A stretch of 57,298 bases of DNA from Symbiobacteriaceae bacterium (GTDB lineage: Bacteria > Bacillota > Sulfobacillia > Symbiobacteriales > Symbiobacteriaceae): assembly GCA_029239785.1 (NCBI GenBank), contig JARBUG010000040.1, positions 1 through 57,298 of the forward strand, in the 5' to 3' direction. A model generated the notes under the pieces. It was not told the origin of the DNA, did not search any database, and was given only the letters and a program-made list of their open reading frames with translations. A program made the position numbers and the translations under genes. Positions 1-57,298 of the stretch are shown piece after piece (the stretch's first letter is position 1; each line of letters opens with the position of its first letter).

Positions 1-239
1 GTCATGGGGCGGCCGGACTGGTTGGCCCGGCCGAAGCCCCGCCGATGAACAACCTGGTCTCCCTGAACAATGACCAGCGCCATGCCGGGTATGCGCATCT
101 GCCGTTGGTTGCTCTCCAAGAATCGATCGATTTCCACAAAGTCTACCTGTGGTGGAGCCGCGTGCCCGACCACAGGTAAGGCTGCAGCACCATAAGCAGT
201 CAGCAGAGCAGCAGCAACCCGCTTCAACCGGCTGGCCAT
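1..239 (-). CDS. Beta-lactamase-family serine hydrolase, N-terminal fragment cut by window edge
   Basis: Translating the minus strand from the ATG at 239 gives an open frame to the window edge (79 codons). It begins with a basic, hydrophobic signal-peptide-like stretch (MASRLKRVAAALLTAYGAAA). A segment IPGMALVIVQGDQVVHRRGFG follows, which matches the start of the class C beta-lactamase/esterase fold (serine hydrolases of the AmpC/PBP4* type). A strong ribosome site, GGGGAGGGG, lies 7 nt upstream of the ATG. The catalytic SxxK and YxN motifs would lie outside the window, so activity cannot be judged. The protein is probably exported. Confidence 0.75.
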   Translation of the reverse strand, partial: MASRLKRVAAALLTAYGAAALPVVGHAAPPQVDFVEIDRFLESNQRQMRIPGMALVIVQGDQVVHRRGFGRANQSGRPM

Positions 240-370
240 TGTCACAACCCCTCCCCGATATGTCACCGGGCTGGTCGATGCGCAGTTATTTACACACAAC
301 GCGCAGACATCGAACTGCGTCACATATATCATAACATATGAACTATTGTTGAGTAATGTAATCAGGACAA

Positions 371-405
371 AGAGAAAGCGAAGACCCAAAAAGGTCTCCG
401 CTTTC
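371..405 (-). terminator. Rho-independent terminator of the tRNA-Ala transcript
   Basis: On the minus strand a perfect 10-bp stem with one G-U pair (377-386 with 393-402), extendable by AAA/TTT, has a T-rich loop and is followed by a CTCTTTG tract. It starts about 12 nt after the 3' end of tRNA-Ala. Confidence 0.7.
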
Positions 406-416
406 GTTATGTTTGT

Positions 417-492
417 TGGTGGAGCTAAGGGGATTCGAACCCCTGGCCTCGTGGGTGCGATCCACGCGCTCTCCCAGCTGAGCTATAGCCCC
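417..492 (-). tRNA. tRNA-Ala (anticodon CGC)
   Basis: A full cloverleaf can be folded on the minus strand: acceptor GGGGCTA/TAGCTCC with one G-U pair, D arm, anticodon stem CGTGG/CCACG enclosing ATCGCAC, and T arm AGGGG-TTCGAAT-CCCCT. The anticodon CGC reads the alanine codon GCG. The CCA end is encoded (419-417). Confidence 0.95.
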
Positions 493-561
493 AAGTGTAT
501 TCCCATTTTACCGAGTTCCCCTGCAACTCGTCAAGGTGCCCCCCAACTACCCATGATCGAG

Positions 562-629
562 TTGACAGTAATAGCGATATATGGTAAAATAGCAAAATTA
601 TTGACAAACACTTGGAATTTTGGTACACT
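562..629 (+). promoter_or_regulatory. Two tandem sigma-A promoters for carD
   Basis: Promoter 1 is TTGACA (562-567), a 17-bp spacer and TAAAAT (585-590). Promoter 2 is TTGACA (601-606), a 17-bp spacer and TACACT (624-629). Both point at carD, and the second lies about 60 bp before its start codon. The intervening DNA is AT-rich in a GC-rich genome. Confidence 0.8.
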
Positions 630-690
630 AGGCGCACCGAAACATCCGGCAGGCCGATGGTCCGGTCCCCGGAGGTGAGGGGGTGGGCCG

Positions 691-1170
691 ATGTTCCAGG
701 TGGGAGATAAGGTCGTCTATCCCATGCACGGTGCGGGAGTCATCGAAGCCATCGAGGAGCAGGAAGTGCTGGGGCGGCGCATGCGCTATTACGTCATGCG
801 GCTGCCAATCAACGACATGAAGGTTATGCTCCCATGCGACCACTCGCAGCACGCAGGACTGCGCGAAGTCATCTCGGAGCCGGCGCTGAACCATATGCTA
901 GACGTACTCAGAGCCCGACAGTCGCTCATGTCAAAGAACTGGAATCACCGATATCGCTCCAATATGGAAAAGATCAAAAGCGGCAACATCCTGGAGTTGG
1001 CCGAAGTCGTTCGTAACCTGGCGCAACGTGAGCGGGAAAAGGGACTCTCAACGGGTGAGCGCAAAATGCTGGATAACGCCCGCCAGATTCTGCTATCCGA
1101 GATCGTTCTGGCGAAAGATCTCGAGTTGGATCAGGCGAATCGCTTCCTGGACCAGGCGCTGGCTCAATAG
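691..1170 (+). CDS. carD: CarD/CdnL-family RNA polymerase-binding regulator
   Basis: The 159-aa protein starts with the CarD/TRCF RNA polymerase-interaction module (FQVGDKVVYPMHGAGVIE, Tudor-like, about residues 1-60). A helical C-terminal domain follows (about 70-155), the usual CdnL layout. Proteins of this family bind the RNA polymerase beta subunit and stabilise open complexes at promoters. The ATG is preceded by GGAGGTGAGG. Two tandem consensus promoters precede it and a terminator follows, so it is a single-gene transcription unit. It stands upstream of the PIN-TRAM gene, near where radA/disA are often found in Firmicutes. Confidence 0.9.
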   Translation: MFQVGDKVVYPMHGAGVIEAIEEQEVLGRRMRYYVMRLPINDMKVMLPCDHSQHAGLREVISEPALNHMLDVLRARQSLMSKNWNHRYRSNMEKIKSGNILELAEVVRNLAQREREKGLSTGERKMLDNARQILLSEIVLAKDLELDQANRFLDQALAQ

Positions 1171-1188
1171 GCAGCAACCCTCTGCTTC

Positions 1189-1217
1189 GGCGCCGGATCA
1201 TTCCGGCGCCATTTTCT
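1189..1217 (+). terminator. Terminator of carD
   Basis: A 9-bp GC stem GGCGCCGGA/TCCGGCGCC (1189-1197 with 1202-1210) has a 4-nt loop and is followed by ATTTTCTT. Confidence 0.8.
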
Positions 1218-1314
1218 TCCCTTTCGCGGGGAAAACTTAGAACCTGGAGGCAGGCTTCGGACGTCATAATAAGGGCACCGGTGTCCACTACGACGTATTC
1301 ACGGAGGTGAGGCG

Positions 1315-2412
1315 ATGTTGAAGAAAAACCTGCGGCTCATTTTAACCAGCGCGGGTATTCTTGGCGGATTGAGTTTGACGTTCTTTAGCCTGGGCCTGTT
1401 TCAAGATATTCCCGGCATTCCCCAGCATGTGCTGGTAACGCCGCTCATTTTAACGCTGGGCAGCCTGCTCGGCGGTTTGCTCGGGTTCTTCCTGTTCCCG
1501 CTGGCGACCTGGATTGAAGGTCGTCTGGCTCGAACCGCACTTATGGATCTCGTCTTTGGCGCCGTCGGTCTGATTATCGGTCTCTTCATTGCGGTCCTGC
1601 TTCAGGTGATTCTCCAGGGAATTCCGGTCATCGGCACGCTCATATCAGTGCTGTCGGCTGTCGTCTTTAGCTATTTGGGTATTAGCGTGGGCACCCGCAA
1701 GCGGGAAGAGGCCACCTCCATTTTTAGCTTCCCCGGCATCAAGAAGCATAAGGCCGACAGGGATGCCCATCAGGACGCAGCGACCGGACGCGCCAGTAGT
1801 TGCCCGAAGGTCCTCGATACCTCGGTCATTATCGACGGCCGCATCGCCGATATCGTCAAAACCGGCTTCCTGGAAGGTCCCCTGATCATTCCCGGGTTCG
1901 TGCTCGAAGAGCTGCGCCATATTGCCGACTCGTCGGATGTGCTTAAGCGCAATCGCGGCCGCCGCGGCCTCGACATTCTAAACCGCATTCAGAAGGAACT
2001 AAGCGCCGAAGTGCGCATCGACGAGCAGGACGTGGGCGAAGGCCTGGAGGTCGACTCCAAGCTGCTCAAGCTCTCCAAACTGCTGAACGGCAAGGTCGTC
2101 ACCAACGACTTTAACCTGAACAAGGTGGCCGAACTGCAGGGTGTGCCGGTGCTCAACATCAACGATCTGGCCAACGCCGTAAAGCCGGCGGTTCTCCCCG
2201 GCGAAGAGATGACCATCACCGTTATTAAGGACGGCAAGGAAGTCGGCCAGGGCGTCGCGTATCTGGACGATGGCACCATGATCGTGGTGGACGGCGGCAA
2301 GCGCTACATCGGCGACACCATCGGTGTTGTGGTAACTAGCGTATTGCAGACCGCCGCCGGACGCATGATATTTGCCAAACCCAAGGTTCAGGCAGAGAGG
2401 GTGGGCCTGTGA
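1315..2412 (+). CDS. Membrane-anchored PIN-TRAM domain protein (YacL-like)
   Basis: The protein has 365 aa. Residues 1-125 contain about four hydrophobic membrane segments. A PIN nuclease domain follows (about 164-290), with a plausible acidic site at D168 ([10 protein letters not shown]), E199, D247 and D265 (TNDFNLNK). A TRAM RNA-binding domain ends the protein (about 297-355). This is the layout of Bacillus YacL, a putative membrane-bound ribonuclease. GGAGGTGAGG precedes the ATG. It is directly followed by ispD, as in other Firmicutes. Cleavage targets are unknown. Confidence 0.9.
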
Positions 2413-2435
2413 GTATCCAGATCGGAGGCCTTTCG

Positions 2436-3116
2436 GTGGCGGTAAGCGCCATCATTCCGGCCGCCGGCTCTGGCAGACGTATGGGGGGAGGGACTGCCAA
2501 GCAGTTCCTCCCTCTGCGCGGCGAGCCGGTGCTGGTGCGTACTGTGCGCCTGTTCAGTGAGTGCCCGCTGGTCGATGAAATTGTGGTGGTCGCCGGCGAT
2601 GTGGAGTCGACCGCAGAACTGATCGGCCATTTCCCGAAGGTCGCGTATGTCATTCAAGGCGGCAAGGAGCGGCAGGACTCGGTCTGGGCTGGCCTGCAAA
2701 AGGTCCACTCCCGCCCGCGCATCATCTGTGTGCATGATGCCGTTCGGCCGCTGCTGACCATGGAGATGCTGGAAGGCGTGCTTCACGCCGCCGCCGAGCA
2801 TCAGGCCCAGGTGTTGGCCGTGCCCGTGAAAGATACAATCAAGATGGCGAAGCCCGACGGCATCGTGACGCAAACGCCGGACCGGTCGACGGTCTTTGCC
2901 GTGCAGACCCCGCAGGTATTCTGGGTGGAGCCCATGGCCCAGGCGTTCCGCCAGGCCATCGCCGACGGCGTGGTGGGCACCGACTGCGCTTCGCTGCTGG
3001 AGCGCATGGGCGTGCCGGTCCACATTTACCCGGGCAGCAACGAGAACATCAAGCTGACGACGCCCGAGGACTTCCTCGTCGCCGAGGCGATTCTTGAGCG
3101 CCGGGAGAGGGGGTAG
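2436..3116 (+). CDS. ispD: 2-C-methyl-D-erythritol 4-phosphate cytidylyltransferase
   Basis: IspD joins CTP to methylerythritol phosphate in the MEP isoprenoid pathway in the cytoplasm. The nucleotide-binding start AIIPAAGSGRRMGG with the following KQF, and the later VHDAVRPL segment, are IspD signatures. I chose GTG 2436 because GGAGG ends 7 nt before it and the protein then begins MAVSAIIPAAG, as in homologues. An in-frame GTG at 2409 that overlaps the PIN-TRAM stop (GTGA) is the alternative and would add nine residues. The next gene in the same pathway, ispF, starts 6 nt downstream. Confidence 0.92.
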   Translation: MAVSAIIPAAGSGRRMGGGTAKQFLPLRGEPVLVRTVRLFSECPLVDEIVVVAGDVESTAELIGHFPKVAYVIQGGKERQDSVWAGLQKVHSRPRIICVHDAVRPLLTMEMLEGVLHAAAEHQAQVLAVPVKDTIKMAKPDGIVTQTPDRSTVFAVQTPQVFWVEPMAQAFRQAIADGVVGTDCASLLERMGVPVHIYPGSNENIKLTTPEDFLVAEAILERRERG

Positions 3117-3122
3117 GCGGTC

Positions 3123-3599
3123 ATGTTCGTTGGGTTTGGCTACGATGTGCACCGCTTGGTGGAAGGGCGCCCGCTCGTGTTGGGGGGCGTCACCATCCCA
3201 CATGAAAAGGGGCTCGATGGCCACTCGGACGCCGACGTGCTGCTGCACGCCCTGATGGACGCCCTCCTGGGCGCCGCCGGCCTGCGGGACATAGGGTACC
3301 ACTTTCCCCCGAGCGACAAGGCTTACAAAGGCGCCGACAGCCTGAAGCTGCTGGAGCATGTGGTCGGCCTGCTGGCGCAGGAAGGCTTTCGCCCCGTCAA
3401 CTGCGACATGACGCTCTTGGCAGAGCGGCCGAAAATCGGCCCGCATGTAGATGCGATGAAGGCCCGCATTGCCCCGGTGCTGGGCGTGGAGGCCCGCCGG
3501 GTCGGCCTGAAGGCTACCACCAACGAGGGCATGGGCTTCGTGGGTCAGGGCGAGGGCATGGCGGCCTATGCGGTGGCGCTCATTGCTCCGGTGGGATAG
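3123..3599 (+). CDS. ispF: 2-C-methyl-D-erythritol 2,4-cyclodiphosphate synthase
   Basis: IspF cyclises CDP-methylerythritol phosphate with release of CMP in the MEP pathway; the enzyme is a zinc-dependent trimer. The 158-aa length is normal. Metal ligands are visible as D8 and H10 (GYDVHRL) and H42 or the adjacent H (LLHALMDALLGAAGLRDIG). The GHSDADVLLHA segment, DIGYHFPP and the C-terminal ATTNEGMGF are conserved. It is co-transcribed with ispD at a 6-nt gap. In Bacillus gltX follows ispF; here a T-box leader and cysE follow. Confidence 0.95.
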   Translation: MFVGFGYDVHRLVEGRPLVLGGVTIPHEKGLDGHSDADVLLHALMDALLGAAGLRDIGYHFPPSDKAYKGADSLKLLEHVVGLLAQEGFRPVNCDMTLLAERPKIGPHVDAMKARIAPVLGVEARRVGLKATTNEGMGFVGQGEGMAAYAVALIAPVG

Positions 3600-3623
3600 A
3601 CTTCTGCTCCGGTGCCGTATCTA

Positions 3624-3653
3624 TTGACACGGTTCGATTCGTCTTCATATAAT
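3624..3653 (+). promoter_or_regulatory. Promoter of the cysE-cysS-mrnC operon
   Basis: TTGACA (3624-3629), an 18-bp spacer and a perfect TATAAT (3648-3653). Transcription should begin near 3660, at the start of the T-box leader. Confidence 0.85.
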
Positions 3654-3657
3654 GAGA

Positions 3658-3970
3658 GACAATTATAGCGAAAGACCAGGAACGGGAGAAGTACCTGCGA
3701 AATGCCGCCCAGAGAGCCACCGCCAAGGCTGTAAGCGGAGGCCGGAGGAACGCAGCGAACATGCGCCCGGGAGTCGGGGTCCGAAGGGTCCAAGTGGTGT
3801 CATAGGCACCACGAGTCGGCCCGTGAGGCGCCCACGGAAGGCCACCGTTACAGGGCACAGGGTGTGTTGGCACCCCAGTAAAGTGGGACGCTTATTTCAT
3901 GAGCGTCCAATCAGAGTGGAACCGCGGGTGAACTTTGCCCGCCTCTGGCGTATGCCAGGGGCGGGCTTTT
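3658..3970 (+). promoter_or_regulatory. T-box riboswitch (probably tRNA-Cys responsive)
   Basis: The leader shows T-box landmarks in order: a Stem I with AGAGAG...GGCTGTAAG (3711-3735), the T-box core AGAGTGGAACCGCGGG (3913-3928), and a perfect 13-bp terminator stem (3937-3949 with 3953-3965) followed by TTTTA. T-boxes sense uncharged tRNA by specifier-codon pairing and switch between terminator and antiterminator. A TGC (Cys) codon at 3762-3764 after GAACA is a plausible specifier. It fits the downstream cysteine genes, but the specifier assignment is by eye. Confidence 0.92.
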
Positions 3971-4000
3971 ATATTGCTTGCGCAAAGAGGGGTGTGGGGG

Positions 4001-4696
4001 ATGTTTCGCCAGATGAAGAGAGATATACAGGTCGTTTTCGATCGTGATCCGGCGGCACGGACGGTGTGGGAGGTATTACTCTGCTATCCGGGCCTGAAGG
4101 CGCTCTGGGCGCACCGCATCGCCCACTGGCTGTGGGTGCGCAACTTCAAGTTGTTCGCCCGCATCATCTCACAAATGGCCCGTTTCTTTACGCAGATCGA
4201 AATCCATCCCGGGGCGACGATTGGCCAGGGTTTCTTCATCGACCATGGCAGTGGTGTGGTGATTGGTGAGACTACCGAAATTGGCGACAACGTGACGCTC
4301 TATCAGGGGGTAACCCTTGGCGGAACTGGGCATGAAAAAGGGAAGAGGCATCCGACCATCGGCAACGACGTGGTGGTGGGGAACGGCGCCCGCATTCTGG
4401 GGTCGTTCACGGTTGGGTCCGGCAGCCGGATCGGCGCCGGCGCTGTGGTGCTGCGGGAGGTTCCCGAGGATGCGACGGTGGTGGGTAACCCCGGGCGCAT
4501 CGTGCGACAGGGTGGCCAAAAGGTCGATCCGCTCGATCATGTAAAGCTGCCTGATCCGGTCATGGCAATGTTTGATACAATTCATAAGGAAATGCAGGCG
4601 CTGCGCCGGCGGGTGGATTCGCTCGAGTCGGAGAATGCGGTGCTGCGCCGGTCACTACAGGAGGGCGTTTTTGATGGCAATTCGGATATTCAATGA
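4001..4696 (+). CDS. cysE: Serine O-acetyltransferase
   Basis: CysE acetylates serine with acetyl-CoA, the first step of cysteine synthesis. The 231-aa protein has the N-terminal helical part and then hexapeptide left-handed beta-helix repeats (about 60-180), with the active-site stretch [11 protein letters not shown] and GVTLGGTG. The start ATG 4001 is preceded by AAAGAGGGG. Upstream in-frame starts would lie inside the T-box terminator. The stop overlaps cysS by 23 nt, which indicates translational coupling. Its expression should be controlled by the T-box. Confidence 0.95.
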
Positions 4697-6092
4697 CCTG
4701 ACCCGGCAGAAGGAAGAGTTTGTGCCGCTGGAGCCGGGCAAGGTCCGGTTCTATAACTGCGGCCCCACGGTGTACGGCTACTTCCACATTGGCAACGGGC
4801 GGAGCTTTGTGGCGGCCGATGCCATTCGCCGCTATTTGATGTACCGCGGGTACAAGGTGACGTTTGTCCAGAACTTCACCGACATTGATGACAAGATGAT
4901 CAACCGGGCCAACGAGCGGGGCATTACCGTCAAGCAGTTGGCCGACGAAATGGTTGCGGCTTACTTCGAGGATGTGAAGGGCCTGGGTGTGCTGCCGGCC
5001 GACATTCACCCGAAGGCCACGGAGCTGATTCCTGAGCAGATCGCGATGATTCAGGAACTGATCGATCAGGGGTACGCCTACGCTGTGGAAGGCGGCGACG
5101 TTTACTTCCGGGTAACGAAGAAGCTTGATTACGGCAAGCTCTCTCGCAAGAACCTGGATGACCTGCTGGCCGGCGCTTCGGAGCGGGTTGACCCGGACGA
5201 CCGGAAAGAGCACCCCTTTGACTTTGCCCTGTGGAAGGGGCAGAAGCCGGGCGAACCCGCCTGGGAGGCGCCCTGGGGCGCCGGGCGCCCGGGCTGGCAT
5301 ATTGAGTGCTCGGCCATGGCCCGCAAGTACCTGGGCGAGACGATCGATCTCCACGGCGGCGGCGAGGATTTGCTCTTCCCGCACCACGAGAACGAGATCG
5401 CCCAGAGCGAGGCGTGCAACCATCAGCCGTTCTCGAAGTACTGGGTACACAACGCCTTCCTGAATATCGAAGGCGAAAAGATGTCCAAGTCGAAGAACAA
5501 CTTCTTCACGGTGCGTGACATTCTGAAGGAGTATGAGGGTGAGGTTGTCCGCCTCTACCTGCTGAATGCGCATTATCGGACGCAGCTTGACTTCCGGCGT
5601 GAACTGGTCGACCAGACCAAGGGCGCCCTGGAGCGGATGCGCAACACCGTCTCGAACTTGCAGCACATCGTGCAGTCGGCGGAAGTCAAGGATTTGACGC
5701 CGGACGAGGCCCAGGTGCTGGGTGAGCTTTCGCAGGCCCGGCAACGCTTTGTGGAGGCCATGGATGATGACTTCAACACGGCCGGCGGCATTTCTGTGCT
5801 GTTTGAGCTCGTGCGGGAGATTAACAGCCGGGTGCAGCAGGGTGCTTCGGCTGGGCTGGCGCAGGGCGCCCTGGACCTGCTGAAGGAGCTGGCCGATGTG
5901 CTGGGCCTGCTGCAGGGGGCCTTTGAGGCCAAGGCCGACCTCGATGCTGAGGTGCAGGCGCTGGTTGATGCCCGGCAGGCGGCCCGCAAGGGGAAGAACT
6001 TTGCCGAGGCTGACCGGCTGCGCAACCAGTTGAACGACATGGGTATCATTTTGGAAGATACGCCTCAGGGAGTGCGGTGGAAGCGGAAGTGA
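4674..6092 (+). CDS. cysS: Cysteinyl-tRNA synthetase
   Basis: This class I aminoacyl-tRNA synthetase (472 aa) charges tRNA-Cys. The HIGH-like motif is FHIGN in the N-terminal part, the KMSKS loop is GEKMSKSKN, and the zinc-binding region starts with the N-terminal CGPTVY. The start ATG 4674 follows CAGGAGGG and gives the expected MAIRIFND start. It lies within the end of cysE and is under the same T-box, so cysteine supply and charging are controlled together. Confidence 0.96.
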
Positions 6093-6511
6093 GCGATTTT
6101 GTCCCCGATCCGCTACAAATGGAGCAGCCGATGAAGAATCCCCTGCTGTTGCCGCCGCTGACGCTAGCGTATGTGGGCGATGCCGTGTACGAGTTGTTTG
6201 TGCGGCGCCGCTTGCTGGAGTTGGGGCATGTGCGGGTGAACGATTTGCATAAGACCGCTGTGCGGTATGTGCGGGCCGCGGCCCAGGCGAAGGCGGTGGC
6301 GGAGTTGCTGCCCACGCTTTCCGAGGAGGAGCAGGATGTGGTGCGGCGGGGCCGGAACGCCAAGAGCCATGCGGCGCCCAAGGGGAGCGATGCGGCTGAG
6401 TATGCGGCTTCGACGTCATTTGAGACGCTGGCCGGTTACTTGTACCTGGCTGGGCGGTATGAGCGGTTGGAGCAGGTGTTGGGGGCTGCGGCTCGCTACC
6501 TGGAGGGCTGA
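6077..6511 (+). CDS. mrnC: Mini-ribonuclease III
   Basis: Mini-III trims 23S rRNA ends in Firmicutes. It is an RNase III catalytic domain without the dsRNA-binding domain. The 144-aa product shows LAYVGDAVYELFVR near the N-terminus, with the catalytic acidic signature, and a late helical acidic region (ASTSFETLAGYLY). The GTG start at 6077 overlaps the end of cysS by 16 nt. In-frame ATGs at 6119 and 6131 are alternatives; the one at 6131 has GGAG upstream. The position after cysS is conserved in Firmicutes. Confidence 0.9.
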   Translation: MEAEVSDFVPDPLQMEQPMKNPLLLPPLTLAYVGDAVYELFVRRRLLELGHVRVNDLHKTAVRYVRAAAQAKAVAELLPTLSEEEQDVVRRGRNAKSHAAPKGSDAAEYAASTSFETLAGYLYLAGRYERLEQVLGAAARYLEG

Positions 6512-6548
6512 ACCCTCGGCCAGGGGCCAAACCGGTTGAAAACGAGTT

Positions 6549-6581
6549 GACGGGCGGCACCATTCGATGGTGCCGCCCGTC
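6549..6581. terminator. Strong 15-bp hairpin between mrnC and pirin remnant
   Basis: A perfect 15-bp GC-rich stem (6549-6563 with 6567-6581) with a 3-nt loop lies between two convergent transcription units. No T-tract follows on either strand, so it may terminate in both directions inefficiently or protect RNA ends. Confidence 0.55.
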
Positions 6582-6613
6582 GTCATACTGGCGCCTGGTG
6601 GGCGCCGCTAACC

Positions 6614-6955
6614 CTAGATTGTGTCCCAGAGCACCAACTCGGCCGCCCCCGTGGCCTTGATGTTCAGGATCTCTTCCTGCTTGATGCGGGCCTGGTCGGC
6701 CTTGCCCAGGGTCTCACCGTTCACCGTCACCTCGCCGTCAATCACGAAGAGGTAGGCGTGGCGGCCCTCGCCGAGCTTGTGGGCCATTTCGTCACCGGCA
6801 GTGAGGGAACTGACAAAGAACGTGGCGTCCTGGTTCATGTGCAGAGCCCCCTCCACCGGGCGCCCGGAGACCACGGGCAGCAGTTTGCCCTGACGGTCTT
6901 CCTGCGTGAAACCTGCTGGTCCGTACCCCTCGTACCTTCGAATGTCAAGCGACAT
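6614..6955 (-). pseudogene. 5'-truncated pirin/YhaK-type cupin remnant
   Basis: The 113 codons from MSLDIRRYEG to the stop match only the second half of a pirin/YhaK-type bicupin: RQGKLLPVVS, then EGRHAYLFVIDGEVTVNG, then a terminal AAELVLWD. The N-terminal cupin with the metal ligands (HxH...) is absent. The sequence instead runs straight into the paaK start region, and no clear ribosome site precedes the ATG. It looks like the tail left after a deletion or insertion at the paaK junction. It might still be translated, but a catalytic pirin is unlikely. Confidence 0.65.
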
Positions 6956-6976
6956 AGCATGGGGCGAGGTGGCGCT

Positions 6977-8284
6977 ATGATCTACAACCTGCAGATGGAG
7001 TGTATGGACCGGCCGGCCCTTTGCCGGCTCCAGGCGGAGCGCCTGGGCGAGACGTTGCAGCGGGTGGCGGCGCTGCCGTTCTATGTGGCCCGCGGGATGG
7101 GGGAACTCGCTGCCGGGGCGGTCGGGCGCCCCGCCGGCCCCGCCGGGGCCCTGCTCGAACACCTGGAGCGCCTCCCTTTCACCACAAAGCAGGACCTGCG
7201 CGACCAGTACCCGTTCGGCCTCTTCGCCGTGCCGCAACGGGACTTGGCCCGGGTCCATGCTACGTCAGGCACCCGGGGAAAACCGACCCTGGTGGGCTAC
7301 ACCAAAAACGACCTGGCGACCTGGGCCGAACTCTGCGCCCGCCTGCTGGCCGGGGCCGGCGCCCGGCCCGGCGACACCCTGCACGTGGCCCTCAACTACG
7401 GCCTCTTCACCGGCGGCCTGGGCATTCACGGGGGCGCCGAACGGTTGGGCTGCCTGGTAGTACCGGCTTCCGCAGGCTCAACCCATCGCCAGCTGCTGCT
7501 CATGAACGACCTGCGCCCCGTGGGGCTGAAAGCGACGCCATCCTATGCGCTGCACCTGGCCGAGGTCGCCGAGCAGGAGGGCATCGACCCGCGCTCCTTC
7601 GGCCTGCGCTACGGCATTTTCGGGGCGGAGCCCTGGTCGGAGGCGGTGCGGGCCCGCCTGGAGGAGCGCTTTGGCTTCCTGGCCTACGACTCCTACGGCC
7701 TCAGCGAAATGCTCGGGCCGGGCGTGGCCTGGGAATGCGAGCACCGTAACGGGCTCCACCTCGCTGAGGACCACTTCCTGCCCGAGATCATCGACCCGAT
7801 GACCGGCCACCGCCTCCCGCCAGGCGAAGAAGGGGAGCTGGTGCTCACCTCGCTGACCAAGGAGGCCTACCCGCTCATTCGGTTCCGCACCGGCGACCGG
7901 ACCGTCATGCTGCCCGACCCCTGCCCCTGCGGCCGCACTCACATCCGCATCGACCGCATACGCGGCCGGGTCGACGAAATGCTGATCATTCGCGGCGTCA
8001 ACCTGTTTCCGACCGAGGTCGAGCGGGTGCTGCTCAGCTTTCCCGAGCTCCACCACCGGTACCAGGTCCGGCTGTGGCGGCACGGTGCCCTTGATGAGGC
8101 GGAGGTGCTGGTGGAGCCCCGGCGCCCGCAGGAGACCGACGAGGCTGCCCTTGCCCGCCGGCTCAAGGCCGCCATCAAACAGGAGTTGGGCGTCGCCATG
8201 GGCGTTCGGGTTGCGACAATCCCCGACGGCGAGGGGAGGAACAAGGCGCTCAGGGTCATCGACGAGCGCAGCGGCGTATCCTGA
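6977..8284 (+). CDS. paaK: Phenylacetate-CoA ligase (PaaK family, AMP-forming)
   Basis: This ANL-superfamily ligase activates phenylacetate or a similar aromatic acid with ATP and CoA. The 435-aa length is typical of PaaK. The P-loop-like ATSGTRGKPTLVGYT, the later YDSYGLSEM adenylation motif, FRTGDRT, and IRGVNLFPTEVE of the C-terminal domain are all present. The start ATG 6977 has GAGGTGG upstream; longer frames to 6758 run antisense through the pirin remnant. No other paa genes are nearby. The next gene is an HPPD-like VOC protein, which hints at a link to aromatic compounds. Confidence 0.9.
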   Translation: MIYNLQMECMDRPALCRLQAERLGETLQRVAALPFYVARGMGELAAGAVGRPAGPAGALLEHLERLPFTTKQDLRDQYPFGLFAVPQRDLARVHATSGTRGKPTLVGYTKNDLATWAELCARLLAGAGARPGDTLHVALNYGLFTGGLGIHGGAERLGCLVVPASAGSTHRQLLLMNDLRPVGLKATPSYALHLAEVAEQEGIDPRSFGLRYGIFGAEPWSEAVRARLEERFGFLAYDSYGLSEMLGPGVAWECEHRNGLHLAEDHFLPEIIDPMTGHRLPPGEEGELVLTSLTKEAYPLIRFRTGDRTVMLPDPCPCGRTHIRIDRIRGRVDEMLIIRGVNLFPTEVERVLLSFPELHHRYQVRLWRHGALDEAEVLVEPRRPQETDEAALARRLKAAIKQELGVAMGVRVATIPDGEGRNKALRVIDERSGVS

Positions 8285-8296
8285 CACCGGAAGGGG

Positions 8297-8824
8297 GTGG
8301 AAAGACTGACGGAGGGACCTAACACGAGTCCGGATCTGAGCGTACTTAGCGGCAGCCTGCGCACGGTCGACCATCTGGCGGTGGCTGTGGATGACCTGGA
8401 GGCAGCGGTGGCATTCTACCGCGACCGCCTGGGTTTTGCCGAAAGCGAGCGCCGTGAGACGGTCGGCACCAAAACGGGTATGCTTTCCGTGGTCATGCAG
8501 GCGGGCGACCTGAAAGTGGTACTGCTCAAGGGCACATCGCCCGAATCACAGGTCTCCCGGTACGTGGCCGAATACGGCCCGGGCGTCCAGCACGTGGCTT
8601 TCATGGTCGAGGGCATCGAGTCAGTGGTGGCAGACCTGCGGGAGCGGGGGCTGCCGTTTGACACCGATGTGATCATCGGGCCCGGGCTGAAGCAGGCCTT
8701 CTCCCGCCGCGACCCCGTCTCCGGGATGATGTTCGAACTGATCGAGCGCACCGGCAACGAAGGCTTCCATGATGATAACGTCAAGAAGCTGTTTGCGGCG
8801 CTGGAGGAAAACGACTCGTTTTGA
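8297..8824 (+). CDS. Single-domain VOC protein resembling the HPPD catalytic domain
   Basis: The 175-aa protein is one VOC module with a full 2-His-1-Glu ferrous iron triad: H26 (TVDHLAVAV), H99 (GVQHVAF) and E147 (FELIER). The end, ELIERTGNEGF...VKKLFAALE, closely resembles the C-terminal catalytic part of 4-hydroxyphenylpyruvate dioxygenase, which is about twice as long because it has two VOC halves. The GTG start 12 nt after paaK suggests co-transcription. A homodimeric Fe-dependent dioxygenase acting on an aromatic or keto acid is possible; glyoxalase-type or resistance-type VOC proteins are alternatives. Confidence 0.75.
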   Translation: MERLTEGPNTSPDLSVLSGSLRTVDHLAVAVDDLEAAVAFYRDRLGFAESERRETVGTKTGMLSVVMQAGDLKVVLLKGTSPESQVSRYVAEYGPGVQHVAFMVEGIESVVADLRERGLPFDTDVIIGPGLKQAFSRRDPVSGMMFELIERTGNEGFHDDNVKKLFAALEENDSF

Positions 8825-8851
8825 GGAAGGGGCATGCGCCCCGTCGCAAGG

Positions 8852-8890
8852 GGAGGGGGCGGGCGCTCTTTTCGAGGGCCATCCCCCTCC
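8852..8890 (+). terminator. Hairpin after the VOC gene
   Basis: GGAGGGGG (8852-8859) pairs with CCCCCTCC (8883-8890), with partial inner pairing, followed by TTTCC. It lies between the VOC gene and thyA. The T-tract is weak, so this is only a probable terminator. Confidence 0.4.
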
Positions 8891-8960
8891 TTTCCCTGCC
8901 GCGGGGAAGGTCAAACCCCATCCATTGTCGAAAACAGCATCCCTTTGAGGGGGGAGTCAC

Positions 8961-9812
8961 ATGAACATCGAGGGTCAGTATCTGGCGCTCTGCGCGGAGA
9001 TACTGAACGAAAACGAGGCAGAACTCGCCGCCGGCAGGTTTACGCAGGACCGGACCGGTACGGGCACGGTGGGCGTCTTCGGTCGGATGCTCAAGCACGA
9101 CCTTCACCACGGTTTTCCGGCCCTGACCACCAAGCAACTCTACTTCAAACTGGTGAAGGTCGAGCTGCTCTGGTTCCTGGCCGGCCGCACCGACCTGGAG
9201 TATCTACATCAATATGGTTGTCACATTTGGGATAAGGACGCCGCCCGGCGGGGTGGCAACCTCGGCCCCATTTACGGCAAGCAGTGGCGCGCCTGGGAAG
9301 GCGCCGACGGACGCACCTTCGACCAAATTCAGTGGGTGATCGACGAGATCAAACAGATCGTCGCCGAACCGGACCGGCCCCACCCCAGCGCCCGTCGCCT
9401 TATCGTAAACCCCTGGAACGTGGCACAGCTCGATGAGATGGCCCTGCCGCCCTGCCACGGCCCGTTTCAGTTCCAGGTCAGCCGGGGAAAACTGAATCTG
9501 GCCATGTGGCAGCGCAGCGCCGACCTGTTCCTGGGCGTGCCGTTCAACATCGCCAGTTACGCGCTGCTCATGCACATGGTGGCGCAGGTGACCGGCCTTG
9601 AAGTGGGTACCTTCACCCACTATCTGAACGATGTACATATCTACCGGAACCTGGTGGATCAGGTGAAGGTGCAGGTGACCCGCGAGCCCCTGCCGCTGCC
9701 CCGGCTTTGGCTGAATCCGGACGTGAAGGATATCTTCGCATTTACAATGGATGATATCCAACTGGTCGACTACCGGCACCATCCGCCTATTCGCGGGGAG
9801 ATGTCCTCATGA
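8961..9812 (+). CDS. thyA: Thymidylate synthase
   Basis: ThyA methylates dUMP to dTMP using methylene-tetrahydrofolate and yields dihydrofolate. The 283-aa protein shows the N-terminal arginine loop (DRTGTGT), the catalytic cysteine in LPPCHGPFQF, QRSADLFLGVPFNI, and the C-terminal HYLNDVHIY/HHPPIRGEM region. A good GAGGGGGGAG ribosome site precedes ATG 8961. The stop overlaps the start of folA (ATGA), so the dihydrofolate produced is handled by a translationally coupled reductase. Confidence 0.97.
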   Translation: MNIEGQYLALCAEILNENEAELAAGRFTQDRTGTGTVGVFGRMLKHDLHHGFPALTTKQLYFKLVKVELLWFLAGRTDLEYLHQYGCHIWDKDAARRGGNLGPIYGKQWRAWEGADGRTFDQIQWVIDEIKQIVAEPDRPHPSARRLIVNPWNVAQLDEMALPPCHGPFQFQVSRGKLNLAMWQRSADLFLGVPFNIASYALLMHMVAQVTGLEVGTFTHYLNDVHIYRNLVDQVKVQVTREPLPLPRLWLNPDVKDIFAFTMDDIQLVDYRHHPPIRGEMSS

Positions 9813-10285
9813 TCGCCCTGGTCTGGGCCATGGGCCGCAACCGGGTCATCGGCAAGGATGGCACAATGCCCTGGTATCTGTCGGCCGACCTGATCCACTT
9901 CCGGAAGCTGACGCGCAAGCAGGTGGTCGTGATGGGGCGCAAAACCTATGAATCAATGGGCGGAGCGCTGCCGAAGCGGACCAATATCGTGCTGACTCGC
10001 GACCCGGCGTTCGCACCGCCTGACTGCGAAATCATCCATTCCATTGATGAAGTCCTGCGCGATGAGCGCCCGATCTTCGTGATTGGCGGGGCCGAGGTGT
10101 ACAGGCAATTCCTGCCCCATGCGCATACGCTCCACGTCACCCGCATTCACGCTGACTTCGAGGGAGACACGTTCTTTCCCGAGTACGACGAGTCCCAATG
10201 GGAGCTGACCTCGTCCACCTTCCGGGAGAAGGATGAGAAGAACCCTTACGATTGCACGTTTGAAGTATACGTACGCCGCACATAG
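9809..10285 (+). CDS. folA: Dihydrofolate reductase
   Basis: FolA regenerates tetrahydrofolate from the dihydrofolate made by ThyA, using NADPH. The 158-aa protein has the canonical start IALVWAMGRNRVIGKDG with MPWYLSAD, the NADPH loop MGRKTYESMG, FVIGGAEVYRQFLP and the terminal strand region. The ATG overlaps the thyA stop by 4 nt. Confidence 0.96.
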   Translation: MIALVWAMGRNRVIGKDGTMPWYLSADLIHFRKLTRKQVVVMGRKTYESMGGALPKRTNIVLTRDPAFAPPDCEIIHSIDEVLRDERPIFVIGGAEVYRQFLPHAHTLHVTRIHADFEGDTFFPEYDESQWELTSSTFREKDEKNPYDCTFEVYVRRT

Positions 10286-10329
10286 CCCCGACGCGGGCGG
10301 GGCATCCTGTGTACAAAGGAGAATGACCA

Positions 10330-11079
10330 GTGTCTGGACAGATCGAGGGGCGAATTCCCGTCCTGGAAGCGCTGAAGGCCGGCCGTGAGATCAACAAGCT
10401 GCTTGTGGCGAAAGGGGCCCGGGAGGGTTCCATCATCCAGGTGATTGGCGTGGCCCGGGAGCAGGGCGTCATCATTCAGGAGGTCGACCGGGCCCGGCTG
10501 GACCAACTGGCGCCGGACCGGAACCACCAGGGCGTCATCGCCATGGTGGCGGCGCACACGTACGCTGAGGTAGATGACATTTTCGCGGCAGCAGCGGCCA
10601 AGGGCGAGGACCCCCTGATCCTGGTCCTCGATGGCATCGAGGATCCCCAGAACCTGGGCTCGCTCCTGCGCACCGCCGATGCGGCGGGCGCCCACGGGGT
10701 CATCATCCCCGAGCGGCGCGCCGCCGGGCTTACCGAAACGGTGGCCAAGGTATCGGCGGGTGCGGTTGAGTACGTGCCCGTTGCCCGCGTTGTCAACATC
10801 GTCCGCACTTTGGAGGAGCTGAAGGAGCGGGGTGTCTGGGTGGTGGGAACCCACCAGGACGCCAAGGAGATGTACCACCAGGCCCGGCTGACCGGGCCGC
10901 TGGCGGTGGTCATTGGCAGCGAGGGCAAAGGAATCGGCCGTCTGGTGGGCGAGAAGTGCGACTTCATGGTCCGCCTGCCGATGCTCGGGCACGTCACCTC
11001 ACTGAACGCTGCGGTGGCGGGCGCTATTCTGGTGTATGAAATCAGAAGACAGCGGGACTTTGGCACCCCTCGCAAGTAG
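10330..11079 (+). CDS. rlmB: 23S rRNA 2'-O-methyltransferase, TrmH/SpoU family (RlmB-like)
   Basis: RlmB methylates a 23S rRNA guanosine (G2251 in E. coli) and belongs to the SPOUT knot superfamily. The N-terminal substrate-binding domain starts GRIPVLEALKAGREINKLL. The three SpoU motifs are LVLDGIEDPQNLGSLLRTA, AVVIGSEGKGI and LPMLGHVTSLNAAVAGAI. The GTG start has AAGGAG upstream. In Bacillus this gene lies between mrnC and yacP-sigH; here a VanW gene takes the place of yacP. Confidence 0.93.
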   Translation: MSGQIEGRIPVLEALKAGREINKLLVAKGAREGSIIQVIGVAREQGVIIQEVDRARLDQLAPDRNHQGVIAMVAAHTYAEVDDIFAAAAAKGEDPLILVLDGIEDPQNLGSLLRTADAAGAHGVIIPERRAAGLTETVAKVSAGAVEYVPVARVVNIVRTLEELKERGVWVVGTHQDAKEMYHQARLTGPLAVVIGSEGKGIGRLVGEKCDFMVRLPMLGHVTSLNAAVAGAILVYEIRRQRDFGTPRK

Positions 11080-11088
11080 GGGCGCCTT

Positions 11089-12603
11089 ATGAAGTTGCCG
11101 CGGCGACGCTACCGACAGCACCTGCGGGGAGGTGCGGGGATGTCGCCGCGGCAGATTTTGTTTCGGGGGATCGGGTTGGGGCTTCTGGCGTCGTCGCTGC
11201 TGCTGGGACTTTTTCTGGGGTTTGTGTCGTGGTACAGCCGGACAGATCGGATTCTGCCCGGCGTGGTGGTTGGGAAGACACCGGTGGGCGGCATGGCGCT
11301 TTCGCAGGCGCGGGTGCGGCTGTTCGGGGCCCAGGTTGGGCGGTCGCCGGTGCTGGCCGGGGCCGGCGGCACCGGGGCGGGCGCGGGCGGCGGGCCTGCC
11401 GCCGCCGCCGGGGCGGGCGCCCGGGCCTGGGAGGCAACCTTGCGTTGGGGCGATCGGACCTGGCCGCTCAACCTGCGCGAGGTGGGCGCCCTGCCCGATG
11501 TGAACGGCGCCCTGCGTGAAGCCCGCAGCCTCGGGCGCCGGGGGTCGCTCATGCGGCAGGCTACGGCCTTTCTGGCCGGTATCGTGCATGGGTACTACGT
11601 GCCCGACGATGCCGAATTGCGGACCGAGGCGCTGACGCAGCGGCTTACGAAGATCGCCGAGGAGCTGGGGCGCCCGGCCCTGGACGCCACGTATCACTTC
11701 GAAAGCGATACCGTGTCCGAGGAGGCGACCGGCCAGACGCTCGACATTGCAGCCAGCGTGGTAGCCATTCGCAGGGCGCTCCGGCAGGGGCAGCGCGAAA
11801 TCGACCTGATCGTCCGGGAAGTCGAACCCCAGGTCCGGCGGGTCGATCTGTCCCAAGGCAAGCGCTACGAGGCGGCCCGCTTCACGACCCCCATTCTGGC
11901 GGCGGACCCGGGCCGGCTTCAGAACATCGCCATTGCGGTGCGGAAAATCAGCGGGATTGCCATCAAGCCCGGTCAGGTTTTCTCCTTTAACGACGTGGTT
12001 GGTCCCCGTGACGCCGAGCACGGCTGGGCGCAGGCCAACGAGTTGTTCCAGGGCGAGTTTGTGCGGGGCTATGGCGGTGGAATCTGCCAGGTTTCGTCAA
12101 CGCTCTACAACGCGGTGCTGCTCGGCGGCCTGGAGATCAAGGAACGGTATCATCATGACCGCCCCCTGCAGTATGTAGAGCCGGGCCGTGACGCTACCGT
12201 GGCTTGGAACGTGCTCGACTTCAAGTTCCGGAACAACACCGATACCATGCTGCTGGTCAGCGCCCGAATTGTTGCCGGAACGCCCCAGGAGATTGAAGTG
12301 GTGCTCTACGCACCGGAGCCGCCCGGTCCGGTGGATATCAGCCTGGAGGCCGGCGACATTAGGTACTTTCCACCGGAACTGGAGGAAATCCCGGACCGGA
12401 CGCTCTCGGCAAACCAGCGTCATGTGGAAGATGAGGGCCACTACGGCATCGAGGTCAAGATTTACCGGGTCTTCACGGAAGGCGGCAAAGAGCGTCGGGA
12501 GCTAGTGTCACACGACAAGTACCGGCCCAAGGCGGGCAAGGTGCGCATTGGGGTTGACAACGTTCCGGGCAGTGAGCGGCTCTTTGCACCCGGTATTCGC
12601 TAG
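11089..12603 (+). CDS. VanW-family membrane-anchored protein
   Basis: The 504-aa protein has a cytoplasmic basic N-terminus, one membrane anchor (about 25-48) and a peptidoglycan-binding-4-like region. A VanW domain follows (FSFNDVVGPR, then GYGGGICQVSSTLYNA, about 300-370), and the C-terminus may contain a G5-like segment. Such proteins act at the cell wall, but their biochemical role is not established. Residues about 88-113 are an insertion of almost only Gly and Ala. It lies 9 nt after rlmB, in the position of yacP in Bacillus. Confidence 0.85.
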   Translation: MKLPRRRYRQHLRGGAGMSPRQILFRGIGLGLLASSLLLGLFLGFVSWYSRTDRILPGVVVGKTPVGGMALSQARVRLFGAQVGRSPVLAGAGGTGAGAGGGPAAAAGAGARAWEATLRWGDRTWPLNLREVGALPDVNGALREARSLGRRGSLMRQATAFLAGIVHGYYVPDDAELRTEALTQRLTKIAEELGRPALDATYHFESDTVSEEATGQTLDIAASVVAIRRALRQGQREIDLIVREVEPQVRRVDLSQGKRYEAARFTTPILAADPGRLQNIAIAVRKISGIAIKPGQVFSFNDVVGPRDAEHGWAQANELFQGEFVRGYGGGICQVSSTLYNAVLLGGLEIKERYHHDRPLQYVEPGRDATVAWNVLDFKFRNNTDTMLLVSARIVAGTPQEIEVVLYAPEPPGPVDISLEAGDIRYFPPELEEIPDRTLSANQRHVEDEGHYGIEVKIYRVFTEGGKERRELVSHDKYRPKAGKVRIGVDNVPGSERLFAPGIR

Positions 12604-12610
12604 AACGCGA

Positions 12611-12645
12611 AAATCCTCCCGACGCAGCGCGTTGGGAGGATTTGT
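12611..12645 (+). terminator. Terminator of the rlmB-vanW unit
   Basis: A 10-bp stem AAATCCTCCC/GGGAGGATTT (12611-12620 with 12634-12643) is followed by GTTGTGT. Confidence 0.65.
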
Positions 12646-12802
12646 TGTGTGGATATGATAGAGGCGGTGTAGTATGATGGCAAAGCGTTGTCCACAAAGT
12701 ACGGTTGGCACAGGGACAGTCCAAGAGCATTTCGTTTCGACACAAATAGCGAAAACCCTCCCCGCCTCAGACAGAAATCGCCGGGATTTGACCCCTCTGT
12801 CC

Positions 12803-12832
12803 TTGACGGTGCGAGACCCATACGGGTATAAT
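12803..12832 (+). promoter_or_regulatory. Promoter for sigH
   Basis: TTGACG (12803-12808), an 18-bp spacer and a perfect TATAAT (12827-12832). It lies about 150 bp upstream of the sigH start and implies a leader of about 140 nt. I see no gene in 12604-12979. Confidence 0.75.
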
Positions 12833-12878
12833 CCACAGTAGGGTTTGGGTTGACGTAATGCGAATAGGAGCCTCTCTT

Positions 12879-12911
12879 AACCCTTCACAGCCGGTTGGCC
12901 AGGGTTTTTTT
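12879..12911 (+). terminator. Terminator-like hairpin in the sigH leader (possible attenuator)
   Basis: AACCCT (12879-12884) pairs with AGGGTT (12901-12906), with an inner GCC/GGC stem, directly followed by a run of T. It lies between the sigH promoter and its start codon. It may attenuate sigH transcription or terminate read-through from upstream. Confidence 0.55.
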
Positions 12912-12979
12912 CATCGGCTGGGGGCCTGCCACACCACTAGAGCAGTCATGAAAAAAGGGAAAGGGAGGGGAAGACGTAC

Positions 12980-13645
12980 ATGACGGCGTCGCCGCAGCGA
13001 GATGTCTTCAACGACTATGACTCCATGCTCGATGAAGATATCGTCGAGTTCGCTCGTGATGGGTCCAATGCGGCCCTCGAGTATCTGATCAATAAGTACA
13101 AAAACTTTGTCCGGGCGAAAGCGCGCTCCTACTTCCTGATCGGCGCTGATCGTGACGATATTATGCAGGAGGGCATGATCGGCCTGTACAAGGCGATTCG
13201 CGACTTCCGCTCGGATAAGCTCAGCTCCTTCCGGGCGTTTGCGGAGCTTTGCATCACCCGCCAGATCATTACGGCCATCAAAACGGCCACCCGCCAAAAG
13301 CATATCCCTCTCAACTCTTATGTCTCCCTGAACAAGCCGATTTACGACGAAGATTCGGATCGCACGCTGCTTGACGTCATCTCCGGTTCCAAAGTGACAG
13401 ACCCGGAAGAACTGATCATCAGCCGTGAAGAGTTCGGGGATATTGAAGAGAAAATGGGCGAGATCCTCAGCGACCTGGAATGGAAAGTACTCATGAGCTA
13501 CCTCGACGGTAAGTCTTATCACGAAATCGCCATTGACCTGAAGCGCCACGTCAAGTCCATTGACAACGCCCTTCAGCGGGTCAAGCGGAAGCTGGAACGG
13601 TACCTCGACCATCGCAACGGCGGTGGCGAACAGGGCCGCGACTAG
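12980..13645 (+). CDS. sigH: RNA polymerase sigma factor SigH (Spo0H-type)
   Basis: This 221-aa alternative sigma-70-family factor drives early sporulation and transition-phase genes in Firmicutes. Region 2 (ALEYLINKYKNFVRAKARSY, then DIMQEGMIGLYKAIRDF) binds the -10 and core polymerase. The C-terminal region 4 (LSDLEWKVLMSYLDGKSYHE) binds the -35. GGGAGGGGAAG precedes the ATG. Its presence after rlmB is the conserved Firmicute order and implies a sporulating lineage. Normally rpmG-secE follow at once; here they are about 38 kb away. Confidence 0.95.
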   Translation: MTASPQRDVFNDYDSMLDEDIVEFARDGSNAALEYLINKYKNFVRAKARSYFLIGADRDDIMQEGMIGLYKAIRDFRSDKLSSFRAFAELCITRQIITAIKTATRQKHIPLNSYVSLNKPIYDEDSDRTLLDVISGSKVTDPEELIISREEFGDIEEKMGEILSDLEWKVLMSYLDGKSYHEIAIDLKRHVKSIDNALQRVKRKLERYLDHRNGGGEQGRD

Positions 13646-13664
13646 AAACTACACACAAACGCAG

Positions 13665-13692
13665 GGGCCGCCTCACGAAGGCGGCCCTTTTT
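13665..13692 (+). terminator. Terminator of sigH
   Basis: A perfect stem GGGCCGCCT/AGGCGGCCC (13665-13673 with 13679-13687) with a 5-nt loop, followed by TTTTT. Confidence 0.92.
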
Positions 13693-13751
13693 ATGTCAAA
13701 CGGGAGGGCTCGGTCATATGGTGATGTAGACGGAGGAAAGGAGGCAGCCTC

Positions 13752-14381
13752 ATGGCGCGTGTACTTCACGACGGTCATCACCGCGATGATGACCGGGACC
13801 GCGGGGACCACAGAGACTGCAGGGACTGCGGCGACCGCGATAACCGCGACGACACCACGGGGGGCGTCGCCGGTGTCAGTGACGACGATCGCCGGGATCG
13901 GAGGCGCCACCGGCGCCACCACGATGATCACGATTGCGGTTGCAGCGACACCACAGGGGACGTTGCTGGCACCGGCGACGACGACCGCCGGGACCGCCGG
14001 GACCGGAGGCGCCGCCGGCGCCGTCGGGAGCGGCTGATTCCCGTGGGCACCATCGAGATCGACTGCTCGCCGGTCTCGTTCCGCACCCCGGGCCAGGCCC
14101 GGAACATTGTTACCTGCCCGGTAACAACAACAATGAACACGATGGTGACCGAAACGACCATCGTGCAGATGCCGACGGACTTTGGGTGCTTCACCTGCGT
14201 GCCGGTCACCCAAACGGTGACGGTGCCGGTGACGACCACGGTCAACATGGCGCCGACGCTGGTGCCGGTGCCGCGGCTGATCTGCCCGGAGAATGTACTG
14301 TGCGCCGAGGAACAGAGTTGCCCCTCGACTGTGGCCGCCAACACCAATCGCCACAAGCGGCGGTGCGGCTGCGGGCACTAG
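13752..14381 (+). CDS. Asp/Arg/His-rich repeat protein with Thr/Val-rich Cys-containing tail, unknown function
   Basis: The 209-aa frame starts at an ATG with a perfect AAAGGAGG site. Residues about 1-92 are almost only Asp, Arg and His, with few Cys and Gly. Two near copies of a block are visible: DTTGGVAGVSDDDRRDRR and DTTGDVAGTGDDDRRDRR, ending in a run of Arg. Residues 93-209 form a different, Thr/Val/Pro-rich domain with several Cys (IEIDCSPVSFRTPG, FTCVPVTQTVTVPVTTTV, RLICPENVLC) and a Cys/His-rich tail. I do not recognise the family. The tail is reminiscent of spore-surface or coat proteins, and sigH is next door, but this is only a guess. Confidence 0.65.
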   Translation: MARVLHDGHHRDDDRDRGDHRDCRDCGDRDNRDDTTGGVAGVSDDDRRDRRRHRRHHDDHDCGCSDTTGDVAGTGDDDRRDRRDRRRRRRRRERLIPVGTIEIDCSPVSFRTPGQARNIVTCPVTTTMNTMVTETTIVQMPTDFGCFTCVPVTQTVTVPVTTTVNMAPTLVPVPRLICPENVLCAEEQSCPSTVAANTNRHKRRCGCGH

Positions 14382-14443
14382 AGCGGGCTGAGGGCCGCCC
14401 CGGGGCCCTCGTACATGAGCGAAAACCTACCTGAGATTGACAA

Positions 14444-14472
14444 TTGATTGGACCCGTAGGTTGTGATATAAT
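14444..14472 (+). promoter_or_regulatory. Promoter of tRNA-Thr
   Basis: TTGATT (14444-14449), a 17-bp spacer and TATAAT (14467-14472), 14 bp before the mature tRNA. Confidence 0.8.
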
Positions 14473-14485
14473 ATTGCTTGCTCAC

Positions 14486-14561
14486 GCTGGCGTAGCTCAA
14501 CTGGCAGAGCTCCTGATTTGTAATCAGGGGGTTGCAGGTTCGATTCCTGTCGCCAGCTCCA
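14486..14561 (+). tRNA. tRNA-Thr (anticodon TGT)
   Basis: Cloverleaf: acceptor GCTGGCG/CGCCAGC, D arm, anticodon stem CCTGA/TCAGG with loop TTTGTAA (anticodon TGT), T arm GCAGG-TTCGATT-CCTGT, and encoded CCA. It marks the left edge of the block that separates sigH from rpmG. Confidence 0.96.
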
Positions 14562-14572
14562 CATACGATAAG

Positions 14573-14601
14573 GCTCCGGGGGTTTTGCCCCCGGAGCTTT
14601 T
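14573..14601 (+). terminator. Terminator of tRNA-Thr
   Basis: GCTCCGGGGG (14573-14582) pairs with CCCCCGGAGC, closing a TTTTG loop, and is followed by TTTT. Confidence 0.88.
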
Positions 14602-14611
14602 GTCATTTGCT

Positions 14612-14855
14612 TCAGCTTTGCTTCAGCGCCTCGTAAAGGGGCGCCGGGTCGATGAACACCTGGTACGAGGCAATCAAACCGTCGCGCATCTGGTAGATGC
14701 CGCAGAACGGAATGGTCACCGCGGCGCCGCTGTGGACGGTGTAGATCACCTCACCGTGCGAGATGGTCGTGCCGGGGACGTGCCACTCTCCCTGGAGCTT
14801 GTGGGCGATGCCTTTCAGGTTGGCAAAGATGCCGTTGACCAGCCCTTTGATTCAT
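14612..14855 (-). pseudogene. SnoaL/NTF2-like protein remnant with internal deletion and frameshift
   Basis: Minus-strand translation ending at 14612 gives the C-terminal part of a SnoaL/NTF2-like fold: IKGLVNGIFANLKGIAHKLQ, GEVIYTVHSGA, IPFCGIYQMRDGLIASY, then VFIDPAPLYEALK. Upstream this frame is closed by TGA at 14854-14852. An ATG with a fine GAGGAGAG site at 14855 is in another frame and quickly reads nonsense. The simplest explanation is a gene that kept its start site but lost most of the N-terminal half in a deletion that is not a multiple of three. The 295 bp up to the next gene hold nothing I recognise. Confidence 0.7.
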
Positions 14856-15150
14856 GGGCGTCTCTCCTCGTTTGTCCTGCGCTTCGATCCCTGTCAGCTC
14901 GGCGAACCCTTCTCGTACCGTACTGACGAAATGATACCGGACTTGGTGATTCGTGGGAATCGATGCGCGTGCAGTTTCCTGTGAGATGAATGTACGGGCG
15001 GGGGAGCCGGAATCATGTTCATCTGCGAAGATAGAGCCCGGTCAACAACTTTTGATACGTAAATATCGTCAAAGGCGTCGTTTCATGATGATGTATATAC
15101 ATTCGTACCGGGCGGCGGGTCCGGTAAACAAACTGGGGGTTGCGCTACCT

Positions 15151-16476
15151 ATGTCTCGAGACCACCTTGGCGGTAACCATGCCGTCGTAATCGGAGCCAG
15201 CGTTGTGGGGTTGCTGGCCGCCCGGGTGCTTGCCGGGCACTTTGACCGGGTCACAGTTGTGGAGCGCCACCGCCTGCCAACCATGCCCCCGGCCCCGGAG
15301 AGCGGGCTTACGCCGCCCCACGTTCATGCCCTGCTAGCCCGGGGCGCCCACGCGCTGGAGCAACTCTTCCCCGGCCTCTTTGCAGAGCTGGAGGAGGCGG
15401 GCGCCGTACGGCTCGACCAGTCGAGCGACGTGCGGGCCTACGTGCAGGGCGCCTGGAAAGATCGCTACAAGAGCGGCTTCGCCATTCACTGTGTCAGCCG
15501 GCCCCTGCTGGAATGGACGCTGCGCCAGCGCCTGGCCCGGCTGCGCAATGTACTCGTATTAGATGAAACTTCGGTGGACCATCTGCTGGCGACGGCGGAC
15601 GGGCGTCTGATTCGTGGCGTGCAGATCACTCGTGATTCGATGCCGGAACCGCTCATCGCTGAGCTGGTGGTCGATGCTGGCGGCCGGGAATCCCGGCTGA
15701 CGGAGTGGCTCTATGGGCTGGGGTTCGGGACGGTCCCGACTTCCAGCGTGCGGCTGGACCTGGTGATGGCCTCGCGGGTCTTCCAGGTGCCGGTGCCCGG
15801 GCCGGACTGGAAGGCGCTGACCATCGCCACGAGAACTCCCTGCGCCCGGAGCGGCTTTCTGCTGCCGGTGGAGGGCGACCGCTGGGTTGCTTCGGTGTGG
15901 GGGTACTTTGGCGACCACCCCTCAGCCGACCCGGACCAGTGGATGGCGTTCGCCCGCACCCTGCCCATTCCCGACCTGCACGAGGCAGTGGATGATGCGG
16001 CCTCGCTGGGTGACATTCGGGTGGAGCGCTTCCCGGGCCACTTGCGGCGGCACTATGAGCGCATGGAGCGGTTTCCGGAAGGACTGGCGGTGCTGGGCGA
16101 TGCGGCGTGCAGCTTTAGCCCGGTCTACGGGCAGGGGCTGACGATGGGCGCCCTGGAACTGGACGCCTGCCTCAAGGCGCAGCCCAAGTGGCAGATTGCC
16201 GGGCTGTCGCAGCGGTTTCGCCACCGCCTGGCGGCTGTGCTGGATGTGCCCTGGCACCTGGCGGTCAGTGCCGACCAGGGCCGCCAGCGACCCGACCCCC
16301 GGCGCCCGGCTGCCCTGTCAATGGTGGCCAAGTACACGCACCGGCTCCTGGCCGCCGCGACCCACGACCGGGAACTGAACGATGCGTTCCTCCAGGCCAT
16401 GAACATGGTGAAGCCGCCGGAGAGCTTGTTTGCCCCGGGCACGGTGCGCAGGGTGCTGAAGGTCGGCCAGGTTTGA
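15151..16476 (+). CDS. FAD-dependent oxidoreductase (phenol hydroxylase/monooxygenase-like)
   Basis: The protein has the Rossmann FAD motif near its start (HAVVIGASVVGLLAARVL, then VTVVER). The second FAD motif lies at about residue 320 (GDAACSFSPVYGQGLTMGALE), as in flavoprotein monooxygenases and geranylgeranyl-reductase-like enzymes. ATG 15151 gives 441 aa and has GGGGG 11 nt upstream; the frame stays open to 14953, with ATGs near 15085 as alternatives. The substrate is unknown. It stands alone between the tRNA-Thr region and a terminator. Confidence 0.8.
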   Translation: MSRDHLGGNHAVVIGASVVGLLAARVLAGHFDRVTVVERHRLPTMPPAPESGLTPPHVHALLARGAHALEQLFPGLFAELEEAGAVRLDQSSDVRAYVQGAWKDRYKSGFAIHCVSRPLLEWTLRQRLARLRNVLVLDETSVDHLLATADGRLIRGVQITRDSMPEPLIAELVVDAGGRESRLTEWLYGLGFGTVPTSSVRLDLVMASRVFQVPVPGPDWKALTIATRTPCARSGFLLPVEGDRWVASVWGYFGDHPSADPDQWMAFARTLPIPDLHEAVDDAASLGDIRVERFPGHLRRHYERMERFPEGLAVLGDAACSFSPVYGQGLTMGALELDACLKAQPKWQIAGLSQRFRHRLAAVLDVPWHLAVSADQGRQRPDPRRPAALSMVAKYTHRLLAAATHDRELNDAFLQAMNMVKPPESLFAPGTVRRVLKVGQV

Positions 16477-16477
16477 A

Positions 16478-16512
16478 ATACCCGGGTGAAGGCACCCGGG
16501 TATGTTTCTTTT
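16478..16512 (+). terminator. Terminator of the FAD oxidoreductase gene
   Basis: ATACCCGGGTG (16478-16488) pairs with CACCCGGGTAT (16493-16503), followed by GTTTCTTTT. Confidence 0.85.
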
Positions 16513-16593
16513 CCTGAATTGGCAGGGATAACCCGACACCCGAAAGAAGTACACGTGAGTATTTATACCTAGACCCGGAAAAGGAGGCGCCCC

Positions 16594-17892
16594 ATGTCAG
16601 TTAAGTGCCAGAACTGCGGTAATGTCCAGCCGAGCGGCAAGTTCTGTCCGTCGTGCGGCGGGCAGATGCTTCCACAGGGGCCGCAAATGCCACCAACCCC
16701 GGTCCCGCAGGCCGCAGCGGGAGCCATGCCGGCTCCCCCGCCGCAGCAGCCCGGGTATCCGCCGCAGGCGCCGGGCCAGTCTTACCCCACACCGCAGGGC
16801 TACCCCGGGCAGCCTCAGCCGCTCCAGGCCAAGGGTGGCAAGGGCTGGGTCCTTTGGGCCTCCATCGCCGGTGGCGTTGTGCTGCTGGCAGGCATCGCCG
16901 TGGCGGTGCTGCTCATGCGTGACAAGCCCGCTACGCCGCCTGCCGACCAGCCCAACGTCGTCAACACCGACCCCACCACGCCCAAGACCAATCCCGCGCC
17001 ATCCACGGCAGCGGGCAAGAGCATTGGCAGCCACCAGGTGAAGTTGGTCAACCAGGGCGACCTGGGCGTATTCCCGGAAATCATGGTCAGCGAGGGCCAG
17101 TACCTGGGCATCGCCGACAGCCAGACCGCCCGGTTCTACAAGTTTGATGCCAAGGGCAAGCTCAACCAGCTCACCAAGGTCGACCTCAAGCAAGACTACG
17201 GTGAAATGCGCTCCGTGGCCATCGGTAACCTCAACAACAACGGGGCCATGATCATGTTGGCCTTGTATGAGCAGAAGCTGCTGGTCATCGGCGAGGGTGG
17301 CGATTACCGGGAGATGGACGACCCCGGCGCCATGGGCATTCTGATGGGTGACTACGATGGCGACGGCAAAACCGAAACGATCTTCCTGAAAGAGCTTGGC
17401 GACGGCACCTATGGGTTCGAAGTCTGGCGGTATCCCGCAGACAGCTGGGCCTATAAGAAGGAAGGCCGGAAGGATGCCTGGCCGGCGCTGTTCCAGACGT
17501 CAATTAAGGCTGGCAAGAACAACCTGCTTTTCGGCTACGCCTTCGACGGCGACAAGTTCTTCCTCGACCTGTACAAGTGGGACGGCGTGGGCGGCCCGGC
17601 TTTGATCGGCAGCTTCCCGGCCGAGAACTCCGACGCGGCCCCGCCCGAATGGATCGCCTCCGGCCCCACGGCCCTGGGCCCGACCCTCGCCGTCTCCCGG
17701 GGTGGCGACAAGGCGACCATCGAGCTCCTCACCGTCGCCTCCGATGCGAAGAGCGCCAAGTCGCTGGGTATTTTCACGCCTGACGGCAAAGGCTCTCAGA
17801 CCGTGAACGTTGGCCAGTTCCTGGGCCAGGGCTCCCAGCTTCTGACCGTCGACGAGACGGGCAAGTACTTCCTCTACGACATCGCGAAGTAA
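16594..17892 (+). CDS. Zinc-ribbon membrane protein with extracytoplasmic beta-propeller-like domain
   Basis: The 432-aa protein begins with a zinc ribbon (CQNCGNVQPSGKFCPSCGG, residues 5-23). A Pro/Gln-rich linker follows (about 25-80), then one membrane helix (about 84-107), a Thr/Pro linker and an outside domain. The outside domain contains DYDGDGKTET, a calcium-binding loop typical of FG-GAP/VCBS repeats. The topology suggests a cytoplasmic zinc ribbon and a repeat domain outside. AAAAGGAGG precedes the ATG. The function is unknown. A shorter zinc-ribbon membrane protein lies at 27858. Confidence 0.75.
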   Translation: MSVKCQNCGNVQPSGKFCPSCGGQMLPQGPQMPPTPVPQAAAGAMPAPPPQQPGYPPQAPGQSYPTPQGYPGQPQPLQAKGGKGWVLWASIAGGVVLLAGIAVAVLLMRDKPATPPADQPNVVNTDPTTPKTNPAPSTAAGKSIGSHQVKLVNQGDLGVFPEIMVSEGQYLGIADSQTARFYKFDAKGKLNQLTKVDLKQDYGEMRSVAIGNLNNNGAMIMLALYEQKLLVIGEGGDYREMDDPGAMGILMGDYDGDGKTETIFLKELGDGTYGFEVWRYPADSWAYKKEGRKDAWPALFQTSIKAGKNNLLFGYAFDGDKFFLDLYKWDGVGGPALIGSFPAENSDAAPPEWIASGPTALGPTLAVSRGGDKATIELLTVASDAKSAKSLGIFTPDGKGSQTVNVGQFLGQGSQLLTVDETGKYFLYDIAK

Positions 17893-17900
17893 GCAAGACA

Positions 17901-17942
17901 AAAGGCCCGGGGAACCTGCCAACGCAGGCGCCCCGGGCCTTT
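17901..17942. terminator. Bidirectional terminator
   Basis: AAAGGCCCGGGG (17901-17912) pairs perfectly with CCCCGGGCCTTT (17931-17942), with an inner CCTGC/GCAGG stem. It lies between two convergent genes and serves the plus-strand zinc-ribbon gene and the minus-strand operon. Confidence 0.8.
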
Positions 17943-17956
17943 GCACGACCAGCATC

Positions 17957-18730
17957 TTACCGTGCAACCACCATCGTAACCGACTGATCGATGGGGTTGA
18001 AGCGGAGTTCACCGTTGATCGCCTCGATGACCCAGCGGACCGGCACATAAATCCGCCCGTCCCGCAGCATCGGGGCGCTGATGTCGGTCCGGCTCGCCTT
18101 GGCAAAGGCCATGGCGTTCTTGCCGACCTCCATCGTCATCTCCTGGCCCGACGGCAGCTTCAGAACGATGACCGGGAGGCCATCGACCTGCCGCAGGTCG
18201 GCGCCGGTGAGCGTCACGATGTCATCTACCGTGAGCATCACCCGGCCGTGATCGACCAGGGGCTTGCCCAGCAGGGCGACCGGCTTGTCGCCGGCGGCGG
18301 TCCGAATCATGGCACCAGTCGCATCCATGTGGAAGTGAACGAGCCGGCGGTCAGCTGCCACGCTCACGGCCGTGGCCTTCACCTCGGCGGAGTCCATGCC
18401 CAGGGCGCCGTCTTTGCGGACCGGGACCACCACGTAGTAGTAGGTCATGCCGGGAACGATCTCTTCGTCCAGCCAGGAGTCGCCCTGGACCGGGAAGTCG
18501 GTGAGGGGCCACCGTGCTTCGTCGCCCGCTGCTTCGCCCCGGCGGATGATGTAACCCAGGACGCCGGCAGGGCTGGGGTCGGTCCACTCGAGCTGAATGC
18601 CCAGGGGCTGGGCGGTTGCCGTAACGGTGGGGCCGGCGGCCAGGGCTGTGCCCCGGGCGGGGGCGCCCGAGAAGGCCAGGAATGCCAGGGCCAGGGCGAC
18701 GCCCAGCACGGAAACCATGAGCTTACGCAT
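17957..18730 (-). CDS. Secreted FnIII plus copper-amine-oxidase-N-type domain protein
   Basis: The 257-aa protein has a signal peptide (MRKLMVSVLGVALALAFLAF, then APARG). A fibronectin-III-like domain follows (about 33-125; QLEWTDPSPAGVLGYIIRRG, TYYYVVVPV). The C-terminus is a stalk domain of the copper amine oxidase N-terminal family (about 140-257; DGRIYVPVRWVIEAINGELRF), a cell-surface module common in Clostridia. GGAGGT precedes the ATG. It is the last gene of the cytochrome operon, separated from it by two copies of a 45-bp hairpin repeat. It may be a cell-wall partner of the cytochrome. Confidence 0.8.
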   Translation of the reverse strand: MRKLMVSVLGVALALAFLAFSGAPARGTALAAGPTVTATAQPLGIQLEWTDPSPAGVLGYIIRRGEAAGDEARWPLTDFPVQGDSWLDEEIVPGMTYYYVVVPVRKDGALGMDSAEVKATAVSVAADRRLVHFHMDATGAMIRTAAGDKPVALLGKPLVDHGRVMLTVDDIVTLTGADLRQVDGLPVIVLKLPSGQEMTMEVGKNAMAFAKASRTDISAPMLRDGRIYVPVRWVIEAINGELRFNPIDQSVTMVVAR

Positions 18731-18746
18731 GGTCAGACCTCCAGTC

Positions 18747-18863
18747 GTCTAGGCACCCTCAATGGGTGCCGTAACCCGTCAGGCGTGGGCCTGACCTTGA
18801 CCGGCCCATGCCGAGAGGGTCTAGGCACCCTCAATGGGTGCCGTAACCCGTCAGGCGTGGGCC
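18747..18863 (-). repeat. Two perfect 45-bp direct repeats, each with a hairpin, between cytochrome and surface-protein genes
   Basis: The copies are 18747-18791 and 18819-18863 and are identical over 45 bp (period 72). Each holds a 7-bp hairpin GGCACCC/GGGTGCC in the transcribed minus strand. They lie in the gap between the end of the cytochrome gene and the FnIII gene in the same direction. No T-tract follows either hairpin. RNA processing or stability control, or a riboswitch-like role, are possible. Confidence 0.85.
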
Positions 18864-18869
18864 GGAGGG

Positions 18870-20564
18870 TTAGCGATCGCGATGGCACTTGGAGCAGGAA
18901 GGCTGCACGACATCGTGACAGGTCGCACACGCTTCTTCGCCGGTCTTCTCGACCTCGCGGGCGTGGGAGACGAACCACATGTTCGGGTGCCACTGGCCAT
19001 CGGCGTTGTGGCAGGTCGAGCAGGCGTTATGCTGACCCGGCTGACCCTGCAGCGTGTGGCACGTGGCGCAGGACTCATCAACGGCGGTGGCGTGGCTGCC
19101 AACCCAGCCGGACTCATGCTCGTAGGAGTCGTGGCAGCCTGCGCAGTAGCCGGCGTTGGCGTGGGGCGCCGTGGGCTTGGCCACGTTCTTCGAGGAGTGG
19201 CAGGCATCGCACGTGGCCGGCGACTTCCGAGCATCCGCGCCGTGCGAGGAGAGGAAGCTGGCCGGGTGCGGCATGGGCGTCAGGTGGCAGTCCATGCAGT
19301 AGCTCGGCGAAGCGTAGTCCGCATTCGGGCTCACGGCGTTCCTGGGAGAATGGCAATTTGTGCATGAGGCCGGGTTTGCGTTGGCGAGGTCGCCGTGCTT
19401 GGACAGGAAGTTGGCCGGGTGCGGCATGGTCGTGCCGCCATGGCAGTCGGTGCAGAAGCGGGAGGAGGCATGATAGGCGGTCGGATTGGCCTTGTTACTG
19501 GACGAATGGCAGGTGGTGCAGGACGCCGGGTTGGCGTTCGCAGCGGCACCGTGCTGCGCCAGGAAATTGTCAGGGTGAGGCATGGTCGAGGCATGGCAGC
19601 TCGTGCAGCTCTGGGCGCCCCCCGAAGCGGCGGAGGCCTGCGAGCCTGCCGAATGGCAGGACTCGCAGGTGCCGGTGGGGGCCTTCATCGCGACTTGACC
19701 GTGGGTAGAAATGAACGAGACGGGATGGGGCATCTGCACGCCGCTGTGGCATGCAACGCAAGTGTCCTTCGAAGCGGACGGGAAGTTCGCGGGCTGGGCG
19801 ATCTGAGAATGGGTGCCAGCGCTCTCGTCGAGGTGGCAGGCGCCGCAGGCGCCGGTCTTGACGTTCTGACCATGGGTCTTGGTCCAGGTGGCAGTGTTCT
19901 TGTGGTCGGCGGGGGTCACACTGGCTACGTCGGTATGGCACGCGCCGCAGCTGGTGGAATCGATGACGGCGATCTTGACCTGCTTCTCAACGTGGCAGGT
20001 CATGCACTGTTCGTGCGCCTTGTCACGCAGGGCGGTGCCGGTCAGAACCGTGCCGTGGGCCGAATCGGTGTGGCATTCGGCGCAGGAGAGGCCGACCTTC
20101 TCGGTGTGCACAGCATGAGCGGCCTTGACCGTCATGGGCTTGCCCGGGGTACCCTTGGCCTTGGCGCCAGCGATGGGCGTCGGGACGACGTCCTTCATGA
20201 TCGAATCCATCTGATCGGCGTGGCACTCTTCGCAGCGGGCGTCCGGCGCCTTCAGGGGGAGCGTGTGGATCGACTTGGCCTGGGTCTTATCGGCCATCAC
20301 GTTGCCGCTCGCGTCAAGCTCATGCTTGACCCAGGCAGAATCGCTCTCTTCATGGCACTGCAGGCAGGCGACGCCGGAGTGGGGGCTCTTCTGCCAGGTT
20401 TCGGTCTCCTTCTCCATCGAATGGCAGGTACCGCAGTACAGCAACTTCTCGGGAATCGAAGGCGGCGCGCTCTGCGCCATCTGCCGTCCCATAAAGCCGA
20501 CTACGAAAACCATGACCAAAGCGGCGCCAAACACCGGGAGCAGGAGGTAGAGTCGCTTTTTCAT
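18870..20564 (-). CDS. Membrane-anchored 20-haem cytochrome c
   Basis: The 564-aa protein starts with one N-terminal hydrophobic anchor (MKKRLYLLLPVFGAALVMVF). Counting gives 20 CxxCH haem-binding motifs, from CGTCH near the N-terminus to CSKCH at the C-terminus. The middle is made of repeated units of type MPHPxxFLxxHG...ANPASCTxCHS, which suggests growth by internal duplication. The start ATG 20564 has GGAGGAACC upstream. It follows NrfD and Fe-S genes, so it should take electrons from the quinone pool and pass them out across the thick cell wall. The final acceptor (metal, partner cell, extracellular compound) is unknown. Confidence 0.93.
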   Translation of the reverse strand: MKKRLYLLLPVFGAALVMVFVVGFMGRQMAQSAPPSIPEKLLYCGTCHSMEKETETWQKSPHSGVACLQCHEESDSAWVKHELDASGNVMADKTQAKSIHTLPLKAPDARCEECHADQMDSIMKDVVPTPIAGAKAKGTPGKPMTVKAAHAVHTEKVGLSCAECHTDSAHGTVLTGTALRDKAHEQCMTCHVEKQVKIAVIDSTSCGACHTDVASVTPADHKNTATWTKTHGQNVKTGACGACHLDESAGTHSQIAQPANFPSASKDTCVACHSGVQMPHPVSFISTHGQVAMKAPTGTCESCHSAGSQASAASGGAQSCTSCHASTMPHPDNFLAQHGAAANANPASCTTCHSSSNKANPTAYHASSRFCTDCHGGTTMPHPANFLSKHGDLANANPASCTNCHSPRNAVSPNADYASPSYCMDCHLTPMPHPASFLSSHGADARKSPATCDACHSSKNVAKPTAPHANAGYCAGCHDSYEHESGWVGSHATAVDESCATCHTLQGQPGQHNACSTCHNADGQWHPNMWFVSHAREVEKTGEEACATCHDVVQPSCSKCHRDR

Positions 20565-20580
20565 ACTCGGTTCCTCCTTC

Positions 20581-21735
20581 CTAGTGGTGCTCATGCTCAG
20601 CGGGGTGGACGGGGAAGAAGCGGACGATGAAGTCGTACACGAGGATCATGATGGCGATGATGCCAACGCCCATGCCGATCTCCATCCAGTGCGGCGTGTA
20701 GTGGGTGCCCTCGGGCCGCTTCCAGCCGATCAGGCTGACGTTGAAGCGCATCAGGCTGGTGCCCACGAAGACGAACAGGGCGGCCCAGCGGAGGCCCTTG
20801 GCCGAGGTGCGGATCTTCGGTATCGCAAAGAGCACGAGCGGGATCACCGTGCCAATCACCAGATCAGTCCACCACAGCACCGAGTAGTGCCCGGAGGTGA
20901 AGAGCAGATTCAGTTCACCGGCGTAGGCCAGGTCGGCGAACTTGGCCACCAGGTAGAGGCCCAGGACCCAGGGAACGACCTTGGACAACCGGCTGAGGAT
21001 GTCCAGTTCGAAGGGCTGCTTGTAGTAGTGGCAGCGGAGCGTCTCAATCAGAATGAGGAACGAGATGCCGCCCGTAATGGCAGTGATGAAGAAGAAGGGC
21101 GGAATCAGCGCCGTATACCACAGCGGATGCACCTTGCCAACTTCGGCGAGCATCAGCGAGCCAAGGGAGGACTGGTGCAGGGTGGAGAGGAGAACGCCGA
21201 GGATCATCAGCGGCAGGGTGATCTTGTGCATCGCATGGACGGCCTTGTTCCAGCCAAACTTCTCGAACATCACCGGTATGAACTCAAAGATCAGCACGGT
21301 GGTGTAGACCATGACGCACATGCCGACTTCGAACAGCGGCGAGTGGATGTTCCAGTAAATGATCAGGTGCCAGATGCGTTCCGGGCGGCCGAGGTCAAAG
21401 AAGAGGAGGAGAATGAAGGAGATGTAGCACAGCAGGCCGGTCAGGACCGCCGGGCGCACCAGCTTGTGGAACTCCTCTTTGCCGAAGATGTAGATGGCGG
21501 CGCAGAGGGTGAAGGCGGCACCGCCCGAGAAGACGCCGGTCAGCTTTTCGCCGATCCAGAAGCCCCACGATACGGAGTTGCTCATGTTGCTGACGCCGCC
21601 CATGCCATACATGAGCCGCCAGACGATCGTGAAAACGCCCACAGCGGCCAGAACCCAGATGATCGCTCTGCCCACGCTAAAGCGGGGCTGTTGCTGCGTG
21701 GTAGCCACGGGATGGGAGTGAGAGATCGTAGCCAT
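20581..21735 (-). CDS. NrfD/HybB-family integral membrane quinol-interacting subunit
   Basis: The 384-aa protein is dominated by about ten hydrophobic helices, with the polar/charged family features of NrfD/PsrC/HybB proteins (LLFFDLGRPERIWHL, HSPLFEVGMCVMVY, TLHQSSLGSLMLAEVG). Such proteins exchange electrons with menaquinol, together with a four-cluster Fe-S subunit. Start MATISHSH at 21735 has AGGAGG upstream. It is 2 nt from the Fe-S gene stop and 16 nt from the cytochrome gene, so the three are one operon. Confidence 0.92.
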   Translation of the reverse strand: MATISHSHPVATTQQQPRFSVGRAIIWVLAAVGVFTIVWRLMYGMGGVSNMSNSVSWGFWIGEKLTGVFSGGAAFTLCAAIYIFGKEEFHKLVRPAVLTGLLCYISFILLLFFDLGRPERIWHLIIYWNIHSPLFEVGMCVMVYTTVLIFEFIPVMFEKFGWNKAVHAMHKITLPLMILGVLLSTLHQSSLGSLMLAEVGKVHPLWYTALIPPFFFITAITGGISFLILIETLRCHYYKQPFELDILSRLSKVVPWVLGLYLVAKFADLAYAGELNLLFTSGHYSVLWWTDLVIGTVIPLVLFAIPKIRTSAKGLRWAALFVFVGTSLMRFNVSLIGWKRPEGTHYTPHWMEIGMGVGIIAIMILVYDFIVRFFPVHPAEHEHH

Positions 21736-21737
21736 GG

Positions 21738-22634
21738 CTATTCCTCCTTCCCGTGGTGCGAATGAGATTTGCTCTCCGCCGCGCCGGCCATGCGGCGCTG
21801 ACGGAACTTGGTGATGGCGGTGACGCCCACGAGGACGCCGAGCCAGCTGGGAATGAACCATTCCATGCCCTTCATGACCGCTTCACTGACCAGTTGGGGC
21901 GGCTTGGTATCGGGCGAGGGGAAGCCCAGATCCTTAAATGGCACGTTGGAGAGTACGATGAAGGAGGTGCCTCCGGCTTCGTGCTCGCCGTACACGTGGT
22001 TCACGTAGCGGTCGGGGTTCTCCTGAATCCGCTTGTGGGCCTCGGCGAGCAGTTCGTTGCGTTCGCCGAAGATGACCGACTTGGCCGGGCAGGCCTCGAC
22101 GCAGGCGGGCTGCTTGCCTTCCTTCTGGCGGTCGGCGCAGAAGTCGCATTTACGGATGAGGGCTTTGTCCAGCACGCCGCTGTCCCAGTCGAAGGCGGGC
22201 ACGTTGAAGGGGCAGGCGTTCATGCAGAACCGGCAGCCGAAGCAGCGCTCATCCTTATAGATGACGGGGCCTTCGGGCGTCTTGACCATGGCGCCGACCG
22301 GGCAGACCGATTCGCAGGCCGGATCCTGGCAGTGCATGCACTGCTGGCGGCGGACTACCCAGGCCACCTTGGGACCTGCCGACTCGACAGGTTCACGGAA
22401 GGTGAGGAGGGCCTTTTCCGGCGGGAGTCCCTTGTTGGCCTGACAGGCCACTTCACACAAATGGCAGCCGGTGCACTTGGTCAGGTCATACAGCACGGCC
22501 GGCTGCGGGCCGGTGGGGGCCTCGCTCGAAGCGTGAGCCTTCTTTGCGGCGACCAGTCCGGCGACAGGGGCGAGCGCAAGTCCGGCACCCAGGCCTACGG
22601 CCCGTGTAACGAATTTGCGGCGTGAGATGCTCAT
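21738..22634 (-). CDS. Tat-exported four-cluster Fe-S subunit (HybA/NrfC-like)
   Basis: The 298-aa protein begins with a twin-arginine signal (SISRRKFVTRAVGLGAG). Four cysteine groups for [4Fe-4S] clusters follow: CTGCHLCEVAC, CMHCQDPACESVCP, CFGCRFCMNACP, and CDFC...CVEACP. A C-terminal membrane helix is present (WFIPSWLGVLVGVTAI), as in HybA. The start ATG 22634 has GGAGGT upstream. With NrfD it should form the electron-transfer module outside the membrane that feeds the 20-haem cytochrome. Confidence 0.93.
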   Translation of the reverse strand: MSISRRKFVTRAVGLGAGLALAPVAGLVAAKKAHASSEAPTGPQPAVLYDLTKCTGCHLCEVACQANKGLPPEKALLTFREPVESAGPKVAWVVRRQQCMHCQDPACESVCPVGAMVKTPEGPVIYKDERCFGCRFCMNACPFNVPAFDWDSGVLDKALIRKCDFCADRQKEGKQPACVEACPAKSVIFGERNELLAEAHKRIQENPDRYVNHVYGEHEAGGTSFIVLSNVPFKDLGFPSPDTKPPQLVSEAVMKGMEWFIPSWLGVLVGVTAITKFRQRRMAGAAESKSHSHHGKEE

Positions 22635-22752
22635 GGCAGTACCTCCGGTACTCACAGGGATTGTGTAGATACAGCAGAATGGTTGTCACTTTGGGGCTGA
22701 CGTGGCCTCCGAACAGTGTGGTCCTGTGCACCGCAAGGTGTCTGACGCCTCG

Positions 22753-22836
22753 CTAGGAAGAGGGTCTGTGAACGCCGTGTGTCAGAAGATCAACCAGAGC
22801 ACCGAGCATCATGGTGAGCAGTGTCAGTAGAAACAT
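22753..22836 (-). CDS. 27-aa hydrophobic peptide upstream of the respiratory genes
   Basis: An ATG at 22836 is preceded by a perfect AAGGAGGTG at good spacing. It opens a 27-codon frame whose product (MFLLTLLTMMLGALVDLLTH then GVHRPSS) could be a single membrane helix. It lies directly downstream of leader copy A and about 120 nt before the Fe-S gene. It may be a small membrane subunit or a leader peptide. No homologue is known to me, so only the ribosome site and context support it. Confidence 0.5.
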   Translation of the reverse strand: MFLLTLLTMMLGALVDLLTHGVHRPSS

Positions 22837-22870
22837 CAACGGCACCTCCTTGCCCGAGCAGAGTAGCAGC

Positions 22871-22956
22871 GCAAAATAAATAGGCATGCACGGGATGCGC
22901 ACATGCCTCCGGACTTAAAGCCTCAGGGCTGACGGGTTGCGTCCTTACCTCGGGGT
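22871..22956 (-). promoter_or_regulatory. Leader RNA element, copy A (three GAGG repeats plus terminator-like hairpin)
   Basis: Read on the minus strand, three 11-12-nt repeats (ACCCCGAGGTA at 22956, AGCCCTGAGGCT at 22930, AGTCCGGAGGCA at 22915) run into a hairpin based on GGCATG/CATGCC and then TATTTATTTT. The same arrangement recurs at 23231-23322. It lies between the first zinc-ribbon gene and the 27-aa frame. I cannot match it to a known riboswitch class. Confidence 0.65.
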
Positions 22957-22976
22957 CTGGCTATGAGGTTGTCGGA

Positions 22977-23207
22977 CTACCGGGTGGCCAGGGTCCGTTC
23001 CGGGGCCAGGGTCTGAATCTGCGAGACGGTGTGCACCCCAGTCAGAGCCGGGAACTGGAGCACTACATAGCGCTTGCAGTGCCGGCAGAGAATCACGGCT
23101 GCCGGACCCTGCACACCCTGGGGGGCATCCTCGACGATCTGGGGCACTTGGGGCACGTTCTCCACCTGGCAGACGATCTTGCCGCACCGACAACGGATGC
23201 TCTGCAT
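22977..23207 (-). CDS. Com-like zinc-ribbon protein, copy 1
   Basis: The 76-aa protein has two CxxC/CxC knuckles, RCRCGKIVCQ and ILCRHCKRYV, separated by a Pro/Val-rich linker. The pattern resembles the phage Mu Com zinc finger, an mRNA-binding translational activator. It has a close paralogue 160 bp upstream (23368-23580). GAGGAGG precedes the ATG at 23207. It is preceded and followed by copies of the GAGG leader element, so it may bind RNA. That is inference from family and context. Confidence 0.75.
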   Translation of the reverse strand: MQSIRCRCGKIVCQVENVPQVPQIVEDAPQGVQGPAAVILCRHCKRYVVLQFPALTGVHTVSQIQTLAPERTLATR

Positions 23208-23230
23208 GCGGGCGACAGCCTCCTCACGAG

Positions 23231-23322
23231 CAAAATAAAGGGCATGCACAACCAAAACAGGTGTGCATGCCTCTGGACTGTAAATGCCTCTGGGCTGACT
23301 AAGTGTCTTATACCTCTGGGGT
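23231..23322 (-). promoter_or_regulatory. Leader RNA element, copy B (three CCAGAGG repeats plus terminator-like hairpin)
   Basis: On the minus strand: ACCCCAGAGGTA (from 23322), AGCCCAGAGGCA (from 23296), AGTCCAGAGGCA (from 23279). The last runs into a GGCATGCAC/GTGCATGCC stem and a CTTTATTTT tract. Repeat starts are 26 and 17 nt apart; in copy A they are 26 and 15. It directly precedes the ribosome site of zinc-ribbon copy 1. Confidence 0.7.
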
Positions 23323-23367
23323 CAATGTGAAATTGTTCACGAACCTATCGGAATAAAAAGCCCCTTG

Positions 23368-23580
23368 CTAGGGAGCCTCCGTGGGAACAGCAGTTGCATA
23401 GGCCACGCCGGTTACTGATGGAACCTGGAGCACCACATACCGCTTGCAGTGGCGGCACAGAATCACCGCTGAGGGGCCGGTGGAACCGCCTGCTTGTGGT
23501 GCGGCAACAACCCTGGGCGTGCCCGGCGTGTTCAGGACTTGGCAAACGATCTTGCCACACTGGCAGCGAATATCTTGCAT
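23368..23580 (-). CDS. Com-like zinc-ribbon protein, copy 2
   Basis: The 70-aa protein has the same MQ-IRCxCGKIVCQ start and ILCRHCKRYVVLQVP core as copy 1, with a different linker. It is the first gene of the minus-strand operon, divergent from the SARP-type regulator. AGGGGG lies about 8 nt before ATG 23580. The two copies probably arose by tandem duplication together with the leader. Confidence 0.75.
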   Translation of the reverse strand: MQDIRCQCGKIVCQVLNTPGTPRVVAAPQAGGSTGPSAVILCRHCKRYVVLQVPSVTGVAYATAVPTEAP

Positions 23581-23627
23581 AGGCGAGCCCCCTATCACCA
23601 CCCAAAGTATAGCCTTATCTTCTTCTC

Positions 23628-23690
23628 AGGTTCTTTCTAGATTCGACCGAGAACCTTACGTTTTTCTAAGGCTCAGCAAATAGGTTCTTT
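23628..23690. promoter_or_regulatory. Repeated AGGTTCT boxes in the divergent regulator/operon promoter region
   Basis: AGGTTCTTT occurs at 23628 and 23682, and an inverted AGAACCT at 23650-23656 forms a palindrome with the first. They lie in the about 140-bp space between the zinc-ribbon gene and the regulator gene. They differ from the GTAACT repeats of the three downstream promoters. Confidence 0.45.
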
Positions 23691-23719
23691 GGTACTACTC
23701 AGAAGGAAATGGTGGTTCG

Positions 23720-26700
23720 GTGGTGGAAGTTTGCCAGCGAATGGGGGGTATACCTGTGCTATTCGGTGAGGACCAGGTGCTCCGCGCCAAACTGCTTCCC
23801 CCGCGGCCGCGCCGGCACACCCTGGCGCGGTCTCGCCTGCACCTGAAGTTGCGCGAGTCCCTGGAAGTGCCGCTTACGGTTGTGCAGGCCGGGCCGGGTT
23901 ATGGCAAGACCACCGCACTGTGCAGCTTTTTGGCAGATCTGCCGTATCGCGTTGCCTGGTATTCGATTGCCGAGGGCGATGCAGACCCGCTGCCGTTTCT
24001 GCTGCATCTGATTTACGCGCTCCGGCTTCAGACGCCGCTTGTCGGTGAGAAGGCGCTGACCATTCTACAGGAAGGTGAAGGCCCCAACCGCCCTTGGCAT
24101 TTGGCCGTGGAGGCGCTGATCAACGACATCGTCTTCTCCAGTCAGCCGGAAATGCTGGTGGTGCTTGACGATTTTCATCTGGTTGATCAGGTGCCGGCCA
24201 TTCTGGCGATGGTGGAGCACCTGGTGGAACACATGCCGCCGCAGGTCCACCTGGTGGTGGCGAGCCGGCGGCGCCCTTCGCTGCCCAGCCTGCCCAAGTG
24301 GCGGGCCCGGGCCGAAGTGCTGGAACTGGGCGAGTCCGACCTGGTCTTCACGCCTGAGGAGGTCGAGGTGCTGTTCGCCGACCAGTACGGGGTCGACCTG
24401 AGCGACCAGCAGGCGACGCTGCTGGCGCGCCGGACCGAGGGCTGGATTATCGCCCTGCAGCTGATTTGGCAGAGCCTGCGCAAGGGCAGCACGCTGCGGC
24501 AGGTGTGGGAGCGGGGGCCGGACACGGTGGACGCGCTCTTTGCCTACCTGGCGCAGGAAGTGCTGGACCGGCAGAAGCCCTGGGTGCACCGGTTCTTGTT
24601 GACCACATGCGTGCTGGACCGGCTCGCGCCCGATGCCTGCGACGCCCTGGTGGGTGAGCCCGGTTCGGCGCAGGTGCTGGCCGCCCTGGAAGAGAACGGC
24701 CTGTTCATCCAGCACGTGGGCGGCGGAGCATACCGGTATCATCAGTTGTTCCACCAATTTCTGCGGGAACGGGCCGGGCGGGACAGCGAAACGTGGCGGG
24801 CGAACCACCTGACCGCCGCTCGGTATTTTGAGGCCGCCGCAGATTTGGAGGAAGCGGCGACGCATTACCTGGCGGCCGCAGACTTCGGGCGGGCCGCGGC
24901 CATTATTCATGATGCGGCGGCTTCCATGTTGGAGGCAGGCCGGGTGGAGGTGCTGGGCGGGCTGTTGGAGCGACTGCCGGCTGAGGCGTTTGCCCGGGAG
25001 CCCAAGCTGCTGCTGCGCCGCGGCGATGTCGACCGGCTAACCAGCAGGTTTCACACGGCGCTTGACTACTATCGCCGGGCCGCTGAGGGGTACCGGGCTG
25101 CGGGCGACCGCCAGGGGCTGTGCCTGGCCCTGCAGGGGCAGGCGCGCGTGTACCTGGATACGATTTCGCCTGGCGATGCCGAGGAACTGCTGCGTGAGGC
25201 GCTGCTGCTGGCCGATGTGCTGAGCGAGCGGGAGCGGGCGCAGTTGATGGCCCTGGTCGCCGAGAATGAGACCAACCGGGGGCGCCCCGATGACGCAGCC
25301 CGGTTTGCCAGCATGGCCGCCGCGCAAATGCCCCTGCGGGAAGACCTCGAGGTGCGGGCCGACCTGCGCACCGGGCGCCTGGCCGCTGCCATGGGCTCGC
25401 TGGAGCGGCAGGTTCGCCAGGGGCGGGCGGGCGCGAGCCATAGCCATCGGGAAGTGCCGCTGCTGATTTCGCTTTTGTCGGCGTTGCTGGGCGACCAGGA
25501 GCGGGCCGGCCGGGCCGCTGAGGAAGGGATTCAGACCGGCCGTGAGAAGCGCTCGCCCTTCGTGGAAGGGGTGGGCTTTATCCGCATGGGTCATGCCCTG
25601 CAGCTCAGTCCGCACAGCACGGTCGACGAAATCGCTGCGCAGTACAACCAGGCCATCGCCCTGATGGACAGCCTGGGCGTGGTGCGGGGCAAGTCCGAGC
25701 CCCTGGCCGGGCTGTGCATGCTCTACGGCCACCTGGCCGGCGACTGGGCCATGGCCCGGCGGTTTGGCACCGAGGGCGCCGACATTGCGGCCAAGGCCAG
25801 CGACCTCTGGTTCCACGGCTTCTGCCTGCTCAGCCTGGGGAGCAGCGCCCTGGTGTGCGGGCGCCCCGAGGCCGACCAGTACCTGGGGGAGGCGGAGGAG
25901 GCGTTCCTGGCCTCCGGCGATTCCCACGGGCTGGCGCTCGTCCGGCTCTGGAAGGCCAAGGCTGCCCGGCGGGCAGGCCACTGGGATGTGTTTGACGCCG
26001 CCATGGCCCAGGTGCTGAGCAGCACCCAGGCAAACGGTTATAGCTTTATCTTTACGAGGCGGACGCTGTACGGTCCCCGTGACCCGCAGGTGCTGATTCC
26101 GCTGCTCAGCGACGCCCAGAAGCGGGGCGTGAAGGCCGAGTATGCGGCCTGGCTCCTGGCCGAACTGGGCATTCCCAACGCCGAAAACCACCCCGGTTTC
26201 ACCCTGCGCCTGCGCACCCTGGGTACGTTCCAGGTGTGGCGTGGCCGCCACGAGGTGGCGCCCCGGGAGTGGCAGCGGGAAAAGGCCCGCCAGCTCATGC
26301 AGCTCTTCGTCACCAATCGCAAGCGCATGCTGCAGAAGGAGCAGATTATCGACCTGCTCTGGCCGGATGCTGACGGCGATACGGCCCACCGGGACTTCAA
26401 GGTCGCCTTGAATGCGCTCTGGAGCGCACTGGAGCCGCACCGGGCGGCGCGCTCGGGCTCGTTCTACATTCTGCGGCAGGGAACGGCTTACGGCCTCAAC
26501 CTGGCCTCCGGCTTCTGGCTGGATGCCGATGAGTTTGAGTCGCTGGTCTCCCGGGGGCTCGCCCTGGGCGCCCGGAGCCAGGATGCCGAGGCTGCTGCCC
26601 TGCTCCGCCAGGCGCTGGACCTGTACCAGGGCGATTTCCTGGAGGATGCGCCCTATGAGGACTGGTGCACCGAGGAGCGGGAGCGGCTTCAGGTTTTGTA

Positions 26701-26974
26701 TTTGCGTGCTGCCGAGTGGCTCGCCCAGCATGCGTCACGGGAAGATGATTTCGAGGGCTGCATCCGCCTGTGCGACCGGATTCTGGCCCGCGATCACTGC
26801 TGGGAAGAGGCCTACCGGCTCCTCATGTACAGCTACTTCCGCCTGGGGAACCGGCCCAAGGCCATGCGCATTTACGATAAGTGCGCCAGCTGCCTCCAGC
26901 AGGAGCTGGGCGTGAAGCCCATGCCGGGCACGCACCAGCTATACGAACGCATCCGCCGGAGCACCGACGTGTAA
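23720..26974 (+). CDS. MalT-like ATPase with C-terminal SARP/BTAD DNA-binding region
   Basis: The 1084-aa regulator starts with a STAND-type ATPase: Walker A AGPGYGKTT (57-65) and Walker B LVVLDDFHLVD (about 145-155). A long helical TPR-like region follows (about 350-800). An OmpR-like winged helix (from about 827; LRTLGTFQVWRGRHEV, EQIIDLLWPDA) and a BTAD domain (about 930-1080; ADEFESLV, GDFLEDAPYEDW) end the protein. The winged helix plus BTAD is the SARP module that activates promoters with 11-bp direct repeats. Starts at GTG 23720, ATG 23741 or GTG 23756 are possible; the last has GGGGGG at good spacing. Its stop lies inside a repeat promoter (26971). Confidence 0.88.
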   Translation: MVEVCQRMGGIPVLFGEDQVLRAKLLPPRPRRHTLARSRLHLKLRESLEVPLTVVQAGPGYGKTTALCSFLADLPYRVAWYSIAEGDADPLPFLLHLIYALRLQTPLVGEKALTILQEGEGPNRPWHLAVEALINDIVFSSQPEMLVVLDDFHLVDQVPAILAMVEHLVEHMPPQVHLVVASRRRPSLPSLPKWRARAEVLELGESDLVFTPEEVEVLFADQYGVDLSDQQATLLARRTEGWIIALQLIWQSLRKGSTLRQVWERGPDTVDALFAYLAQEVLDRQKPWVHRFLLTTCVLDRLAPDACDALVGEPGSAQVLAALEENGLFIQHVGGGAYRYHQLFHQFLRERAGRDSETWRANHLTAARYFEAAADLEEAATHYLAAADFGRAAAIIHDAAASMLEAGRVEVLGGLLERLPAEAFAREPKLLLRRGDVDRLTSRFHTALDYYRRAAEGYRAAGDRQGLCLALQGQARVYLDTISPGDAEELLREALLLADVLSERERAQLMALVAENETNRGRPDDAARFASMAAAQMPLREDLEVRADLRTGRLAAAMGSLERQVRQGRAGASHSHREVPLLISLLSALLGDQERAGRAAEEGIQTGREKRSPFVEGVGFIRMGHALQLSPHSTVDEIAAQYNQAIALMDSLGVVRGKSEPLAGLCMLYGHLAGDWAMARRFGTEGADIAAKASDLWFHGFCLLSLGSSALVCGRPEADQYLGEAEEAFLASGDSHGLALVRLWKAKAARRAGHWDVFDAAMAQVLSSTQANGYSFIFTRRTLYGPRDPQVLIPLLSDAQKRGVKAEYAAWLLAELGIPNAENHPGFTLRLRTLGTFQVWRGRHEVAPREWQREKARQLMQLFVTNRKRMLQKEQIIDLLWPDADGDTAHRDFKVALNALWSALEPHRAARSGSFYILRQGTAYGLNLASGFWLDADEFESLVSRGLALGARSQDAEAAALLRQALDLYQGDFLEDAPYEDWCTEERERLQVLYLRAAEWLAQHASREDDFEGCIRLCDRILARDHCWEEAYRLLMYSYFRLGNRPKAMRIYDKCASCLQQELGVKPMPGTHQLYERIRRSTDV

Positions 26975-27002
26975 CTCTTTTGTGACTGCGGATATCTACG
27001 AT
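26971..27002 (+). promoter_or_regulatory. SARP-type promoter 1 (two heptamers, 11-bp period)
   Basis: GTAACTC (26971) and GTGACTG (26982) are 11 bp apart. Exactly 8 bp later comes TACGAT (26997-27002) as the -10. No -35 consensus is present. The same geometry occurs at 30125 and 45405. Confidence 0.75.
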
Positions 27003-27038
27003 ACAGGTGATATGCGGAGTGAGGAGGAGACGCAGCTT

Positions 27039-27746
27039 ATGCCGACAATCGAACTGGCCAATGGTCTTCCTATGTTCTACCGGGAGCAGGGCGCCGGCGA
27101 CCGGGTGGTGCTGCTGATTCACGGCAATTCCGCCTCGTCGCTCTGGTGGGAGCGGGTCATGGCGAATCTGCCCGCGGGCGTGCGGGCCGTGGCGCCCGAC
27201 CTGCGGGGCTGCGGCGACTCCGGGCATCCTGCCGAGCAGTGGTCGATGACCGATCTGGCGGAGGATATCTACCAGTTCACTTTGGCGCTCGGAATCGAGC
27301 GGGCGGTGGTCGTGGGTCATTCCCTGGGCGGCGGCGTGGCGCTGTACCTGACCGTGAACCATCCGACGCTTGTGGAGCGGTTGATGATTGTCAACTCGGC
27401 GCCGGCCGAGGGGCTGGTGACGCCGGCCGAGCGGTATCCGCAGTTGGAGATGGCGGTCAAGATGCCTGAAGTGCTGAAGATGGCCCTGGGCGCCATGATG
27501 CCTACGGCGCCCAAGGATGAGTACTACGCCCGGCTGCTGGAGGAGTCGCTGGCCAAGTCGGCTTCGGCCCTGATTCCCAACGGGCATGCGCTGGATCAGA
27601 TGAACCTGACGGAGCAGGCAATGATGGAGCGGACCCAGGCCACGATTCCCGGGTCGGTGCTGGAGGTTTGGCCTGAGGTCGGGCATTCGGCTCCGGTGGA
27701 GGACCCGGTCCGGTTTACCCGGCGCCTGGTCGAGTTTATGGGGTAG
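27039..27746 (+). CDS. Alpha/beta hydrolase lacking the catalytic-acid segment
   Basis: The 235-aa protein has the fold's start (VVLLIHGNSASSLWW), the nucleophile elbow VVGHSLGGG (S95), and the histidine loop WPEVGHSAPVEDP (H216). The segment that normally carries strand beta-7 and the catalytic Asp (type PTLVVWGxxD) should lie between about residues 190 and 196. Here MNLTEQ is joined directly to AMMERTQATIPG. About 25 residues seem missing in frame. GAGGAGGAG precedes ATG 27039. It is the first gene behind SARP-type promoter 1 and directly follows the regulator gene. Confidence 0.8.
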   Translation: MPTIELANGLPMFYREQGAGDRVVLLIHGNSASSLWWERVMANLPAGVRAVAPDLRGCGDSGHPAEQWSMTDLAEDIYQFTLALGIERAVVVGHSLGGGVALYLTVNHPTLVERLMIVNSAPAEGLVTPAERYPQLEMAVKMPEVLKMALGAMMPTAPKDEYYARLLEESLAKSASALIPNGHALDQMNLTEQAMMERTQATIPGSVLEVWPEVGHSAPVEDPVRFTRRLVEFMG

Positions 27747-27755
27747 TGCCTTTGT

Positions 27756-27790
27756 GAGCCACAGCCTAGTGCTGTGGCTCTTTCGATTTT
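27756..27790 (+). terminator. Terminator after the alpha/beta hydrolase gene
   Basis: A perfect 10-bp stem GAGCCACAGC/GCTGTGGCTC (27756-27765 with 27771-27780), loop CTAGT, followed by TTTCGATTTT. Confidence 0.88.
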
Positions 27791-27857
27791 GGCAGGCTAT
27801 TCCTCGTTTCCCGCCGAAGTCCTTAACCTCATTACGATCGAGGTTGGTGAATTCACC

Positions 27858-28442
27858 ATGCAATGTCCTAAGTGTCACCATGTGCACCCGGCTCCGGCCC
27901 GGTTCTGCGCACAGTGCGGGAGTCCTATGGGTGCGGGGCCGGCGCCGGGCGGGCCGGTGTTCGGCGGTCCCGGCCCCGGTTTTGCACCCGCCCCCCGGGC
28001 ACGCACCGTCCTGGGCCTCCCCGTCCACATCTGGCTCTTCGCGGCGGCCGGCCTGGCCCTCATTGCCATGCTCCTTCCCTGGTACTCGTCCACCTACTCC
28101 GCCCGGGTCGACTGGAAAACCACCGGCTACGAATACTCCGACGGCTCCAGGTCCACCTGGCAGGTGCCGGAAACCTCCGGCTCATTCTCAGGCGGGGGTA
28201 ATGGCTTTGGCTTCTTTCAGTTCCTTCTGACTGCCGGTATTGCCGGGCTGGCTGTCGCCTTCCGGGCAGGGGTGTGGCCCCGGTGGGCCAGCATCACCTT
28301 GGCTGTCGTTGCAGCGCTGGTGCTCTTCGTGGGCGCTGTCAATCTTGCGTCTGACCCGAATATCGGGCCGGTTCTCTTTGCTGTCGCCGGCGGTGTGGCG
28401 TTGCCGGCCGTGGTGCAGACCCTCCGGGGGCGGAGCGCTTAG
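27858..28442 (+). CDS. Zinc-ribbon membrane protein
   Basis: The 194-aa protein starts with a zinc ribbon (CPKCHHVHPAPARFCAQCG). A Gly/Pro-rich linker and about four hydrophobic segments follow (VHIWLFAAAGLALIAMLL, FFQFLLTAGIAGLAVAF, ITLAVVAALVLFVG, GPVLFAVAGGVALP). Similar small zinc-ribbon membrane proteins are common in Firmicutes and have no known role. The start ATG 27858 has GAGGTTGG upstream. The frame is open further upstream only through the preceding terminator. Confidence 0.7.
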   Translation: MQCPKCHHVHPAPARFCAQCGSPMGAGPAPGGPVFGGPGPGFAPAPRARTVLGLPVHIWLFAAAGLALIAMLLPWYSSTYSARVDWKTTGYEYSDGSRSTWQVPETSGSFSGGGNGFGFFQFLLTAGIAGLAVAFRAGVWPRWASITLAVVAALVLFVGAVNLASDPNIGPVLFAVAGGVALPAVVQTLRGRSA

Positions 28443-28725
28443 CTTTCGCCCGAAACTGCCGCCCGACCGACAATCCCCGGGTCGCAGGCGCCTTCCGCCC
28501 GCCTTTGCACGGTGACATTCCGGTTTTCCACGCAGGAGCGGGTGGAGAGGTCGAAAGCCGCCGTTTGCGGCCCGGAATTCACCTCTCCGACCATCCGCGC
28601 ACGCCTTCTCGAGGGCGAAGCATGCAATCCCGGGCGGAGCCCGAGGCAACCGCACCACGGCGACTGGCCGGACCCTGTACGAGGCGACCCATCTTGTCTC
28701 GAATCCTTGACCGGAAGTGAATGCC

Positions 28726-29664
28726 ATGCAGATCATCTCGTGCAGTGCGCTGATTCTGAACAAGGCAGGCGACCAGGTTCTCATCAGCCGCCGGTCGGAG
28801 AACCGCCGCACGGCGCCCGGGCTCTGGGAAGTGATCGGCGGGCGCCTTGAGCACGGCGAGGAGCCAGAAACGTGCCTTCGCCGGGAACTGCACGAGGAAC
28901 TGCAGGTAAGCCCCATCAGTCCGGTCCTTCAAAACGTCTATAGTTGCCTTTCCGAGGCCAACGGCGAGCCGGTGCATCTGGTCTCACTTGTCTACACCTG
29001 CCGTGTCGGCGGCACCCCAGTCCCCAACCCCCGCGAGATTGCTGAGTTGCGCTGGGTCGGCCCGGCCGACCTCGGTGGGCTTTCCTTCGCTGCCAACTGT
29101 CGGCAACGGGTGGAGGATTACTTCCGCTCGCGGCGCCCCGCCCCCGCCTACGCCCCATTCCACGCCTTCCTCGACCACTGGCACGGCGTGCGCATGGTCA
29201 CCCTCGAACTCCTCTCCCGGTTCAGCGACGCCGACCTGGGCTTCCGCCTGGTCCCACAGTGGCGCACCACCGGTGAACTCTTCTACCACATCGGCGGACA
29301 CCAGCACTTCGTGGCGCGCGGGGTGCTCCAGCGCCGCTGGCACGACCTCCCCGGTGAGCCGGACGAGCCTGACATGGCATCCACGGCGTCCTCGGTGGCT
29401 GGCCTCCGGGAGTGGCTCACCTACACCGACCAAAAGCTCCAGGAGTGGGCCGAGGCGGCGGACGCGGCCTGCCTGACCGATCTGCGCCCGGACAATCCCT
29501 GGCACGAGGGCATTCGGGGCTGGCTCTTGCTGCAACATCCCTACCAGGACGAGCTTCACCACCGGGGCCAGTTGTACGCCATCGCCCGGGTCCTGGGCAA
29601 GGAGCCGCCTATCGCCTTTGCAGAAGAGTACCCGGCTTACTGGTCGCCAAGAAAAGGACAGTAG
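28726..29664 (+). CDS. Fusion of a NUDIX hydrolase and a DinB-like domain
   Basis: Residues about 1-135 are a NUDIX hydrolase: the Nudix box reads GRLEHGEEPETCLRRELHEE with following LQV, matching GX5EX7REUXEEXGU except at the last glycine. Residues about 145-300 form a DinB/YfiT-like four-helix domain, with histidines in HIGGHQHF and DELHHRGQL placed as the usual metal triad. The two domains are normally separate proteins. ATG 28726 is the likely start, with a weak site; GTG 28717 is an alternative. The 283 bp upstream (28443-28725) hold no gene I can support. Confidence 0.82.
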   Translation: MQIISCSALILNKAGDQVLISRRSENRRTAPGLWEVIGGRLEHGEEPETCLRRELHEELQVSPISPVLQNVYSCLSEANGEPVHLVSLVYTCRVGGTPVPNPREIAELRWVGPADLGGLSFAANCRQRVEDYFRSRRPAPAYAPFHAFLDHWHGVRMVTLELLSRFSDADLGFRLVPQWRTTGELFYHIGGHQHFVARGVLQRRWHDLPGEPDEPDMASTASSVAGLREWLTYTDQKLQEWAEAADAACLTDLRPDNPWHEGIRGWLLLQHPYQDELHHRGQLYAIARVLGKEPPIAFAEEYPAYWSPRKGQ

Positions 29665-29705
29665 CGGCCCCGTGGGACCCGGCAGAGCAGCGTGCCACAA
29701 TCGCC

Positions 29706-29749
29706 GCCACCGAAGTGTGCACTGTAGCACAGTGCTCACACTCGGTGGC
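29706..29749 (+). terminator. Long hairpin after the NUDIX-DinB gene
   Basis: An about 20-bp imperfect stem (29706-29725 with 29729-29749) with a 3-nt loop lies 41 nt after the stop. There is no T-tract, so it is a possible terminator or RNA-end protector. Confidence 0.5.
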
Positions 29750-29809
29750 GTTGCCTTTCGGAAAAGGCCTGTGGTCTATCTTAAGACCCGGTCGCCCTTC
29801 TGGAAGGTT

Positions 29810-30080
29810 GGTTGCTTTCATTGGAGGCAGGGTTGCGTTCATTGGAGGCAGGGTTGCGTTCATTGGAGGCAGGGTTGCTTTCATTGACGGCAGGGTTGCT
29901 TTCATTGACGGCTGGGTTGCCTCCATTGGAGGGAGGGTTGCCTTCATTGGCGGCAGGGTTGCTTTCATTGGCGGCGGGTTGCCTCCATTGACGGCTGGGT
30001 TGCCTTCATTGGGAAATGGGTTCGCTTCATTGGCGGCTCGGTCGCCTCCATTGGAGGCTCGGTCGCCTTCATTGACGACC
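29810..30080. repeat. 21-bp minisatellite, about 13 tandem units
   Basis: Units of type GGGTTGCTTTCATTGGCGGCA follow each other without spacers; one unit is 20 bp. Units differ mainly at TTTC/GTTC/CTCC and GGAGG/GACGG/GGCGG. Because 21 is a multiple of 3 the tract stays open in several frames. On the minus strand it reads heptapeptides of type PMKATLP (frames within 29609-30103 and 29965-30204). None of these frames has a convincing ribosome site, so I do not call a gene. Confidence 0.9.
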
Positions 30081-30124
30081 GCCCAAAAGGGGAGGACCCC
30101 CAAAATTCACGACCCAAACACCAC

Positions 30125-30167
30125 GTAACTAACTTGTAACTGCCGAGCAACTCCTCACCCCTACCAT
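30125..30167 (+). promoter_or_regulatory. SARP-type promoter 2 (three heptamers, 11-bp period)
   Basis: GTAACTA (30125), GTAACTG (30136) and GCAACTC (30147) are each 11 bp apart. Exactly 8 bp after the last comes TACCAT (30162-30167). This promoter drives the KASIII-like gene and, by gene spacing, probably the transcription unit down to livF. Confidence 0.82.
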
Positions 30168-30203
30168 GCAAACTAGGGAATTCAGCCAAGAGAGGTGCTC
30201 TCA

Positions 30204-31232
30204 ATGACGACCGCCCGCCCGCACATCGGCGTGGTCAGCACCGGGATTTACATCCCCGATACCCACCACACCGCCGCTTACATCGCCCAAGAATCCGGCG
30301 TTCCCCTCGACGTTGTCGAGAAGAAGATGGGCATCACCCAAAAGCCCGTCCCCGGCCCCGAAGACGGCACCGCCGCCATGGGCATCAAGGCCGCTCAAAT
30401 GGCCGTCGCCCGCGCCGGCCTCGCCCCCACCGACATTGACCTCGTCATCTACATCGGCGAAGAGTACAAGGAATACCAACTCTGGACCGCCGGCATCAAA
30501 ACCGCCTACGAACTCGGCGCCACCGGCGCCTGGGCCTTCGACGTCCAGCTCCGCTGCGGCACCTGGGTCCTCGGCATGAAGCTCGCCGAAGCGCTCATGA
30601 TCAGTGACCCCGCCATCAACACGGTCCTCCTGGCCGGCGGCTACCGCAACGGCGACTTCATCGACTACAAGAACGCCCGGGTCAGCTTCATGTACAACCT
30701 CGGCGCCGGCGGCGGCGCCATGATCCTCAAGAAGAACTACGGCCGCAACCGCGTCATCGGCTCCGCCATGGTGGTTGACGGCTCCCTCTCCGAGACCGTC
30801 GGCGTTCTGGGCGGCGGCACCAAGGCCGGCCTCCACAACCACGACGACGCACTCTACCAGCTGGACGTGCTCGACCCCGTCACCATGAAGACCCGCCTCA
30901 ACGAGGTCTCCACGGCGAACTTTGTCAACTGCGTCAAGCGGGCCTGTGCCATCGAAGGCTACACCACCGCCGACATCAACTACTTCGCCATTCTTCATAT
31001 GAAGAAGTCCGGCCACGACGCCCTCCTCGCTGAACTCGGCGTCCCCGCCGACCGCTCCATCTACCTCAGCGACTACGGCCACATTGGCCAGTTCGACCAG
31101 ATTCTCTCCATTCACCTCGCCCTGGAGCAGGGCAAGATCAAGGACGGCGACCTCGTGGTCGGCGCCAGCGCCGGCGTCGGATACGCCTGGGGCGCCACCG
31201 CCATCAAATGGGGCCCGGTCGAGGAGGCCTAA
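30204..31232 (+). CDS. 3-oxoacyl-ACP synthase III-like condensing enzyme with Asn-to-His change
   Basis: The 342-aa protein has the thiolase-fold layout of KASIII/FabH: ESGVPLDVVEKKMGI near the start, the nucleophile Cys in QLRCGTW, a histidine at ILHMKKSGHD, and the terminal GYAWGATAIKWG. In FabH the third catalytic residue is Asn in YGNTSAAS; here the matching segment is DYGHIGQFDQ, a His. The enzyme may condense or transfer CoA-linked acyl groups rather than make fatty acids. GAGAGGTG precedes ATG 30204. The CoA-transferase gene follows after 6 nt. Confidence 0.82.
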   Translation: MTTARPHIGVVSTGIYIPDTHHTAAYIAQESGVPLDVVEKKMGITQKPVPGPEDGTAAMGIKAAQMAVARAGLAPTDIDLVIYIGEEYKEYQLWTAGIKTAYELGATGAWAFDVQLRCGTWVLGMKLAEALMISDPAINTVLLAGGYRNGDFIDYKNARVSFMYNLGAGGGAMILKKNYGRNRVIGSAMVVDGSLSETVGVLGGGTKAGLHNHDDALYQLDVLDPVTMKTRLNEVSTANFVNCVKRACAIEGYTTADINYFAILHMKKSGHDALLAELGVPADRSIYLSDYGHIGQFDQILSIHLALEQGKIKDGDLVVGASAGVGYAWGATAIKWGPVEEA

Positions 31233-31238
31233 CCCACC

Positions 31239-32555
31239 ATGCAGACTGAAACCTGGCACGACATGTACCGCCGCAAGCTGACCTCCATCGATGAAGCGGT
31301 CGCCCAGGTCCCCGACCACGCCCAGATCGCCGTTGGCATGTGCTGCGCCGAGCCCCCCGGCCTGCTGAGCCGCCTGCACACCCTGCACGGCAAGCGGACC
31401 GACATTCGGGTCCTCGCCGCCCTGCTGATGCGCCAGTACGACTGGATCGCCAAGCCGGAGTACGCCGACACCTTCAAGCACGAAGCCTGGTTCTACGGCG
31501 ACGCCGCCCGGCAGGCTACCAAGGCCCACGGCCAGGTAACGGTGATTCCGAACAACCTGCACCGGGCCGGCAAGGACCGGTTCGAGGCGAAGCCTGTCAA
31601 CGTGCTCTTCCATACCGTCTCGCCCATGGATAAGCACGGCTACTTCTCGATGTCGCTCTCGACCTGCTACGAGCGGTGGGTGCTCGAAACCGCCGACCTC
31701 GTCATCGTCGAAGTGAACGAGAACACGCCCCGCACCTTCGGTGACACCATGCTCCACATCAGTCAGGTCAACTGGATTGTGGAGAACCACGTGCCCGTGG
31801 TGGAGTTCCCCAACATCACCCCCGGGCCCGAGGAGCAGGCAATCGCCGGCTACGTCGCCGACATGATCGAAAACGGCTCTACCATTCAGCTTGGCATCGG
31901 TGGCATTCCCAACGCCGTCGCCACCTTCCTGAAGGATAAGCGTGACCTCGGCGTCCACACCGAAATGGTCGTCGATGCGATGCTGGAACTCTACGAAGCC
32001 GGCGTCATCACCAACGCGCGCAAAACGCTCGACAGATACAAAACGGTAGGTTGCTTCGCCGCCGGCAGCCGCCGCCTCTACGACTGGCTGGACGATAACC
32101 CCGCCGTGGAGATTCGCGACGGCAACTACACCAACGACCCCTACAACATCGCCAAACAGCCGAAGATGGTCTCCATCAACACGGCTATTTCGGTCGACCT
32201 GACCGGCCAGGTCTGCTCCGAGTCCCTCGGGCCGGTGCAGTACAGCGGCACGGGCGGCCAGCGTGACACCCACGTCGGCTCCTGGATGAGCGAGGGCGGC
32301 AAGGGCATCATCTGCCTCCGCTCCACCGCCAAGGGCGGCACCGTTTCGACGATTACGCCCATGCTGGCGCCGGGCTCAATCGTCACCATGACCCGCAACG
32401 ACCTGGACTACGTCTGCACCGAGTATGGCGTGGCCCGCATGCGCGGCCTCTCCGCCCACGACCGGTGCGCCAATCTGATCAAGATCGCCCACCCGAACTT
32501 CCGCGACCAGCTCAAGGAAGAGGCGCAGAAGTACGGCTGGCTCCCCCGGAGGTGA
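31239..32555 (+). CDS. Acetyl-CoA hydrolase/transferase-family CoA-transferase (butyryl-CoA:acetate / 4-hydroxybutyrate type)
   Basis: The 438-aa protein belongs to the class I CoA-transferases that move CoA between short carboxylates through a glutamyl-CoA intermediate. The expected active-site Glu is in GVHTEMVVDAM, and the CoA-binding glycines are in LGIGGIPNAV. The C-terminal GGQRDTHVGSWMSEGGKGI is typical. It would activate an incoming acid or release one such as butyrate. It is closely spaced between the KASIII-like gene and a hydrolase. Confidence 0.88.
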   Translation: MQTETWHDMYRRKLTSIDEAVAQVPDHAQIAVGMCCAEPPGLLSRLHTLHGKRTDIRVLAALLMRQYDWIAKPEYADTFKHEAWFYGDAARQATKAHGQVTVIPNNLHRAGKDRFEAKPVNVLFHTVSPMDKHGYFSMSLSTCYERWVLETADLVIVEVNENTPRTFGDTMLHISQVNWIVENHVPVVEFPNITPGPEEQAIAGYVADMIENGSTIQLGIGGIPNAVATFLKDKRDLGVHTEMVVDAMLELYEAGVITNARKTLDRYKTVGCFAAGSRRLYDWLDDNPAVEIRDGNYTNDPYNIAKQPKMVSINTAISVDLTGQVCSESLGPVQYSGTGGQRDTHVGSWMSEGGKGIICLRSTAKGGTVSTITPMLAPGSIVTMTRNDLDYVCTEYGVARMRGLSAHDRCANLIKIAHPNFRDQLKEEAQKYGWLPRR

Positions 32556-32560
32556 GGCGC

Positions 32561-33337
32561 ATGAACCTGCACTACCGCTGGCAGGGCAAGGAAGATGGCC
32601 CGGTCCTGGTGCTGATCAACGGGCTGCTGACTGACCTGTCCAGTTGGAACGGACACTTGCCGGCCTACACCGACCACTTCCGGGTGCTGACCTATGATTG
32701 CCGGGGGCAGGGTCAGAGCGACAAGCCCGAGGAAGGTCCCTACACACCGGAGCAGCACGCCGAAGACCTTCACAACCTCCTAACGCAACTCAACCTGACC
32801 AACGTCGCACTCCTCGGTGTGAGCAACGGCGCCTGCATCGCGCTTCAGTTTGCCGCCAGATGGCCCGAGCGGGTCACCGCCCTGGTGCTGGCCAACGGCT
32901 ACGGCCGGGCCGACACCGCCCTCAAGGTCAAGCTGACCAGCTGGCTGAACGGCATGGAAGCCGGCGGCGGTCCCCTCCGCTTCGATATCTCCAGCCCCTG
33001 GATCTGGGGCGCCTCGTACCTCAACAAGCACTACGAAGCGCTCAAGCCCTGGCGGGAGAAGGGGTCCGCCCTCCCCGTCTACGCCGTTCGCCATTTGATC
33101 GCCGGCGGCATGGAGCACGACGTGCTCGACCTTGCCGCCAACATTACCTGCCCCACACTCCTCCTCACCGGCGATGAAGATGTGCTTACGCCCGTCAGCT
33201 ACAGCCACGACCTGCAGCGCCGGATCATCGGCAGCCAGATCGTCATGCTGCGGGAAGCGGGTCACTGCATGTTCCTGGAACAGCCGGCCCAGTTCACGCA
33301 GGCGGCTGCACAGTTCCTGACCCGGAATCTGCTGTAA
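32561..33337 (+). CDS. Alpha/beta hydrolase
   Basis: The 258-aa protein shows a full triad: nucleophile in LLGVSNGACIA, acid in LLLTGDEDVLTP, and histidine in EAGHCMFLEQP. The oxyanion region is LVLINGLLTDLSSW. This is the usual form of 3-oxoadipate-enol-lactonase-like or thioesterase-like hydrolases; the substrate is unknown. GGAGGTGAGG precedes ATG 32561, 5 nt after the CoA-transferase stop. Contrast it with the hydrolase at 27039, which has lost its acid segment. Confidence 0.85.
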   Translation: MNLHYRWQGKEDGPVLVLINGLLTDLSSWNGHLPAYTDHFRVLTYDCRGQGQSDKPEEGPYTPEQHAEDLHNLLTQLNLTNVALLGVSNGACIALQFAARWPERVTALVLANGYGRADTALKVKLTSWLNGMEAGGGPLRFDISSPWIWGASYLNKHYEALKPWREKGSALPVYAVRHLIAGGMEHDVLDLAANITCPTLLLTGDEDVLTPVSYSHDLQRRIIGSQIVMLREAGHCMFLEQPAQFTQAAAQFLTRNLL

Positions 33338-33351
33338 ACGGGGGAGAGACG

Positions 33352-33540
33352 GTGGGAGAGCCTCTAATCGCATCATTCGTCGTTCGGATTTACGCCGACG
33401 CCGAGACGGCAGCCGACCAGGGCCCCTGGCGGGTGACCGTACGCCACGTCCAGTCCGACGAGGAACGCCAGTTCACCAGCCTCGAGGACGCCGCAACATT
33501 CATGCAGCAGTTTGCGAAGGAGGTACCTGTTCGTGGATAA
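33352..33540 (+). CDS. Small protein of unknown function
   Basis: The 62-aa frame starts with GTG after GGGGGAGAG and overlaps the start of the SDR gene by 8 nt, so it is likely translated and coupled. It is acidic, with a beta-strand-like start (LIASFVVRIYADAE) and a middle RVTVRHVQSDEERQFTSLED. It lies between a hydrolase and a reductase in an acyl-CoA operon. I do not recognise a family. Confidence 0.7.
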   Translation: MGEPLIASFVVRIYADAETAADQGPWRVTVRHVQSDEERQFTSLEDAATFMQQFAKEVPVRG

Positions 33541-34273
33541 GGAACTGCAGGGCAAAGTAGCGCTCATTACCGGCTCCGCCCGAGGCCTGGGCAAGGCGAT
33601 CGCCATCGAGCTAGCCACCAAGGGCGCCGATATCATCATCAACGACATCCCGCCCATGGCGGAAGTGGCCGAACAGACCGTCGCCGAACTCAAGGCGATG
33701 GGCGTAAACGCCAAGTTCTACCCCGGCTTTGTCAACAACGAGGAAGATGTGAACCGCATGGCCGCCGAAGTGGGCCAGGTCGACATTCTCGTCAACAACG
33801 CCGGTATCAACCGTGACGGCCACATGCGCAAGTCGAACAAGCCCGACTGGGACGCCGTCATCGACGTCAACCTGACCGGCCCGTTCCTCTGCAGCAAGGC
33901 GTTTGTGCCGCTCATGGCCGCCCGCGGCTGGGGCCGCATCATCAACATTTCGAGCTACGTCGGCCGCACGGGCGTGTTCGGCACCCCGTACTACGCCGCT
34001 TCCAAGGCCGGTCTGATCGGCCTGACCAAGGAAGTTGCCATCGAGTTCGCCAAGAAGGGCGTGACCGTGAACGCTCTCGCCCCGGGCTACATCCTGACCG
34101 AGATGATGCTGAAGTACCCGCAGGAGTACCAGGACAGCATTACGGCCAAGATTCCCTGCGGCTACTGGGCCAAGCCCGAAGACATCGCCTACTGGGCCGG
34201 TGTCTGCGCCTCGCCCCGTGCTCACTACATGACCGGTGCCGTCATTGATTGCAACGGCGGCTGGTATATGTAA
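33533..34273 (+). CDS. Short-chain dehydrogenase/reductase (FabG/PhaB-like 3-oxoacyl reductase)
   Basis: The 246-aa SDR has the NADP(H)-binding TGSARGLGKAIA, the NNAGI motif (ILVNNAGINRDG), the catalytic Ser in NISSYVG, and YYAASKAG with Tyr and Lys. The FGTPYYAASKAGLIGLTKEVA stretch resembles FabG and acetoacetyl-CoA reductase PhaB, which yield (R)-3-hydroxyacyl thioesters. The GTG start 33533 has AAGGAGG at good spacing. With the thiolase and the MaoC hydratase of this window it could form an (R)-specific C4 pathway. Confidence 0.9.
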   Translation: MDKELQGKVALITGSARGLGKAIAIELATKGADIIINDIPPMAEVAEQTVAELKAMGVNAKFYPGFVNNEEDVNRMAAEVGQVDILVNNAGINRDGHMRKSNKPDWDAVIDVNLTGPFLCSKAFVPLMAARGWGRIINISSYVGRTGVFGTPYYAASKAGLIGLTKEVAIEFAKKGVTVNALAPGYILTEMMLKYPQEYQDSITAKIPCGYWAKPEDIAYWAGVCASPRAHYMTGAVIDCNGGWYM

Positions 34274-34314
34274 GTAAGGTTCCGATTCACAAGTTCTTTA
34301 AGGGGGATACCAGG

Positions 34315-35592
34315 GTGAAACGCTTCATGGCAGGACTGCTCTCGCTCGTCATGGTTGCTGGCCTCGCCGCCGGTTGCTCCGAGCCCGCCAAGGACACCAC
34401 GAAGGCGCCGGATACCGCACCGGCCGCTACCACTCCCGCTGACCAGCCCAAGAAGGTTGAAGTTCCCGGCGTCACCGACACCACCGTCAAGGTTGGCGGC
34501 TTTGCCGCCCAGTCCGGTGGCGTCGCCCCGATCGGCATTTCGGTCCGCAAGGGCTTCGAAGCCTACATCAAGTACGTCAACGACGCCGGTGGCGTCCATG
34601 GCCGCAAGATCGAGATCGTGAAGGTCGTCGACGACGAGTTCACCGCCGCCAAGGCCCTCGCCGCTTCCAAGGAACTGGTCGAGTCCGACAAGGTCTTCGC
34701 CATGGCGCCCGTGCTGGGCACCCCGGGCGTGCAGGCTTCCATGGACTACTGGGTCGAGCAGAACATTCCCGTCGTCTACCCGATGACCGGCATTGAGCAG
34801 ACCGCCCACCCGGCCAAGAAGAACGTCTTCGCCGTTCAGCCCAACAACTACGACGAGGCGAAGATCCTGACCCAGTACGCCATCCAGGACCTGGGCAAGA
34901 AGAAGGTCGCCGTGCTCTGGCAGAACACCGACATGGGCAAGCAGGGCCTGAAGGGCGTTCAGGACCAGGTCAAGGCTTCGGGCGGCGAACTGGTTTATGA
35001 AGCTGCCCACGAACTGAAGGCCGTTGACTTCGCCACCCCGGTGCTGAACGCCAAGGCCAAGGGTGCCGAGGCCGTCATTCTCTACACCACGATTGCCGAG
35101 AGCGTCGGCATCATGAAGGAGATGCAGAAGCAGGGCCTGACCGCCGTGCCCCTGACCTCCTACGTCAACGCTGACCCGGTTAACCTGCCCAAGCTGGCTG
35201 GCGACGCCGCTGTTGGCCTGATCACCGGCGGATGGGTGCCCGTGGCCGATCCCAACAGCCCTGACATCAAGAAGTTCAACGAAGTCTACGGCAAGTACAT
35301 CATCGGCGCCGACGGCAAGCCCGAGGCTCCCAACGCCTACTCCACCGCCGGCTGGATCGCCGCCGAGCTGCTGGTCAAGGGCCTGCAGGACGCCGGCAAG
35401 GACCTCACCCGTGAGAAGTTCGTCGCCGCTCTTGAAGCCCTGAAGAACTGGAACGGCATCATGGCCAAGGACATCTCCTACGGCCCTGGCGACCGTCGCG
35501 GTTCCACCGCCTTCTACCTGAACAAGGTCGAGAAGAAGGACGGCAACATCGTGATGCTGCCGATCAACACGCAGCCGTACCGCCTGAAGTAG
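34315..35592 (+). CDS. Branched-chain amino acid-type ABC transporter, substrate-binding lipoprotein
   Basis: The 425-aa protein has a lipoprotein signal (VKRFMAGLLSLVMVAGLAAG followed by the lipobox Cys). A linker rich in Ala, Thr and Pro follows, then a type I periplasmic-binding (LivJ-like) domain: KVGGFAAQSGGVAPIG, KGFEAYIKYVNDAGGVHGR. In a Gram-positive cell it is anchored outside the membrane and feeds LivHMGF. Family members bind branched-chain amino acids, amides, urea or aromatic acids, so the ligand cannot be read from sequence. The GTG start at 34315 has AAGGGGG upstream. Confidence 0.92.
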   Translation: MKRFMAGLLSLVMVAGLAAGCSEPAKDTTKAPDTAPAATTPADQPKKVEVPGVTDTTVKVGGFAAQSGGVAPIGISVRKGFEAYIKYVNDAGGVHGRKIEIVKVVDDEFTAAKALAASKELVESDKVFAMAPVLGTPGVQASMDYWVEQNIPVVYPMTGIEQTAHPAKKNVFAVQPNNYDEAKILTQYAIQDLGKKKVAVLWQNTDMGKQGLKGVQDQVKASGGELVYEAAHELKAVDFATPVLNAKAKGAEAVILYTTIAESVGIMKEMQKQGLTAVPLTSYVNADPVNLPKLAGDAAVGLITGGWVPVADPNSPDIKKFNEVYGKYIIGADGKPEAPNAYSTAGWIAAELLVKGLQDAGKDLTREKFVAALEALKNWNGIMAKDISYGPGDRRGSTAFYLNKVEKKDGNIVMLPINTQPYRLK

Positions 35593-35604
35593 TACCCGGA
35601 GGCA

Positions 35605-35629
35605 GGGGGGAGGAGCAGTTCCTCCCCCC
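35605..35629 (+). terminator. GC hairpin after the binding-protein gene
   Basis: GGGGGGAGGA (35605-35614) pairs with TCCTCCCCCC (35620-35629), without a T-tract. Such hairpins often stabilise the upstream mRNA so that more binding protein than permease is made. Confidence 0.6.
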
Positions 35630-35652
35630 GTGCTCCTAGGAGGGCATATCGC

Positions 35653-36522
35653 ATGATTTTGGCCCAGCAGATCATCAGCGGTCTGGCGACCGGCTCCCTC
35701 TACGCCCTGGCCGCCCTGGGTCTCGTACTGATCTTCAAAACGTCCGACGTGGTGAACTTCGCCCAGGGCGAAATGGCCATGTTCGGCACGTTTGTCGCCT
35801 TTACACTTCTCACCTCTGTCGGTCTTCCTTTCTGGGGCGCCTTCCTGCTGGCGCTGATCTTCGCCGCGATCTTTGGCGCCGGTATTGAGCGGATCGTGCT
35901 GCGGCCCTTGGCCAAGGCGCCGCTCATTAGCGTGATGATCGCCACGCTCGGCCTCTTCCAGATCATCAACGGTGTCGCCGGCTGGATCTGGGGCTACGAG
36001 TTGCAGCCGTTCCCCACCGCATTAAGCGGTGCGCCGATCACCGTTGCTGGTATCGTGTTCACCATGCAGAACCTGATGAACATCGGCGTGGCTATGGTGA
36101 TCATGTTCGGGTTCTTCCTGCTCTTCAAGTTCTCCATCCTTGGTGTCGCCATGCGGGCCGTGGCTGAGAACCGCACGGCTGCCAAGCTGATGGGCGTTCC
36201 CACCGACCGGATCCTGGCCCTTACGTGGGGCCTGGGCGGCATCCTGGCAGCTACCGCCGGCATTCTTACCGCCCCGGTCACTAACCTTGACATCAACTTT
36301 ATGGCCACCCTGCAGATCAAGGCCTTCACCGCCGGCGTGCTGGGCGGGTTCACCTCGCTGCCGGGCGCCGTAATTGGCGGCCTCGCCCTGGGCGTGCTGG
36401 AGAACCTGGTGGGACAGTGGAACTCCCAGCTCCAGACCCCCTTTGCCTTCGGGTTGATCGTCCTGGTACTTGTCATTCGCCCTGCCGGCCTGCTCGGCAC
36501 CATCCAGAAGAAGAAGGTGTAG
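35653..36522 (+). CDS. livH: Branched-chain amino acid-type ABC permease LivH
   Basis: The 289-aa permease has about eight hydrophobic helices and the family signatures NFAQGEMAMFGTFVAF near the start and FTAGVLGGFTSLPGAVIGG near the end. It forms the membrane channel with LivM. CTAGGAGGG precedes ATG 35653. It is 4 nt from livM. Confidence 0.95.
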   Translation: MILAQQIISGLATGSLYALAALGLVLIFKTSDVVNFAQGEMAMFGTFVAFTLLTSVGLPFWGAFLLALIFAAIFGAGIERIVLRPLAKAPLISVMIATLGLFQIINGVAGWIWGYELQPFPTALSGAPITVAGIVFTMQNLMNIGVAMVIMFGFFLLFKFSILGVAMRAVAENRTAAKLMGVPTDRILALTWGLGGILAATAGILTAPVTNLDINFMATLQIKAFTAGVLGGFTSLPGAVIGGLALGVLENLVGQWNSQLQTPFAFGLIVLVLVIRPAGLLGTIQKKKV

Positions 36523-36525
36523 CCC

Positions 36526-37533
36526 ATGGTCAAGAAACTGCCGGCCCTGGTAGGACTTGCGGTCTTGCTGGTGCTGCCCCAGGTGCTGGGAGCCGAGTAT
36601 TCCTGGCTCGTCCTGCTGCTCAACCGGGCCCTGATTTTCGCCATCATGGCGATCGGCCTCAACCTGCTGACGGGCTTTGCCGGTCAGATCTCTATCGGTC
36701 ACGCAGCTTTCATGGCTGTGGGCGCGTTTACCTCGTACGGCCTGGGCAAGTTCGTAGGCATTCCGTTCTGGGGCGCCCTGCCCATCGCCGGTCTGGCGGC
36801 CGGCCTGGTCGGATACGCCCTGGGCTTCCCGGCCCTGCGCCTGTCGGGCCATTACCTGGCCATCGCGACCCTGGGCTTCGGCGTGGCTGTGCCTCAGGTG
36901 CTGAACCTCTGGGAGTCGCTGACCGGCGGCTGGACGGGCGTCAAGCCTGCGGCGCCGTACCTGCTCGGCATCTCCTTCCGGGAGGATCGGCCCTTCTACT
37001 ACCTGATCCTCATTGCCCTATTCATCATGGCCGGGTTGGCAGTCAACCTCATCAAAAGCCGCACCGGGCGTGCCTTTATCGCCCTGCGTGACAGCGAGGT
37101 GGCGGCCCAGGCCATGGGTATCAGTCTGACCAAGTACAAGACCCAGGCCTTCGCCCTGTCGGCCTTCTACGCCGGCATTGGCGGCAGCCTGTACGCCCAC
37201 ATGATCAACTATATTTCGCCCCACGACTTTGGCAGCGGCATCTCCATGGAACTGTTCACGATCATTTGCCTGGGCGGCTTAGCCTCGGTCAACGGCTCAA
37301 TCGTGGGCGCCATCTTCATGTCGTTCCTGCCCAAGCTGACGGAGCGGATTTCGCTGGTCATCCAGAAGTCCGGCGCCTTTGAGCACTCGCACTTCCTGCA
37401 GAACGTCTTCAAGAACTTCAACCAGGTGCTTACGGGCATCATTCTGATTCTGGTCGTGCTCTATCTGCCCATGGGTCTTGTGGACCTGTGGCGGAAGACG
37501 AAAAACCTCTTCACAGCCAAGGGGGTGAAGTAG
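36526..37533 (+). CDS. livM: Branched-chain amino acid-type ABC permease LivM
   Basis: The 335-aa permease carries LivM signatures: GFAGQISIGHAAFMAVGAF in the first part and the EAA-like FALSAFYAGIGGSLYAH and FTIICLGGLASVNGSIVGA in the last part. It has about ten hydrophobic segments. It starts 4 nt after livH and is followed 2 nt later by livG. Confidence 0.95.
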   Translation: MVKKLPALVGLAVLLVLPQVLGAEYSWLVLLLNRALIFAIMAIGLNLLTGFAGQISIGHAAFMAVGAFTSYGLGKFVGIPFWGALPIAGLAAGLVGYALGFPALRLSGHYLAIATLGFGVAVPQVLNLWESLTGGWTGVKPAAPYLLGISFREDRPFYYLILIALFIMAGLAVNLIKSRTGRAFIALRDSEVAAQAMGISLTKYKTQAFALSAFYAGIGGSLYAHMINYISPHDFGSGISMELFTIICLGGLASVNGSIVGAIFMSFLPKLTERISLVIQKSGAFEHSHFLQNVFKNFNQVLTGIILILVVLYLPMGLVDLWRKTKNLFTAKGVK

Positions 37534-37534
37534 T

Positions 37535-38312
37535 ATGGCAATCCTTGAACTGAAAGGCGTTACCGTCCGCTTTGGCGGCCTGGTGGCTGTCAACGCGCTC
37601 GACCTGTCGGTGGAGCAGGGGTCGATTCATGGCTTGATCGGGCCGAACGGCGCCGGCAAGTCGACCGTGTTCAACGTGCTGAGCCGTTACTACGATCCCG
37701 CCGAAGGCACGGCCACGTTTGAGGGCAAGGACCTGCTCGGCGCCCAGCCCCACGACGTGATCAACCGGGGCATCGCCCGCACGTTCCAGAACGTTGAGCT
37801 TTTCAAGGGCCTTTCCGTCATGGATAACCTGATGGTCGGGCAGCACCACAACTTCAGGTACGGCCTGCTGCCGGCCCTGCTGTCTCGCATATTGCCTTCC
37901 GTCAAGCGGGAGGAGGCCGAAAAGCGGGCCAAGGCGCTGGAAGTGCTGGAGTTCCTGGGCATCGCCGCCTATAAGGATGCGTTCCCCGCCTTCTTGCCCT
38001 ACGGCATTCAGAAGCGGGTCGAGTTCGCCCGTGCGCTGGTCAGCCAGCCCAAGCTGATTCTGCTGGACGAGCCCGCCGCGGGCATGAACGAGCAGGAGAC
38101 GCACGATCTGGCGCAGCTAATCCGCATCATGCGCGACAAGTACAAGACCACCGTGCTGCTGGTCGAGCATGACATGTCGCTGGTCATGTCGATCTGCGAG
38201 CATATCACCGTAATGGAGTTCGGCCGAAAGATCGCCGACGGCACCCCGGCCGAAGTCCAGAACAACCCCGCCGTCATTAAGGCCTACCTCGGCGAGGAGG
38301 AGGAGGCCGCCA

Positions 38313-38320
<8 letters not shown>
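37535..38320 (+). CDS. livG: Branched-chain amino acid-type ABC ATPase LivG
   Basis: The 261-aa ATPase has Walker A GPNGAGKSTVF, and Walker B LILLDEPAAGMN with the LivG-type MNEQE. The signature region is degenerate: YGIQKRVEFARAL stands where LSYGxQRRLEIARAL is usual. It energises LivHM together with LivF. Its stop overlaps the livF start by 8 nt. Confidence 0.95.
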
Positions 38321-39017
<697 letters not shown>

Positions 39018-39030
39018 CATCAGCAGAAGA

Positions 39031-39058
39031 GAGGCGGGCCATGGCGGCCCGCCTCATT
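39031..39058. terminator. Terminator between livF and the convergent hydrolase gene
   Basis: A 10-bp stem GAGGCGGGCC/GGCCCGCCTC (39031-39040 with 39046-39055) with a 5-nt loop and a short ATT tail. It overlaps the last bases of the minus-strand gene. Confidence 0.65.
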
Positions 39059-40526
39059 CCATATGCCCCACCCAACCGTTCATCTGGAACCGGGCCCGAC
39101 CGTCGTCCCCCCGCTCCAGCGTGAAGATGCCCTGGCTGCACACAAACTGGGTGTTGGTGTTGAGCGGGCGGCAAAGAACCTCTTGTTCGGCCATCCAGGG
39201 GAAGTTGGCCCACAACTGGCTGCCTTCCAGCCGCAGGGTCACCCGGGCATCCGCGACGGGTGCGAATGTATATGTACCAACGAACGGCGAGACAGCCGCT
39301 GGGCTCAGTTGGAAGGCCGGGTCGAACGGAAACCTGGCCCTCGCCTCGCCGTCAACCATGAGAAAGGGGGCTGGCCCTGCCGCCCGTGACGGCACAAACC
39401 CGAGGGATACGCAGCCGCGCGGCCCGTTGGCGAAGTAGGTACGCTGGCTGTGGGCCGCCAGGGGGAAGGGCCCGTGGCCCAGGTCGGCGGTCAGGTGGTG
39501 GCCGTCCTCAGACACCGCCACCGTGGCCAATCCGTCCGTTGGGTGGATGTAGGTGCCAACAAAGCCGGGCCAGACCGAGCGGTCGGGCACCGCAACGGCC
39601 ACCGGCTTGACATCAGTGGGCAGCCCAAGCAGGGAGTCCAAAATGCGCTGGGCCAGGGGACGCAGCAGGTAGGGCGAATCGATCTGGTTCGCCAGCAGGA
39701 TGACTGCCGCCCCGGCCTCAGGCGCCATGTCCAGAATGGACCCGAAGGTGCCGATTTTCCCTTCGTGGCCGATCAGTTGCAGCCCTTTGTAAGACCGCCG
39801 GAAGAAGGTCAGACCGTACCCCGCACCGTCCATCGTATACCGGGAAACCTGCTCACTCTGCATGAGGTCGACCGAGGCAGGCGAAAGGATCTGTCCGCCG
39901 CCACCCATCTGCATCAGGGCGAAGCGGGCCAGGTCGGACACCGTGGAGACGGCACCGGCGGCCGGTCGAATACCGGGGTTCTCCGGCAGATCGAAGTGGG
40001 TCTCCGTCATGCCCAGGGGTTCCAGCACCAGGCCACGCACCAGGTCGTCAAACGGCCGGCCCGATGCCACTTCGGCGATGTGCCCGGCGAGAACCAGACC
40101 CGGGTTGCTGTACAGGAAGACGGCGCCGGGCTCCGCAACCAGGGGCAGTTGGGGAAACTCTTCCCGTACATACGCTTCAATGGTTGCCCGAGAAGGACCC
40201 ATCGCGTAGGGGGGCAGCGCGGGCAGCCCGGCGGTGTGGCTGAGCAGCATTCTCAGCGTGACCGTGGCCTCCCGGCTGAGTCGGAGCCATGGCACATAGC
40301 GCTCTACCGGCACATCCAGGCCCAGGGCGCCGGACTCCACGAGCCGCATAATGGCCGTGCCGACCAGCGGCTTGCTGACCGACCCGATGCGGAACGGCGT
40401 CTCAACGCCGAAGCCCCTGGCGTACCGCAGGGCGCCCTGGCTCACGACGCCCACCGCCAACCCTGGAATGCCGTGCGCTTCCAAGCACCCCTGCACGAGT
40501 TCTTCGATCTGGCTGGCTACGAACAA
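39054..40526 (-). CDS. Beta-lactamase-family serine hydrolase
   Basis: The 490-aa protein has a class C beta-lactamase/PBP-like catalytic domain with SxxK in GSVSKPLV and YxN in LYSNPGL. The C-terminal part (about 320-490) has two repeats beginning FVGTYIHP and FVGTYTFA, typical of DUF3471-like lipocalin-type tails. Start TTG 40526 is preferred because AGAGGAGG lies 9 nt upstream; ATG 40571 has no ribosome site. No signal peptide is visible, so it may be cytoplasmic. The partial gene at 1-239 is of the same superfamily. Confidence 0.85.
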   Translation of the reverse strand: MFVASQIEELVQGCLEAHGIPGLAVGVVSQGALRYARGFGVETPFRIGSVSKPLVGTAIMRLVESGALGLDVPVERYVPWLRLSREATVTLRMLLSHTAGLPALPPYAMGPSRATIEAYVREEFPQLPLVAEPGAVFLYSNPGLVLAGHIAEVASGRPFDDLVRGLVLEPLGMTETHFDLPENPGIRPAAGAVSTVSDLARFALMQMGGGGQILSPASVDLMQSEQVSRYTMDGAGYGLTFFRRSYKGLQLIGHEGKIGTFGSILDMAPEAGAAVILLANQIDSPYLLRPLAQRILDSLLGLPTDVKPVAVAVPDRSVWPGFVGTYIHPTDGLATVAVSEDGHHLTADLGHGPFPLAAHSQRTYFANGPRGCVSLGFVPSRAAGPAPFLMVDGEARARFPFDPAFQLSPAAVSPFVGTYTFAPVADARVTLRLEGSQLWANFPWMAEQEVLCRPLNTNTQFVCSQGIFTLERGDDGRARFQMNGWVGHME

Positions 40527-40634
40527 TGCAGTGTTCCTCCTCTGTTGATGCAGCAAGTACGTTCCTACCATACGGATAACTCATGAAAACAGAAAGACTG
40601 TTTCTTTTCCAAGATACGACGTATAATGAAGACG

Positions 40635-40668
40635 AACCGGTGATCAGGGCTCGCCCTGACCACCGGTT
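40635..40668 (-). terminator. Terminator of S9 peptidase 1
   Basis: A 15-bp stem with one mismatch (40635-40649 with 40654-40668) lies just after the minus-strand stop and is followed in that direction by CGTCTTCATT. Confidence 0.7.
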
Positions 40669-40680
40669 CTTGCTTTCCAG

Positions 40681-42495
40681 TTATGCCTTCAGATGCCGCA
40701 GCAGGAAGTTGCTCAGCAACTCGAAGCTTCGCAGCTGGTTCGTTCGCTTCGTAAAGCCGTGGCCCTCGTCCTCGAAGACCACGTACTCGACTTCACGGCC
40801 CAGTTCCCGCAGTCGCTCCACCATCTGATCCGACTCGGCCCTGACCACCCGGGTATCGGTGGCGCCCTGCATGACCAGGAGCGGGCACTTGATCTGATCG
40901 GCATAGGTAATGGGCGACCGCTCGACCAACAGCTCCCGGTCCTCCTCAGGATCGCCAATCCAGGACTTGATCACGTGCTTCCAGGTGGGCGGCCCACTGG
41001 CGGCAAACGTCACCAGGTTGGCCGGGCCGTAGAAGTCCCCGGCACAGGCCCAGTACCCAGGCAGCCGGGCAGCGCAGCTAAGCGTTGCGAAGCCGCCATA
41101 ACTTTGCCCCCACACGCCCAGCTTACTGCCGTCTACCCAGTCCAGCGACTGCAGGTAGCGGGCGCAGGCCTCCAGGTCCTTCAGGTCGCCGCCGCCCCAG
41201 TCCCGATGCACCTGCTTCTGCCAACTGATGCCGAAGCCGGTGCTGCCCCGAACGTTGGGCGCCAGCACGGCCACCCCCTGGCTGAGCAGGTACTGGTAGA
41301 AGCCGTTGTACCGGTACTCCGGTCGCTCCTGGATCTCCGGGCCACCGTGCACCGCCAGGAGGGCGGGCACCGTTTCGCCGGCCTTGATGCCATGCGGCCG
41401 GTACAGCCATGCCGGAATCTTGAGGCCGTCAAAGGCTTCGACCTCCACCAGTTCGGGCGACACGAAGGTGTCGGCCGGCAGGTTACCGAGCATGGAGGGC
41501 GTCAAGAGCCGCAACTCCTGGCGGTCCAGATCAACCACGTAGATCGCTGCCGCCTGATTACTGCAGTTCATGGAAAGGAAGAGGCGGCGGCGCTCATCGT
41601 GGGTTGCGAACCGGAGATTGCCGACGACCCCCTTCGGCAGTTCTGGCAAGGGGAGCTCGCAACCGGTGGCCAGGTGGACCACACGCAGCCGGCTGTTTCC
41701 AGCTTCGTTGATGCAGTAAGCCATCAGACCGTGCCGATGGGAGACAGCGAGCCGCTCCATGTCCCAGTCAGCGGTCAGCACGATCTCCTTTTGCCCGGAC
41801 GCCACGTCGCAGTAGCCCATGCCCATGAACTCCCGGCCATCGTTGGTGAAAAACCAGAATCCCTTGCTGTCTCCCCGCCAGGCGCCCGGGAAGTACGAGG
41901 CCTGGCGCCCGGCATGCTCAGTCAGGTTGCGGGCCTCGCCCGTGGCCGCGTTGATCACCCAGAGATCGTGGTTCGTGTTCGACATGGGCTGCACGGCCAG
42001 AAGGTGCGTACCGTCTGGCGAGAACCAGGCGGGGTACATGAGGCGGCCGCCGGGCGTCAGTTGCCGGGTTTCCCCGGTCTGCAGATCCCGCAGGTAGATG
42101 TCCATATCCCGAGGCGTGGTGGCATTCGCACAATAGGCCAGGTACCGGCCATCCGGCGAGAAGCAGCCAAGGCCGTGGCGTACGCTGGGCAGGTCGGTCG
42201 CCTGCACGGGCCAGCCGCCCTGGGCGGCCATCAGGTACACCTGGTTCACCTCACTGCCTTTGGGGTCCGCCAAAAAGGCGATCTGGCGCCCATCCTCGGA
42301 AACGACCAGATCACGGACGCTCTCCTCGCTGAACTGGGTCAGCTGCTCCGGCCAGCCGCCTTCGGCGGCGACCCGCCACAGGTTGAACTGTCCGCTGCTA
42401 TCGGCAATGAAGTAGACGGCGTTTCCATCGGGAGCCGGCTCAAAGCCGGTGATGCGGCGGGTGGCGGCAAACTGTGCAAAGGTGAATCGACTCAT
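40681..42495 (-). CDS. S9-family (prolyl oligopeptidase/acylaminoacyl) peptidase 1
   Basis: The 604-aa protein has an N-terminal seven-bladed propeller with WD/TolB-like blades (FSPDGRYLAYCA, LTPGGRLMYPAWFSPDGTH). A C-terminal alpha/beta hydrolase domain carries Ser in GQSYGGFA, Asp in QGATDTRV and His in EGHGFTKRTNQ. Such enzymes cut small peptides or remove acylated residues in the cytoplasm. Start MSRFTFAQF at 42495 has GAGGGGAGCG upstream. It is a close paralogue, of identical length, of the gene at 43491-45305. Confidence 0.92.
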   Translation of the reverse strand: MSRFTFAQFAATRRITGFEPAPDGNAVYFIADSSGQFNLWRVAAEGGWPEQLTQFSEESVRDLVVSEDGRQIAFLADPKGSEVNQVYLMAAQGGWPVQATDLPSVRHGLGCFSPDGRYLAYCANATTPRDMDIYLRDLQTGETRQLTPGGRLMYPAWFSPDGTHLLAVQPMSNTNHDLWVINAATGEARNLTEHAGRQASYFPGAWRGDSKGFWFFTNDGREFMGMGYCDVASGQKEIVLTADWDMERLAVSHRHGLMAYCINEAGNSRLRVVHLATGCELPLPELPKGVVGNLRFATHDERRRLFLSMNCSNQAAAIYVVDLDRQELRLLTPSMLGNLPADTFVSPELVEVEAFDGLKIPAWLYRPHGIKAGETVPALLAVHGGPEIQERPEYRYNGFYQYLLSQGVAVLAPNVRGSTGFGISWQKQVHRDWGGGDLKDLEACARYLQSLDWVDGSKLGVWGQSYGGFATLSCAARLPGYWACAGDFYGPANLVTFAASGPPTWKHVIKSWIGDPEEDRELLVERSPITYADQIKCPLLVMQGATDTRVVRAESDQMVERLRELGREVEYVVFEDEGHGFTKRTNQLRSFELLSNFLLRHLKA

Positions 42496-42582
42496 GGAAC
42501 TCGCTCCCCTCAAGCATGTTTGCACTGACTATATCAGCACGAACCACCTGCCAGATACGCGGCGAACTCCCTGTTTCCGCCC

Positions 42583-42615
42583 AAAAGGAAAGGACCAGGG
42601 AGAACTCCCTGGTCC
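42583..42615 (-). terminator. Terminator of the MerR-family gene
   Basis: A perfect 10-bp stem GGACCAGGGA/TCCCTGGTCC (42592-42601 with 42606-42615) is followed in the minus direction by TTTCCTTTT. Confidence 0.88.
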
Positions 42616-42631
42616 GTACGCACGCATCAGA

Positions 42632-43381
42632 CTACTTACCCTCGAGCCGGTCGCAGTACACGTGCATGGCTTCCTTCATGAAGGCCGCCAGGCCGGTCGC
42701 GTACTTGTCGATGTTCTTGGTGAACCGCTCATCGGCCACGTACATATCGCCCAGGCCCCGGAAGACCTCCGTCGAGCACTGGTAGAACCACTTGTTGATC
42801 TGCTCATGCCACTGCCGGACCCATTCCTGGACCTCCGGGTCGGCGGGGTCCCGGTCCATCACGCTGACCAGACCCTGATAAACCGCACCGGACTCCTGCT
42901 GAATCTGCGCCCAGTCCGCCTTGGTGTACTTCTTGGTGCGCTGTTCCGACTGCCGGTACTCCTCGCTGTGGCCCCAGCGCTGCCGGGCCTCTTCCTCGTA
43001 CTTGGTATGATCAAAGCCCTCGAACATATCCTTCTCAGCCATCTGAATACCCCTTTCCATCGCTTCCAGTGTCCGGTCCACCGAATGAATCAGCTTTTCG
43101 ATCCGATTCTGCCGTTCGGCCAGCAACTGCCGGTGTTCCAGCAGCGCCCGCTTCCGATCGAACCCGGGACTGTCGATGATCTCCTTGATTTCATGCAGCC
43201 CAAACCCCAGCTCTTTAAAATAGAGCACCTGCTGCAGCCGCTCAAGGTCGCTCTGCGTATAGAGCCGGTAGCCGGAGGCGCTCACCTGAGCGGGCTTGAG
43301 CAGCCCGATCTCGTCATAGTGGTGCAGTGTGCGGACGCTGATGCCGGCGAGTTCAGCGACCGCCTTGACCGTGTGTGCCAC
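42632..43381 (-). CDS. MerR-family regulator with TipAS drug-recognition domain (TipAL-like)
   Basis: The 249-aa protein starts with a MerR DNA-binding domain (VKAVAELAGISVRTLHHYDEI, YRLYTQSDLERLQQ) and a dimerisation coil. A TipAS-type domain ends it (about 120-249; FDHTKYEEEARQRWG, WFYQCSTEVFRGLGDMYVADERF), which in TipAL binds thiopeptide-like antibiotics. Start GTG 43381 has GGAGGTGATC upstream; ATG 43396 is less likely. A MerR-type promoter with a 19-bp spacer and palindrome lies just upstream, so it probably regulates itself. Confidence 0.9.
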   Translation of the reverse strand: MAHTVKAVAELAGISVRTLHHYDEIGLLKPAQVSASGYRLYTQSDLERLQQVLYFKELGFGLHEIKEIIDSPGFDRKRALLEHRQLLAERQNRIEKLIHSVDRTLEAMERGIQMAEKDMFEGFDHTKYEEEARQRWGHSEEYRQSEQRTKKYTKADWAQIQQESGAVYQGLVSVMDRDPADPEVQEWVRQWHEQINKWFYQCSTEVFRGLGDMYVADERFTKNIDKYATGLAAFMKEAMHVYCDRLEGK

Positions 43382-43402
43382 TGTGATCACCTCCACGTCT
43401 TT

Positions 43403-43433
43403 ACCCTAAACTATCACGTTACGTGAGGGTCAA
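43403..43433 (-). promoter_or_regulatory. MerR-type promoter/operator of the TipA-like gene
   Basis: On the minus strand: TTGACC (43433-43428), a 19-bp spacer, and TAGGGT (43408-43403). The spacer holds the palindrome TCACGT-T-ACGTGA (43414-43426). Long 19-bp spacers with a central dyad are the hallmark of MerR-family control. Confidence 0.75.
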
Positions 43434-43444
43434 CACCTTTTGCG

Positions 43445-43483
43445 AAAAAAAGTTCGAGCCCCCGGGTGTGCCGGGGGCTCGAA
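43445..43483 (-). terminator. Terminator of S9 peptidase 2
   Basis: An 11-bp stem TTCGAGCCCCC/GGGGGCTCGAA (43453-43463 with 43473-43483) is followed in the minus direction by CTTTTTTT. Confidence 0.92.
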
Positions 43484-43490
43484 TCGCGGA

Positions 43491-45305
43491 TTAACCCTTC
43501 AGATGCTTCAGCAGGAAATCGCTCATTAGCTTGTAGCCCTTCAGTTGGTTCGTCCGCTTCGTAAAGCCGTGGCCTTCATCTTCAAAGACCAGATACTCCA
43601 CCTGGCGGCCCAGTTCGCGCAGCCGCTCGACCATCATATCGGACTCTGCCTTCACGACCCGCGGGTCCGTGGCGCCCTGCACCACCATCATCGGGCATTT
43701 GATGTTGTCGACGTATGTGATCGGCGACCGCTCCATCAAGAACTCCCGGTCTTCGTCCGGGTCGCCCATCCAGGCCTTGATCATGGGCTTCCAGTGCGGC
43801 GGCACGCTCTTGCCGAAGGTGACCAGGTTGGCCGGCCCGCAGAAATCGCAGGCGCAGGCCCAGTAATCGGGCAGGCGGGTGGCGCAGGTGAGCGTGGCGA
43901 AGCCGCCGTAGCTGCCGCCCCATACTGCGAGCTTGCTGGCGTCGACCCATTCCAGCGACTGTAGGTACTTGGCGCACGACTCCATGTCCTTCATGTCGTC
44001 GCCGCCCCAGTCGCGGTGAATCTTCAACTGATAGCTGATGCCAAAGCCCGTGCTGCCCCGAATGTTCGGCGCCAGCACCGCCACGCCCTGGCTCAGCAGG
44101 TACTGGTAGAAGCCGTTGTAGCGGTACTCCGTGCGCTCCTGGGTCTCCGGGCCGCCATGAATGGAAAGGACCGCCGGTACCTTCTCGCCGGGCTGAACGC
44201 CCTGCGGCCGATAGAGCCATGCCGGAATCTTGAGGCCATCGAACGCCTCGATATGGACCAGCTCGGGCGCCACAAAGACTTCGGCGGGCAGGTTGCCCAG
44301 CATCGACGGGGTGAGCAGCCGCAGTTCGGTGCGGTCGAGGTCGACCACGTACACGGCGTTCATCTGGTTGTAGCAGTTCATGGAGACGAACAGACGCCGC
44401 TGCTCATCCTGCCCGGCGAACTTCATCTGCGAAATAACGCCCTTGGGCATCGCCGGAAGGGCCACTTCCTGGCCGCTCTCGGTGTCGATTAGCACGAGCC
44501 GGCTGTTGCCCGCCTCGTTGATGCTGTATGCGATTAGCTTGCCGCCGCAGCCGACGGCCATGTCCTCGAGGTCCCAGTCTGACGTGATGATGTAGTTCTG
44601 CTTGTCAGCCTCGAGATCGTAGAGGCCGATGGCCAGATGCTCGCGGCCATCGTTGCTGAAGAAGTAGAAGGCCTTGCCATCTTTCCGCCACGAGTACGGG
44701 TAGTGCATAGCCTCACGCCCGGGGTGCGCCGTAAGGTTCCGGGCGTTACCCGTGGCCACGTCAATCAGCCACATGTCCTGGTTGGTGTTGCCCATGATCT
44801 GGACCGCCAGCATGTGCGTGCCGTCCGGTGAGAAGCTGGCGAAATCCATGAGGCGCCCGCCTTCGGTGATCTGGCGGACTTCGCCGGTTTGCAGGTCACG
44901 CAGGTAGATGTCGGTATCCCGTGCCACTGTGGCGTTGCCTGAGTAGGCCAGGTACCGCCCGTCAGGCGAGAAGCTACCCAACGAGTACTGCACATCGGGT
45001 CGGTTGGTGATCTGTTCCGGCCAGCCGCCCTGGGCATCCATGAGGTAAATCTGGTACATTTCGTTGCCGTTCACGTCGGCCAGGAATGCGATTTTACTGT
45101 GGTCTTTCGAAACGGTTGCCTGGCGGACGCTCTCGTTCGTGAAGAGCGTCAGCTGCTCAGGCCAGCCGCCCTCGGTCGGAACACGCCACAGGTTCAACTG
45201 CCCGCTGATGTCGGCCGTGAAGTAGACCGAGTTGCCGTCGGGCGCCGGCACGAAGCTGCCGATGCGTCGGGTTGCTGCAAACTGCTCGAACTTGTACTGG
45301 CTCAC
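43491..45305 (-). CDS. S9-family peptidase 2, paralogue of 40681-42495
   Basis: The 604-aa protein has the same propeller-plus-hydrolase layout as peptidase 1: nucleophile GGSYGGFA, acid QGATDPRV, histidine EGHGFTKRTNQ, and the same start SQYKFEQFAATRRI. I chose GTG 45305 with GAGAGGAG upstream. The frame stays open for 820 more codons, but only because it runs antisense through the thiolase and dehydrogenase genes. Two equal-length paralogues with a MerR gene between them suggest duplication. Confidence 0.92.
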   Translation of the reverse strand: MSQYKFEQFAATRRIGSFVPAPDGNSVYFTADISGQLNLWRVPTEGGWPEQLTLFTNESVRQATVSKDHSKIAFLADVNGNEMYQIYLMDAQGGWPEQITNRPDVQYSLGSFSPDGRYLAYSGNATVARDTDIYLRDLQTGEVRQITEGGRLMDFASFSPDGTHMLAVQIMGNTNQDMWLIDVATGNARNLTAHPGREAMHYPYSWRKDGKAFYFFSNDGREHLAIGLYDLEADKQNYIITSDWDLEDMAVGCGGKLIAYSINEAGNSRLVLIDTESGQEVALPAMPKGVISQMKFAGQDEQRRLFVSMNCYNQMNAVYVVDLDRTELRLLTPSMLGNLPAEVFVAPELVHIEAFDGLKIPAWLYRPQGVQPGEKVPAVLSIHGGPETQERTEYRYNGFYQYLLSQGVAVLAPNIRGSTGFGISYQLKIHRDWGGDDMKDMESCAKYLQSLEWVDASKLAVWGGSYGGFATLTCATRLPDYWACACDFCGPANLVTFGKSVPPHWKPMIKAWMGDPDEDREFLMERSPITYVDNIKCPMMVVQGATDPRVVKAESDMMVERLRELGRQVEYLVFEDEGHGFTKRTNQLKGYKLMSDFLLKHLKG

Positions 45306-45404
45306 CTGATTCGCTCCTCTCGTGACCGGAATCACATACCCTTTCGTTCTCTCACTATAGATACCCTTGTGCATATTCGGAGCACGGCAGAAAAAGCACG
45401 GTCG

Positions 45405-45447
45405 GTAACCGTGGTGTAACTGGTGCGCAACTGTACAGGCATAGCAT
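45405..45447 (+). promoter_or_regulatory. SARP-type promoter 3 (three heptamers, 11-bp period)
   Basis: GTAACCG (45405), GTAACTG (45416) and GCAACTG (45427) are each 11 bp apart. Exactly 8 bp later comes TAGCAT (45442-45447). It drives the thiolase gene and probably the dehydrogenase/EtfBA-FixCX/MaoC genes. Confidence 0.82.
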
Positions 45448-45482
45448 GAGGTTGCGAGAGCCACACAGGAGGTCGTTTTCCC

Positions 45483-46661
45483 ATGCGTGAAGTCGTCATC
45501 GTTTCCGCTGCGCGCACCGCCATCGGCTCCTTTGGCGGTGCCCTCTCCGCCCTCCCGGCCCACGAACTGGGTGCCGTCGTCATCCGTGAAGTACTTCGCC
45601 GGGCTGGCGTCGAAGCCGGCGCTATCGACGAGGTCATTCTCGGACAGATTCTGACCGCCGGCGAAGGCCAGAACCCCGCCCGTCAGGCCGCCATCAAGGC
45701 CGGTATCCCCGTCAGCGTTCCTGTCACCAGCGTGAACAAGCTCTGCGGCTCGGGCCTCAAGAGCGTGGCCATGGCGACCCAGGCAATCCTCCTGGGCGAC
45801 GCCGAGGCGGTTATTGCCGGCGGCCAGGAGTCCATGAGCACCGCTCCCTACCTGTTGCCCAAGGCCCGCACCGGCTACCGCATGGGCCATGGCGAAATCA
45901 TCGACAGCATGATCTCCGACGGCCTGACCTGCGGCATGGAAAAGATCCACATGGGGATCACCGCTGAGAACATCGCCGAGCAGTACGGCATTTCTCGGGA
46001 GGAGCAGGACCAGTTTGCCGTGGCTTCCCAGAACAAGGCCGAGGCGGCGATCAAGGCCGGCCGGTTCAAGGATGAGATCGCCCCGGTCGTCATCCCCTCC
46101 AAAAAGGGCGATGTCACCGTCGATACCGATGAGTTCCCCCGCTTCGGCGCCACCCTCGATGGCATGGCCAAGCTGCGCCCGGCCTTCAAGAAGGACGGCA
46201 CCGTCACCGCCGGCAACGCCTCCGGCATCAACGATGGCGCTGCTGCCGTGCTCCTCATGAGCGCTGAAAAGGCGGCCCAGCTCGGCCTGAAGCCCCTCGC
46301 CGTCGTGCGTGGTTACGCTTCCGCCGGTGTAGAGCCCCGCATCATGGGCATGGGCCCCGTGCCCGCCACCCGGAAGGCCCTGGCCAAGGCTGGTCTGAGC
46401 CTCTCCGACATCGATCTGATCGAGGCGAACGAAGCCTTTGCTGCCCAGTCTCTGGGCGTGGCCCGTGAACTCCAGTGGGATATGGCGAAGGTCAACGTGA
46501 ACGGCGGAGCCATCGCCCTCGGCCATCCGGTCGGTGCGTCTGGCACCCGGATTCTGGTCACTCTGCTGCACGAAATGCAGAAGCGGGAGAGCCGCTATGG
46601 CCTGGCCACACTCTGCATTGGCGGCGGACAGGGCATCGCTGTGGTCGTTGAGCGCACGTAA
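45483..46661 (+). CDS. Acetyl-CoA C-acetyltransferase (thiolase)
   Basis: The 392-aa enzyme joins two acetyl-CoA to acetoacetyl-CoA or splits longer 3-oxoacyl-CoA. Catalytic residues are visible: Cys in [10 protein letters not shown] (about 88), His in [12 protein letters not shown] (about 348) and Cys in TLCIGGGQG (about 378). [13 protein letters not shown] is also typical. A good ACAGGAGG lies upstream of the ATG. It is the first gene after SARP-type promoter 3. Confidence 0.95.
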
Positions 46662-46676
46662 AAAGTCTTGGGTCCC

Positions 46677-46714
46677 GGGAGTGTCCCGTATCAAGCGGGC
46701 ACTCCCGCCCCTTT
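46677..46714 (+). terminator. Hairpin between thiolase and acyl-CoA dehydrogenase genes
   Basis: CGGGAGTG-t-CCCG pairs with CGGG-CACTCCCG (46677-46689 with 46697-46708), followed by CCCCTTT. It could act as a partial terminator that lowers downstream expression. Confidence 0.5.
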
Positions 46715-46760
46715 GGGATTGTCTTGTGAAAAATATCACAAAGATAGATGAGGTGGCATC

Positions 46761-47897
46761 ATGTTTACACTGACCGAAGAACAGGAACTGATTCGCAACA
46801 CCGCCCGTGAATTCGCCGCCCAGTATTGCGCCCCCATTGCAGCCGAAATCGATGACGAGGCCAAGTGGCCTGAAGAGTCCGTGGCCGCCATGGCCGAGCT
46901 CGGCCTGATGGGCGTTCCCTACCCCGACAAGTACGGCGGCGCCGGCGCCGACTACCTGAGCTACACCATTGCGGTGGAGGAGATCTCCCGGGTCTGCGCC
47001 TCGACCGGCGTGATTCTGTCGGCCCACGTCTCCCTGGCCTGCTGGCCGATCTACAACTTCGGCACCGAGGAGCAGAAGCTTCGGTACCTGCCCGACATGA
47101 CCTCCGGCGCCAAGTTGGGCGCCTTCTGCCTGACCGAGGCGGGCGCCGGCACCGACGCCGGCAGCCAGACCACCACCGCCGTTCTGGACGGCGACTGCTA
47201 CGTCCTCAACGGCAGCAAGGTCTTCATCACCAACGGCGATAAGGCGGACGTGTTCATCGTCTTCGCCATGACCGATAAGTCCAAGGGCACCAAGGGCATC
47301 AGCGCCTTCATCGTAGAGAAGGCGTTTGCGGGCGTCGCTGTGGGCAAGCACGAGCGGAAGATGGGCATTCGCGGCGCCCACACCACCGAGATCCTGCTGA
47401 AAGACGTACGCGTCCCTGCTGCCAACCGCCTGGGCAAGGAAGGTGACGGCTTCAAGGTCGCCATGGCGACCCTGGACGGCGGCCGCATTGGCATCGCGGC
47501 CCAGGCCCTGGGCATCGCCCAGGCGGCCCTGGATGAGTCGGTCAGGTGGGCCAAGGAGCGGCAGCAGTTCGGCAAGCCCATTGCCGCCAATCAGGGGCTC
47601 CAGTTCATGATTGCCGACATGGCGACCCAGGTGCAGGCTGCCCGGCACCTCGTCTACCATGCCGCCACCCTGAAGGATGAAGGCAAGCCCTACTCCAAGG
47701 AGGCCTCCATGGCCAAGCTCTTCGCCGCCGAAACGGCGATGCAGCAGTCGGTCAAGGCCGTGCAGATTCACGGCGGCTACGGCTACATCAAGGGCACCAC
47801 CGCCGAGCGCCTCATGCGCGACGCCAAGATCACCGAAATCTACGAGGGCACGTCGGAAGTGCAGCGCATGGTGATTGCTGCCAACTGCCTGAAGTAA
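46761..47897 (+). CDS. Short-chain acyl-CoA dehydrogenase (butyryl-CoA dehydrogenase type)
   Basis: The 378-aa flavoprotein oxidises or reduces a C4-type acyl-CoA/enoyl-CoA pair and exchanges electrons with ETF. FAD/substrate motifs are [16 protein letters not shown] and [14 protein letters not shown]. The catalytic Glu is in [14 protein letters not shown] near the C-terminus, as in Bcd. The ribosome site before ATG 46761 is GATGAGGTGG. It is directly followed by etfB and etfA, its electron partners. Confidence 0.95.
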
Positions 47898-47910
47898 GGA
47901 GCGTTACACC

Positions 47911-48666
47911 ATGCCGAACATCATTACGTGCTACAAGTGGGTTGTGGATGAGGCCGACATCAAGGTCGAAGGAAACGGCGCGCTCAACTTTGAGCGGGCC
48001 GGCCGGAAGATCAGTGAATACGACCGGAACGCCATCGAGGCGTCCGTGCAGATCGTGGAGGCCAACGGGGGCAGCGTCACCGCCGTCTCCCTGGGCGGGC
48101 CCGAGGTGAAGAATTCGGCCAAGGATTGCCTCTCGCGGGGGCCGGATAGGGCGATCCTCGCGCTTGATGCGGCGTTTGCCGATACCGACGCCGTCACTAC
48201 CGCCCTGGGCCTGGTCCGGGCCATCGGCACCGCCGGCGCCTATGACCTCGTCCTCTGCGGCGAAGGCTCCGGCGACGTGTACGGCCAGCAGGTCGGGCCC
48301 CGCGTGGCTGAACTGCTGGGCATTCCCAGCATCACCTTTGTCAACAAGCTGACCGTCACGGCGACCGGGGTGGTGGCCGAGCGGAAGCTGGAAGATGGGG
48401 TGGAGGTAGTGGAGGCGGACTTCCCGGTGCTGGTCACCGTGCTGCCTGACCTGAACAAGCCCCGCATTCCCGGGCTCAAGCAGGTGATGGGCGCCGCCAA
48501 GAAGCCCGTCACGGTGCTGGACGCCGCCGCCCTCGGCCTGACCGAGGCCGAGCTGGGCGCCCGGGCCGAAGCCCGGGGCGTGAAGGCCCCGGCCAGCAAC
48601 CGCAAGCAGGTCAAGGCCGAGAGCGTGACCGCCCTCGCCGAGGCCATCGCTGCCGCCCTGCGCTAA
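47911..48666 (+). CDS. etfB: Electron transfer flavoprotein beta subunit (FixA-type)
   Basis: The 251-aa protein starts NIITCYKWVVDEADIKV and contains the ETF-beta AMP/FAD-binding region (GPDRAILALDA, LVLCGEGSGDVYGQQVGPRVAELLG). In sets with FixC and FixX this subunit binds the bifurcating FAD. The presence of fixC and fixX in the same operon makes the bifurcating class likely here. The gap to the dehydrogenase gene is 13 nt. Confidence 0.93.
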   Translation: MPNIITCYKWVVDEADIKVEGNGALNFERAGRKISEYDRNAIEASVQIVEANGGSVTAVSLGGPEVKNSAKDCLSRGPDRAILALDAAFADTDAVTTALGLVRAIGTAGAYDLVLCGEGSGDVYGQQVGPRVAELLGIPSITFVNKLTVTATGVVAERKLEDGVEVVEADFPVLVTVLPDLNKPRIPGLKQVMGAAKKPVTVLDAAALGLTEAELGARAEARGVKAPASNRKQVKAESVTALAEAIAAALR

Positions 48667-48691
48667 CGAACACAGAGAGGAAGTGCCAGGA

Positions 48692-49636
48692 ATGCCTGGA
48701 GTGATCGTATTTGCCGAGCAGCGCAGCACGCTGCTGGAACTGACGGGCGAGGGCCGCAAGCTGGCCGACTGGCTGGGCGCCACCTTGACCGCCGTCACAT
48801 CTGACTCCGCCCAGGAAGCCGCCCTCGATGCCATCGCCCACGGTGCCGACGAGGCCGTGGTGCTCCAACTGCCTGCCGGCCAGCCCCTGGAGACTGCTGC
48901 CGCCGAGTTCGCGGCGTTGTGCGCGGACGCCGATCTGGTCCTGTTCGGCGCCACCCTGCGGGCCAAGGGGCTCGCCGCCCGGGCCGCCGCCCGGCTGGGC
49001 GCCCCCCTGGCCGCCGAGGCGCTCGCCCTGCGCCCCCAGGCGGGCGGCGCCCTGGAAGTGGACCGCATGGTCTACGGCGGCGGCGGCATCGCAACACAGT
49101 TGCTCCGCACCCGCCCCATGATGGTGACCATTCCCGCCCGTACCTTCCCGGTGCCCGCCGCCAGCCCCCGCAGCGGCGAAGTCCGGGTCATCGCCGTAGC
49201 GGCCGACGCCCGGGTCCGGGTCGTGGCGCAGCGGCCGCGCACCCAGCAAGGGACCGACATCGCCGAGGCGCCCGCCGTGGTCGGCGTGGGCCGGGGCGTT
49301 GCCAAGTCCGAGGATCTGGCCCTGGCCGAGGCCCTGGCCGGCGCCATGGGCGGCGCCGTGGGCTGCACCCGGCCCGTGGCCGAAGACCTCGGCTGGCTCC
49401 CCGAAGACCGCTACATCGGCATCTCCGGCCGCAAGGTCGCCCCGCGGGTCTATGTCGCCGTGGGCACCTCGGGCCAGGTCCAGCACGTCTCGGGCGTGCG
49501 CGACGCCAAGGTCGTCGTCGCCATCAACAAGGATGAAAACGCCCCCATCTTCAAGCACGCCGATTACGGCCTGGTGGCGGACCTCTACACCGCCCTGCCC
49601 GCTCTCACGGCGGAACTAAAGAAACTGCTCGGCTAA
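48692..49636 (+). CDS. etfA: Electron transfer flavoprotein alpha subunit (FixB-type)
   Basis: The 314-aa protein ends in the FAD-binding ETF-alpha domain: GVGRGVAKSEDLALAEALAG, IGISGRKVAPRVYVAVGTSG, then VVAINKDENAPIFKHADYG. It shuttles electrons to the FixC quinone oxidoreductase. ATG 48692 was chosen over GTG 48683 because GAGAGGAAG fits better. The next gene starts 15 nt downstream. Confidence 0.94.
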   Translation: MPGVIVFAEQRSTLLELTGEGRKLADWLGATLTAVTSDSAQEAALDAIAHGADEAVVLQLPAGQPLETAAAEFAALCADADLVLFGATLRAKGLAARAAARLGAPLAAEALALRPQAGGALEVDRMVYGGGGIATQLLRTRPMMVTIPARTFPVPAASPRSGEVRVIAVAADARVRVVAQRPRTQQGTDIAEAPAVVGVGRGVAKSEDLALAEALAGAMGGAVGCTRPVAEDLGWLPEDRYIGISGRKVAPRVYVAVGTSGQVQHVSGVRDAKVVVAINKDENAPIFKHADYGLVADLYTALPALTAELKKLLG

Positions 49637-49651
49637 AGGAGAGTACCCCCC

Positions 49652-50944
49652 ATGGCGGAAGAACGCATGCACGCCATCGTAGTCGGGGCGGGGCCGGCGG
49701 GCAGCGCCGCGGCCCTGACCCTGGCCCGGGCGGGCCTCGAAGTCGTCCTGATCGAACGCGGCGCCGCCCCGGGCGCCAAGAACATGACCGGCGGGCGCCT
49801 GTATACCCACGCGCTCAAGCGCCTCCTACCCGACAACTGGGCCGAGGCGCCCATGGAGCGCCGCGTCACCCGTGAACTCGTCACCTTCCTGACCGAGGAG
49901 AGCGCCATCTCCCTCGACCTCAAGTCGACCCGCATGGGCGACAACTCCTACACCGTGCTCCGCTCCCGCCTGGACGCCTGGCTGGCCGAACAGGCCGAAG
50001 CCGCCGGTGCCATGGTCGCCTCCGGCGTCAAGGTGGATGCGCTGCTGGTCGAAGACGGCCGGGTCGTCGGCGTCCGCTGCGGCGAAGATGAAATGTACGC
50101 CCACGCGGTCATCGTGGCGGAAGGCGCCAACTGCCTGCTCCCCCGGCAGGCCGGGCTCCGCACCAGGGAGATCGACCCGCACCACATCGCCACAGGCGTC
50201 AAGACCACCATCGAACTGCCCCGGCAGGTCATCGAAGACCGCTTCAACCTGAACCCCGGGGAGGGGGCGGCCCAGCTCTTCGTCGGCTCGCCGAGCGGCG
50301 GGCTGCCCGGCGGCGGCTTCCTCTACACAAACCAGGAGTCAGTCTCCCTGGGCCTGGTCATGACCGTGGCGGGCATGCAAAAGCACCAGGTGCGCCCCGC
50401 CGACCTCATGGAGGCCTTCCGGGCCCACCCGGCCCTGGAGCCGCTCCTGGCGGGCGGCAAGGTGGCGGAGTACTCTGCCCACCTCGTGCCCGAGGGCGGC
50501 GTCCACATGATGCCCCAGCTCGCCGGCGACGGCATCCTCATCGCCGGTGACGCCGCCGGGTTCGTCCTCAACCTGGGCTTCGTCATTCGCGGCATGGACT
50601 TTGCCATCGCCAGCGGCATGCACGCGGCCGAGGCCGTCATTGAGGCGGCCGCCAAGGGCGACTACTCGGCCAAAACCCTCACGGGATACGAGCAGCGCCT
50701 GCGCGACAGCTTCGTGCTCAAGGAGCTGGCGTTCTACCAGCGTGTGCCCGGATTCATCGAAAACACGCCGCGCATGTTTGGCACTTATCCGGCGCTCATC
50801 GAGTCGATTCTGACGCGCATGTTCACCGTAGACGGCACCACCGAGCCTGCACACCTGGCCAGCATGGCCCTCACCGAGATGAACGGCAAGGCCTCGCTCA
50901 TGCAACTGGCAGGCGACGCCTGGAGAGGAGTGCGAGCGCTATAA
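49652..50944 (+). CDS. fixC: ETF-quinone oxidoreductase-like flavoprotein FixC
   Basis: The 430-aa flavoprotein begins with a dinucleotide motif (AIVVGAGPAGSAAALTLARAG, then VVLIERG). It has the FixC features NMTGGRLYTHAL and GDAAGFVLNLGFVIRGMDFA. It passes the high-potential electrons of ETF to menaquinone at the membrane. A GGAGAG site precedes ATG 49652, and the stop overlaps the fixX start by 1 nt (TAATG). Confidence 0.94.
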   Translation: MAEERMHAIVVGAGPAGSAAALTLARAGLEVVLIERGAAPGAKNMTGGRLYTHALKRLLPDNWAEAPMERRVTRELVTFLTEESAISLDLKSTRMGDNSYTVLRSRLDAWLAEQAEAAGAMVASGVKVDALLVEDGRVVGVRCGEDEMYAHAVIVAEGANCLLPRQAGLRTREIDPHHIATGVKTTIELPRQVIEDRFNLNPGEGAAQLFVGSPSGGLPGGGFLYTNQESVSLGLVMTVAGMQKHQVRPADLMEAFRAHPALEPLLAGGKVAEYSAHLVPEGGVHMMPQLAGDGILIAGDAAGFVLNLGFVIRGMDFAIASGMHAAEAVIEAAAKGDYSAKTLTGYEQRLRDSFVLKELAFYQRVPGFIENTPRMFGTYPALIESILTRMFTVDGTTEPAHLASMALTEMNGKASLMQLAGDAWRGVRAL

Positions 50945-51228
50945 TGAAGCCCATGTCCATCGAAGACCGCCTCGGCGTTAACAAGTTCGCCGTAGACGAA
51001 GAGAACGCACATATAAAGGTAGATACCCAAATCTGCCGGACCTGCACGGACAAGCCCTGCACCTGGGCCTGCCCGGCGCTGCTCTACACGGTCTCCAACG
51101 GCGAGCTGAAGTTTGACTACGCGGGCTGTCTGGAATGTGGCACCTGCCGGATCATCTGCCCGCGGCCCGGCGCCATCTCCTGGGAATACCCCCAGGGCAC
51201 CTTTGGCGTTCACTTCCGGTACGGCTAG
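50944..51228 (+). CDS. fixX: Ferredoxin-like protein FixX
   Basis: The 94-aa protein has the FixX ferredoxin layout with CRTCTDKPCTWACP and CLECGTCRIICP, and the typical end GAISWEYPQGTFGVHFRYG. It serves as the Fe-S partner of FixC. Together with etfB, etfA and fixC it completes a fixABCX set. Confidence 0.95.
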   Translation: MKPMSIEDRLGVNKFAVDEENAHIKVDTQICRTCTDKPCTWACPALLYTVSNGELKFDYAGCLECGTCRIICPRPGAISWEYPQGTFGVHFRYG

Positions 51229-51247
51229 CGCTAAGGAGGATACACAA

Positions 51248-51646
51248 ATGAAGTACCAGGTTGGCGATAAGGCCTCGTTCACCAAGACCATCACGGAGAC
51301 GGATGTCTACCTATTTGCCGGAATCACCGGCGACCTCAACCCGGCACACGTGAATGAGACATGGGCCAAGAACACCAGGTTTGGCGGGCGCATTGCCCAC
51401 GGCATGCTCTCCGGCGGGTTGATCTCCGCCGTCCTTGGCATGCAGCTGCCCGGTCCCGGCACCATTTACATGGGCCAGACGCTCAAGTTCACCGCCCCCG
51501 TCCACATTGGCGACACGGTGACGGCGCAGGCCGAAGTCGTGGAGATCATCGATGGTAAGCGGCTGCGGCTTCACACCACGGCCACCACCCAGGAAGGTAC
51601 CCTGGTGGTCGACGGCGAGGCACTTGTCATGCCGCCACGCGAGTAA
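51248..51646 (+). CDS. MaoC-family (R)-specific enoyl-CoA hydratase-like protein
   Basis: The 132-aa hot-dog protein carries the hydratase signature around the catalytic Asp and His: FAGITGDLNPAHVNE, then FGGRIAHGMLSGGL. PhaJ-type members hydrate trans-2-enoyl-CoA to (R)-3-hydroxyacyl-CoA. A strong AAGGAGG precedes ATG 51248. It ends the thiolase-FixX gene run and supplies the hydratase that is otherwise missing, because no crotonase is present. Confidence 0.9.
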   Translation: MKYQVGDKASFTKTITETDVYLFAGITGDLNPAHVNETWAKNTRFGGRIAHGMLSGGLISAVLGMQLPGPGTIYMGQTLKFTAPVHIGDTVTAQAEVVEIIDGKRLRLHTTATTQEGTLVVDGEALVMPPRE

Positions 51647-51676
51647 CTCCATCATTACGCATTAACTGAATTAGGA

Positions 51677-51705
51677 TTGACGTACGCCGGGGTGTGGGGT
51701 AACAT
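51677..51705 (+). promoter_or_regulatory. Promoter of tRNA-fMet
   Basis: TTGACG (51677-51682), a 17-bp spacer and TAACAT (51700-51705). Confidence 0.75.
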
Positions 51706-51725
51706 GAGAAACGTCCCTTCCACAC

Positions 51726-51802
<77 letters not shown>

Positions 51803-51808
51803 GCAAGC

Positions 51809-51839
51809 AAACCGGAGAACGAAAGTTCCCCGGTTTTTG
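51809..51839 (+). terminator. Terminator of tRNA-fMet
   Basis: AAACCGGaGAAC pairs with GTTCcCCGGTTT around a GAAA loop, one mismatch, followed by TTGC; the tail includes five T. Confidence 0.8.
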
Positions 51840-51886
51840 CTATTCTGCTCCCATCCAAAGGAGCCGTTCCCTCCCGGTATCGAATG

Positions 51887-51915
51887 TTGACAGGGTTTTG
51901 CGCGCGTGGTAACTT
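51887..51915 (+). promoter_or_regulatory. Promoter of rpmG
   Basis: TTGACA (51887-51892), a 17-bp spacer and TAACTT (51910-51915). Confidence 0.65.
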
Positions 51916-51970
51916 GTATAAGCATGGTTTCGAGGGAGATGAATCCCTCTTCGATGGGAGGTGTCGCTAA

Positions 51971-52135
51971 ATGGCTAAGGCAGGCGCTCGGGTTGTTATC
52001 ACTATGGCTTGCACTGACTGCAAGATGCGCAATTACACGACCTACAAGAACAAGAAGAATGACTCCGGTCGTATCGAACTGAAGAAGTACTGCCCCACGT
52101 GCGGGCACCATTCCGCCCATCGGGAGACCCGGTAA
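51971..52135 (+). CDS. rpmG: 50S ribosomal protein L33
   Basis: The 54-aa protein reads [20 protein letters not shown], then [10 protein letters not shown], and ends [17 protein letters not shown]. It keeps the two CxxC pairs (CTDC, CPTC), so it is the zinc-binding form of L33. A ribosome site (GGGAGGTG) lies upstream of the ATG. The order rpmG-tRNA-Trp-secE-nusG is a classic Firmicute arrangement. Confidence 0.95.
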
Positions 52136-52188
52136 GCGGTCGCACGTAATGCCGTTGCCCGTACTAACCTGCTGGCGACGGCTCGTAC

Positions 52189-52264
<76 letters not shown>

Positions 52265-52265
52265 C

Positions 52266-52297
52266 AAAAGCGCACAACATGTCCGTTGTGCGCTTTT
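52266..52297 (+). terminator. Terminator of tRNA-Trp
   Basis: AAAAGCGCACAAC (52266-52278) pairs perfectly with GTTGTGCGCTTTT (52285-52297). Confidence 0.9.
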
Positions 52298-52381
52298 CGC
52301 TTTCGTGGGGAGTATGGAGCCCGGAGGCAGGGCAATCTACCTTCGAGTGTTCTTGCCAATGATACCAGGTCGCTGGAAGCC

Positions 52382-52410
52382 TTTACATCCCCATGGGTGT
52401 GTGTTACAAT
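52382..52410 (+). promoter_or_regulatory. Promoter of secE-nusG
   Basis: TTTACA (52382-52387), a 17-bp spacer and TACAAT (52405-52410). Confidence 0.75.
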
Positions 52411-52480
52411 CTTCAATACTGGCGCGTTATGCCAGGCTTTATTTGTGTTAAGCATCTTGTAGGACTGCGAGGTCATGGAC

Positions 52481-52687
52481 ATGGAAAAGGTCAAGGAAAC
52501 TCTCGCAAAGTTTGGCACGTTCATTCGCGAAGTTCTCGGCGAACTCAGCAAGGTGGTCTGGCCCACGCCTGCCCGTACGGCGAAGCTCACCGGCGTCGTC
52601 ATCGGTATCGTGGTCCTGGTCATGGGGTTCTTGTGGATCATTGACCTGCCGCTCAACGCGGGTCTCGATTGGTTTGCCGCACGTTAG
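52481..52687 (+). CDS. secE: Preprotein translocase subunit SecE
   Basis: The 68-aa protein has the single-helix SecE layout: an amphipathic helix (VKETLAKFGTFIREVLGEL), the conserved KVVWPTPAR, and one membrane helix (VVIGIVVLVMGFLWII). It clamps SecY in the Sec channel. ATG 52481 has GAGG at 8 nt; ATG 52475, two codons earlier, is too close to that site. nusG follows, as in most bacteria. Confidence 0.93.
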   Translation: MEKVKETLAKFGTFIREVLGELSKVVWPTPARTAKLTGVVIGIVVLVMGFLWIIDLPLNAGLDWFAAR

Positions 52688-52732
52688 CAAAGGCAGGTGG
52701 CACGGGGACGCGACCCCTGCTCCCCGGACTGA

Positions 52733-53263
52733 ATGGAAAGCAAAAACTGGTATGTCGTCCATACCTACTCCGGGTACGAAAACAAGGTAAAGACCAACCT
52801 GGAGAAGCGTGTCGAATCCATGGAGATGAAGGAAAAGATTTTCCGCGTCCTCGTCCCTATGGAAGATGAAATCGAAATCAAGGACGGCAAACAAAAGAAG
52901 GTCAAGCGCAAGGTGTTCCCGGGGTACGTGCTCGTGGAAATGACCATGAGCGACGACTCCTGGTATGTCGTGCGCAACACCCCCGGTGTCACCGGGTTTG
53001 TCGGGTCTGGCAACAAGCCCATCCCCCTGACCGAAGAAGAGGCGCAGGCCATTCTCGGCGCCCAGGAGGATAAAGCCGCCCAGACCGTCGTGGTCGGGTT
53101 CGAAATTGACCAGCCTGTCCGCGTGGTGGCCGGTCCCTTTAAGGACCATCCGGCCGTCATCAAGGAGATCTACCCCGAAAAGGGGCGGGTCAAGGTACTG
53201 GTCAGCCTGTTCGGCCGCGATACGCCGGCAGAACTGGACTTCGTCCAGATCGAGACGATCTGA
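52733..53263 (+). CDS. nusG: Transcription elongation/termination factor NusG
   Basis: The 176-aa protein has the NGN domain (NWYVVHTYSGYENKVKTNL, KVFPGYVLVEM, VRNTPGVTGFVG) and a C-terminal KOW domain (VRVVAGPFKDHPAVIKEI, VSLFGRDTPAELDF). It binds elongating RNA polymerase. The ribosome site before ATG 52733 is weak, which may mean coupling to secE. Confidence 0.96.
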   Translation: MESKNWYVVHTYSGYENKVKTNLEKRVESMEMKEKIFRVLVPMEDEIEIKDGKQKKVKRKVFPGYVLVEMTMSDDSWYVVRNTPGVTGFVGSGNKPIPLTEEEAQAILGAQEDKAAQTVVVGFEIDQPVRVVAGPFKDHPAVIKEIYPEKGRVKVLVSLFGRDTPAELDFVQIETI

Positions 53264-53343
53264 TCAACTTCCAGTTCCGCGATTGGCTGCTTTGTGTTAG
53301 TATCATTGAGGTCGTGCGCTTCGCGGCGCGCGGCCCTTTGGTG

Positions 53344-53395
53344 TGCGGGTTCTGCCCGCAGTGGGAGGGCGCCGACAGGTTGCCCGCCAGACCAC
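53344..53395 (+). promoter_or_regulatory. Structured rplK leader, candidate L1-binding site
   Basis: A TGCGGG/CCCGCA hairpin (53345-53360) is followed by GTGGGAGGGC...GCCCGCCAGACCAC (53361-53395), which can fold into two short helices around an asymmetric internal loop. L1 autoregulates the L11-L1 operon by binding such a structure in the leader of many bacteria. The match here is judged by eye only. Confidence 0.35.
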
Positions 53396-53416
53396 ATCTT
53401 TTAAGGAGGAGTCACC

Positions 53417-53839
53417 GTGGCGAAGAAAGTAACCGCTATTGTCAAGCTGGCCCTGCCGGCCGGCAAGGCAACCCCCGCGCCGCCCGTTGGCCCGGCTCTC
53501 GGCCAGCACGGCGTCAACATCATGGGCTTCTGTAAGGAGTACAACGAGCGTACCAAGGAGCAGGCCGGTCTCGTCATTCCCGTCGAGATCACCGTCTTCG
53601 AAGACCGTTCGTTCACGTTCATCCTGAAGACCCCGCCCGCCGCCGTTCTGATCAAGAAGGCCCTGGGCATTGAAACCGCTTCCGGCACGCCGAACAAGAA
53701 GAAGGTCGGCAAGCTGACCGACAAGCAGGTCGAAGAGATCGCCAAGATCAAGATGCCCGACCTGAATGCCGCCAGCATGGAAGCTGCCAAGAGCATGGTG
53801 CGCGGCACCGCCCGTTCCATGGGCGTCGAGGCCGAGTAG
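53417..53839 (+). CDS. rplK: 50S ribosomal protein L11
   Basis: The 140-aa protein begins [20 protein letters not shown] and contains the L11 landmarks [22 protein letters not shown] and, at the end, [29 protein letters not shown] precedes the GTG start. L11 binds the GTPase-associated rRNA centre. Confidence 0.97.
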
Positions 53840-53928
53840 CCACCAGCCGCTTGGGCTTGTGGGAGGCCATTCAGCCAGCGAGCTGACAGGCCGAACTTAC
53901 TGCATTACCACAAGGGAGGAAAATCCAT

Positions 53929-54639
53929 ATGCCGACTCACGGCAAGAAGTATAGCGAAGCGGCGAAGTTGTTCGACCGCGCCAAGCTTTATGATCCCGCC
54001 GACGCGCTGGAGATGGTCAAGAAGACCGCCACCGCCAAGTTCGATGAGACCGTTGAAGTTTCCGTCCGTCTGGGCGTCGACCCCCGCCACGCTGACCAGC
54101 AGGTCCGCGGCGCCGTCGTTCTGCCCGCCGGCCTCGGCAAGACCGTCCGGGTCCTGGTCTTCGCCAAGGGCGAGAAGGCCAAGGAAGCCGAAGCGGCCGG
54201 CGCCGACGTCGTTGGCGCTGAAGACATCGTCACCCGCATTCAGGAAGGCTGGATGGACTTCGACGTCGCCATCGCCACCCCTGACATGATGGGCATGGTC
54301 GGTAAGCTGGGCCGGGTCCTCGGTCCCCGCGGCCTCATGCCGAACCCCAAGACCGGCACCGTGACGTTCGACCTCACCAACGCCATCCGCGAAACCAAGG
54401 CCGGTAAGGTCGAGTACCGTACCGACAAGGCCGGTATCGTGGCAGCCCCCATCGGCAAGGCCTCCTTCGACGCCGACCGCCTGGCTGTCAACTTCAAGGC
54501 GCTCATGGACGCCCTCATCCGGGCGAAGCCCGCTGTCGCCAAGGGTGTTTACCTGAAGTCCATCACCATCTCCAGCACGATGGGCCCTGGCATCAAGGTC
54601 AACGCCACCAAGCTGACCGCCACCACGGCGGAGCACTAA
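53929..54639 (+). CDS. rplA: 50S ribosomal protein L1
   Basis: The 236-aa protein shows L1 motifs: [20 protein letters not shown] at the start, [35 protein letters not shown] and [19 protein letters not shown]1 forms the ribosomal stalk near the E site and represses its own operon. AAGGGAGG precedes the ATG. Confidence 0.97.
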
Positions 54640-54652
54640 GCCTCACAAACCG

Positions 54653-54686
54653 AAGCGACCTGGCACAACTGCCAGGTCGCTTTTTT
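54653..54686 (+). terminator. Terminator of the secE-rplA unit
   Basis: A perfect 13-bp stem AAGCGACCTGGCA/TGCCAGGTCGCTT (54653-54665 with 54670-54682) followed by TTTT. Confidence 0.93.
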
Positions 54687-54820
54687 GTGTCCTCAACCCG
54701 TGCCCATGACCCAAAGTAACTATTGACGCACCTAGCGTAAAGAGTCAAAAGTGCCGTTCGTTAATGCTTCTGCGTGGATTATACCACCACTATACAATGT
54801 CGAATCAGGTCGATAACGTA

Positions 54821-54849
54821 TTGCAAGTTCGACAGTTATATCGTATTCT
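54821..54849 (+). promoter_or_regulatory. Promoter of the 50-aa gene between rplA and rplJ
   Basis: TTGCAA (54821-54826), a 17-bp spacer and TATTCT (54844-54849), in an AT-rich stretch (54715-54900) unusual for this genome. I see no other gene in 54687-54919. Confidence 0.6.
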
Positions 54850-54919
54850 TTACATATGCGAGGGAGCCGTTAGGAGAAATATCCTCTCGTTACCAACCTC
54901 AACATAGCAAGGAGGGAAC

Positions 54920-55072
54920 ATGATGAGCGAACGTGATATTCGGGTTCGTCTCGAAGGGCTGGTGGACCGCTGGATCAAGGCGACCCCTTCCGAGCGCATC
55001 GTTCTCGTCCAGGAGAAGATTCGGTTGGAAGAGCTGCTTGAAGCCGCCCGGAAAGAAGAGAAGTTTGCGTAA
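54920..55072 (+). CDS. 50-aa charged helical protein, unknown function
   Basis: An ATG with a perfect AAGGAGGG site opens a 50-codon frame: MMSERDIRVRLEGLVDRWIK, then ATPSERIVLVQEKIRLEELL, then EAARKEEKFA. The product is rich in Glu, Arg and Leu and looks like one or two amphipathic helices. It has its own promoter and a strong terminator, and sits between rplA and the L10 leader, where no gene is usual. I do not recognise it. Confidence 0.8.
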   Translation: MMSERDIRVRLEGLVDRWIKATPSERIVLVQEKIRLEELLEAARKEEKFA

Positions 55073-55089
55073 ACCCCTCATGGGTGCAA

Positions 55090-55123
55090 CGAACGAGGCA
55101 TTCCCGTACGAATGCCTCGTTCG
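55090..55123 (+). terminator. Terminator of the 50-aa gene
   Basis: A perfect 14-bp stem CGAACGAGGCATTC/GAATGCCTCGTTCG (55090-55103 with 55110-55123) followed by CATTTGT. Confidence 0.8.
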
Positions 55124-55182
55124 CATTTGTCCCCGCGTGGCCCCGCACCGTCCGATTCCTGTGTTTGGCACCGACTACGCGC

Positions 55183-55211
55183 TTGACGCCCCTACCCGGG
55201 CTGTGTATAAT
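55183..55211 (+). promoter_or_regulatory. Promoter of rplJ-rplL
   Basis: TTGACG (55183-55188), a 17-bp spacer and a perfect TATAAT (55206-55211). Confidence 0.88.
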
Positions 55212-55217
55212 CCTCAT

Positions 55218-55388
55218 TGTGCTTGAAGTTCATATCGGCCATAGACAGCTGGTGCTGATAAAGCCTAAGTGACGACACTCGTTCGTCAGCCTGCCGAGGT
55301 CGGAACTCAACCGCCTTGCCTGCAAGGTGTTGAGGGTCTGTGTGTACATACAGACCTCCGATCAACTATGGTCGGAGGTCTTTTTTCA
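55218..55388 (+). promoter_or_regulatory. Ribosomal protein L10 leader with attenuator
   Basis: The leader contains the L10-leader landmarks CATAGACAGCTGGTGC, then TAAGTGACG, then CTGCCGAGGTC (55298 region). It ends in a strong terminator stem GACCTCCGA/TCGGAGGTC with TTTTTT (about 55353-55386). In Firmicutes the L10(L12)4 complex binds this RNA and represses rplJ-rplL. Confidence 0.9.
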
Positions 55389-55416
55389 TTCACCGGCAAG
55401 GAGGTGAATTACTGCA

Positions 55417-55953
55417 ATGCCCATTCGTCCTGAAAAGGAATTGTCCGTCGCTCAGGTTAAGGAGCGGCTTCAGAAGGCGAAGAGCGTCGTTCTCGCTGAC
55501 AACAACGGCATGACCGTCGCCCAGGTCACCAAGCTCCGCAAGGAGCTGCGTGAGGTTGGCGTCGAGCTGAAGGTCGCCAAGAACACCCTCGTTCGTATCG
55601 CTGCCCGCGACCTCGGCATCGAGGGTCTGGACAAGTTCCTGCACGGCACCACCACCATGGCGTTCTCCAACGTCGACGAGGCTTCCGCCGCCAAGAAGAT
55701 TCGGGACTTCTTCGCCAAGGAGAAGGCTCCGAAGTTCATCATGAAGGCCGGCATCCTCGAAGGCAAGGTGATCGACGCCAAGGGTGTCAAGGAGCTGGCT
55801 GATCTGCCCTCCCGGGAGGTCCTGCTCGCTCAGGTCCTGGCTGGCATCCAGGCGCCCCTTCAGGGTGTCGCCGGCGCCTTCAACGGTCTGCTGTCCAGCT
55901 TTGCCTACGCCCTCGACGCCCGCATCAAGCAGCTCGATAGCGCTGAGGCCTAA
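55417..55953 (+). CDS. rplJ: 50S ribosomal protein L10
   Basis: The 178-aa protein starts PIRPEKELSVAQVKERLQKA and carries L10 features (VTKLRKELREVGVELKVAKN, LADLPSREVLLAQVLAGIQAP). The C-terminal helix anchors the L7/L12 dimers. The ribosome site is AAGGAGG. It is controlled by the L10 leader. Confidence 0.97.
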   Translation: MPIRPEKELSVAQVKERLQKAKSVVLADNNGMTVAQVTKLRKELREVGVELKVAKNTLVRIAARDLGIEGLDKFLHGTTTMAFSNVDEASAAKKIRDFFAKEKAPKFIMKAGILEGKVIDAKGVKELADLPSREVLLAQVLAGIQAPLQGVAGAFNGLLSSFAYALDARIKQLDSAEA

Positions 55954-56017
55954 GCTTTTCCGGTTTGCTGCCTAATTGGCAATCAACATTTCTTATCTGA
56001 TAAGGGAGGATCCCACA

Positions 56018-56392
56018 ATGTCCAAGGCTGCTGAGGTTATTGAAATCATTAAGGGTATGACCGCTCTCGAGCTCAAGGAGCTCAAGGAGCAGTTCGAAGA
56101 GACCTTCGGTGTTACCGCCGCCGCTCCTGTCGCCGTCGCCGCTGCCGGCCCTGCCGCCGCCGCTGCTGTCGTCGAGGAGAAGACCGAGTTCGACGTGATC
56201 CTGAAGGCCGCTGGCGCCAACAAGATCAACGTCATCAAGGTTGTCCGTGAGCTGACCGGCCTGGGCCTGAAGGAAGCCAAGGACCTCGTTGACGGCGCCC
56301 CCAAGGCTGTCAAGGAGAAGATCGGCAAGGCCGACGCCGAAGGCATCGCCGCCAAGCTGAAGGAAGCTGGCGCCGAAGTCGAGGTCAAGTAA
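56018..56392 (+). CDS. rplL: 50S ribosomal protein L7/L12
   Basis: The 124-aa protein has the N-terminal dimerisation domain ([20 protein letters not shown]), an Ala/Pro hinge ([17 protein letters not shown]) and the factor-binding C-terminal domain ([34 protein letters not shown]). The start ATG 56018 has AAGGGAGGA upstream. It forms the flexible stalk that recruits translation factors. Confidence 0.98.
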
Positions 56393-56409
56393 TTAACCTC
56401 ATCGCAAAG

Positions 56410-56459
56410 GAGGGCCGGGGATTTCTCGTACATCGCGAGTCATCCCCGGCCCTCTTTTT
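56410..56459 (+). terminator. Terminator of rplJ-rplL
   Basis: A 13-bp stem GAGGGCCGGGGAT/ATCCCCGGCCCTC (56410-56422 with 56442-56454) followed by TTTTT. Confidence 0.9.
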
Positions 56460-56520
56460 GCGCCCATACAAGAACCATGCCAACAAAATAAAAAGACCCC
56501 TCTGCGAGGGGTTGCGCTTA

Positions 56521-56549
56521 TTGACATGACTTCCCTGGCATGGTAGCAT
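56521..56549 (+). promoter_or_regulatory. Promoter of rpoB
   Basis: TTGACA (56521-56526), a 17-bp spacer and TAGCAT (56544-56549). It implies an untranslated leader of nearly 380 nt. Confidence 0.75.
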
Positions 56550-56555
56550 GATATC

Positions 56556-56932
56556 CTGCCATCCACATAGTTCTTTGGAACTGGTCCCCTGGAAATGCCG
56601 GCCCCTGCCGGCAATTCGCGTGCTTTCAGGCAATATGCATGCATACTTACCTGGCACACGGGGCACCACTAGAAAATGTGTTTGCCTGGAAACACCGTCC
56701 ATGGTTACAAGGCGGAATTCCTTATCGGGTGTGGCTTCCGGCCTCGCCGAATTCCCTCCACCATGTCGGTGTTGCCATTCTGTTTCTGCTTCAGGGCCGA
56801 ATTCTCCTGCCAGGGCAAATAAATAACCCTCAGGAGGTTCATATACCACATCGAGCGCTTCCGCGGTGGGCACTTCCAAACGGGGAGCTTCTTGATGGCC
56901 ACCAAGCACAAATGTGAGGAGGCCAAGACCGT
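56556..56932 (+). other. Long rpoB leader region
   Basis: No gene is supported between the rpoB promoter and its start. The stretch contains a TGCCGGC/GCCGGCA hairpin (near 56597-56614), a palindromic ATGCAT region, and three direct occurrences of a G(C/G)CGGAATTC/GCCGAATTC-type element (GAATTC at 56715, 56749, 56799). It may hold a regulatory RNA structure. Confidence 0.5.
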
Positions 56933-57298
56933 ATGGCGAAGATCCTGCAAGCCGGGCTCAGAGAGCGGCGCAGCTTCGCAAGGATCGATGAAGTTTTGGA
57001 GATGCCAAACCTCATCGAACTGCAGCACAACTCGTACCAGTGGTTCCTTAAGGAAGGCCTACAGGAGATGTTCCGTGACATCTCCCCGATCCAGGACTTC
57101 ACGGGCAACCTGGTCCTCGAGTTCATCGACTACAGCCTTGGCGAGCCGAAGTACGCCATGGACGAATGCAAGGAGCGGGACGTTACGTTCGCCGCGCCGC
57201 TGCGCGTCCGGGTGCGCCTGATCAACAAGGAGACCGGTGAAGTGAAGGAACAGGAGGTCTTCATGGGCGACTTCCCGCTCATGACCCCCCACGGCACC
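56933..57298 (+). CDS. rpoB: RNA polymerase beta subunit, N-terminal fragment cut by window edge
   Basis: The first 122 codons are open to the window edge. The translation has RpoB features: [56 protein letters not shown], and [14 protein letters not shown], the start of the beta1 lobe. GAGGAGG lies before ATG 56933. It follows rplJL as in nearly all bacteria. Confidence 0.97.

What the first reader, a model, noticed from the sequence alone, without database searches (positions are those of the whole stretch)
23720..45447. A probable SARP-type regulon: three promoters with 11-bp heptamer repeats placed exactly 8 bp from the -10, with the regulator gene next door
Seen: heptamers GTAACTC/GTGACTG (26971, 26982) then TACGAT at 26997; GTAACTA/GTAACTG/GCAACTC (30125, 30136, 30147) then TACCAT at 30162; GTAACCG/GTAACTG/GCAACTG (45405, 45416, 45427) then TAGCAT at 45442. 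In all three the period is 11 bp, the gap to the -10 is 8 bp, and no -35 is present. Established: SARP regulators (ActII-ORF4, DnrI, AfsR) activate Streptomyces promoters with 11-bp direct repeats 8 bp from the -10. The 1084-aa protein at 23720 ends in winged helix plus BTAD, the SARP module. Inference: it activates the hydrolase, the KASIII/CoA-transferase-to-livF genes and the thiolase-to-MaoC genes as one regulon in a Firmicute, an unusual setting because SARPs are best known from actinomycetes. It is also unusual that the regulator's stop codon lies inside the first box.
Basis: partly seen in the sequence, partly recalled or inferred. Interest (0 to 1): 0.92.

Follow-up and report, generated by a model that had tools for sequence, protein, structure and literature searches.

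The report
SARP-type switch controlling catabolic genes
A probable Firmicute carries a regulator that joins a MalT-like sensor to the DNA-binding module of Streptomyces antibiotic regulators, and three nearby catabolic gene groups carry matching repeat-plus-promoter sites that are kept in related genomes with the same regulator, so a mechanism known from antibiotic control probably runs metabolism here.

Summary
In 2.07 Mb of held sequence (about 20% of this genome plus parts of relatives) the strict pattern has 6 hits, all before regulon genes in genomes that have the regulator, and none at 62 other period/gap settings. The regulator is a MalT-type NTPase protein ending in winged helix plus BTAD. 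Paired boxes lie before KASIII in 5 of 5 genomes with the regulator and in 0 of 7 without it, though those 7 are also more distant. The hydrolase site is kept in 3 of 3 relatives with that orthologue. The thiolase, inside the KASIII cluster in two relatives, stands apart in the window but carries its own three-box site. I judge this a real SARP-type regulon, unusual in domain order, phylum and catabolic targets. Binding, inducer and transcription starts are untested. A wider claim, that other SARPs of the class use this geometry with other heptamers, has leads (including a urocanase locus) but found nothing in 15 further neighbourhoods.

The parts
23720..26974 (+). regulator, 1084 aa: MalT-type NTPase (Walker A GPGYGKTT, Walker B VVLDDFH), TPR-like middle, C-terminal winged helix + BTAD
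   Evidence: BTAD PF03704 res. 934-1079, E 1.7e-28; NCBIfam MalT PRK04841.1 res. 21-528, E 5.7e-72, below its curated cut-off; Walker residues invariant in 5 aligned proteins except the P of GPG
26198..26962 (+). SARP module (residues 827-1081) inside the regulator
   Evidence: AfsR 8hvr E 6.6e-12; NCBIfam AfsR model matches residues 827-1081, E 3.2e-11, far below its cut-off; profile of 16 relatives vs AfsR 1.1e-34, EmbR 7.4e-29
26971..26988 (+). operator 1: two heptamers GTAACTC / GTGACTG, period 11
   Evidence: equivalent two-box site before the hydrolase orthologue in G001, G003, G004
26997..27002 (+). -10-like hexamer TACGAT of operator 1
27039..27746 (+). alpha/beta hydrolase, target 1 (start codon chosen by me; the mechanical frame begins at 26982)
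   Evidence: Pfam Abhydrolase_1 E 7.3e-25; a 10-pair terminator-like stem follows at 27756-27780
30125..30153 (+). operator 2: three heptamers GTAACTA / GTAACTG / GCAACTC, period 11
   Evidence: three-box site before KASIII in G001, G003, G004; two-box site before the KASIII cluster in G025
30162..30167 (+). -10-like hexamer TACCAT of operator 2
30204..31232 (+). KASIII-type 3-oxoacyl synthase, first gene of target group 2
   Evidence: Pfam ACP_syn_III; NCBIfam PRK06840 480.9 bits, over its cut-off of 315
31239..32555 (+). acetyl-CoA hydrolase/CoA-transferase
   Evidence: Pfam AcetylCoA_hyd_C E 1.3e-61
32465..33337 (+). second alpha/beta hydrolase (mechanical start overlaps the gene before)
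   Evidence: Pfam Abhydrolase_1 E 9.1e-25
33512..34273 (+). short-chain dehydrogenase
   Evidence: Pfam adh_short E 3.4e-56
34249..39017 (+). LivK-H-M-G-F type uptake system (34249-35592, 35653-36522, 36526-37533, 37535-38320, 38313-39017)
   Evidence: Pfam Peripla_BP_6, BPD_transp_2 twice, ABC_tran twice
45405..45433 (+). operator 3: three heptamers GTAACCG / GTAACTG / GCAACTG, period 11
45442..45447 (+). -10-like hexamer TAGCAT of operator 3
45483..46661 (+). thiolase, first gene of target group 3
   Evidence: Pfam Thiolase_N E 2e-106; its best match in G001 and G003 lies in the KASIII cluster
46761..51646 (+). acyl-CoA dehydrogenase, EtfB, EtfA, FixC-like, FixX-like ferredoxin, MaoC-like hydratase (46761-47897, 47911-48666, 48683-49636, 49652-50944, 50944-51228, 51248-51646)

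Best explanation
The 1084-aa protein is a ligand- and nucleotide-controlled transcription activator. Its MalT-like NTPase and TPR parts sense an inducer, probably the imported substrate or a CoA-linked intermediate. Its C-terminal SARP module binds side by side on two or three GTAACTG-like heptamers spaced one helical turn apart, ending 8 bp before a weak -10 at a promoter with no -35. There it would hold sigma region 4 and RNA polymerase, as AfsR does. It switches on a hydrolase gene, a KASIII/CoA-transferase/hydrolase/dehydrogenase/LivKHMGF group and a thiolase/acyl-CoA dehydrogenase/ETF/FixCX/MaoC group as one catabolic regulon. Shown here: the sites, the geometry, the domain content, and the conservation in genomes that have the regulator. 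Inferred: binding, activation, dimer or trimer on DNA, the inducer, and the operon limits.
For: (1) Specificity: 6 strict hits in 2.07 Mb, all at regulon sites, 0 at 62 other period/gap settings; a relaxed pattern gives 14 hits at 11/8, of which 11 are at regulon sites, against 0-5 at the other settings. (2) Conservation: the hydrolase site is present in 3 of 3 relatives with that orthologue (G001, G003, G004) and the KASIII site in 4 of 4 (G001, G003, G004, G025), with exact 11/8 spacing although the letters differ. (3) Linkage to the regulator: of 154 class genomes 12 have a close KASIII homologue; the 5 with the regulator have paired boxes, the 7 without it have none in the loci held. (4) Rearrangement: the thiolase lies inside the KASIII cluster in G001 and G003; in the window it lies about 15 kb from KASIII with its own three-box site. 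(5) The protein is SARP-like over winged helix and BTAD. (6) Published SARP rules match: repeats of 11 or 22 bp, the 3' repeat 8 bp from the -10, poor -35 (PMC10936776, passages); three heptamers with 4-bp spacers for PimR (PMC5930380, passages). (7) The regulon sites stand before the homology-supported start of their gene.
Against: No binding or expression data exist. The order NTPase-TPR-SARP is the reverse of AfsR and SARP-LALs. Of six AfsR DNA-contact residues named as conserved in PMC10936776 (section 7 read), my mapping on the alignment keeps Q48 and W74 in the window protein and changes P79, T88, R94 and K95 (to G, V, W, S). The -10 hexamers at the hydrolase site of G001, G003 and G004 are poor (GACAAT, CATCAT, AACAAT). 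In G004 the regulator (C70, cut at the contig end) and its sites (C131) are on different contigs. The 7 control genomes without the regulator have KASIII homologues of only 45-51% identity, against 57-75% in the 4 relatives with it, so distance and regulator are confounded; one of their loci (L144) holds only about 530 bases before the gene. G004 and G025 show no close thiolase orthologue (best 52-54%), so the thiolase argument rests on two relatives of one genus. 3 of 14 relaxed hits are off the regulon. In one search the G004 hydrolase site falls inside a mechanical 315-aa frame that is the hydrolase frame with an earlier start. The structure model of the SARP part, from one sequence, was poor (mean pLDDT 58.1) and was not used.
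Confidence: 0.85

Rival explanations
1. The repeats are sites of another OmpR-type regulator (for example a PhoP-like response regulator, whose boxes are also 11-bp direct repeats; recalled), and the SARP gene is beside them by chance.
For: OmpR-type winged helices share the direct-repeat habit (recalled); a TTAACCA/TTAACAA pair with 11/8 geometry precedes a gene in G000 C234 that I read by eye as a PiT-type phosphate transporter, which looks Pho-like.
Against: Paired GTAAC-type boxes lie before KASIII in 5 of 5 genomes with the SARP and in 0 of 7 without it; the targets are not phosphate genes; the 8-bp gap to the -10 is the SARP rule.
Confidence: 0.1
2. The repeats are chance or low-complexity resemblance in GC-rich intergenic DNA.
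For: Generic heptamer repeats (any letters) do not stand out clearly at 11/8: 26 against 17-19 at neighbouring gaps, 4 against 1-7 in the further set, 15 against 13 at gap 9.
Against: The GTAAC-type strict pattern is confined to 11/8 and to these genes in the held sequence and is conserved beside proteins that are only 39-62% identical to the window's.
Confidence: 0.02
3. The sites are real SARP operators but this regulator does not act on all three units; for example the hydrolase is partly read through from the regulator gene and the thiolase group answers to a SARP paralogue.
For: 13 further matches to the regulator exist in this genome, four of them over its SARP end; none of the six terminator-like stems listed lies between regulator and hydrolase.
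Against: The three sites share one heptamer consensus; the window's contig holds only this one match; the two-box hydrolase site is conserved in 3 of 3 relatives with the orthologue.
Confidence: 0.12

Closest known systems
AfsR (large SARP, Streptomyces coelicolor)
   Same: winged helix + BTAD, nucleotide-binding domain and TPR in one chain; 11-bp direct repeats ending 8 bp before the -10 at promoters with a poor -35
   Different: SARP part at the C-terminus instead of the N-terminus; four of six named AfsR DNA-contact residues changed; heptamer GTAACTG-like; catabolic targets; outside actinomycetes
SARP-LAL regulators (PimR, SanG, PolR)
   Same: SARP joined to a large ATP-binding part; three heptamers with 4-bp spacers (PimR)
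   Different: domain order reversed; PimR heptamer is CGGCAAG and its main operator does not overlap the -35 box; targets are antibiotic genes
MalT / LAL activators
   Same: N-terminal NTPase of the MalT type (NCBIfam PRK04841.1, residues 21-528) and TPR-like region; DNA-binding part at the C-terminus
   Different: [quoted passage not shown] the score is below the MalT equivalog cut-off
EmbR (Mycobacterium)
   Same: winged helix + BTAD; profile match E 7.4e-29
   Different: has an FHA domain (per PMC10936776) instead of NTPase and TPR

Membership tests
SARP family | winged helix (OmpR type) followed by BTAD | tested here: met
   BTAD E 1.7e-28 over the whole model; AfsR over both domains E 6.6e-12, profile 1.1e-34
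SARP family | target promoters with direct repeats at 11 (or 22) bp, 3' repeat 8 bp from the -10 | tested here: met
   rule taken from PMC10936776; the -10 itself is only proposed
SARP family | poor or absent -35 | tested here: met
   no listed sigma-70-type pair overlaps the three sites
SARP family (large SARP / SARP-LAL) | SARP domain at the N-terminus | tested here: not met
   SARP module at residues 827-1081 of 1084
SARP family | AfsR-type DNA-contact residues (Q48, W74, P79, T88, R94, K95) | tested here: inconclusive
   2 of 6 kept in the window protein by my mapping on the alignment; residue list
SARP family | binds the repeats and activates transcription | not testable with these tools
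   needs footprinting, gel shift or expression data
MalT/LAL family | MalT-type NTPase | tested here: met
   PRK04841.1 residues 21-528, E 5.7e-72, 243 bits against a cut-off of 537; Walker motif residues invariant in 5 aligned proteins
MalT/LAL family | C-terminal LuxR-type helix-turn-helix | tested here: not met
   no such Pfam match at E 0.001; the C-terminus is SARP

The most novel reading that the evidence does not exclude
In this class of Bacillota, SARP modules joined to sensor NTPases form a family of catabolic switches, each reading its own heptamer with the fixed 11/8 geometry. Examples are the KASIII/Liv regulon here (regulator NTPase-TPR-SARP) and, in G026, a SARP gene of AfsR-like order (BTAD, AAA, TPR) with two such sites, one before urocanase (histidine use) and one between the SARP gene and a Gate-domain gene. 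The antibiotic role in Streptomyces would then be one branch of an older metabolic regulator family.
Probability: 0.45. Interest if true: 0.75.

Novelty: new variant of a known kind. Interest (0 to 1): 0.62.

Why it matters
SARPs are best known as antibiotic switches of actinomycetes. A conserved SARP regulon for uptake and acyl-CoA catabolism in Bacillota, with the module placed at the other end of a MalT-type sensor, would show that the DNA-side mechanism (side-by-side binding on repeats, helping sigma at a -35-less promoter) is portable across phyla and sensors. It offers relatives in which inducer, site and activation could be tested in a simple catabolic setting, and it helps to predict operons in a poorly studied class.

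Tried and rejected
Generalisation of the motif. A broader core ([GT][TC][AG]AC[TG] twice, 11/8, TANNNT) gave 12 hits at 11/8 and 0-1 at the other settings tried (gaps 2-15 at period 11, periods 7-16 at gap 8) in 1.47 Mb. The core was widened after I had seen most of those sites; only the two L164 hits were unseen before. On a further set of 20 stretches (15 new BTAD neighbourhoods and 5 smaller pieces) it gave 0 hits, and generic heptamer repeats were not enriched at gap 8 there (4, against 1-7 at other gaps). The generic triple-repeat scan over 1.75 Mb did not stand out at 11/8 (15, against 13 at gap 9 and 17 at period 9, at its middle threshold). I therefore keep the class-wide claim as a lead only.

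Structure: one fold of the SARP part from a single sequence, mean pLDDT 58.1; too weak, so no fold search was made.

Substrate: the genes (KASIII, CoA-transferase, two hydrolases, dehydrogenases, thiolase, ETF, Liv uptake) fit uptake and beta-oxidation-like breakdown of a carboxylic acid, but no family hit names the substrate.

Print: searches (listings only) showed no paper on a SARP operator or regulon in Bacillota; the library is open-access papers only. Of the papers cited I saw passages of PMC10936776 and its section 7, passages of PMC5930380 and passages of PMC10972967.

Full report
Observation. The pattern GYRACY twice at period 11, then TANNAT 8 bp after the last heptamer, has 3 hits in the 57,298-base window and none in 100 dinucleotide shuffles. 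No listed sigma-70-like -35/-10 pair overlaps the sites.

The regulator. P0001 (23720-26974) carries BTAD at residues 934-1079 (E 1.7e-28). Its last 274 residues match AfsR over both winged helix and BTAD (8hvr, E 6.6e-12). A profile of 16 sequences of this class, the window's included (A2), matches AfsR at 1.1e-34 and EmbR at 7.4e-29. The first half matches the MalT model (residues 21-528, E 5.7e-72, below the equivalog cut-off), with Walker residues invariant in five aligned proteins. The order NTPase-TPR-SARP is the reverse of AfsR and of SARP-LALs (PMC10936776 passages; PMC10972967 passages).

Relatives. Among the own genome and 60 relatives and 154 genomes of the class, orthologues occur in G001 and G003 (62% identity), G004 (63%, cut by a contig end) and G025 (40%, another family). 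G004's contig C70 has the same length (21,302) as the contig of L015, a named record 'MAG: Bacillota bacterium isolate Bin_10'; this is the only named evidence for the phylum.

Footprint. Before the hydrolase orthologue: G001 GTGACTC CCGT GTAACAG, 8 bp, GACAAT; G003 GTGACTG CCGT GTAACAC, 8 bp, CATCAT; G004 GTAACTC ATTT GCAACTG, 8 bp, AACAAT. Before KASIII: G001 GTGACTC CCGT GTAACAG CCCG GTGACTC, 8 bp, TACGTT; G003 GTAACTC CCGT GTGACAG CACG GTTACTC, 8 bp, TAGGTT; G004 GTAACCC GTGT GTAACTG CCGC GCAACTC, 8 bp, TAGCAT; G025 GTAACTG GAAG GCAACTT, 8 bp, TATGAT, with a 91-codon frame between site and KASIII. G025 has a second site (GTAACTG GGAT GCAACTG, 8 bp, TAAGAT) before a periplasmic binding protein, a hydrolase and the regulator itself, which points to autoregulation there. 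Within the family the hydrolase has two boxes and KASIII three, while the letters vary.

Specificity. In 2,066,719 held bases (120 stretches: about 1.09 Mb of this genome, the rest from relatives) the strict pattern has 6 hits: three in the window, one in G004, two in G025, all regulon sites. At the other 62 combinations of period 8-14 and gap 4-12 it has 0. A relaxed pattern has 14 hits at 11/8, 11 of them regulon sites and 3 elsewhere (window minus strand 21705, L109 1445, L168 16040); other combinations give 0 to 5.

Linkage to the regulator. Of 154 class genomes, 12 have a KASIII homologue at E <= 1e-85. The five that also have the regulator (E <= 1e-60) show paired boxes before KASIII; the seven without it show none in their 3-4 kb loci (L144 holds only about 530 bases before the gene). 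The seven KASIII homologues are 45-51% identical to the window's, those of the four relatives with the regulator 57-75%, so part of this contrast may be distance.

Regulon logic. In G001 and G003 the order is regulator, hydrolase, KASIII, second hydrolase, dehydrogenase, thiolase, LivK-H-M-G-F; the CoA-transferase was found in the G004 and G025 clusters but not in those of G001 and G003. In the window the thiolase (73-74% identical to theirs) is about 15 kb from KASIII at the head of a group of acyl-CoA dehydrogenase, EtfB, EtfA, FixC-like, FixX-like and MaoC-like genes, and this head carries its own three-box site. A gene that stands in the cluster in relatives and apart here, yet has its own site, speaks for one regulon. 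G004 and G025 have no close thiolase orthologue.

How it likely works. In AfsR two SARP protomers sit side by side on two 11-bp repeats and contact sigma region 4 at a promoter with a poor -35 (PMC10936776). PimR uses three heptamers with 4-bp spacers (PMC5930380). The window sites match both plans. By my mapping on the alignment, the base-reading residues of AfsR (T88, R92) are V and A here, which fits a different heptamer. The four aligned regulators with GTAACTG-like boxes (window, G001, G003, G025) share the helix [RK]VALN[ANS]L. The MalT-like part would gate activity by an inducer; this step is inference.

Wider leads. Sites of the same geometry with other heptamers stand near other SARP genes: G025 C35 (L063 15885, TTAACGC twice, about 93 bp after a C-terminal SARP gene); G051 (L157 13180, about 2.2 kb after the SARP gene); G017 (L159 10715, before a 3043-aa open frame whose first 600 residues hold SLH and Ig-like domains); G032 (L154 3864, about 300 bp after a 725-aa frame with the SARP match); and G026 (L164 15230 before urocanase; L164 9957, one base after the SARP stop codon and before a Gate-domain gene). 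None of these lies inside a same-strand frame of 150 aa or more (the other strand was not checked), and for L154 and L157 the next frame is short, 88-147 aa. Against this, 15 further SARP neighbourhoods gave no hit with that core and no enrichment of generic repeats, so the generalisation is not established. 22 of 154 class genomes have a BTAD match at E <= 1e-20, so such regulators are not rare in this class.

Verdict. A real SARP-type regulon, in my judgement, with unusual domain order, host and targets: a new variant of a known kind. Print searches (listings only) showed no earlier description in Bacillota within this open-access library.

Noticed in passing
window 29810-30077: A tandem array of a 21-bp unit (12.7 copies, 83% match) ends about 50 bp before operator 2.
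   Followed up: no
L164 (G026) 8531-15230, minus strand: Urocanase gene, a SARP gene of AfsR-like order and a Gate-domain gene with two 11/8 repeat sites, one before urocanase and one just after the SARP stop codon: a candidate SARP-controlled histidine-utilisation locus.
   Followed up: partly
L216 (G002 C754) minus strand 5107 and 2753: Two triple repeats of TTGAGTG-like heptamers with 11/8 geometry and the same TAGGCT hexamer (one flagged as a tandem repeat by my script), on the strand of a SARP-like match of the same contig.
   Followed up: no
L052 18763, minus strand (G003 C7): TAACGWC repeats with 11/8 geometry at the 5' end of a SARP paralogue but on the opposite strand, before a 47-codon open frame that by eye encodes a small secreted peptide; the site also lies inside a mechanical 403-aa frame.
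   Followed up: no
L138 4175 (G000 C234): TTAACCA/TTAACAA pair with 11/8 geometry before a gene that by eye looks like a PiT phosphate transporter; perhaps a Pho-type box.
   Followed up: no
window 45397-45413, minus strand: A terminator-like stem on the minus strand overlaps the first box of operator 3.
   Followed up: no
G000 C231 (L109), about 119-5762: A second thiolase (67% identity) and a weak SARP-like match lie within 6 kb of each other; no strict site there, one relaxed hit at 1445.
   Followed up: partly
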